A stretch of 32,847 bases of DNA from Thiomicrorhabdus cannonii (GTDB lineage: Bacteria > Pseudomonadota > Gammaproteobacteria > Thiomicrospirales > Thiomicrospiraceae): assembly GCF_013391695.1 (NCBI RefSeq), contig NZ_JACBGH010000015.1, positions 1 through 32,847 of the forward strand, written 5' to 3'. The position numbers and the translations under genes are program-made. Shown here in pieces: positions 1 through 32,847 of this stretch. The notes beneath the pieces were generated by a model, which did not search any database, was not told the DNA's origin, and saw only the letters and a list, made by a program, of their open reading frames with translations. Every line of letters begins with the position of its first letter. The stretch's first letter is position 1.

Positions 1-82
1 GTGTTGAGAGAGCGGTAGAATTTTCGCCCTGAAGATAGCGCTTTGCTATGGTGACTTTTGTATTGCGACTGTATTTGGACAT
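1..82 (-). CDS. IS3-family transposase OrfA, N-terminal fragment (cut by the edge)
   Basis: Reading the minus strand from ATG at 82-80 gives MSKYSRNTKVTIAKRYLQGE followed by NSTALST, then the window ends. This looks like the start of an OrfA helix-turn-helix protein, the DNA-binding subunit that is joined to the OrfB catalytic part by programmed frameshifting in IS3 elements. Only 27 residues are visible. The reading frame is open and begins just inside the terminal repeat, as expected. The family call rests mainly on position next to the IS end and on the matching OrfB end at the right edge. Confidence 0.75.
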   Translation of the reverse strand, partial: MSKYSRNTKVTIAKRYLQGENSTALST

Positions 83-88
83 GAAAAA

Positions 89-118
89 CCCCCAAAGTTG
101 GTGTCCAACATTTGGGGG
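89..118. repeat. Inverted repeat (hairpin) between the IS end and orfA
   Basis: CCCCCAAA (89-96) pairs with TTTGGGGG (111-118), and TTGG (98-101) pairs with CCAA (105-108) around a TGT loop. The hairpin lies immediately before the orfA start codon. Such structures in IS elements can block translation from transcripts that read in from outside; that role is inferred here. Confidence 0.6.
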
Positions 119-126
119 TCACTTCA
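102..126 (-). repeat. IS terminal inverted repeat (transposase-proximal 5' end)
   Basis: On the minus strand this reads TGAAGTGACCCC, then CAAATGTTGGACA. It matches the end at 32722-32745 (TGAAGTGACCCC, then AAAAACTTGGACA) with few differences. It begins with TG, as IS3-family ends do. Confidence 0.8.
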
Positions 127-171
127 CCATGACAATTTCACGCGCGGCTTCAATGTGTAAAAACGTATTTA

Positions 172-1401
172 TTACTGCGGGAGTTTAACGGTCAAATCCT
201 TGACCTTGCGCACCCACGGAGAGATGCCGTAAGTTTCCTTCACCTGCTTGGCGCGTTCCGCGGCATCCGCTTTGTTGGCATAACTGCCGGTAAGCAGTAC
301 ATAACGCACATCATCCAGACGTTTCTGCATCACAATACGGCTATCGCCAATGCCCTTTTGGGCAACCATTTTTTCCAACGCCTGTTTATCCGCCATGCTT
401 GCCAGCTGCAACGTATAATGCTGAGCCGGCTGCTGCTGCAGCCAATTCTCATCCGCACTCAATGCAGGAGCCGACACGCTCGAAGCGTCGACAACGGGCG
501 CGGCAATAGCCTTTTCCGGTTCGGCTGTTTTTGCAACCGGCTGAACCAGCTTTAAAATCGGCTGCGCCATCACCGGTACTTTCGGCTCACTGGGCGCTGC
601 CGGCGAGATAATCGCTTCTGCAGCGTCGGCACGTAGTTCATCGGTTTCTTCGTCAGTTTTAGGCAGAACCTTTACCGCACTGCCACCCTGCAGCAGATGC
701 TGCAAAATCGTTTCCAACTTCTGATCGATGCGCTTTTCCAATTGCGTGGTATAGGCTTTGAGTTTTTCATCAAGAATCGCTTCGGTGACCACCTGGTCGC
801 CAGCGGTTTCAGATTTGACGCTCTCTGTCGGTGCTACAAAAGGTTTTTCAGCCGTTGCAACCACACCCGCATCCAGCCGCTTCAACATCGCCTGCTGCTG
901 CGACTGCATATCTGCCAGCACATTTTCAAGCGAACCGACACGCTCTTCCAGGGCGGCAAACATCTCCGGCTGACCACCACTGGCGAGATTTTTCTGCAAC
1001 TCGTCCATCGACTGCTGCAAGCGCTGCATTTCAGCCTGTGTCTGCTCCTTGACTACTTTGACTTCTTGCAGCTCTTTATTAATGGTCGTGTAGGCGATGT
1101 AGAGCACCCCTAAAATCGTCAACAGCAGCGTCAACAAAATAATCACGCCAAAAAAGGACGTTTTGTTAGAGGTGGGTTTTCGCGGCATCTCCGCGGAAGT
1201 TTGGGCGGTTTGAGACGGTGGGGTTTTTGAAGCGGTGCGCGTGCTGTTGGGCATAATTTCCTCTGCGGCATTCAACCAATCGGAGAGAGAGTGACCTTGC
1301 GCATCATCGGTGCGCGTTGATGAAAGTTGTTGAGCTTGGCTTTCAATCGCCTTGAGCAGTTCGGCGCGTTCCTTTTCCAGATCTGCAATTGTTTGAGCCA
1401 T
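172..1401 (-). CDS. SPOR-domain inner-membrane protein
   Basis: A 409-residue bitopic protein. Residues 1-80 are a polar cytoplasmic part, about 82-106 one transmembrane helix (FFGVIILLTLLLTILGVLY), about 108-185 a Gln/Glu-rich coiled coil, then a Pro/Ala/Val-rich linker, and about 328-403 a SPOR domain starting at HYTLQLAS. SPOR domains bind denuded glycan strands of septal peptidoglycan, so the protein probably acts at the periplasmic face of the division site, as DamX/FtsN-type proteins do. ATG at 1401 is chosen; a TTG 12 bases upstream is possible but sits almost on the AGGT that could serve as ribosome site. It is transcribed away from the 42-residue gene at 1492 and ends 45 bases before the IS. 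The specific ortholog is not identified. Confidence 0.85.
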   Translation of the reverse strand: MAQTIADLEKERAELLKAIESQAQQLSSTRTDDAQGHSLSDWLNAAEEIMPNSTRTASKTPPSQTAQTSAEMPRKPTSNKTSFFGVIILLTLLLTILGVLYIAYTTINKELQEVKVVKEQTQAEMQRLQQSMDELQKNLASGGQPEMFAALEERVGSLENVLADMQSQQQAMLKRLDAGVVATAEKPFVAPTESVKSETAGDQVVTEAILDEKLKAYTTQLEKRIDQKLETILQHLLQGGSAVKVLPKTDEETDELRADAAEAIISPAAPSEPKVPVMAQPILKLVQPVAKTAEPEKAIAAPVVDASSVSAPALSADENWLQQQPAQHYTLQLASMADKQALEKMVAQKGIGDSRIVMQKRLDDVRYVLLTGSYANKADAAERAKQVKETYGISPWVRKVKDLTVKLPQ

Positions 1402-1491
1402 AAAATAAGACAATACCTAAGTCAAAATTGAAATTTATTGTAAAATGCTTTACCACAAAAAGATACATTCGCAACACAGGAATCCGTAAAA

Positions 1492-1620
1492 ATGCCCGAT
1501 TCACAAAGCGTAGGCTCGGCTCTGCTTCTCACCTTTTCACTGCTGACGGTCTCCATTATCGTCGTGGGGTTGGCCATGTGGGCGGTTTATCGATTTTTCC
1601 GCAATAAAGACGATCAATAA
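1492..1620 (+). CDS. 42-residue single-pass membrane peptide
   Basis: ATG at 1492 is preceded by AGGA ten bases upstream, and the frame runs to TAA at 1618. The product starts MPDSQSVGSA, has one strongly hydrophobic segment (about residues 8-32, LLLTFSLLTVSIIVVGLAMW) and ends in a charged cytoplasmic tail RFFRNKDDQ. Length and layout resemble tiny DUF3149-type membrane proteins, but I cannot confirm the family. It is divergent from the SPOR gene and its last 7 bases overlap the end of convergent ychJ. Good start signal, coherent helix and positive-inside tail support a real gene; function unknown. Confidence 0.6.
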   Translation: MPDSQSVGSALLLTFSLLTVSIIVVGLAMWAVYRFFRNKDDQ

Positions 1621-2066
1621 AACTCGCCGTCCACGTAAACCCAATGGCCCTGCTTGTCGCGCTCGAAGCGACTTTTCTCGGTCATGCGAAAACGCTCCAA
1701 CCCTTGCTGAAACTCAGCACAAAAGGTCACCGACCCTTTTTTATCCTTGGCTCTGCCCTTCTGCGTTTGCAGAATCGTCAGCTTTTGCCAGCTCAAATTT
1801 TCCTCAAACGCAATCTCAACAGGCCGGGTCTTCTCTGCCCAGGTTTGCGCCAGATAATCCGCCAACTTCAAGGCATAAGCACTGTAACGCGAGCGCATCA
1901 GTTGCTCGGCGGTTTGCGCCACCGTCAAACCCGCATGCAAGGGGCCGCAGCATTCAGCATAGGATTTACCGCTGCCGCAAGGGCACGGCTTATGCAAAGC
2001 AGTCTCGTCAACCCGATTTGTCAACAACCCGGCCAGATCAGTCGTTTGCTTATCCAAAATGGACAT
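1614..2066 (-). CDS. ychJ: YchJ-family SEC-C motif protein (UPF0225)
   Basis: 150 residues. The SEC-C motif CPCGSGKSYAECC occupies residues 28-40 with four cysteines (28, 30, 39, 40) for zinc binding, followed by the YchJ-typical AEQLMRSRYSAYA and an NTF2-like middle and C-terminal part ending in WVYVDGEFY. The E. coli relative has about 150 residues, so the length is normal. Molecular function in the family is not established. Its ATG lies 14 bases inside the 3' end of the MATE gene, suggesting translational coupling as the last gene of an operon. Its 3' end overlaps the convergent 42-residue gene by 7 bases. A copy of the CAACAGGCCGGG repeat lies inside it (1817-1828), read in a Thr-Arg-Pro-Val frame. 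Confidence 0.92.
   Translation of the reverse strand: MSILDKQTTDLAGLLTNRVDETALHKPCPCGSGKSYAECCGPLHAGLTVAQTAEQLMRSRYSAYALKLADYLAQTWAEKTRPVEIAFEENLSWQKLTILQTQKGRAKDKKGSVTFCAEFQQGLERFRMTEKSRFERDKQGHWVYVDGEFY
1817..1828 (+). repeat. Copy of the CAACAGGCCGGG dispersed motif (inside ychJ)
   Basis: Reads CTCAACAGGCCGGGTC when extended to 1815-1830. It is used here in a different codon frame (T-R-P-V on the minus strand) from the Ala-Gly-Leu frame seen in other genes, which argues against amino-acid composition as the only cause. Confidence 0.6.
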
Positions 2067-3423
2067 TAAATTGCCTTTTTAAACGCCATGCCAACAGAAC
2101 CGCCGCCAAACTCAAGCCGATCACAATCCCCAACCAGAAACCGCTAACGCCAAGCGGCTCCGCCGACAGCCAGTCGGTATAGGCCAACACATAACCGCCG
2201 GCCAAACCGATGATCCAATAACTCAAGAAGGTCACCAGCATCGTCACCCGCGTGTCGTGCAATCCGCGCAAGGCTCCGGCACACGCCACCTGGATGGCAT
2301 CGAACACCTGATACGCCGCCGCATACACCAGTAAAGTCACCGCCACCGCCAACACGGCGTCATCGCTCGAATAGATGCCGACAATCTCGTGCCGGAAAAA
2401 ATACGTCAATAGCGACAAGCTGCCGCCAATCACCAAGGCCGCACCCAAACCGGCATACAGACTCAGCAACATCGCGGCACGGTTATGCGCGCCATAGTGT
2501 TTACCCACCCTGACCGTGATCGCCATCGCCACACTCAACGGCAGCATGAACACCATGGAGGTAAAACTGATTGCCACCTGATGCCCGGCAATCACCTCCA
2601 CACCGAGTTTGACAATAAACAGCGCAATAAAACTGAATAGGCTGACTTCGAACAGCAATGCCAACGAATTGGGAATGCCCAGATTCAAAATATCATTCAT
2701 GCCCGCTTGCCATCTTGGAGCGATACTCTGCCAGCCATGCAAAAAAGGGCGCGTCACAGCGGAGCGGAACACATACAACAATCCCGCGGCAAACATCAAC
2801 CACATGACAATCGCACTGGCCACACCGCACCCCGCCGCGCCCAGTGCCGGAACCGGGCCGTAACCGTAAATAAACAACGCATTGAGCGGAATGTTAAAAA
2901 ACAGCGCCAGAAAACTGATCCACATGGTGGCCTGGGTGGTGCCCAGCCCCTCCCAGAAAAAGCGCAACGCCTGATAAAGCGCAATCCCGGGCAAGCCCCA
3001 TGCAATATAAAACAGGTAGTCGCTGGTGAGTTGAAAAACGTTGGGAGAGAGATCAAGCCAGCGCAACAGCCCGTCAAGGTTCAGCATGACTAGAACCGAA
3101 ACAGCGCCCAGCGGCAGCGCCAACCACAAGCCCTGTTGCAGATAAACCCGGATCGCATCGGCGTTACCGGCGCCCTCCTGCTTGGAGATCAGCGGCGTCA
3201 ACGCCAGCAGAACGCCGGTCGAGAAGATAAAGACCGGCAACATGATATTGGAACCCAGACCAATGGCCGCCAGATCGTCCGTGCCCACCCAGCCGGACAT
3301 GATCGTGTCCACAAACCCCAGTGCCGTCAGTGCCAGCTGTGCAAAAAAGATCGGCAACGCCAGTTTGAATAAAAGCCGTAATTCGCTCTGGAGCTGTTTG
3401 CCGGAAAAAGGAATGGCACTCAT
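2050..3423 (-). CDS. MATE-family multidrug/cation antiporter (NorM-like)
   Basis: 457 residues, almost wholly hydrophobic with about 12 predicted transmembrane helices in two MatE halves. The N-terminal half begins LALPIFFAQLALTALGFVDT and continues IMSGWVGTDDLAAIGLGSN, typical of NorM/DinF-type exporters that use an Na+ or H+ gradient to expel cationic drugs from the inner membrane. ATG at 3423 is preferred; a TTG 12 bases upstream overlaps the previous gene. It follows the small membrane-protein gene by 8 bases and overlaps ychJ by 17 bases, so it is in the alr-nudF operon. Substrate cannot be told from sequence. Confidence 0.9.
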   Translation of the reverse strand: MSAIPFSGKQLQSELRLLFKLALPIFFAQLALTALGFVDTIMSGWVGTDDLAAIGLGSNIMLPVFIFSTGVLLALTPLISKQEGAGNADAIRVYLQQGLWLALPLGAVSVLVMLNLDGLLRWLDLSPNVFQLTSDYLFYIAWGLPGIALYQALRFFWEGLGTTQATMWISFLALFFNIPLNALFIYGYGPVPALGAAGCGVASAIVMWLMFAAGLLYVFRSAVTRPFLHGWQSIAPRWQAGMNDILNLGIPNSLALLFEVSLFSFIALFIVKLGVEVIAGHQVAISFTSMVFMLPLSVAMAITVRVGKHYGAHNRAAMLLSLYAGLGAALVIGGSLSLLTYFFRHEIVGIYSSDDAVLAVAVTLLVYAAAYQVFDAIQVACAGALRGLHDTRVTMLVTFLSYWIIGLAGGYVLAYTDWLSAEPLGVSGFWLGIVIGLSLAAVLLAWRLKRQFNVHFG

Positions 3424-3431
3424 ACAAAATG

Positions 3432-3851
3432 TCAAAAAGGTCGAGAAGACGAATCTTCCGACTTTTTAGCAGAGCGTTTGGCAGACTCCGACGATTCGGC
3501 TTGACTGCCATCCTGCCAATAGTCACTGCCGAACTCCGTTTCCTGCTCAGTCAAGTCATGATGCTCTGCACCCGCTGGCACTACGGGCATAACCGCCTGC
3601 GGAAAGAGCGCGATAATGAGCAGCTTAAAAGACCAATAGACCGTGGCATAAACCACCACCGCCAACATCAACACCAGCGGGATGCCCAGCAGCAAATCCA
3701 CCAAAATCGCGTCGCCTGCCAACAGCTTGAACCACAGCTCCTTTTCCACAAAGCTGAAATACAGCCACGCCAGCACCGCCAGCCAACTCAACATGACGCC
3801 GATGCGGTTAACCGACGGCTGCAAAACACTGTTTCTAAACAGACATAACAT
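3432..3851 (-). CDS. Small two-helix membrane protein, unknown function
   Basis: 139 residues. Two hydrophobic segments at about 17-36 (IGVMLSWLAVLAWLYFSF) and 51-80 (LLLGIPLVLMLAVVVYATVY) are followed by a hydrophilic Glu/Ser-rich tail of about 50 residues ending KKSEDSSSRPF. No family recognised. ATG at 3851 opens the frame 14 bases after the nudF stop, and the stop lies 8 bases before the MATE start, so it is a middle gene of the operon. It may work with either neighbour, but nothing in the sequence shows this. Confidence 0.7.
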   Translation of the reverse strand: MLCLFRNSVLQPSVNRIGVMLSWLAVLAWLYFSFVEKELWFKLLAGDAILVDLLLGIPLVLMLAVVVYATVYWSFKLLIIALFPQAVMPVVPAGAEHHDLTEQETEFGSDYWQDGSQAESSESAKRSAKKSEDSSSRPF

Positions 3852-3865
3852 ATGAATTTCTCGAA

Positions 3866-4492
3866 CTATTCCGCGCTATGGGCGGACAATTTCTGGAAGA
3901 ACAGCCACTGCAGGGCGATAATCGTGCTGGCCACATTATAGCCGCCGGTCAGCAAGCGTCTTTTGGCCTGTGCAAACGGCACCTTCAGGATTTTGATATC
4001 TTCATTATCCTCAGGCAAACCTGCAAAATCGGCCAATAGCGTGCTGTCGACCTCGGCAGCAAACAGATGCAGTATTTCGTCGCTGCCGCCGGGGCTCGGA
4101 TAAAACTCGCAGATAAATTCGACATCCGCAATCTCGATTCCTGCCTCTTCGATCGCCTCGCGGCGCGCCGCCATCTCAGGCGTTTCTCCCGAATCGATCA
4201 TGCCCGCAACCGGCTCCAACAACCAGGCCTGTTGGTTTTGTTGATGATGCATGGCGCGCGTCAAGGCCCCGGCACGGCACTGCTCTATCAGCACCACTAC
4301 TTCGCGAGACCGATCATACAGCAACAGAACCGCAGCTTCACCGCGCCCAAAGAGTTCGCGGCGGATCGTATCGGTCCAACCGCCTTGATAAAGCGTATGC
4401 TTGAATTCGATCAGATCGATCTTAAAAAATCCGTCGTAACCGCTATTGATGGAATTGATTTTAAAGGACTTGTCATGCTGTTGTTGCGCCAT
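3866..4492 (-). CDS. nudF: NUDIX hydrolase, probable ADP-ribose pyrophosphatase
   Basis: 208 residues. The complete Nudix box (G x5 E x7 REUxEExGU) spans residues 97-119: Gly97, Glu103, Arg111-Glu112, Glu115-Glu116 and Gly118. It is followed by FYPSPGGSDEILHLF, the loop typical of ADP-ribose pyrophosphatases of the NudF/YqiE branch. The enzyme would split ADP-ribose into AMP and ribose 5-phosphate with Mg2+. ATG at 4492 is chosen because AAGGA lies about seven bases upstream; an in-frame TTG at 4516 would overlap alr. The gene starts 10 bases after alr. Substrate preference within the Nudix family is inferred from the loop and length. Confidence 0.9.
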   Translation of the reverse strand: MAQQQHDKSFKINSINSGYDGFFKIDLIEFKHTLYQGGWTDTIRRELFGRGEAAVLLLYDRSREVVVLIEQCRAGALTRAMHHQQNQQAWLLEPVAGMIDSGETPEMAARREAIEEAGIEIADVEFICEFYPSPGGSDEILHLFAAEVDSTLLADFAGLPEDNEDIKILKVPFAQAKRRLLTGGYNVASTIIALQWLFFQKLSAHSAE

Positions 4493-4502
4493 CCTGGTTC
4501 CT

Positions 4503-5576
4503 TTATTGCACTTCAATCATGGGGACGCGCTGCGTCACGCCGCACAACAACTCATAACCGATGGTGCCGGCATAGCGGGCAATCTCATCCACACTCAACT
4601 CCGCTACCCCCCACAGAATCGCCTCGTCGCCGATCTTCACCTCGTCAGCACAATCCGTCAGATCCACACAGATCATGTCCATCGACACCCGTCCGATCAG
4701 CGACATCCGCTGTCCGCGGATCAACACCGGCGTGCCTGTCGGTGCGTGACGCGGATAACCGTCACCGTAACCGATGGCGACAATGCCAACGAAGGTGTCG
4801 CGTTGCGCCTGCCAGGTATTGCCGTAACCGACATACCCGCCCTGCTTAACCCATTTTAGGGCGGTGATCTCCGACACCAGCTTCATAACCGGCTGCAACG
4901 CCGGCTCGCACAGCTCGCAACCACCGGCACCGTACAGCATGATCCCCGGCCGCACCCATTCATAATGCGAGACCGGATAGTTCTGAAGCCCGGCAGAATT
5001 GGCAATACTTCGCGGAAAATCAAAATCTTGCGTGGCATTATTGAAGCAATCAAACTGTTGTCGGGTAAAGGTGTCGGACTCATCCGCCGAGGCAAAATGC
5101 GACATCAGATGCAGCTGAAACGCCTTGCCGCTCGACTGCAAACGTTCGATAACCTGCGGCAGCACCTCGGGATCGAACCCCAGACGATGCATCCCGGTAT
5201 CGATCTTGATCCAAACGTTTAGCGAGCTCTGATGCGGCGAGTCCAACAGCCACTCTACCTGATGCCAGGCATGCACCACCAAATCCAGGCGATGCTGATG
5301 CAGCAGCGGAATTTCGGCAGAGCTGAACAATCCCTCTAGCAACAGAATGCGGTGCAGAAACCCCTTTTGGCGCAATACGATCGCCTCGTCGATCGAAGCC
5401 ACGCCAAAACCGTCTGCCGCGCTGAACTGATGGGCGACACGGGTTACACCGTGACCGTATCCATTGGCTTTTAAAACCGCCAATACCTTGGAATGCGGTG
5501 CGAGAGTCTTAACCACCTGCAAATTGTGACGCAAGGCAGGCAAATGAATATACGCTTTAGCGGGACGGTACATCAT
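4503..5576 (-). CDS. alr: Alanine racemase (PLP-dependent)
   Basis: Interconverts L- and D-alanine for peptidoglycan. The 357-residue protein has the PLP-binding lysine in VLKANGYGHG (Lys36), the catalytic tyrosine in YVGYGNTW (Tyr251) and the GRVSMDM segment of the C-terminal beta domain. Length matches the family. Two adjacent ATG codons (5576 and 5573) can start it, 6 bases after the dnaB stop, so it is co-transcribed with dnaB, as in many gammaproteobacteria. Its downstream partners nudF, a membrane protein and a MATE pump follow with very short spacers. Confidence 0.96.
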   Translation of the reverse strand: MMYRPAKAYIHLPALRHNLQVVKTLAPHSKVLAVLKANGYGHGVTRVAHQFSAADGFGVASIDEAIVLRQKGFLHRILLLEGLFSSAEIPLLHQHRLDLVVHAWHQVEWLLDSPHQSSLNVWIKIDTGMHRLGFDPEVLPQVIERLQSSGKAFQLHLMSHFASADESDTFTRQQFDCFNNATQDFDFPRSIANSAGLQNYPVSHYEWVRPGIMLYGAGGCELCEPALQPVMKLVSEITALKWVKQGGYVGYGNTWQAQRDTFVGIVAIGYGDGYPRHAPTGTPVLIRGQRMSLIGRVSMDMICVDLTDCADEVKIGDEAILWGVAELSVDEIARYAGTIGYELLCGVTQRVPMIEVQ

Positions 5577-5582
5577 ACGGGA

Positions 5583-7046
5583 TTAATACTGCGCCTCTTC
5601 AGGCACGTAGGCCGCATGATTCTCGAAACGGGTATATTCGCCGATAAACGTCAGACGCACGGTTCCCAGCGCACCATTACGGTGTTTACCCAGGATGATT
5701 TCGGCAATCCCTTTGTCTTCCGACTCTTTGTTATAGACCTCATCGCGGTAGATGAAAATAATCAAGTCGGCATCCTGCTCGATTGCACCCGATTCACGCA
5801 GATCCGACATAACCGGACGTTTGTTGGGGCGCTGCTCCAAACTGCGGTTGAGCTGTGACAGCGCAATCACCGGAATCTCCAGCTCCTTCGCCAAAGCCTT
5901 CAGGCCGCGCGAAATCTCGGAAATCTCGTTAACCCGGTTTTCGACCCCGGCGGAACCGCGCATCAGCTGCAAGTAATCCACCACAATCAGTCCCAATCCG
6001 GTGACTTTAGACTCCGGATTTTCGACACCCGCCTCAATCGCCTCTTTGCGCTGTAAATCACGCACATCCTTGTCGATGCGGCGTGCACGGGCGCGCAAAT
6101 CGCTGATCATCAGGGCCGGCGTATCATCGATATACACCTTGGCCTGCGACAGAATCTGGATGGCTTTGTTCAGTTTTGGCCAATCATCGTTGCTGAGCTT
6201 GCCGGTACGCATGCGCCCCGCGTCGATGCGGCCGATGGAGCTGATCATACGCATCGCCAGGGATTCACCCGGCATCTCCATACTGAACACCGCCACCGGC
6301 GTGCCGTTTTTGGTGGCGATATTCTCGGCCATGTTCATCGAGAAGGTGGTTTTACCCATCGACGGACGCCCGGCGACGATAATCAGGTCGCCCTTCTGCA
6401 AACCGGAGGTAATCTCGTCGAACTCCGTCAAATGGGTAGCCTGGCCGGTAATAGTGCCTTCGGTGTTAAAGAGTTCGTCGATCTTATTGATGGCCGCTTC
6501 CAGCAGCATATCCATCGTCTTGTATTGACGCTGCTTGCCTTCACCGTGTTCGGCGATTGCCATAATCTTGGATTCGGCATAATCAAGCACTTCGCGAATA
6601 TCTTTACCCTGCGGAAAATAAGCGGTTTCGGCCACTTCGTTGCTGGCCTGGATCAGATTACGCAGGATCGCCTTGTCGCGCACAATCTGCGCGTAATAGA
6701 GAATGTTGGCCGCACCCGGCGTGTTTTTAACCAGGTCTGCCAGATAAGCTTTGTCGCCGGCCAATTCAAGCTGCCCGACAGAGGAGAGATGCTCGACCAA
6801 CGTCACCAGATCGCAGGGACGGTTATTGCGGTTTAATTCGACAATGGCGGAATAGATCGCCTTATGCTGCTGGGTGTAAAAATCGGATTGGTTGACAATC
6901 ACCGAAACATCTTCAAACGCGTCCTTGGCCAACATCAGACCACCGAGCACGGACTGTTCTGCTTCTATCGAATGTGGCGGCACCTTGAACGACATCTCAG
7001 CCGTCTGACCGGTTGGCGCAATAGACTTAACATTACTGGAACTCAT
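5583..7046 (-). CDS. dnaB: Replicative DNA helicase DnaB
   Basis: Hexameric 5'-3' helicase of the replication fork. 487 residues: N-terminal DnaB domain (about 23-125, starting PPHSIEAEQSVLGGLM), linker, and RecA-like C-terminal domain with Walker A GRPSMGKT (226-233), the Walker B region LGLIVVDYLQLM and the SREISEISRGLKALAKEL-like motif (here NEISEISRGLKALAKEL). No intein is present, although dnaB is a frequent intein host. It is slightly longer than the E. coli protein because of a polar N-terminal tail. It is the first gene after the rplI terminator and heads the alr operon. Confidence 0.97.
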   Translation of the reverse strand: MSSSNVKSIAPTGQTAEMSFKVPPHSIEAEQSVLGGLMLAKDAFEDVSVIVNQSDFYTQQHKAIYSAIVELNRNNRPCDLVTLVEHLSSVGQLELAGDKAYLADLVKNTPGAANILYYAQIVRDKAILRNLIQASNEVAETAYFPQGKDIREVLDYAESKIMAIAEHGEGKQRQYKTMDMLLEAAINKIDELFNTEGTITGQATHLTEFDEITSGLQKGDLIIVAGRPSMGKTTFSMNMAENIATKNGTPVAVFSMEMPGESLAMRMISSIGRIDAGRMRTGKLSNDDWPKLNKAIQILSQAKVYIDDTPALMISDLRARARRIDKDVRDLQRKEAIEAGVENPESKVTGLGLIVVDYLQLMRGSAGVENRVNEISEISRGLKALAKELEIPVIALSQLNRSLEQRPNKRPVMSDLRESGAIEQDADLIIFIYRDEVYNKESEDKGIAEIILGKHRNGALGTVRLTFIGEYTRFENHAAYVPEEAQY

Positions 7047-7085
7047 AGCAATAACAAAGACTCATCCACAAAACAACGAGGGATT

Positions 7086-7091
7086 ATTATA
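7086..7091 (-). promoter_or_regulatory. -10 box of a probable dnaB promoter
   Basis: The minus strand reads CGCTATAATAATCC, a perfect TATAAT about 40 bases upstream of the dnaB ATG and downstream of the rplI terminator. No good -35 hexamer is found at 17 bases (CGCAAT), so it would be weak or activator-dependent. Confidence 0.5.
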
Positions 7092-7189
7092 GCGGAATAT
7101 AAACGTGGATTGCGCTTATTGAATAAAGGCATTTTGAATAGCCATATTGAAATAAACGACGTTAAAACGGCAAAAAAACCGCAAAAAAA

Positions 7190-7206
7190 ACTCAACAGGC
7201 CGGGTA
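7190..7206 (+). repeat. Intergenic copy of the ACTCAACAGGCCGGGTA motif
   Basis: A single copy with a long A-rich 5' flank lies between the rplI terminator and the dnaB promoter, outside any gene. It is identical over 17 bases to the left arm of the terminator at 24429-24486. Confidence 0.7.
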
Positions 7207-7225
7207 TCTGACTAAAGAACGGACA

Positions 7226-7261
7226 TAAAAAAAGCGGTGACTTTAAAAAGTCACCGCTTTT
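7226..7261 (-). terminator. Intrinsic terminator of the rpsF-rpsR-rplI operon
   Basis: AAAGCGGTGACTTT (7231-7244) and AAAGTCACCGCTTT (7247-7260) form a perfect stem. On the minus strand the stem is followed by a run of seven T. It lies 27 bases after the rplI stop; T tracts on both sides would allow some action in the other direction too. Confidence 0.9.
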
Positions 7262-7287
7262 ATCAGGCCAGGTTTTCGCTTAAAAAA

Positions 7288-7740
7288 TTAAGCTTGAACG
7301 CCTTTCACTTCAACTGTGATTGAAGCCACTACGTCGGTGTGCAGCTGCACGTCGATTTCGTAAGTACCGATGTGGCGCAGAGCACCTTCCGGCATACGAA
7401 CATTGCGACGCTCAACTTCAAAACCTGCTGCTGCCAATGCATCAGCGATGTCTTGCGTACCCACAGAACCGAACAGTTTGCCTTCATCACCGGCAACTGA
7501 TTCGATAGTGATCACTTGACCATTCAGGTTTTCGTAAACGCCTTGAGCCACAGCCAACTGTGCTGCTGCTGCTTTTTCAAGTTCAGCACGCATTGCATCA
7601 AATTGTGCTACGTTCTCTTTTGTTGCTGGCTTCGCTTTACCCTGAGGAATCAGGAAGTTACGCGCATAACCAGCTTTAACTGAAACTTGGTCACCCAACG
7701 TGCCCAGGTTTTGTACTTTTTCAAGCAGAATAACATTCAT
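7288..7740 (-). CDS. rplI: 50S ribosomal protein L9
   Basis: 150 residues, the usual length. Starts [20 protein letters not shown] with the conserved N-terminal rRNA-binding domain ([13 protein letters not shown]), a long connecting helix and the C-terminal domain. It is the last gene of the rpsF operon and is followed by a strong terminator. Base usage shifts toward the codon preferences of highly expressed genes compared with its neighbours. Confidence 0.98.
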
Positions 7741-7758
7741 GGTTAAAACCTCTTCATT

Positions 7759-8649
7759 TTATTCTTGCTCCCACCGGCTTCTCAAATCGACCCAAATGTC
7801 GACCAAGCCAATGGTTGCGAGTATCAGCATAGCTTGAGGAAACAGAAATAACAGCACATAAAGTGTCACCAACCACGCCTTGTGAAGCTGTTTGATGGCC
7901 ACCGTCTGGTGAGCGATCGCCAGGCCTTGAAACATCAAACCGGCAATCAACACACCCGACAGATCGTAGACAACGCCCGATTCATGCCCTAAGACCAACC
8001 CCGCCAGCGCCAAAACGATGGCAACATACGCGGTTGATCTCGACAGTCTCAGCTGGAAAAAATCCGCCTGAAACTGCCCTGCATGATACAAGGCCCCTTG
8101 CCACCAGCGCCCCAACACCAGAATCGAAAACCATAGCGCGACGGCAAACATCGCCAACAACATGGTAATCATCTGACTCAGGGTCGCAATGGCATCAGCG
8201 TCATATGTCACGCCGGAGGCCTCTAAAATCGGCTTAACCTGCTCATTGAACAGGTTCATCCACCAATCTGCCGGCGACGGTACCAGGAGGTGCATAAGCA
8301 CCACCGCACCACCGGCCAAAAGCATCGCCAACTGCAATGCTAACGCCAATGAGTTGGTATTTCTCAACACCAACGCCATCAGCCAAATGGGCAACATATA
8401 TTCAGCCACAGCAATCATGCCCGGAAACGCCGTTCCGGACATCATCACCGTGAGCGCCACATTGGCTACCACGCCCCACAAAAGGATTTTGAAGCCATCG
8501 GCGACACCGACTCGCAGCGTCACCAAGGCAATAATCGCTCCCACCAGCAAGCCAAATGGGGCGATCCACACACTCAGCGCTGAAAAAAGAACCGCTGCAA
8601 TCAGAGCCTGAAGCGGCCCTTTCATGACGTAACTTGCGATTCCCAGCAT
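7759..8649 (-). CDS. DUF2232 (YybS-like) multi-pass membrane protein
   Basis: 296 residues with about eight hydrophobic segments, starting MLGIASYVMKGPLQALIAAV. A membrane protein of the DUF2232 type is commonly found at exactly this place, between rpsR and rplI, in pseudomonads and relatives; the family call rests on this position plus topology. Function is unknown. It starts 31 bases after rpsR and ends 18 bases before rplI, so it must be transcribed with the ribosomal genes. Hydrophobic segments are arranged evenly with a periplasmic or cytoplasmic insert around residues 120-150. Confidence 0.8.
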   Translation of the reverse strand: MLGIASYVMKGPLQALIAAVLFSALSVWIAPFGLLVGAIIALVTLRVGVADGFKILLWGVVANVALTVMMSGTAFPGMIAVAEYMLPIWLMALVLRNTNSLALALQLAMLLAGGAVVLMHLLVPSPADWWMNLFNEQVKPILEASGVTYDADAIATLSQMITMLLAMFAVALWFSILVLGRWWQGALYHAGQFQADFFQLRLSRSTAYVAIVLALAGLVLGHESGVVYDLSGVLIAGLMFQGLAIAHQTVAIKQLHKAWLVTLYVLLFLFPQAMLILATIGLVDIWVDLRSRWEQE

Positions 8650-8680
8650 GCGCTACCTACTTATTTCTGATTCATCAAAA

Positions 8681-8908
8681 TTATTTGTGTTGATCAGTGT
8701 AAGGCAACAAAGCGATGTAACGAGCACGCTTGATTGCTGCTGCCAATTGGCGCTGATACTTAGCACTTGTTCCAGTAATACGGCTAGGAACGATTTTGCC
8801 AGTCTCAGTAATATAAGATTTCAAAGTATCCAGATCTTTGTAATCGATCTCTTTAACGCCTTCTACAGTAAAACGACAGAATTTTTTTCTTCCAAAGCTG
8901 CGAGCCAT
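8681..8908 (-). CDS. rpsR: 30S ribosomal protein S18
   Basis: 75 residues, full family length, starting [20 protein letters not shown] and containing the conserved [19 protein letters not shown] core. It has a perfect ribosome site AAGGAG just before the ATG and follows rpsF by 3 bases. S18 forms a pair with S6 on the platform of the small subunit, consistent with the tight coupling of the two genes. Confidence 0.98.
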
Positions 8909-8911
8909 TTT

Positions 8912-9244
8912 TTACTCCTTAGAATCTTTTTTACCAACCATAACAGAAGGAGCTGTAACCGCTTCTTTACGCTTGATAAACATGCTGCGAAGAACTGCAT
9001 CGTTGTAGTAAAAAGCGTTTTCCAACTCATCCAGTGCTTCTTGGGTGCACTCGATGTTCATTAGAATGTAGTGCGCTTTGTGAACCTTATTGATAAGGTA
9101 AGCTAGTTGACGGCGACCCCAGTCTTCCAGGCGGTGAATTTGACCACCTGATTGCTCGATAATCGCGCGGTAACGCTCTAGCATTGCAGGAACCTGTTCA
9201 GATTGATCAGGGTGCACTAGAAATACGACTTCGTAATGACGCAT
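8912..9244 (-). CDS. rpsF: 30S ribosomal protein S6
   Basis: 110 residues. Starts [20 protein letters not shown] and contains the S6 signature around [26 protein letters not shown] lies seven bases before the ATG. First gene of the rpsF-rpsR-DUF2232-rplI operon behind the promoter at 9347-9375. The C-terminal tail is short and lysine-rich, without a run of glutamates like that added by RimK in E. coli. Confidence 0.98.
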
Positions 9245-9340
9245 TCATATTCTCCTTATGGATTATTAAACAGTCTCCCTACAAGTCAGCATGACCCGAC
9301 CTGCGGTGAAACAAGGAAATTCAAACACAGAGTTTGAAAG
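9245..9340 (-). promoter_or_regulatory. 5' leader of rpsF, possible S6:S18-binding RNA
   Basis: About 96 bases lie between the predicted transcript start and rpsF. On the minus strand they contain a small hairpin CAAACTCTGTGTTTG and then a segment with CACCGCAGGTCGGG. In many bacteria the S6:S18 pair represses its own operon through a leader stem-loop with a bulged (C)ACCG that mimics 16S rRNA. The CACCG here is compatible, but I could not fold the RNA, so this is a candidate only. Confidence 0.35.
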
Positions 9341-9346
9341 GCGCGA

Positions 9347-9375
9347 ATTATAACCGAAATAACGCGTCCATTCAA
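9347..9375 (-). promoter_or_regulatory. Sigma-70 promoter of the rpsF operon
   Basis: On the minus strand -35 TTGAAT (9375-9370), a 17-base spacer and -10 TATAAT (9352-9347), placing the start of transcription near 9340. This is the best promoter in the window, as expected for ribosomal protein genes. Confidence 0.85.
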
Positions 9376-9415
9376 ACACTTATTATTCATCTAGCAACTT
9401 GAAGGGCGCGTACCC

Positions 9416-10126
9416 TCAAAGCAAGCTTTGATTAATGCCGTTTAACACCACCAAAGGCTCTGCTGCCTGCGTGATCGGGCGACCCACCACCAAATAGTGT
9501 GACCCCGCCTCCATCGCCTCTTTTGGCGTCATAATGCGCTTCTGATCGTTTACATCACTACCCGCCGGACGAATCCCAGGCGTCACCAGACAAAAATCAG
9601 CCCCCAATAAATCACGCAAATCGGCTGCCTCTTGTGCTGAACAGACCACCCCATCCAAACCGGAATCCTTCGCCAACTGCGCCAGGCGCAATACATTCTC
9701 TTTAGGCGAGCCCGGCAATCCGATTTCAGACAGATCCTCCTGCTCCATGCTGGTCAACACCGTCACGGCAATCAACAAGGGCTTTCTTGGCAAGTCCAAC
9801 TCCTGCAGGGCTTGTTGCGCAGCCTGCATCATCTTGCGACCGCCTAAAGCATGGACATTCACCATCCAAACCCCCATGCGCGCCGCCGCCTGCACCGCTT
9901 TGGCGACGGTGTTAGGGATATCATGGTATTTCAAATCCAGAAACACATCAAAACCCTTGGCAATCAAGCTCTTGACAAAATCCGGCCCGGCCACCGCAAA
10001 AAGCTCCTTACCCACTTTCAGACGACACGCCTGAGGTGTTAATGTTGCTACAAAATTCAACGCTGACTGTGAATCCGCAAAATCCAACGCGACCAATACC
10101 TTAGGATCGTCTGCCTGACCAACCAT
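9416..10126 (-). CDS. pyrF: Orotidine 5'-phosphate decarboxylase
   Basis: Last step of UMP synthesis. 236 residues in a TIM barrel: substrate strand LVALDF near residue 15, catalytic DxKxxD in DLKYHDIPN (Asp64, Lys66, Asp69), phosphate-binding [10 protein letters not shown] and VVGRPIT near the end. Starts at ATG 10126, 22 bases after lapA. The order lapA then pyrF resembles E. coli and Pseudomonas, except that lapB, usually between them, is absent. A 171-base gap separates its stop from rpsF and contains the rpsF leader and promoter. Confidence 0.97.
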
Positions 10127-10148
10127 TTTCTCTCCAACTAGATATAAC

Positions 10149-10484
10149 TTAATTTTCTTTATTAATCAAAGCACTGCGATTCTTTTCTAACGTCGTCAAT
10201 GCACTTACTTGGGACTTTTTAAGCTGTAAAACCTCATCCATCAATTTTTGATTGTCCCTACGCTGCTTTAACAAACGCCATTTCATGCGGGTCAATTGCA
10301 ACAGCATCAACCCCGCACCCAACAACATCCCGGCAATAAACAGCGCCGCCATGACCACACTCAACGGCAAGGACCATTGAAACCACAACAAATCAATCGC
10401 AACCGCTTGCGGATTCAAAACACCGAGTGTCACGCCCGCTATCAGAAAGACCGCCGTTAATGACAAGGAAAGAATTTTCAGCAT
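10149..10484 (-). CDS. lapA: LapA-like inner-membrane protein (DUF1049)
   Basis: 111 residues. Two transmembrane helices (about 5-25 and 45-65) with the LapA/YciS pattern [25 protein letters not shown] between them, followed by a cytoplasmic coiled-coil tail ([20 protein letters not shown]). In E. coli LapA works with LapB in regulating LPS synthesis through FtsH/LpxC. ATG at 10484 is chosen; an in-frame TTG at 10514 sits on a TATAAT-like sequence (10517-10522) that could be a -10 box. It lies between the ihfB terminator and pyrF, the usual neighbourhood. Confidence 0.85.
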
Positions 10485-10532
10485 ATCGATAAATACCGTC
10501 TGATAAGTGAGCAAAAATTATAGAAGATAAAT

Positions 10533-10566
10533 AAAAAAGGGGCCACACAATGGTGGCCCCTTTTTT
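10533..10566. terminator. Bidirectional intrinsic terminator after ihfB
   Basis: GGGGCCAC (10539-10546) pairs with GTGGCCCC (10553-10560) around a six-base loop, with six A before and six T after. It lies 3 bases from the ihfB stop, so on the minus strand it ends ihfB transcription before lapA. Confidence 0.9.
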
Positions 10567-10568
10567 AT

Positions 10569-10874
10569 TTAGCCTATGATATCAGTTGTATCTTTTGAAG
10601 CATCCACTCGCTCCCGTAATGATTTACCGGGTTTAAAATGCGGCACACGCTTGTCTGACAACTTAACCGTTTCACCCGTTTTTGGGTTGCGGCCAATTCT
10701 CGCTTTTCTATGATGTAGACTGAAACTCCCGAAACCGCGAATTTCAATACGCTCGCCTTGCGACAAGGTATTAATCATAGAATCAAGAATCTTATTTACT
10801 GCAATTTCAACATCTTTTTGACTAAATTGAGTCTGCTTTCTTGCAATAATTTCAATAAGCTCTGACTTGGTCAT
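10569..10874 (-). CDS. ihfB: Integration host factor subunit beta
   Basis: 101 residues. Starts [20 protein letters not shown] and has the DNA-arm sequence [21 protein letters not shown] with the RNPKTG proline that kinks DNA. IHF beta pairs with IhfA (not in this window) to bend DNA at promoters, origins and recombination sites. It lies directly downstream of rpsA, the standard arrangement, but here separated by 191 bases with two inverted repeats. Confidence 0.96.
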
Positions 10875-10929
10875 ATAACAATGCTCTTATAATCTTATTT
10901 TTCTCAAAAGAGAGTGCTCAAAATAAAAT

Positions 10930-10982
10930 TGGCCGCACCGGTACTACACAGCACCCAAACACAACAACGTGAAATGCGGCCA
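10930..10982. repeat. Inverted repeat with long loop upstream of ihfB
   Basis: TGGCCGCA (10930-10937) and TGCGGCCA (10975-10982) are perfect complements around a 37-base loop. On the minus strand the second arm is followed by AATTTTATTTT, so a transcript coming from rpsA could fold into a weak terminator or attenuator before ihfB. It could also be a protein-binding palindrome. Confidence 0.5.
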
Positions 10983-11031
10983 GAAAGACCAAATGAATGA
11001 CTCTGAGCTTACTTAAAAACCCGAATCATAA

Positions 11032-11059
11032 CGCGGCTCCAATGAATACCGGAGCCGCG
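11032..11059 (-). terminator. Possible terminator or stabilising stem after rpsA
   Basis: CGCGGCTCC (11032-11040) and GGAGCCGCG (11051-11059) form a perfect 9-bp GC-rich stem, 6 bases beyond the rpsA stop. On the minus strand the T tract (TTTTT) follows only after about 14 bases, so it may protect the 3' end rather than stop transcription. Confidence 0.55.
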
Positions 11060-11065
11060 GTCAGA

Positions 11066-12727
11066 TTACATTTTGTCTTTGAAAAGATCGCCAAAGGTCG
11101 TGGCTGCTGTTGCAGACTGATCAGTGTAGTCTTTGATAGCATCCGCTTCTTCTTGCGCTTCTTTTGCTTTAACAGACAAAGAGATAGAGCGGTTTTTGCG
11201 GTCGATGTTAGTGATCTTAGCAGAAACCTTGTCGCCTTCTTTCAGTACAGAAGAGGCATCGCGTGTATCTTCCATCAATTCAGAAGCGCGCAGGTAACCT
11301 TCTACCTCTGGACCTAGGTCGATCACAGCACCTTTCTCGTCTACAGACTTAACAGTCCCTTCAACGATGCTGTTTTTACCATTGTCAGCTACAAACTGGC
11401 TGAATGGATCTTGTTCCAATTGCTTCAAACCAAGAGAGATACGCTCACGCTCTGGATCGATAGACAGGATGATTGTTTCCAGCTCATCGCCTTTCTTGAA
11501 CTCGCGAATCGCTTCTTCGCCAGTTTGGTTCCAAGAGATATCTGTCAAGTGAACCAGACCATCGATACCGCCTTCTAGACCGATGAAGATACCGAAGTCA
11601 GTGATTGACTTGATGTTACCCTTGATCTTGTCGCCTTTAGCATGCGTTGCCGAGAAGCTTTCCCATGGGTTAACAGTGCACTGTTTGATAGACAGAGAAA
11701 TACGACGACGCTCTTGGTCAACATCCAGAATCTTAACGCGAACGTCTTGACCCAGGTGAACCACTTTAGAAGGATGAATGTTACGGTTAGTCCAATCCAA
11801 CTCAGACGTGTGAACCAAACCTTCGATACCGTCTTCAATCTCGATGAAAGCGCCGTAGTCAGTGATGTTAGCCACTTTACCAGCCGCTTCAGAACCGATT
11901 GGGTAACGAGCAACCATATCCGCCCATGGATCTTCTTCCAACTGCTTCAGACCCAGAGATACACGGTTACGCTCTTTGTCGAACTTAAGAACCTTAACTT
12001 CGATCTCATCACCGACCTGAACGATTTCAGATGGGTGGTTAACACGGCGCCATGCCATATCAGTGATGTGCAACAGACCGTCAACACCACCAAGATCAAT
12101 GAACGCACCGTAGTCAGTAAGATTCTTAACGATACCTTTAAGAACAGTACCTTCTTCCATGTTAGACAACAACGCTTCGCGCTCTGCTGAACTTTCTTGT
12201 TCGATCACTGCACGACGAGAAACCACTACGTTGTTACGCTTACGATCCAGCTTGACCAGCTTAGCTTCAACTTCTTTACCTTCCAAGAAGCCGAAATCAC
12301 GGATAGGACGCACATCCACAAGTGAACCTGGCAGGAAGCCGCGTACACCGTCAACATCAACAGTCAGACCGCCTTTAACCTTACCAGTAACCAATGCCAT
12401 AACGACATCGCCAGCTTCCATAGCTGCTTCCAGTTTATCCCAAGTCTTAGCACGCTTCGCTTTCTCGCGTGACAGGCGCGTTTCACCCATACCGTCTTCC
12501 AAAGACTCTAGGTAAACTTCAACCTCATCACCTACAGCAACTTCAAGTTCGCCGTTAGCGTTTAGGAATTGGCTCTTAGGAATGGCTGACTCAGATTTCA
12601 TACCTGCATCAACCAAAACAGTTTCTTTGTCGATACCAACAACTGTACCGATAATCAAAGTACCTGCGTTAAATCTGTCTTGTTGTAAAGACTCTTCAAA
12701 TAGTTCCGCGAAGGATAGTTCACTCAT
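11066..12727 (-). CDS. rpsA: 30S ribosomal protein S1
   Basis: 553 residues with six S1 (OB-fold) RNA-binding repeats, seen as the repeating [51 protein letters not shown] and [18 protein letters not shown] segments. It brings mRNA to the ribosome. ATG at 12727 has no clear Shine-Dalgarno sequence (GGTATTTATCC precedes it), as is common for this autoregulated gene. cmk lies upstream, separated by an intrinsic terminator, and ihfB downstream. Base usage is that of a highly expressed gene. Confidence 0.98.
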
Positions 12728-12831
12728 GGATAAATACCAAATAGTTGTACATAACCGATCGTAATTTTCAGATTGGGGTATCGAAAAACAGTCGGGTCAG
12801 TTAATCATCGCCAGCTTCCCAACTAGCCGGC

Positions 12832-12871
12832 ACAAAAAACAAAATCCCTGCTCTCAAAAAAGAACAAGGAT
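12832..12871 (-). terminator. Intrinsic terminator between cmk and rpsA
   Basis: On the minus strand ATCCTTGTTC pairs with GAGCAGGGAT (two G-U pairs) around TTTTTTGA, followed by TTTTGTTTTTT. It lies 38 bases after the cmk stop, so rpsA must have its own promoter in the remaining 100 bases, where I see no convincing -35/-10 pair. Confidence 0.8.
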
Positions 12872-12908
12872 CAAAATAATTTTAAATTCAATCAGTTAGC
12901 AAAAATTT

Positions 12909-13592
12909 CTATTTGAGAATAGATTTTTCTCGTAACAGATTTTCTGCTTGACTGCATACCTGGTCGATATCCAAATCACTCGTATCAATAATGATCGCAT
13001 CATCCGCAGGCTTTAAAGGCGAAGTGGCGCGCGTGGAATCACGCTCGTCTCTTTCTTTAATGTCTTGAATTATTTGATCTATATTAGCACTAAGCCCCTG
13101 ATTTTTCAACTGATTAACACGTCTTTCTGCACGCACTTCCGCCGAGGCGGTTAAATACAACTTTAGTGCCGCCTCAGGAAACACCACCGTGCCCATATCG
13201 CGTCCATCTGCAATCAAGCCGGGTGCCTTGGCAAAGGCCTTTTGGCGCGCCAGCAGAGCCGCGCGCACCTCGGGTATCGCCGCCACCTTGGAGGCCACCG
13301 CGGCAACCTCCTCGGTACGCACTTTAGAGGTCACATCTTCAGCATCATACATAATCGAGGTCGCTACAAACTCGACCGGCAGAATTTCCGCCAAACTGAC
13401 CAGGCCGGGTAAATCATCCAATGCCAGCTTGTTTTTAATGGCGCCAAACGCCAAAGCACGGTATATCGCCCCGCTATCCAAAAAGTGGAACTGGGTCTTA
13501 CAGGTTAAATATTGTGCCAGCGTCCCTTTACCGACGCCGCTTGGACCATCAATTGTCACAATCGGAATCAAATTCGTTTCAGACGCATTCAT
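12909..13592 (-). CDS. cmk: Cytidylate kinase
   Basis: Phosphorylates CMP/dCMP to the diphosphates. 227 residues with P-loop GPSGVGKGT (16-24), LDSGAIYRA and the GRDMGTVVFP motif that binds the nucleotide, plus the CMP kinase-specific insert. ATG at 13592 has AAGGAAG seven bases upstream, better than the GTG at 13598 that overlaps the aroA stop. It follows aroA by 2 bases, as in the gammaproteobacterial supraoperon. One copy of CAGGCCGGGT (13401) lies inside it in the LPGLV frame. Confidence 0.96.
   Translation of the reverse strand: MNASETNLIPIVTIDGPSGVGKGTLAQYLTCKTQFHFLDSGAIYRALAFGAIKNKLALDDLPGLVSLAEILPVEFVATSIMYDAEDVTSKVRTEEVAAVASKVAAIPEVRAALLARQKAFAKAPGLIADGRDMGTVVFPEAALKLYLTASAEVRAERRVNQLKNQGLSANIDQIIQDIKERDERDSTRATSPLKPADDAIIIDTSDLDIDQVCSQAENLLREKSILK
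13401..13410 (+). repeat. Variant copy of the AACAGGCCGGGTA motif (inside cmk)
   Basis: Reads CTGACCAGGCCGGGTAAA: the core CAGGCCGGGTA is kept, but one base of the AAC before it is changed. Confidence 0.45.
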
Positions 13593-13594
13593 TA

Positions 13595-14935
13595 TCACTC
13601 TTCCTTAACCGCTTCAACCTGCATCCCCACCTGATTGATCAACTCCAGAAAAATGGGGAAAGAGGTATTTACATTGGCACAATCATCAATCACTACCTGA
13701 TCGACAGCATTCAAACCGGCTACCGTCATCGCCATAGAGATACGGTGATCGTGATGGCTTAAAATGGGCGCTTTTTGCGGGCATTGCTGTCCACCCCGAA
13801 TCACCATACCGTCTGCGGTTGGCTGCGCATCGATGCCGACCGCCTGCAAGGCGTCGGCCATCACCTGAATACGGTCCGACTCTTTTACGCGCAACTCTTC
13901 CGCGCCCGTTAATACGGTTGTACCTTGAGCATGCGCAGCCGCCACAAACAACACCGGGAATTCATCTATTGCCAACGGCACCAACTCTTCGGGAATGTCG
14001 ATACCTTTTAAGGGTGCATACTTAATATGCACATCCGCCACCGGCTCACCACCCACTTCGTGGAAGTTTTCCAGGGTAATATCCGCTCCCATCAGCTTCA
14101 GAATATCAACCACACCGGTACGCGTTGGATTCATGCCGACATGCTCGACCACCAAATCCGATCCCGGACTGACTGCAGCCGCCACCATAAAAAACGCGGC
14201 CGACGAGATATCCGAAGGCACATCAATATGACGCCCGCTCAACATTCCGCCGCCCTGCAGGCAAGCCTGGGTGCGCGAGGCATCTAATTTGTTGGTAGTC
14301 ACCTTATAGCCAAAACCGTTCAGCATACGCTCGGTGTGATCGCGGGTGGGCGCAGGCTCCAACGCACAGGTCTGGCCGTCGGCATACAACCCCGCCAACA
14401 ACACACAAGATTTAACCTGTGCACTGGCCATCGGCAAGGTGTAGTCGATCGCTTTCAAGGCACCGCCGGTGCCATAAATTTTCATCGGCAAAGTACCGCC
14501 TTCGGCGGTTTCGATCTTAGCACCCATCAACGCCAAAGGATCGGTCACGCGCTTCATCGGACGCTTGGACAGAGAGGCATCGCCTATCAGTTCGCAGTCG
14601 AAATCCTGACCGGCCAAAATGCCGGCCAACAGACGTGTAGAGGTACCGGAGTTCCCCATATCCATCGGCTTTTGCGGCTTCTTCAGACCACGCAGCCCCA
14701 CGCCATGAATGGTGACATTGCCGTTATCCGGCCCTTCAATCTGCACACCCATATCTTTGAAAGCTTGCAGCGTTGCCAAGGCATCCGCCCCTTCCAAGAA
14801 ACCGGTCACAGTCGTCACACCTTCGGCAATCGCGCCCAGCATAATACTGCGGTGAGAAATGGATTTGTCGCCCGGCACACGAATGCGTCCTTTAACGGTA
14901 CCGCCAGGTTGAACGATAAATTTTACATTTGCCAT
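13595..14935 (-). CDS. aroA: 3-phosphoshikimate 1-carboxyvinyltransferase (EPSP synthase)
   Basis: Sixth step of the shikimate pathway. 446 residues with GDKSISHR (23-30; Lys24, Ser25, Arg29), GDASLSKRPM, LPMASAQVKS, MNPTRTG and EELRVKESDR motifs. These resemble class II enzymes (as in Agrobacterium CP4) more than the E. coli class I type. The residue matching E. coli Gly96 is glycine (GNSGT, Gly97), not the alanine that makes CP4 tolerant to glyphosate. Separate from tyrA (46-base gap), whereas in Pseudomonas the two are fused. The next gene, cmk, starts 2 bases after its stop. Confidence 0.96.
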   Translation of the reverse strand: MANVKFIVQPGGTVKGRIRVPGDKSISHRSIMLGAIAEGVTTVTGFLEGADALATLQAFKDMGVQIEGPDNGNVTIHGVGLRGLKKPQKPMDMGNSGTSTRLLAGILAGQDFDCELIGDASLSKRPMKRVTDPLALMGAKIETAEGGTLPMKIYGTGGALKAIDYTLPMASAQVKSCVLLAGLYADGQTCALEPAPTRDHTERMLNGFGYKVTTNKLDASRTQACLQGGGMLSGRHIDVPSDISSAAFFMVAAAVSPGSDLVVEHVGMNPTRTGVVDILKLMGADITLENFHEVGGEPVADVHIKYAPLKGIDIPEELVPLAIDEFPVLFVAAAHAQGTTVLTGAEELRVKESDRIQVMADALQAVGIDAQPTADGMVIRGGQQCPQKAPILSHHDHRISMAMTVAGLNAVDQVVIDDCANVNTSFPIFLELINQVGMQVEAVKEE

Positions 14936-14981
14936 AAGATTGTCTTCAATTACGTTTAAATTCAGTCAGTTAAAACAGAAA

Positions 14982-15866
14982 TCAATCCGTTTTCTTCAAA
15001 ATATGCTTATCACGCGCGGTCTTGGCTTCGTGAAACAAAGCATACAAGGCATCGCCGTCCTGCTGTTCGATCAATTCGATCATATGCCCAATCGCCTGCT
15101 GGTAATGACGCAACCATTTGCTGATCGCCTTGCCATTGCTTAACGCGATATCACGCCACATCACCGCATCACTCGAAGCGATGCGGGTAAAATCCCTGAA
15201 TCCGCCGGCGGTATACTGGAACACATTGCCCAGCTCTGGGTGTTCATTCAGCATTTCCACCAAACCGAACGCCAACATATGCGGTAGATGGCTTGTCGCC
15301 GCCAATACTTCATCGTGATAATCCGGCTCCATATCAATCACATCCGCACCCAGCAGTTGCCAAAGGCTTCTGACAGTTTCCAGGGCGGCCTGTTCAGTTT
15401 CTGGAGTCGGCGTCAAAATCACCCGATGTTTTACAAACAACTCCGCATCGGCCGCTGCGACACCGCTTTTTTCCTTGCCGGCAATCGGATGTCCCGCCAC
15501 AAAACGCGCCGGCAGTTCGCCAAAGGCAGTTTTCACCGCCTCAATCACCGACATCTTGGCACTGCCCACATCGGAGATGATGGCACCTTCCTTCAAATAC
15601 GGACGCATGGCCTCCAGCGCAGACTGCATCGCGCCCAAAGGCACGCCCAGCATAATCAGATCGCTGTCCTTGACCGCTTCGGCCATATCCGTGGCATAAC
15701 GATCCACCACACCCAGCTCGACCGCCAGCTGCAAATTGGCTTCATTGTGACCATAGCCCACAATTTCAATCGGCTGCCCGGACGCTTTAATGCCTTTGGC
15801 AAAGGAGCCGCCGATCAAGCCGACGCCGACAACCGTAATCTTTTTAACAGGCAAGGCCAAACTCAT
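14982..15866 (-). CDS. tyrA: Prephenate dehydrogenase
   Basis: Oxidises prephenate toward tyrosine with NAD(P). 294 residues: Rossmann fold with GVGLIGG at 14-20, HPIAGKEKSG substrate loop, and the helical dimerisation domain with ATSHLPHMLAF. No ACT or chorismate mutase domain is fused. Its ATG overlaps the hisC stop by four bases (ATGA), a sign of translational coupling. Confidence 0.94.
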   Translation of the reverse strand: MSLALPVKKITVVGVGLIGGSFAKGIKASGQPIEIVGYGHNEANLQLAVELGVVDRYATDMAEAVKDSDLIMLGVPLGAMQSALEAMRPYLKEGAIISDVGSAKMSVIEAVKTAFGELPARFVAGHPIAGKEKSGVAAADAELFVKHRVILTPTPETEQAALETVRSLWQLLGADVIDMEPDYHDEVLAATSHLPHMLAFGLVEMLNEHPELGNVFQYTAGGFRDFTRIASSDAVMWRDIALSNGKAISKWLRHYQQAIGHMIELIEQQDGDALYALFHEAKTARDKHILKKTD

Positions 15867-16993
15867 TTCGCCGCTCCAGACAATTCAGCCAAAACCGCGG
15901 TCAACGCCTCAATAAAATGCTGATTCTCCTCCGCCGTGCCGATCGAGATACGCAGTGTTTCCGTCATGCCGTAACCACCCAAAGGACGCACAATCACCCC
16001 TTTTTGCAGCAACAAACGATTAACCTCGGCCGTTTTCCCGCCAAAATGCGCGCAAACAAAATTGCCGCTGGATGGAATCATCTCAATTTCAAGTGAGCTC
16101 AACGCAGAACAGATTTGCTGCATGCCTCTCTTATTCTCGGCGACACTTTGCGCCACAAAATCCTGATCCTGCAAAGCCTGCACCACCGCCACCTGGGCGT
16201 AATAATTGATATTAAATGGCGCTCTTAGTTGATTGATATATTGGATGATTTCTTCGCAACCCACCATATACCCTACGCGCAGCGCCGCCAAGCCATAGGC
16301 TTTGGAGAAAGTGCGAGAAATCAACAGATTCGGGTAGCGCTCAATATAATCCAAACCATTCGGATAATCGGCATCATCGCAATATTCCAGATAAGCCTCA
16401 TCCAAAACCACCACAACCTGCTTTGGCACCTGCGAAATAAACGCTTCCCACTCCGCCTTACCGAATACGGTGCCGGTCGGATTATTGGGATTGGCGATAT
16501 AGATAATCTTGGTCTTATCGGTCACCGCTGCAAGCATTGCAGCCAGATCATGCGCCCATCCCTTGGCTTTGACCTCCACGCCTTTCGCCCCTACAACCTG
16601 GGCGGAAATCGGATAGACCGCAAAACCATACTGCGAATAGACGACTTCATCCCCAGGTCCGGCAAAAACACGCGCAACCAATTCCAACAGTTCATTGGAA
16701 CCGTTACCCAAGGCGATCTGGCTGGTTTTGACCTGCAAAAAGCGGGCTAACGCGGCTTTGGCTTCAAACGCCGCGCCATCCGGATAACGCGCCATCTCAG
16801 ACAATTCTGCCTGCACCGCCGCCAATACCTTGGGGCTGGTACCCAATGGATTTTCATTGGAGGCCAATTTGGAGATGCGCGTCAACCCCAATTCGCGCTG
16901 CAACTCACTGACCGGCTTACCGGGAACATAAGGGTGAATGCCTAATATTTGTGGTTGAACTTGATCGCAAAATAAACAGGAAGGGTTTGTCAT
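15863..16993 (-). CDS. hisC: HisC-type aminotransferase (histidinol-phosphate/aromatic)
   Basis: 376 residues, fold-type I PLP enzyme. ASNENPLGTSP, the NPNNPTGT loop, LDEAYLEY and the PLP lysine in SRTFSKAYGLA (Lys231) are all present. Placed between pheA and tyrA, it most likely transaminates the aromatic keto acids (and may also serve histidine synthesis, as the paralog in Pseudomonas does). ATG at 16993 has AAGAG seven bases upstream; upstream TTG codons are less likely. Which substrate dominates cannot be read from sequence; the neighbourhood argues for phenylalanine/tyrosine. Confidence 0.92.
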   Translation of the reverse strand: MTNPSCLFCDQVQPQILGIHPYVPGKPVSELQRELGLTRISKLASNENPLGTSPKVLAAVQAELSEMARYPDGAAFEAKAALARFLQVKTSQIALGNGSNELLELVARVFAGPGDEVVYSQYGFAVYPISAQVVGAKGVEVKAKGWAHDLAAMLAAVTDKTKIIYIANPNNPTGTVFGKAEWEAFISQVPKQVVVVLDEAYLEYCDDADYPNGLDYIERYPNLLISRTFSKAYGLAALRVGYMVGCEEIIQYINQLRAPFNINYYAQVAVVQALQDQDFVAQSVAENKRGMQQICSALSSLEIEMIPSSGNFVCAHFGGKTAEVNRLLLQKGVIVRPLGGYGMTETLRISIGTAEENQHFIEALTAVLAELSGAAK

Positions 16994-17047
16994 CAACAAC
17001 TCTTAATTAACGGGGTGGATAGATGAGGCACGGGTTAAAAAATCCAT

Positions 17048-18178
17048 TCAGGCTTCAAGCGGCGACACCGGATAGGAACCCAGCAACTTAAAGAACGAGG
17101 CTTTCTCCTTAACTTCCTGCAACGCCTGCTGCAAGCCGTCATCAGCCTGATGTCCCAGCACATCGATAAAAAACAGATAATCCCATTTCTTATTATTGGA
17201 AGGGCGGGAAACAATACGCGTCATACTGATATTGCGCTTGGCAAAACAGGAAAGCAGCTCCAGCAGCGCACCGGACTTATTGTGAATCGACACAATCATC
17301 GAGGTTTTATCCTCACCGCTGGGTTGGGTGGCTTCGCGCCCCACCACCCAGAACTTGGTGGTATTATCGCGCTGATCCTCAATATTCGATTCCAGAATCC
17401 GCAAACCATACAGCTGCGCCGCCTGCTCGGAAGCGATCGCTCCCAAACTCGCATCTTCCTGAGCCATCTTCGCCGCCAAGGCATTGGAGGCCACCGCCTC
17501 CACTTCCACCCACGGCATATTGTTTTTCAGCCACTGCTGACACTGACCCAGGGCTTGCGAATGCGCCACCACCTTACGAACCGTTTCCAACTCACAACTC
17601 TTTGAGAGCAAGCAATGGTGAATCGCCAAATCCACCTCACCGGATACCGTCAGCTTGGTTTTCAACAATTCGGTTTCAGTCGCCTTGACCACGCCTTCGG
17701 ACGAGTTTTCAACCGGCACGATGCCGTAGTTGGCTTCGCCGCGCTCCACCGTGGCGAACACCTCTTCCAAGGTAGAAACCGCTAACGGATGGGCTGACGA
17801 GCCGAACTGTTTGATGACGCTGGCATGCGAATAACTCCCCTCTGGTCCCAAATAGGCGACCGTCAACGGCTGCTCCAACGCCAGACAGGCCGACATGATC
17901 TCGCGAAACAGTCGCGCCATCTCATTATCCGGCAACAGACTATGGTTACGCTCCTTGACGGCACGCAAGACCTGCGCTTCGCGCTCCGGACGGTAAAACA
18001 CCGCCTCGACCTTGCCACCCTGAGTTTTGATATCGGCCACCTTTTGCGCACATTCGGCACGGGCGCTAATCAACTCCTGAATCTGCGCATCAATCGCATC
18101 GATCTGAATACGAATTTGAGTGAGCTGTTCCGCTTCACTCAACTCCGCCATAGGCTTTTCTGTCTGGGCTTCAGTCAT
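17048..18178 (-). CDS. pheA: Bifunctional chorismate mutase / prephenate dehydratase
   Basis: 376 residues. Chorismate mutase (AroQ) helices at about 20-100 (IRIQIDAIDAQIQELISARA), prephenate dehydratase at about 105-285 (AYLGPEGSYSHAS, IVPVENSSEGVV), and a C-terminal ACT domain for phenylalanine feedback. Two motifs deviate: the catalytic Thr-Arg-Phe of the dehydratase reads TTKF (Lys for Arg), and the ACT ESRP motif reads VSRP. Both were checked against the bases (near 17355 and 17210). Starts at ATG 18178, 29 bases after serC, and ends 54 bases before hisC. Confidence 0.95.
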   Translation of the reverse strand: MTEAQTEKPMAELSEAEQLTQIRIQIDAIDAQIQELISARAECAQKVADIKTQGGKVEAVFYRPEREAQVLRAVKERNHSLLPDNEMARLFREIMSACLALEQPLTVAYLGPEGSYSHASVIKQFGSSAHPLAVSTLEEVFATVERGEANYGIVPVENSSEGVVKATETELLKTKLTVSGEVDLAIHHCLLSKSCELETVRKVVAHSQALGQCQQWLKNNMPWVEVEAVASNALAAKMAQEDASLGAIASEQAAQLYGLRILESNIEDQRDNTTKFWVVGREATQPSGEDKTSMIVSIHNKSGALLELLSCFAKRNISMTRIVSRPSNNKKWDYLFFIDVLGHQADDGLQQALQEVKEKASFFKLLGSYPVSPLEA

Positions 18179-18207
18179 TGTTCTTCAGTTTCTTTGGTTA
18201 AACAGGC

Positions 18208-19302
18208 TTAGACGTGCTTCGCGGCAAACGCTTGCATAAAGGCAATCAACGCATCCACACCCTCTTCCGGCATGGCATTGTAGATACTGGCGCGCATCCC
18301 GCCAAACGCTTTATGTCCTTTTAAACTCAACAGGCCGGCTGCTTTTGACTCTTCCAGGAAAGCCGCATCCAGAGCGTCGTCTTTCAAGGTAAAGGTCACA
18401 TTCATCCATGAACGGTTATGTTTGACGATGCTGTTGCTATAGAAAGCGGAACCGTCGATATAGGCATAAAGCTTTTCCGCCTTGGCGCGATTGCGTTTGG
18501 CAATTTCCGCCACGCCGCCGATCTCTTTGAGCCACGCAAATACCAGTCCGGCCAGATACCATGAGTAAGTCGCCGGCGTATTGAACATCGATTCATTATT
18601 GGCATAGACTTCCCAGTTCAACAGGGTGGGCGTAATGTCGCGCGCCTGCCCCAGCAAATCTTCACGCACAATCACAATCGCAAACCCCGCCGGGCCGATG
18701 TTCTTTTGCGCGCCGGCATAAATCATGCCGTATTTGCTGACATCCACCGGACGGCACATAATGTTCGAGGACATGTCGGCAATCACCGGCTTGCCTTGCG
18801 CAAAAATGGCTTCCAGATCGTCTTCCTGAAATTCCAGACCGGTAATGGTTTCGTTGGAACAGATATGGATGTATTTGGCGTCCGGGCTGAATTTCCATTC
18901 TGCACGAGGTGGAATGGCTGTTGGGTTTTCCCCCTCGCCGGCTGCCACCACGTTCACGTTTACGTAACGTTTGGCTTCTTTGATTGCCTTGGACGACCAG
19001 ACACCGGTATTAAAATAATCGACCGTATCGCCTTCCTGCGTCAAGTTCAGCGGAATCGCCGAAAACTGCAATGACGCGCCGCCGTGCGTGAAAATCACTT
19101 TGTAGTTGGCGGGAATCTGCATCACTTCGCGCAGATCGGCTTCCATCTTATGCAACAACCCCATGTACTCTTTGCTGCGGTGACTCATCTCCATCACCGA
19201 CATACCGGTTTGATGCCAATCCAAAAACTCCGCTTCTGCTTTACGCATCACCGCTTCCGGTAACATCGCCGGACCGGCACTGAAATTGAATGCTCTTGCC
19301 AT
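18208..19302 (-). CDS. serC: Phosphoserine aminotransferase
   Basis: Serine and pyridoxine synthesis. 364 residues starting MARAFNFSAGPAMLPEAVMR, with the PLP lysine in AGAQKNIGPAG and the FTHGGAS substrate segment. First gene after the gyrA terminator, and begins the run serC-pheA-hisC-tyrA-aroA-cmk. It contains an exact copy of ACTCAACAGGCCGG (18325-18338) read as Ala-Gly-Leu-Leu-Ser on its own strand. Confidence 0.97.
   Translation of the reverse strand: MARAFNFSAGPAMLPEAVMRKAEAEFLDWHQTGMSVMEMSHRSKEYMGLLHKMEADLREVMQIPANYKVIFTHGGASLQFSAIPLNLTQEGDTVDYFNTGVWSSKAIKEAKRYVNVNVVAAGEGENPTAIPPRAEWKFSPDAKYIHICSNETITGLEFQEDDLEAIFAQGKPVIADMSSNIMCRPVDVSKYGMIYAGAQKNIGPAGFAIVIVREDLLGQARDITPTLLNWEVYANNESMFNTPATYSWYLAGLVFAWLKEIGGVAEIAKRNRAKAEKLYAYIDGSAFYSNSIVKHNRSWMNVTFTLKDDALDAAFLEESKAAGLLSLKGHKAFGGMRASIYNAMPEEGVDALIAFMQAFAAKHV
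18325..18338 (+). repeat. Exact ACTCAACAGGCCGG copy (inside serC)
   Basis: It has the same 14 bases as the copies at 7190 and 24436, with a TTTTAA flank. Confidence 0.6.
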
Positions 19303-19321
19303 TCTCTGTATTCCCCATTAC

Positions 19322-19350
19322 AAAAAAACAGCCAAACGGATGTCGGCTGT
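19322..19350 (-). terminator. Intrinsic terminator after gyrA
   Basis: On the minus strand ACAGCC (19350-19345) and GGCTGT (19333-19328) form a stem followed by seven T. It lies 52 bases past the gyrA stop and 20 bases before the serC start, so serC probably relies on read-through or a close promoter. Confidence 0.75.
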
Positions 19351-19401
19351 CTTATTACGGCACCCTCTGCAACAGGCGCCGCCACTTATTTCGCTATAAA
19401 C

Positions 19402-22026
19402 TTACGCTTCGGTCGCATCACTGTCAGAAGGCGCCGCTTCAGCACCCTGGCCTGCCTGAGCCTCTTCGCCCATCAAGCCCTCTTCCGCTTCCAACTCTTC
19501 ATCGTCATCGATATCGACCACGGCAATGCCGACCACCAGCTCACCTTTACCGACATTAATCAGCTTAACGCCCTGAGTGTTACGCCCCACCACCGACACT
19601 TCGGCAACACGGGTGCGCACCAGAGTGCCTTTATTGGTGATAAGCACAATCTCCTGATCGGTGGTGACCGATACGGCGGCGACCACATCGCCGTTACGCT
19701 CGGTGGTTTTGATCGAAATCACACCCTGACCGCCACGGTTAATCGTGCTGTAGTCTTCAACCGGCGTACACTTGCCGAAGCCGTTAGCCGTCGCGGTCAG
19801 AATCATCGAATCCGGCTTCGCCACCTGCATACTGATGACATGCGCGCCGTCCGGCAGTTTCATACCGCGCACACCGCGCGCCGTACGACCCATGATGCGC
19901 ACATCGTCCTCTTTAAAGCGGATCGCTTTGCCGATCGAACTGAACAGCATAATATCCTGCTGACCATCGGTCAGCGCCGTGCCGACCAGTTCATCGTCAT
20001 CCAGCAGATCCACGGCGATAATCCCGTTGGCACGCGGACGCGAGAAATCGCTCAAGGTGACGCGTTTAACCACCGCATTGCGTGTGGCCATAAACACCAC
20101 GCGCTCATCGAATTCATTGACCGGCAAGACCGAAGTGATGTGTTCCCCCTCTTCCAGCGGCAGCACGTTCACAATCGGCTTGCCGCGGCTGCCGCGACTC
20201 GCCAGCGGCAACTGCCAGGTTTTCTGCCAGTAGAGCTTACCTTTATTGGAGAAGCACAACAGCATATCGTGCGTGCTCGCCACAATAATCTGCCCTACTT
20301 CATCCTCTTCCTTCATCGCTGTCGCCGACTTGCCGCGCCCGCCGCGCTTCTGCGCGCGGTAATCGCTTAACGGCTGAGTCTTGATATAACCATCCTGCGA
20401 CAAGGTCACGATACGGTCTTCCACCGCAATCAGATCTTCGGCATCCAAATCCTGATAACTGTGATCGATTTCGGTACGACGCACATCACCGAAAGTCTCG
20501 ATCACTTCCAGCAACTCTTCTTTAACCACTTCGGTCAAACGATCCGGATTGCGCAGAATCTCCAAAAACTCGGTGATTTTCTCGATCAACCCTTTGTACT
20601 CTTCAACGATCTTGTCCTGTTCCAGACCGGTCAAACGGTGCAGACGCATTTCCAGAATCGCCTGGGCCTGCGCCGCAGACAATTTGTAAATATCGCCATC
20701 CGAGCCGAAACCGGGCTCCAAGTCTTCGGGACGGATGTCGCGCATATCCACGCGCTCCAGATAATCCAGCACATTGCCGATCGGCCAGGCTTTTTCCAAC
20801 ATACGCTCTTTCGCGACCGCCGGACTAGGCGAGGCTTTGATCAGTTCAATCATCTCGTCGATATTATTCAACGCAATGGTCAAACCTTCCAAAATATGCG
20901 CTTTCTCGCGCGCTTTGCGCAATTCATAGATGGTGCGACGCGTCACCACTTCGCGACGGTGCTTAACAAAGGCTTCAACCACCTCTTTCAGGTTCAGCAG
21001 CTTGGGCTGACCATCGATCAGCGCCACCATGTTAATGCCGAACACCGTTTGCATCGACGTCTGCTTGTACAGATTATTAATCACCACCTCAGGCACTTCG
21101 CCACGACGCAGTTCAATCACAATACGCATACCGTCCTTATCGGATTCGTCGCGCAGTGCGGTAATACCTTCAATCTTCTTCTCTTTGACCAGCTCGGCAA
21201 TACGCTCGATCAAACGCGCCTTGTTGACCTGATAAGGGATTTCATGCACGACGATCTGGCTCTTGCCGCTCTTATCGGTTTCCACGCTGGTTTTGGCACG
21301 GATCTGCACGCGGCCGCGGCCGGTTTCGTAGGCTTCGCGAATACCTTTGGTGCCGTTGATAATGCCGTAAGTCGGGAAATCCGGACCAGGCAGATGCTCC
21401 ATCAAACCGTCAATCGTGATCTGCGGATTGTCGATATACGCCAGACAGGCATTGACCGTTTCATTGAGGTTGTGCGGCGGGATATTGGTGGCCATACCGA
21501 CCGCAATCCCCGAAGAACCGTTGACCAATAGATTGGGAATACGCGTCGGCAGCACCACCGGCTCGCTTTCGGAACCGTCATAGTTCTCTGCAAAGTTAAC
21601 GGTCTCTTTATCCAGATCCGCCAACAGGTGATGCGCAATCTTCGACATGCGGATTTCGGTATAACGCATCGCCGCCGGAGAGTCGCCGTCCACCGAACCG
21701 AAGTTACCCTGACCGTCCACCAGCATATAACGCAACGAGAACGGCTGCGCCATACGGACAATGGTGTCATACACGGCGGTGTCGCCATGCGGGTGGTATT
21801 TACCGATCACGTCACCGACGATACGCGCCGATTTCTTATATGGCTTGTTGAAATCATTGCCCAGTTCGTTCATCGCGTACAACACGCGGCGGTGAACCGG
21901 CTTCAGACCATCTCTCACATCAGGAAGTGCTCGCCCTACAATAACGCTCATCGCGTAACTGAGGTAGGATTGCTCCATTTCATCTTCTAACGAAATGGGA
22001 ATAATTTCACGCGCAAATTCAGACAT
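19402..22026 (-). CDS. gyrA: DNA gyrase subunit A
   Basis: Type II topoisomerase subunit that cuts and rejoins DNA. 874 residues: active-site Tyr122 (MRYTEIRM), quinolone-determining region [10 protein letters not shown] with Thr83 and Asp87, a coiled coil, and the C-terminal beta-pinwheel with the GyrA box (QKRGGRGK). The tail ends in an acidic run ([13 protein letters not shown]), which in some gyrases tunes supercoiling. Length matches the family. Stands alone behind its own -10 box at 22065 and is divergent from ubiG. Confidence 0.98.
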
Positions 22027-22064
22027 CCGGCATCCAATCTATTAGTACACAAATTAAAGCCGCC

Positions 22065-22070
22065 ATTATA
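22065..22070 (-). promoter_or_regulatory. -10 box of the gyrA promoter
   Basis: The minus strand reads GGTTATAATGGC, with a perfect TATAAT about 39 bases upstream of the ATG. The -35 is poor (TCGCTT at 17 bases); a TTGAAC lies too close at 12 bases. gyrA promoters are often tuned by supercoiling through atypical spacing, but this is not shown here. Confidence 0.6.
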
Positions 22071-22207
22071 ACCAAACTCTCGGTTCAAAGCGATATTATT
22101 CGCCCGTTTTCTACGCGGTTTTACAGCGGCCAGAATGCAGATTCCGCCAACCTTGCAAGCCTTTTCACAGGCAACCAATTTGCCGCCAATCAGCCATCCA
22201 AAGAAGG

Positions 22208-22213
22208 TATAAT
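22208..22213 (+). promoter_or_regulatory. -10 box of the ubiG-gph-SDR operon
   Basis: AAGGTATAATCC gives a perfect TATAAT about 61 bases before the ubiG ATG. No matching -35 is found at 16-18 bases. Confidence 0.5.
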
Positions 22214-22273
22214 CCTGAACTTATTTTGCATCAGCCCCGCAAGTTCAATAGAGAAACGCAAGCTTTAACACCC

Positions 22274-22993
22274 ATGACAGAATCGACCGCACACAACTTC
22301 AATGCCGACCCGTCCGAGCTGGACAACTTCAACCGTCTCTCCAGCACCTGGTGGGATACCGAAGGCGAATTTGCCGCCCTGCACAAAATCAACCCATTCA
22401 GACTGGACTTTATCAAGCGCCACCAAGCCATTGAAAAGCAATCCATTCTGGATATCGGTTGCGGCGGTGGCATCCTGTCGGAGGCACTGGCACAGGCCGG
22501 CGCCGACGTCACCGGCATCGATTTGGCCAAAGAGGTATTGACCGTCGCCAAACTGCACGGTTTGGATTCGGGCATCAAGGTCAATTACCAGCTGATTGCC
22601 GCCGAAGACTACGCCGAGCAACACCCTGCAGAGCACGATATCGTCACCTGCATGGAGATGCTGGAACACGTCCCCAATCCGGCGGCGATCATTCAAGCGG
22701 CTGCGGAGGCCGTCAAACCGGGCGGCTGGGTGTTTTTCTCGACGCTTAACCGCAACTACAAAGCCTATCTGCTCGCCATCGTCGCGGCGGAACAGCTCTT
22801 GAATCTGGTGCCCAAGGGCACCCATACCTACGACAAGTTCATTACCCCGGCGGAAATGGATGCCATGGCGCGTCACGCCGGCCTCTACCTGCGTGACAGC
22901 GCCGGCATCGAATTCAACCCGCTGCTTAACCGCTACGGCTTGAACGACCAGGTGGACGTCAATTACCTGCTAGCTTACCAAAAGGCCATCTAA
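22274..22993 (+). CDS. ubiG: Ubiquinone biosynthesis O-methyltransferase
   Basis: 239 residues. SAM-binding motif I DIGCGGGILSEALAQAG, followed by VTGIDLAKE, and the UbiG-specific start LDNFNRLSSTWWDTEGEFAAL. Methylates the two ring hydroxyls during ubiquinone synthesis and associates with the membrane. The ATG at 22274 gives the standard start; an earlier TTG (22226) would add 16 unlikely residues. No strong ribosome site is seen. First gene of the plus-strand operon. The sequence contains one CAGGCCGG (22493). Confidence 0.95.
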   Translation: MTESTAHNFNADPSELDNFNRLSSTWWDTEGEFAALHKINPFRLDFIKRHQAIEKQSILDIGCGGGILSEALAQAGADVTGIDLAKEVLTVAKLHGLDSGIKVNYQLIAAEDYAEQHPAEHDIVTCMEMLEHVPNPAAIIQAAAEAVKPGGWVFFSTLNRNYKAYLLAIVAAEQLLNLVPKGTHTYDKFITPAEMDAMARHAGLYLRDSAGIEFNPLLNRYGLNDQVDVNYLLAYQKAI

Positions 22994-22997
22994 CACC

Positions 22998-23690
22998 ATG
23001 AGTCAAGCCTCTCACACCACAGACGACATCCAATGCATCCTGTTCGATTTGGACGGCACCTTGCTGGACACCTCCTATGACTTCGCCTATGCGCTGAATC
23101 AGGTGCTCAGGGAGTTCGGCGGCCCTCGTCTGCGTTATCAGGACATCCGCAAAACCGTTTCGCAAGGTGGCCTGGCGCTCACCAAACTCGCCTTTCCGCA
23201 CTTGGAGGGTGAAGAATTGGAAATCCGCCGCAAGCGTTTTCTGGACATCTATTTCGATAACATCACCAATCACACGCGTCTTTTCCCCGGCCTGGAAACA
23301 GGATTAGAGCTACTGGCGGAACGCGATATTCCGTGGGGCATTGTCACCAATAAACCCACGTGGCTGACCGAAACGATTCTGCGACGCATGACGTTCCCCA
23401 GCGCCCCTTTGAGCGTCATCGCCGGCGACACGCTGGCGGTGCGCAAGCCCGATCCGGCGCCGATGCATCTGGCGGCCAAAGAGTGCGGCGTGACCCCGGC
23501 GCAATGCCTGTATATCGGCGACCATCCGCGGGATATCGAAGCCGGCATCAACGCCGGCATGAAAACCGGCGCGGCGCTGTTCGGCTTTCTGCCGGAACAC
23601 GAAAGCGACGCCGCCTGGCCTGCCGACTTTTTCTTCGACACGCCGATCGACATCAGCCGCTTTATTGAAACCATCAGAAAAAACCCATAA
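22998..23690 (+). CDS. HAD phosphatase: phosphoglycolate or MurNAc-6-P phosphatase
   Basis: 230 residues of the Gph subfamily: nucleophile motif LFDLDGTLLDT (Asp17, Asp19), motif II IVTNKP, motif III lysine in VRKPDP, and the GDHPRDIEAG metal loop. Two activities fit. Phosphoglycolate phosphatase would matter in a Calvin-cycle autotroph. The order ubiG-this gene-YciK-like SDR is, however, that of Pseudomonas PA3171-PA3173, where the middle gene is MupP, the MurNAc-6-phosphate phosphatase of cell-wall recycling. The VGD-x-RDIE-type segment and the start CILFDLDGTLLDTSYDF agree with MupP as well. It begins 4 bases after ubiG. Confidence 0.85.
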   Translation: MSQASHTTDDIQCILFDLDGTLLDTSYDFAYALNQVLREFGGPRLRYQDIRKTVSQGGLALTKLAFPHLEGEELEIRRKRFLDIYFDNITNHTRLFPGLETGLELLAERDIPWGIVTNKPTWLTETILRRMTFPSAPLSVIAGDTLAVRKPDPAPMHLAAKECGVTPAQCLYIGDHPRDIEAGINAGMKTGAALFGFLPEHESDAAWPADFFFDTPIDISRFIETIRKNP

Positions 23691-23707
23691 AAAGGTTAAA
23701 ACACGCT

Positions 23708-24403
23708 ATGAGCACCTATTTAGTCACCGGCGCCGCCCAAGGGTTAGGCAAAGCCCTCAGCACGCAACTGCTGCAAGAGGGGCACGACGTCATTCTGCTC
23801 GACAAGGACCTCAAAGCCCTTAACAAGCTCTATGACGAGTTGGAAACGCTAGGAACGGCAGAGCGTGCCGCGCTTTACCCGATGGATCTGCTCGGCGCCA
23901 ATATCGACCATTACGCCGAACTGCAGAGTATTCTGGAAGAAACTTACGGCCAGCTGGACGGCGTCTTTTTAAATGCCGCACTGCTGCCGGCGTTTACGCC
24001 GATCGCCCATTTCGACTACAAACAGTGGTACGAAGTGCTGCACACCGGCCTGAACGCCAATTTCCACCTGATTCAAACCACCCTGCCGTTGCTGCTTAAA
24101 TCGGCCGACGCCAGATTGGTCGCCATCGGTGATGACAACATTCTGCAACATCCCGCATTCTACGGCGCCTACGGTGTTGCCAAAGCGGGTTTGCAGCAAC
24201 TCATGCGCAGCGTGGCCGCCGAAAACCGCGTGCCGCAGCTGCAATGCTATTGGGCGCAACTCGGCACCTTTGCCAGCGAAACCCGCGGCCGGCTTTTCCC
24301 CGGCGAAAATCCGCTCAATCTGCCGCAAGCGGAAAGTGTCGCCCAACATCTGCTGGAAATCGTATCGGAAGGTTTAAACGCCGAAGATATCGAAAAACTC
24401 TAA
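23708..24403 (+). CDS. YciK-like short-chain dehydrogenase (diverged active site)
   Basis: 231 residues with the Rossmann motif TGAAQGLG (7-14) and the Tyr-x3-Lys pair (Tyr155, Lys159, AYGVAKAG). The position of the catalytic serine, 13 residues before the tyrosine, holds Asp142 (AIGDDN) where YciK-type relatives have a Ser-Ser-Ser segment. The NNAG-like motif reads FLNAALL, and the NPGG motif after the active site is lost (AQLGTFAS). The protein may be a degenerate or non-catalytic SDR. It starts 17 bases after the phosphatase gene and ends before the strong terminator. The family role is unknown. Confidence 0.85.
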   Translation: MSTYLVTGAAQGLGKALSTQLLQEGHDVILLDKDLKALNKLYDELETLGTAERAALYPMDLLGANIDHYAELQSILEETYGQLDGVFLNAALLPAFTPIAHFDYKQWYEVLHTGLNANFHLIQTTLPLLLKSADARLVAIGDDNILQHPAFYGAYGVAKAGLQQLMRSVAAENRVPQLQCYWAQLGTFASETRGRLFPGENPLNLPQAESVAQHLLEIVSEGLNAEDIEKL

Positions 24404-24428
24404 ACGGTTATTCGCCATTTTTCGATGC

Positions 24429-24486
24429 TTTAAAAACTCAACAGGCCGGGTAAGAGACTTCCTACCCGGCCTGTTGAGTTTTTAAA
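24429..24486. terminator. Bidirectional terminator built from two inverted CAACAGGCCGGGTA copies
   Basis: A perfect 24-bp inverted repeat (24429-24452 and 24463-24486) with a 10-base loop. Each arm contains ACTCAACAGGCCGGGTA, and the A/T tails give a T run in both directions. It lies between the convergent SDR and DUF502 genes and ends both. The uptake-signal-like arms make it special; see findings. Confidence 0.92.
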
Positions 24487-24499
24487 CGGCGTTTTTTAA

Positions 24500-25102
24500 T
24501 TATTTCTTTTTACCATCCATCGATGCCAAACCGGCCGTCAAAGTGAAGCGCATCGCCTCATCCATTGTCATATCCAGTCGGGTCAGCGCCGTTTGCGGCA
24601 CCAACAGCGTATAGCCGCCGATCATATAACTCAATGGCAGATAGACCAGCACGCTTTCGTTGTCATTAAAGCCTTCCGGCAATTTATCGGCATCGGCGCG
24701 GGTAATAAAACCGATCAGTTTCATGCCGCTTTCGCCAAAAGTGACCGCCACCACCTGCGAAAACTCCTGCTCCTTCTGCGGACGGAAATAATCGAAGAAA
24801 TCGCGCATGGCGCGGTAGATCGGTTTGACGCCCGGCAGACGTTCAAACAATCCTTCGAACTTGCCGAAAATAAGGCGCACCACATAGGCGTGCATCAGCA
24901 CCCCGACGACAAACAAGGCGAGCAGGCCGGCGATAACCCCCATGCCCGGCCAGTAAAACTCGCTGGGCACGACCTGACGGATCAAACCGCCCAGCAGCGA
25001 TTCCGCCGTCACCGCCAACCAGTAAAACAGATACAGCGTCAGCGCCACCGGCAGCACGGTAAACAGACCGGTCAGCATATTGCGCCCCACAAACCCGAAC
25101 AT
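24500..25102 (-). CDS. DUF502 inner-membrane protein
   Basis: 200 residues. Two transmembrane helices (about 7-29 and 53-75), an amphipathic positively charged part (VKPIYRAMRDFFDYFRPQ) and a soluble C-terminal domain with VPQTALTRLDMTMDEAMRFTLTAG, the typical DUF502 ending. Function unknown. ATG at 25102 follows the small membrane gene by 29 bases. Contains one CAGGCCGG (24923), read as Ala-Gly-Leu-Leu-Ala. Confidence 0.9.
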   Translation of the reverse strand: MFGFVGRNMLTGLFTVLPVALTLYLFYWLAVTAESLLGGLIRQVVPSEFYWPGMGVIAGLLALFVVGVLMHAYVVRLIFGKFEGLFERLPGVKPIYRAMRDFFDYFRPQKEQEFSQVVAVTFGESGMKLIGFITRADADKLPEGFNDNESVLVYLPLSYMIGGYTLLVPQTALTRLDMTMDEAMRFTLTAGLASMDGKKK

Positions 25103-25131
25103 ATAAATCCTTTTAAATCAGACAGATAAAA

Positions 25132-25512
25132 TCAAAACCTATAGGCTATATAAGGCATCAAACACACTCCCAGCAGCACCAGCGACCAGACACGACCTTG
25201 ACGCAGATTATAATCAGCCAACAGATGTGACCACGAGTGGTGCATCACAAAATGACCGAATGCAAATTCAAAGACCACGGTCATACCAACCCACATCACC
25301 CCGACCTGCATCGCCTGCGTTTCATTCAACAAAGGCCAGATGGAATGCAACCAGTTTGTGTACAGATAAAACGCCAGCAAGATGGTCACCGAAGAGAGCT
25401 GATGGGCGGTGCGCTCGGAATAGAGTTTTATAAAGATTTTCTCGCGAATCGCGCCGTTGGCAATGGCTATCAACACCATTGGCAACCACGCCAACACATA
25501 TTCCAACCTCAT
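25132..25512 (-). CDS. Small four-helix membrane protein, unknown
   Basis: 126 residues with about four hydrophobic segments: MRLEYVLAWLPMVLIAIANG, LSSVTILLAFYLYTNW, QVGVMWVGMTVVFEFAFGHF and VWSLVLLGVCLMPYIAY. The sequence GHFVMHHSWSHLL carries four histidines between helices 3 and 4 that might bind a metal or a heme, which is speculation. No family recognised. It starts 23 bases after the yejF stop, so it may be transcribed with the importer or with DUF502. Confidence 0.7.
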   Translation of the reverse strand: MRLEYVLAWLPMVLIAIANGAIREKIFIKLYSERTAHQLSSVTILLAFYLYTNWLHSIWPLLNETQAMQVGVMWVGMTVVFEFAFGHFVMHHSWSHLLADYNLRQGRVWSLVLLGVCLMPYIAYRF

Positions 25513-25535
25513 ACGCTTTCCCTAACCCCAGCCAC

Positions 25536-27164
25536 TCACCCTGCCAGCGCATCGCGCACCAGCTGCGGCGCCGATGCCAGCAACTGCTGCGTATAAGGAT
25601 GCTGCGGTCTGCGCATAATCGCCTCCACTGCCCCCTGCTCGACGATCCGCCCCTTCTGCATCACCGCCACGCGGTGCGCGATGGCCGGAATAATTGACAG
25701 GTCATGGGTAATAAACAGATACGACATCTGGTACTGCTGCTGCAACGACTCCAGCAACGCCAACACCTGCGCGCGCACCGACACGTCCAAGGCGCTGGTC
25801 GGCTCATCGCAGATAATCAATTCCGGCTCCACCGCCAAAGCGCGGGCGATGCCGATGCGTTGACGCTGCCCGCCGGAAAACTCATGCGGATAACGGTATT
25901 TATGTTCAGGCAAAAGCCCCACCTGCATCAGCAACTCCTCAATGCGCCCATCCTGTCCGGCCCTGTCTTTGGGCCCCACTTTCAGACTGGTCATGCCTTC
26001 ACGGATAATCTCGCCGATGGTCATGCGCGGATTCAAGGCCGAGAACGGATCTTGAAAAATCACCTGCACCTTACGGCGCAACGGCCGCATCTGCTTTTCG
26101 TTGAGCCGGGTCAGGTCCACCTCCACCCCGTCTGCACGATAACTCACCTTGCCGCCGGTGGCATTCACCAGCTTCAGAATCGCCTGGCCGATCGTGCTTT
26201 TACCGCTGCCCGATTCGCCCACCAGCGCCAACGTCTGTCCCCTGGGAATTTCCAAGGTCACGCCGTCCACCGCTTTAACGTAGCCCACGGTGCGCTGAAA
26301 CAGACCCTTTTTAATCGGGAAATGCACCTTGAGGTCATTGACCTCCAGCAAGGCGGCTGTTTCCTCGATTTGACGGTAGCGTCGCTCCGGCACCGCATCC
26401 GCCAAAAGTTTCTGCGTATAGGGATGTTGTGGATGACTGAAGAAATGGGCTTTGTCCGCCTGCTCGACAATCTCGCCCTGGCGCATCACCGCCACACGGT
26501 CGGCCATCTCGTGCACCACGCCCATATCATGGGTGATAAACAGAATCGACAGACCGCGTTGCTCGCGGATCTGCTTGAGCAGCTGCAAAACCTGTGCCTG
26601 AATGGTCACATCCAACGCGGTGGTCGGTTCGTCGGCAATCAACAACTCCGGCTCGCAAGCCAGCGCCATCGCAATCATCACCCGCTGTTTCTGTCCGCCG
26701 GAAAGCTGATGCGGATACCAGTCGTAACGGTTGGCCGCATCGGGAATCCCAACCTCTTCAAACAGCGCCACCACTTTGGCGCGCGCCGCTTTGGACGACA
26801 GGCGCAGATGCACGCGCAACACCTCGGCCACCTGATCGCCCACTTTCATCACCGGGTTCAAGGAGGTCATCGGCTCCTGAAAAATCATCGCCACTTGCTT
26901 GCCGCGCACCGCCTGCATCTGCTGTTCGGTCAGCGTCAATAACGACTGTTCATGCAAATTGATGCGCCCGCCGCTGATGCGCAAGGCTTCCGGCAGCAAG
27001 CGCATAATCGCCAGACTCGTCAGCGACTTACCGCTGCCCGATTCGCCCACCAGAGCAAAAATCTCACCTTTGCGCACTTCAAAGGAGATCCCCTTTAACA
27101 GCGGCGTTTCACCCACCTGAATCTGTAGATTTTCAACCTGTAAAACCTGCGGAATAACCTGCAT
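25536..27164 (-). CDS. yejF: Peptide ABC transporter, duplicated ATPase
   Basis: 542 residues with two complete ABC ATPase domains in one chain: Walker A GESGSGKS at 40-47 and 316-323, signatures LSGGQKQR (154) and FSGGQRQR, Walker B LLIADEP and LIICDEP, and the oligopeptide-type HPYTQ(K/Q)LL ends. It powers the permeases encoded just upstream. The relatives import oligopeptides (YejF is part of the microcin C/peptide importer). A good AGAGG precedes the ATG by seven bases. Last gene of yejABEF. Confidence 0.93.
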
Positions 27165-27190
27165 ATTTTGCCTCTTTAGGATTGCGGGGG

Positions 27191-28540
27191 TTATGACGTT
27201 TGCGAACGCGGGTCAAGCACGCGCTGCACCCGGTCCGAAAACAAATTGGCGGCCAGCACCAAACAAAACATAAAAATAAAGGCGGCAAACAGCGACCACC
27301 AGACCATCGGCTCGCGCGCCATTTCCAAACGCGCCTGGTTAATCATATTGCCCCAGCTGTGCATGGTGGGGTCAACCCCTACACCGACATACGACAACAC
27401 CGCCTCCGCCAGCACCAAGCCGCTGAAATCCAGCACCACCGCAATCAGGACAATATGCATCACATTCGGCAGAATGTGGCGGCCGATAATCGTGAAACGG
27501 CTCACGCCAAACGCCCGTGCGGCGGTCACAAACTCGATCTGGCTGATTTTCAGGGTTTCGGCGCGCAGCAGACGGCACAACCCGGTCCAGCTCGTCATTC
27601 CCAGAATCAGCACCAAAAATAGTAGACGCATATCGGCACGCTCCTCGGTGGAGCTGAACCATTCCGGATGGTTGCCGATCATGACCTGCATCACCAGCAC
27701 CGCGGCGGCGATCAGCAAGACGCCCGGAATGGAGTTCAAGGTGGTGTAGAGATACTGAATGACATCATCTACCCAACCTTTGAACAGGCCGGCTGCAATC
27801 CCCAACAGCAAGGCCACCGGCAGCATCACCAAGGTGGTCAGCACACCAATCAGCACGCCGGTGCGGATGCTTTTGAGGCTTTCGTACAACACATCGCCGC
27901 CGACCTTGTCGGTACCCAGCACGTGGTAGGAAAAACTTAATTGATAAAGCCAGCTCATCGCCAACAGCAACAGCAATACCGTCAAGTAAGCCGTTTTCCA
28001 CGGCAGCTGCGTACGCCCCTGCCATACCGCCCGGGCCTGAGCAACAAACGAGACGTCATTAACACGGCTTCGCCACAAAAGATGCACAGCAGTCGCCAAA
28101 GTAAAAATCAACAGGCCGGCCAGCAGAGCTTTGCCGCTTTCCCACAGCATCGAGGCCGCAGGGTTGATATGCTGCAGCGGCTGATAGAGCATCGCCACCG
28201 TGCCGTCCTCCAGCGTCTGCAGGGTACGGTTGTACTCGGTCAAGGCAAACGGCGCCGAATAGGTGCGTTCCTGCACCGTGGCCAAATGCGCCAACAGCGC
28301 GTCAAGCACGCTCTGCAGACCTTGCCCCGCCTCCTGCTGAGTGAAATGAATCGAATCCAGCAACGCCAGCAGCACGTAGAACAGCAGCACAATCGCCGAA
28401 ACCATCGCCACCTTGGATTCAAACACCTGCATCCATTGGCGGCGCACCTGCACCGAACGACTGACGATTCTGCCCCACGCCGCCAGCGCAGCAATCAACC
28501 CCCAAATCAAACCATCGGTCCACAATAAGGTCAGACTCAT
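27191..28540 (-). CDS. yejE: Peptide ABC transporter permease with extended N-terminus
   Basis: 449 residues. The C-terminal part (about 230-445) is a DppC/YejE-type BPD_transp_1 permease: HVLGTDKVGGDVLYESL, and the EAA-like loop EFVTAARAFGVSRFTIIGRHILPN. The first 220 residues add three or four transmembrane helices and a periplasmic loop (about 65-137, DSIHFTQQEAG and ERTYSAPFAL), against about 341 residues in E. coli YejE. ATG at 28540 overlaps the yejB TGA by one base (TGATG). A GTG one codon earlier is possible. Contains two AACAGGCCGG copies (27783, 28110). Confidence 0.9.
   Translation of the reverse strand: MSLTLLWTDGLIWGLIAALAAWGRIVSRSVQVRRQWMQVFESKVAMVSAIVLLFYVLLALLDSIHFTQQEAGQGLQSVLDALLAHLATVQERTYSAPFALTEYNRTLQTLEDGTVAMLYQPLQHINPAASMLWESGKALLAGLLIFTLATAVHLLWRSRVNDVSFVAQARAVWQGRTQLPWKTAYLTVLLLLLAMSWLYQLSFSYHVLGTDKVGGDVLYESLKSIRTGVLIGVLTTLVMLPVALLLGIAAGLFKGWVDDVIQYLYTTLNSIPGVLLIAAAVLVMQVMIGNHPEWFSSTEERADMRLLFLVLILGMTSWTGLCRLLRAETLKISQIEFVTAARAFGVSRFTIIGRHILPNVMHIVLIAVVLDFSGLVLAEAVLSYVGVGVDPTMHSWGNMINQARLEMAREPMVWWSLFAAFIFMFCLVLAANLFSDRVQRVLDPRSQTS
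27783..27792 (+). repeat. AACAGGCCGG copy inside yejE
   Basis: Reads TGAACAGGCCGGCTGC; on the gene strand it encodes Ala-Gly-Leu-Phe. Confidence 0.5.
28110..28119 (+). repeat. AACAGGCCGG copy inside yejE (second)
   Basis: Reads AAAATCAACAGGCCGGCC, with A-rich 5' flank; it encodes Ala-Gly-Leu-Leu-Ile on the gene strand. Confidence 0.5.
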
Positions 28541-29517
28541 CACTGCAACCTCACGCGCGGATCAAAATAGGTATAGGAAATGTCGGTCAGAATCAGGCCG
28601 ACGATATAGAGCACCGAACCGAGGAACACCATCGCCTTGACGATGGCAAAGTCCTGCGCATTGATCGCATCAATGGTATAGCTGCCCAGCCCCGGAATGC
28701 CAAAGAACGACTCCATAATCAAGCTGCCCATAAACAGCGTCGGAATCACCACGACCACGCCGGTCAGAATCGGCAGCAGACCGTTCTGCAACACATGGCC
28801 GAACAGCACCTTGATTTCGGACAGCCCTTTGGCACGCGCCGTGCGCACATAGTCCTTGTTGATCTCCTCCAGAAACAGGCTGCGATACCAGCGCACCCCG
28901 CTGCCCAATCCGGCAAACACCCCGATGACTACCGGCAGAACCACAAACTTCAAACCGTCCCAGCCGCCTTCGTAACCGGAAATCGGCACCCAGTGCCAGA
29001 TTTTGCTGAACAGCAACTGGCCGGCAATGATATAAAACAGCCCCGATACCGACATGATCGCCACCGCCACCATCATGCTCGCCGTGTCCAACACCGAACC
29101 GCGGAACAACACAATCAAAAGCGCTAGGGCGATATTCGTCACCAACGCGATCACAAACGTCGGCAAGGCAATCTGCAGACTCGGCCACATGCGCTCGTAA
29201 ATATCGGCCGAAATCTGCCTTCCGCTGTCAGATTGGCCGAAATCGAACACAAACAGCTTCAAGGATTCTTCCACAAACAAGGTGTCGGAAATTTTCGACA
29301 GGCCGGGTGCCTCGCCATTGAAAAACAGCGGTTTGTCGTAACCGTGATCGGCTTTCCAGGCGGCGATCATCTCCGGTGTGGTCTGTTTGGCACCGAGTTG
29401 CGCACGCGCCATGTCTTCGGGCGTGTTGACCATAAAAAACAGCGCAAAAGTGATCAGATTCACGCCGATCAGAATCGGCACGGCAAACAACAATCGACGA
29501 ATAATATAAGCCAACAT
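28540..29517 (-). CDS. yejB: Peptide ABC transporter permease
   Basis: 325 residues: DppB/YejB-type permease beginning MLAYIIRRLLFAVPILIGVN, with a periplasmic loop (about 35-105) and the C-terminal BPD_transp_1 core (YVRTARAKGLSEIKVLFGHV, ESFFGIPGLGSYTIDAI). The start ATG at 29517 is where the family begins and overlaps the yejA TGA by one base; the frame stays open upstream but within yejA. It pairs with the next permease. Confidence 0.94.
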   Translation of the reverse strand: MLAYIIRRLLFAVPILIGVNLITFALFFMVNTPEDMARAQLGAKQTTPEMIAAWKADHGYDKPLFFNGEAPGLSKISDTLFVEESLKLFVFDFGQSDSGRQISADIYERMWPSLQIALPTFVIALVTNIALALLIVLFRGSVLDTASMMVAVAIMSVSGLFYIIAGQLLFSKIWHWVPISGYEGGWDGLKFVVLPVVIGVFAGLGSGVRWYRSLFLEEINKDYVRTARAKGLSEIKVLFGHVLQNGLLPILTGVVVVIPTLFMGSLIMESFFGIPGLGSYTIDAINAQDFAIVKAMVFLGSVLYIVGLILTDISYTYFDPRVRLQ

Positions 29518-31724
29518 CAGAAACGTTCCTCCGTTGCGACCAGGCGTTTGGTCTGGCGCGCACGATAGGCGCGGTATAGCGGATAAACCGCCAATAGAAG
29601 CAGCGCGAACACTAAGATCAACGGCCAAATGACCGGCTGGTTCCACTGTTGCTGCATCGCCGTCCGTTGTGCGGCGTCGATGCGCTTGTATTTAAGGGTG
29701 TTATTGGCCAACGGATTCGCCCAGACATTGTGATACCAGCCGTGATAGAGCGCCAAGGACTGCGGATAAAAACCCCAAACCCAAGGCGCGTCGCGTTGCG
29801 CAATAGCCACCATCTGCGCAATCAAATCCCGTCTTTCTGGAGAATCGGCCATGGTTTTGATCTGCTCGAACAAGCGGTTGAATTCCGGATTATCGTAATT
29901 GGCGCTGTTGATGCCTGCGCCGTTGGTATGAATCGCCGCATTGCCGCCGTACAGCAAGAACAGGAAGTTTTCCGGATCGGGATAATCGGCATTCCAGCCC
30001 CACACGAACATCTGCGCCTTGGCACCGCGAACCTTGTCCTGAAAACGGTTGTAATCGGTGGCACGAATCACTAGCTCAATCCCCAACTTGGCGAACTGCT
30101 TGCGGTACCAGTTGAGCTGCGCCTTGCTGTCGGGGCCGGTCGCCGGGGTATCAAAATAGAGCGTCAGCGGCGAACCGTCGGGCAGCCGTCCTTCGGGATA
30201 ACCTGCCTCAGCAAGCAGGCGTTTGGCCTGCTCAAGCGCTTTACGTTGTGCGCGGCCGTTTTGCCATTCAAACGTGTAGGGGTTCAACCCGGCCTGTCCG
30301 GTTTGATAACCGCTGATTCCCGGCGGAATCGGCCCTTGTGCGGCCACACCGCGGCCGTTGAGGAAAATGGTGATGTATTCGTCGTAATTCACCGCAATGC
30401 TCAACGCCTGGCGCAGTTTTCGCTGTTGCTCGCTGTAACCGCCCACCACCGGATCGGCCATATTGAATCCAAGATACATAATCGTCGGCTGGACCGTCGT
30501 CAGAAAACCGATGCCCTTATCCTGCATCTCCTGTGTCAGCTGCATACCGCCGCCGGCGCCAATCGAAACCGCCTGGTCGAAACTGTCCGAACTCACACCG
30601 GATGCATCGTAATATCCCTGCAGAAACTTGTTCCACAAAGGCACGCTCTCTTTTTCCAGGGTATAGACCACCTCTTTGATGAACGGCAGCTTTTTGCCGG
30701 CATCGTTCAACAAAGCCGCATCCGCGCCTTCGGCCAAACCATCAACGGGATAGAACTCATCATGAAAATTCGGATTGGCGACAAGCCGCATGCGTTTATT
30801 GGGATTGTTTTCCGCCAGATAATAAGGCCCGGTACCCACCGGCGAGGTATCGAGCGTAATGTTCTTGGCCACCAATCCGGGCTGTTTGTAAAAGCGTTCC
30901 GCTTCCCACGGAATCGGCGCGAAGAAGTTCATGCTCAACCAATAAAGAAACTGCGGATACTCACCTTTAATGCGGATGGAAAATCGATATTTATCAATGA
31001 CTTTTACGCCTGAAATCGCGTAATTCCTTAAATCGAAAAAACGGTTTTTAACTTGCGGATCCCCGGCGATTTTGGCGGCATAATCCTCACTGGCCAAACT
31101 CGAAAACTCGCGCAAACCAACAATGTAATGCTGCATGGTGTCCAGTATCGGCGAGTGGTTCTGGCGCAACCCCATGCGCTTGATGGCATACACATAATCT
31201 TCGGCAAGCAACTCCCGCGTGCCCTGCTCCTTGAAATCCGCCACGCTATGAATCGTTTTGAGTTGCGCCTCACTCAAATCGCCGTACTTGAGGCGCCCGT
31301 CCTGCATCACAAAAGCCGGATGCGGCTGGTAAAAGACATTGGGCTTTAACGTCAAGGTGTATTCGCTGTAAGCAACGGTTTGATTGTTTTGCAGCGCTTG
31401 CCCCGCAGCGTTCAAATAGCGAACCTCAGGCAGTGTTTGCAGGGTCAACGGCTCCAGCGTATAAGGACGTTTTAGATAATGATATTGCAGAGGCGGTTCG
31501 TAGATTTGTCCAAGAATAGACCATTCGTTGGAACTGTAGGAGACTACCGGATCGAGGTGCTTGGGCGGTTCGGAAAAGGAACTGAACAAGGTGGACGACT
31601 CAATCTGCGCATGGCTATAAGGCTGATTCCACAACGCTTGACAGCCGACTGACGAAAATACCGAAAAAAGCAGCAACGCCGACAACAGAAAAACAGACAA
31701 TCCGTTGGTTTTTGCAGACCCCAT
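29517..31724 (-). CDS. yejA: Peptide-binding protein of the Yej importer, possibly anchored at both ends
   Basis: 735 residues, longer than the usual 600. The SBP_bac_5 fold is seen in DPVVSYSSNEWSILGQIYEP, MYLGFNMADPVVGGYSEQ, RQALSIAVNYDEY and NADYPDPENFLFLLYGG. The N-terminus looks like a lipoprotein signal (SVFLLSALLLFSVFSSVGC, Cys28), with Ser at the -3 position, less usual for a lipobox. Near the C-terminus (about 700-717, WPLILVFALLLLAVYPLY) lies a transmembrane helix followed by a basic tail (RARQTKR). ATG at 31724 is assumed; a GTG at 31739 would add five residues (VKNRW). First gene of the operon. Confidence 0.87.
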   Translation of the reverse strand: MGSAKTNGLSVFLLSALLLFSVFSSVGCQALWNQPYSHAQIESSTLFSSFSEPPKHLDPVVSYSSNEWSILGQIYEPPLQYHYLKRPYTLEPLTLQTLPEVRYLNAAGQALQNNQTVAYSEYTLTLKPNVFYQPHPAFVMQDGRLKYGDLSEAQLKTIHSVADFKEQGTRELLAEDYVYAIKRMGLRQNHSPILDTMQHYIVGLREFSSLASEDYAAKIAGDPQVKNRFFDLRNYAISGVKVIDKYRFSIRIKGEYPQFLYWLSMNFFAPIPWEAERFYKQPGLVAKNITLDTSPVGTGPYYLAENNPNKRMRLVANPNFHDEFYPVDGLAEGADAALLNDAGKKLPFIKEVVYTLEKESVPLWNKFLQGYYDASGVSSDSFDQAVSIGAGGGMQLTQEMQDKGIGFLTTVQPTIMYLGFNMADPVVGGYSEQQRKLRQALSIAVNYDEYITIFLNGRGVAAQGPIPPGISGYQTGQAGLNPYTFEWQNGRAQRKALEQAKRLLAEAGYPEGRLPDGSPLTLYFDTPATGPDSKAQLNWYRKQFAKLGIELVIRATDYNRFQDKVRGAKAQMFVWGWNADYPDPENFLFLLYGGNAAIHTNGAGINSANYDNPEFNRLFEQIKTMADSPERRDLIAQMVAIAQRDAPWVWGFYPQSLALYHGWYHNVWANPLANNTLKYKRIDAAQRTAMQQQWNQPVIWPLILVFALLLLAVYPLYRAYRARQTKRLVATEERF

Positions 31725-31775
31725 CCAGCGATTTTTCACTAAAGCCCCATTACTTGAGATAGACAAACAATTGCC

Positions 31776-31781
31776 ATTATA
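31776..31781 (-). promoter_or_regulatory. -10 box of the yejABEF operon
   Basis: The minus strand reads CGCTATAATGGC, with a perfect TATAAT about 50 bases upstream of the chosen yejA start. The -35 position holds CTAATT. The region overlaps the divergent fabI promoter. Confidence 0.6.
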
Positions 31782-31807
31782 GCGAATAATTTACGCCAAA
31801 TTAGCGT

Positions 31808-31813
31808 TATAAT
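31808..31813 (+). promoter_or_regulatory. -10 box of the fabI promoter
   Basis: GCGTTATAATGC gives a perfect TATAAT 92 bases before the fabI ATG, leaving a leader of about 85 bases. The -35 position holds AATAAT, poor. It faces away from the yejA promoter across about 26 bases, so the two may compete for RNA polymerase. Confidence 0.55.
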
Positions 31814-31850
31814 GCTGCGATTAACTTTGTCTTAATGTTAATTATTTATG

Positions 31851-31884
31851 CGCTGTCATCCAACCTTTTACTGCTTAGACAGCG
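31851..31884 (+). repeat. 7-bp inverted repeat in the fabI leader
   Basis: CGCTGTC (31851-31857) and GACAGCG (31878-31884) are perfect complements around 20 bases, ending 21 bases before the fabI start. It could be a leader hairpin or an operator; no regulator is known. Confidence 0.5.
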
Positions 31885-31905
31885 TTCTACATAATGGAGA
31901 AAAAC

Positions 31906-32685
31906 ATGGGATTCCTAACTGGAAAGAAAGCCTTAATCATCGGGGTTGCCAATAACAAATCGATTGCCTATGGCATTGCCAAGCAAATGCACGAGCAAGG
32001 CGCTGAAATCGCCCTCACCTATCAGAACGAAAAATTGAAAGGACGTGTCGAAAAAGTCGCTGAAGAACTGGGCTCATCCATCGTACTGCCATTGGACGTC
32101 GCCAACGATGAGGAAATCGCAGCGGTTTTCAGCGAACTGGCCAAAACCTGGACTGACGGGCTGGACATCCTGGTGCACTCGGTCGCCTTCGCACCACGCG
32201 AAGAGCTGGAAGGCCGCATGATCGACGCTTCCAGCCGTGAAGGCTTCAAAATTGCGCACGACATTTCCGCCTACAGCCTGACCGCCTGCACCAAAGCCGC
32301 ATACAACATGCTTAAAGCCAAGCAGGGTGCGGTTTTAACCGTTTCTTATCTGGGGGCGGAACGCGCCGTACCTAACTACAACGTCATGGGTATCGCCAAA
32401 GCATCACTAGAAGCCACTGTCCGCTATTTGGCGGCCGATTTGGGTCAGGATGGTATTCGTGTCAATGCTGTGTCTGCAGGCCCTATCCGCACTTTGGCGG
32501 CAGCCGGTATTAAAGACTTCCGCAGCATGCTGGATAAAGCCGCCGCCTCTACACCCTTGCGTCGCAACGTGACGATCGAAGAAGTCGGCAATACCTCCGC
32601 CTTCCTCTGCTCCGATCTGGCCTCGGGCATCACCGGCGAAATCACTTACGTTGACGGCGGCTACAATATCACCGCGTCGAACTAA
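31906..32685 (+). CDS. fabI: Enoyl-[acyl-carrier-protein] reductase (NADH)
   Basis: Last step of each round of fatty acid elongation. 259 residues of the SDR fold: [20 protein letters not shown] with the nucleotide-binding [13 protein letters not shown], the ENR active pair Tyr-x6-Lys in [11 protein letters not shown], and [16 protein letters not shown]. Alanine stands where E. coli has the triclosan-linked Gly93 (HSVAFAP), as in several sensitive enzymes. ATG at 31906 has GGAG about eight bases upstream; the ATG four codons earlier is part of the ribosome-site region. It ends 36 bases before an IS. Confidence 0.97.
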
Positions 32686-32721
32686 GCAGAACCTCGCTTT
32701 AAACCTTAAAACCGCACTTGT

Positions 32722-32847
32722 TGAAGTGACCCCAAAAACTTGGACATTTTAGTTAAGCGGTACCCAAGGCCTGATTTCGATACTCTATCGGACTCAGGCC
32801 TTTGAGTTTCTGCTTGATGCGTTTGTGATTATAGTACTCAATATAGT
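32722..32847 (-). mobile_element. IS3-family insertion sequence, 3' end, cut by the window edge
   Basis: It begins (as the 3' end of an IS read on the minus strand) with TGAAGTGACCCC at 32722, the partner of the end at 126. It contains the last codons of orfB. The element starts 36 bases after fabI. It has the same orientation as the left IS. The outer flanks (TGT here, CCA at 127) do not match, so the two edges are not simply the two sides of one insertion with a target duplication. Confidence 0.85.
32753..32847 (-). CDS. IS3-family transposase OrfB, C-terminal fragment
   Basis: On the minus strand the frame reads [20 protein letters not shown] followed by [10 protein letters not shown] and TAA at 32755-32753. 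[19 protein letters not shown] is the typical C-terminal end of IS150-group OrfB, the DDE transposase. The catalytic DDE residues lie beyond the edge. Confidence 0.9.

What the first reader, a model, noticed from the sequence alone, without database searches (positions are those of the whole stretch)
1817..30296. Over-represented motif AACAGGCCGG(GTA): a candidate DNA uptake sequence
Reading both strands by eye I find AACAGGCCGG at 1818, 7194, 18329, 24440, 24466 (minus), 27783 and 28110: seven copies, where a random 10-mer would be expected about 0.06 times in this length (2 x 32847 / 4^10). Shorter CAGGCCGG occurs about 14 times (also 13401, 22493, 23287, 24045, 24923, 29299, 30289; about one expected). 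Longer copies share ACTCAACAGGCCGGGTA and an A-rich 5' flank. Copies lie in genes in different frames (Thr-Arg-Pro-Val in ychJ, Gln-Ala-Gly in yejA) and between genes, once as an inverted pair forming a terminator. That combination matches the Haemophilus USS and Neisseria DUS. Caveat: several copies encode Ala-Gly-Leu with common codons (GCC GGC CTG), which inflates the count; the intergenic and ychJ copies do not have this excuse.
Basis: partly seen in the sequence, partly recalled or inferred. Interest (0 to 1): 0.85.

Follow-up and report, generated by a model that had tools for sequence, protein, structure and literature searches.

The report
DNA-uptake-type watermark in Thiomicrorhabdus
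A marine sulfur-oxidising bacterium carries hundreds of copies of one short DNA word that looks like the 'self' tag some bacteria use when taking up DNA, and its relatives carry palindromic versions of the same word, so a further bacterial family probably has such tags.

Summary
In detail: 7 AACAGGCCGG and 14 CAGGCCGG in the window. The genome, a Thiomicrorhabdus near T. chilensis, has 659 copies of the 10-mer against 8 of the reversed control. Codon usage does not explain it: 86 copies in coding sequence against 10.9 +/- 3.2 after synonymous shuffling. The motif has DUS/USS hallmarks: an A-tract-extended consensus, a five-fold higher density between genes, and close inverted pairs, 14 of 15 in the terminator-forming +- order. 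New: 34 of 62 genomes of the family carry words sharing CAGGCC[T/G]G. Many are 12-bp palindromes such as ACCAGGCCTGGT; the window's AACAGGCCGGGT looks like a derived, non-palindromic dialect, with some sites at the same gene positions as T. chilensis CAGGCCTG sites. If ancestral, it was lost at least three times within the genus. Best explanation: a further family with DNA uptake sequences. Caveats: uptake is untested; no receptor was found; canonical PilQ and ComP-type pilins were not detected in the 37 family genomes searched; this genome's comEC is split by a Mu-like prophage without AACAGGCCGG.

The parts
1818..1827 (+). AACAGGCCGG copy, antisense inside a 150-aa YchJ-like gene (1614-2066 minus); T. 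chilensis has CAGGCCTG at the aligned place
7194..7203 (+). AACAGGCCGG copy with full extended consensus (AAAAACTCAACAGGCCGGGTA), intergenic between dnaB and the ribosomal protein L9 gene; no CAGGCCTG or CAGGCCGG found at the corresponding place in T. chilensis
13401..13408 (+). CAGGCCGG core copy (ACCAGGCCGGGTAA)
18329..18338 (+). AACAGGCCGG copy inside serC; T. chilensis has AGCAGGCCTGCT at the aligned place
22493..22500 (+). CAGGCCGG core copy inside ubiG (flanks do not fit; may be chance or codon-driven)
23287..23294 (-). CAGGCCGG core copy
24045..24052 (-). CAGGCCGG core copy
24432..24483 (.). inverted +- pair of the motif (24440 plus, 24466 minus) between a convergent SDR-type gene and a DUF502 gene; predicted terminator hairpin with A/T tails; T. 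chilensis has one 24-bp palindrome plus T-tail in this junction
24923..24930 (+). CAGGCCGG core copy
27783..27792 (+). AACAGGCCGG copy inside an OppC-like permease gene; T. chilensis and G005 have CAGGCCTG at the aligned place with the same flank CCTTTGAA
28110..28119 (+). AACAGGCCGG copy in the same permease gene
29299..29306 (+). GACAGGCCGGGT core copy; T. chilensis and G005 have CAGGCCTG at the aligned place
30289..30296 (-). CAGGCCGG core copy
4224..4231 (.). old-dialect palindromic core CAGGCCTG (AACCAGGCCTGTTGG), present at the aligned place in T. chilensis

Best explanation
The motif is a DNA uptake sequence of the DUS/USS kind. Naturally competent cells of this lineage preferentially bind and pull in DNA that carries it, through a type IV pilus machine and ComEC; repeated uptake and recombination of self DNA builds up and keeps hundreds of copies (molecular drive). 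The extended target here is a W-rich block (-21 to -18), about 8 free bases, an A-tract, CTC, AACAGGCCGGGT. The family's older target is probably the palindrome ACCAGGCCTGGT and variants; a change of receptor specificity in the window's lineage (the same word abounds in genome G004) turned the core CAGGCCTG into CAGGCCGG. Close inverted pairs, and in palindrome dialects single sites, were co-opted as terminators. Shown here: copy number, statistics, architecture, related words in relatives, sites at aligned places. Inferred: competence, a sequence-specific receptor (most likely a minor pilin; the type IVa-like pilus genes found in this genome are MSHA-type), the drive, and terminator activity.
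For: 659 copies against 8 control. Highest-count 10-mer in the sample. Coding copies 86 against 10.9 +/- 3.2 after synonymous shuffling; density between genes 7.86 against 1.54 per 10 kb; 32 of 81 intergenic copies with both neighbours known lie between convergent genes, which make up 16.9 of 89.4 kb of intergenic DNA. Neighbouring copies with a gap of 20 bp or less: 14 +-, 0 -+, 1 --, the order reported for Neisseria and Pasteurellaceae (PMC1852404, section 10 read). A-tract and second W block also in the 138 unpaired copies. One-mismatch 12-mers 65 against 4.9 expected. No copy in a 36.7-kb prophage, about 9 expected at the sample's mean density. Related words in 34 of 62 family genomes, 25 hits or fewer in the other 28; in four motif-free genomes CAGGCCTG shows no excess (4 against 5.8 +/- 2.1). 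At aligned CAGGCCTG sites with the other 7 bases conserved, G000 has G in 9 comparisons (7 distinct sites), T at 3 distinct sites and A at 1; control words give G in 179 of 3125. ComEC found in 50 of 58 genomes, this one included.
Against: No uptake experiment. comEC of this genome is split by a Mu-like prophage, so this strain is probably not transformable now. ComEC is also present in most motif-free relatives, so it does not track the motif; nor do pilin counts or secretins. No PilQ over cut-off and no ComP-type pilin over cut-off in 37 family genomes. dprA, comEA, pilT and a ComN/PpdA-type pilin were not searched. Only 9 of 47 aligned G000 core sites face CAGGCCTG in a relative, and 30 of 42 aligned relative sites face neither word in G000, so the switch at fixed sites rests on few cases. 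No uptake sequence that I read about is a palindrome, and palindromes are also what methyltransferases and dimeric regulators bind.
Confidence: 0.83

Rival explanations
1. A highly iterated palindrome of the HIP1 kind: the family motif (ACCAGGCCTGGT, inner AGGCCT/GGCC) is kept by a DNA methyltransferase and a repair or replication function inside the cell, not by uptake.
For: Many of the relatives' words are perfect palindromes. PMC4390886 (passages read) ties HIP sequences to orphan methyltransferases.
Against: C5-methyltransferase PF00145 has no hit in 12 of the 20 motif-bearing family genomes and has hits in 8 of the 17 motif-free ones, so it does not track the motif. The window's dialect is not a palindrome yet is abundant with the same kind of architecture. 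The A-tract and W block outside the core and the close +- pairs are not expected for a methylation site. N4/N6 methyltransferases were not searched.
Confidence: 0.09
2. Binding sites of an intracellular DNA-binding protein (nucleoid-associated, chromosome-segregation or global regulator), or a Chi-like recombination hotspot.
For: Palindromic words would suit a dimeric protein; copies are spread over the sampled stretches (per-locus counts).
Against: Chi/KOPS-like sites are strand-biased (recalled); here 337/322 genome-wide and 46/42 in the C1 sample. The +- pair excess and the core change at aligned sites are not expected. Loss in several clades would be costly for a core chromosome function.
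Confidence: 0.06
3. Codon-usage or compositional artefact (Gln-Ala-Gly / Ala-Gly-Leu runs).
For: 36 of the 46 wholly genic copies in the first sample use just two readings, QAG in sense or AGL/PGL in antisense.
Against: Synonymous shuffles give 10.9 +/- 3.2, observed 86; about half of copies are intergenic; reversed control 8 genome-wide; T. chilensis has only 18.
Confidence: 0.01
4. Terminator-derived or mobile repeat family (REP/MITE-like) spread by copying.
For: 14 close +- pairs; the one folded forms a strong hairpin.
Against: Similarity between copies stops at the extended motif (background from about offset +13 and upstream of about -21); most copies are single (138 unpaired copies away from stretch ends, of 174) and about half touch genes; most aligned sites have turned over between species.
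Confidence: 0.01

Closest known systems
Haemophilus/Pasteurellaceae uptake signal sequence (USS; AAGTGCGGT, Apl subtype ACAAGCGGT)
   Same: About 10-bp core in hundreds of copies on both strands; A/T blocks spaced beside the core (H. influenzae aaAAGTGCGGTnrwwwwwnnnnnnrwwwww, PMC1852404 section 10); subtypes in sister species (PMC3630211 passage); +- pairs as terminators.
   Different: Unrelated core; both W blocks lie on the AA side of this core, in H. influenzae on the far side; related words here are often palindromes; different family.
Neisseriaceae DNA uptake sequence (DUS) and its dialects
   Same: Family-wide dialects with an invariant core, distributed with phylogeny and missing from some genomes (PMC3630211, passages read); strong +- pair bias (PMC1852404).
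   Different: Uptake sequences there are not palindromes (PMC1939737, passage); ComP-type receptor (Pfam PF16732) not detected over cut-off in 37 genomes of this family.
Cyanobacterial HIP1 (GCGATCGC)
   Same: Highly iterated palindrome with variants in related genomes (compare the palindromic words).
   Different: HIP sequences are tied to orphan methyltransferases (PMC4390886, passages); here no association with C5-methyltransferases, a non-palindromic dialect, an A-tract and terminator pairs.

Membership tests
DUS/USS-type DNA uptake sequence | short motif over-represented by one to two orders of magnitude, both strands alike | tested here: met
   659 against 8 control, 337/322 by strand; 95 against 2.3 Markov expectation in the sample
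DUS/USS-type DNA uptake sequence | not explained by codon usage; present in genes and in excess between genes | tested here: met
   86 against 10.9 in coding sequence; five-fold higher density between genes
DUS/USS-type DNA uptake sequence | extended motif with A/T-rich blocks, also in unpaired copies | tested here: met
   138 unpaired copies
DUS/USS-type DNA uptake sequence | closely spaced inverted pairs in +- order at terminators | tested here: met
   14 of 15 neighbours with a gap of 20 bp or less are +-; at 21-60 bp 0 of 5 are; window pair folds at -40.1 kcal/mol; terminator activity not testable here
DUS/USS-type DNA uptake sequence | dialects in related species | tested here: met
DUS/USS-type DNA uptake sequence | natural competence machinery (ComEC, type IV pilus, DprA, ComEA) | tested here: inconclusive
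   comEC present but split by a prophage; MSHA-type pilus genes present, PilQ over cut-off absent; DprA and ComEA not searched
DUS/USS-type DNA uptake sequence | preferential uptake of motif-bearing DNA | not testable with these tools
   needs an uptake or transformation assay
Neisserial DUS proper | DUS word read by ComP | tested here: not met
   no PF16732 match over cut-off in 37 family genomes (one sub-threshold hit, G020); word unrelated to DUS
Pasteurellaceae USS proper | core AAGTGCGGT or ACAAGCGGT | tested here: not met
   core differs; receptor candidate ComN/PpdA not searched
HIP1-type highly iterated palindrome | perfect palindrome | tested here: not met
   window dialect is not palindromic, although relatives' words are
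HIP1-type highly iterated palindrome | associated methyltransferase | tested here: inconclusive
   no C5-methyltransferase hit in 12 of 20 motif-bearing family genomes; N4/N6 enzymes not searched

The most novel reading that the evidence does not exclude
An independent invention of uptake sequences in a family of chemolithoautotrophs, in which the ancestral word is a perfect 12-bp palindrome read symmetrically by an unknown receptor on an MSHA-type pilus. One lineage broke the symmetry to an oriented word (AACAGGCCGGGT), which would let receptor symmetry, orientation of uptake and dialect divergence be tested directly.
Probability: 0.4. Interest if true: 0.9.

Novelty: new variant of a known kind. 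Interest (0 to 1): 0.82.

Why it matters
The papers I saw describe uptake sequences in Neisseriaceae and Pasteurellaceae (PMC7811141, start of abstract as listed; PMC1939737, passages). A further family with several dialects, several apparent losses and a palindrome-to-asymmetric switch would be a natural experiment on open questions: how such words arise, how receptor and word change together, and whether they act as barriers between species. T. chilensis is a deposited strain (DSM 12352, record title), so uptake can be assayed directly. The prophage inside comEC adds a case of a mobile element breaking the uptake machine.

Tried and rejected
Pfam GspH/FimT (PF12019) over 32 genus genomes: 3 weak hits, which I judge to be type II secretion GspH from their place among the clustered pilin hits; no receptor lead. 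Pfam ComP_DUS (PF16732) over 58 genomes: none over cut-off in the family, 14 over cut-off in other families that lack the motif. N-methyl pilin counts in 40 genomes and in G000: no clear difference between motif-bearing and motif-free genomes. PilQ model: below-cut-off secretins that I judge GspD, MshL-like and Tad-like; presence does not track the motif in the part of the list shown. C5-methyltransferase: no association. Site-by-site conservation is low. The tree uses ComEC and four linked genes with much missing data for some genomes; G032 sits on a long branch among outgroups and is not interpreted; some inner nodes are weakly supported. In G036 the top de novo words came from a local repeat; its motif was seen by pattern. 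Pattern searches used exact matches only. Literature: searches showed no report of such a motif in these genera (open-licence PMC papers only; one search listed 20 of 259 papers, 12 of 71).
Full report
Observation. The host genome G000 (2,493,962 bases, 59 contigs, 99.98% complete) holds 659 AACAGGCCGG, 337 and 322 by strand, against 8 for the reversed pattern. The window's SerC is nearest to Thiomicrorhabdus chilensis (84% identity). So this is a Thiomicrorhabdus. The GTDB family name Thiomicrospiraceae is recalled, from no call; the other genera (g2 to g6, g28) are unnamed here.

Is it more than codon usage? In 432.8 kb (20 systematic 20-kb stretches of contig C1 plus the window) it is the 10-mer with the highest count, 95 against a Markov expectation of 2.3. 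In a larger 684.8-kb sample there are 174 copies: 85 between genes and 89 touching genes, that is 7.86 and 1.54 per 10 kb. Inside called coding sequence 86 copies are seen against 10.9 +/- 3.2 (maximum 18 of 100) when synonymous codons are shuffled within genes (the smaller sample gave 47 against 6.2 +/- 2.2, maximum 12 of 200). Genes were called by a simple open-reading-frame and codon-score script of mine, not a standard annotator.

Anatomy. In 138 unpaired copies the consensus is W-rich at -21 to -18, about 8 free bases, A-rich from -9 to -4, then CTC, AACAGGCCGG, G, T. Among one-mismatch forms of AACAGGCCGGGT (124 copies), positions 3 to 8 and 10 allow at most three changes each, while G at 1, G or C at 2 and C or T at 11 are commoner; in all 65 one-mismatch words against 4.9 expected. 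Neighbouring copies with a gap of 20 bp or less are 14 in +- order, 0 in -+ and 1 in --; at 21 to 60 bp there are 3 -+, 1 ++, 1 --. The window's pair at 24440/24466 lies between convergent genes and folds at -40.1 kcal/mol with A and T tails, 0 of 200 shuffles as strong. This orientation bias is what Kingsford and colleagues describe for uptake sequences in Neisseria and Pasteurellaceae (PMC1852404, section 10 read).

Relatives. AACAGGCCGG itself is abundant only in G000 and one other genus member, G004 (383); the other 30 genus members have 0 to 29, T. chilensis 18. Word counts without prior choice in 20 to 100 kb of relatives then showed related words. G009, G015, G016, G019, G021 and G030 carry the perfect palindrome ACCAGGCCTGGT; G005 and G018 AACAGGCCTGTT-like words; T. 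chilensis mixed A[GCA]CAGGCCTG[GCT]T. G003 (100 kb), G014 (80 kb), and G011, G013, G020, G024, G026 and G031 (20 kb each) showed no such word among the top ones (flanks and further genomes). With the pattern AVCAGGCCKGBT, 34 of 62 genomes of the family have 193 to 1653 strand hits (palindromes count twice) and 28 have 0 to 25: genus g1 17 of 32, g5 9 of 9, g6 7 of 11, g3 1 of 1, g2 0 of 4, g4 0 of 1, g28 0 of 4. The 21 genomes from other families of the class have 0 to 31. In the relatives' dialects too the word is in excess in coding sequence: CAGGCCTG 50 against 7.2 in T. chilensis and 52 against 10.8 in G005 plus G018, CCAGGCCTGG 43 against 1.0 in five genomes; densities are also higher between genes. 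Four motif-free genomes show no excess of CAGGCCTG (4 against 5.8).

History. A tree from ComEC and four linked genes puts motif-bearing genomes in several genera and through much of Thiomicrorhabdus, so the motif is most simply ancestral. If so it was lost within the genus at least in {G011, G013, G014, G020, G023, G024, G026}, in G003 and in {G001, G012, G017, G022, G028}, and in parts of other genera. G000 is sister to G018, T. chilensis, G005 and G008, whose words have the core CAGGCCTG, so CAGGCCGG looks derived. At window 1818, 18329, 27783 and 29299 T. chilensis has CAGGCCTG where the window has CAGGCCGG, while 4224 keeps CAGGCCTG in both. Where the other seven bases are conserved, the relatives' T is G in 9 comparisons (7 distinct sites), T at 3 distinct sites and A at 1; control words ending in TG give G in 179 of 3125. 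Against this, most sites have turned over: of 47 aligned comparisons of G000 CAGGCCGG only 9 face CAGGCCTG, and of 42 aligned relative CAGGCCTG sites 9 face CAGGCCGG, 3 face CAGGCCTG and 30 neither. At the 24440/24466 junction T. chilensis has one 24-bp palindrome followed by Ts, a weaker predicted hairpin (-12.4 kcal/mol, 2 of 200 shuffles as strong): apparently the same terminator built from two dialects.

Machinery. ComEC is in 50 of 58 genomes, motif-bearing and motif-free. In G000 it is split: one part aligns to T. chilensis residues 1 to about 610 at C1:88051-89832, the rest at C1:50566-51357, with a prophage between that I call Mu-like from its transposase (phrog_310) and transposition protein (phrog_296), with terminase and baseplate genes. 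The 36.7-kb insert has no AACAGGCCGG and four CAGGCCGG. None of 37 family genomes has a PilQ over the TIGR02515 cut-off. The secretins found in G000 are, in my judgement, a type II GspD beside clustered pseudopilins, an MshL-like one (242.6 bits, just under its cut-off of 250.2) beside an ATPase with an MshE-related domain, and a Tad-like one beside a Flp pilin. ComP_DUS gave no match over cut-off in the family. DprA, ComEA, PilT and ComN/PpdA were not searched.

Mechanism. The most likely reading is a sequence-specific uptake system: a pilus-borne receptor prefers the word, uptake and recombination of self DNA maintain it, and inverted copies were co-opted as terminators. What is shown is the genomic footprint; competence, receptor and drive are inferred. 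The split comEC means this strain is probably not transformable at present; the intact motif density suggests, but does not show, that the insertion is recent. An intracellular role (methylation, nucleoid protein, Chi-like) is less likely because of strand symmetry, the terminator pairs, the A-tract architecture, the non-palindromic dialect and the lack of association with C5-methyltransferases.

Comparison and novelty. The pattern repeats what is known for Neisseria dialects (PMC3630211, passages) and for Pasteurellaceae subtypes, in another family with an unrelated word. PMC12616744 (abstract read) proposes the minor pilin ComN as USS receptor, a lead for the search here. Palindromic uptake words were not described in what I read (PMC1939737 says uptake sequences are not palindromes). 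Ten paper searches showed no report for these genera, with the limits of an open-licence library and of the rows listed.

Noticed in passing
G000:C1 about 51.3-88.1 kb (L034, L261, L035, L202): Mu-like prophage inserted in comEC near residue 610 (T. chilensis numbering); contains no AACAGGCCGG.
   Followed up: partly
G062 (genus g2), C69:205-242 and other contigs: A genome of an otherwise motif-free genus has 25 pattern hits, several AACAGGCCGGGT including one inverted pair: contamination of the assembly or transferred DNA.
   Followed up: no
G010: Motif-bearing genome (703 hits, 86% complete) with no N-methyl pilin and no secretin hit: recent loss of pili and type II secretion, or missing contigs.
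   Followed up: no
L046:10246-14998 and L258:11750-15143: Two clusters of unusually long pilin-like proteins (about 260 to 500 aa), perhaps MSHA-associated; candidates for receptor searches.
   Followed up: partly
L259:6636-7175: Orphan 179-aa prepilin between genes that I read as hslV and xerC; only weak GspG similarity at its N-terminus.
   Followed up: partly
window 1-130: Contig end with a stretch (acccccaaa...tttgggggt) resembling an insertion-sequence end; the contig may break at an IS copy.
   Followed up: no
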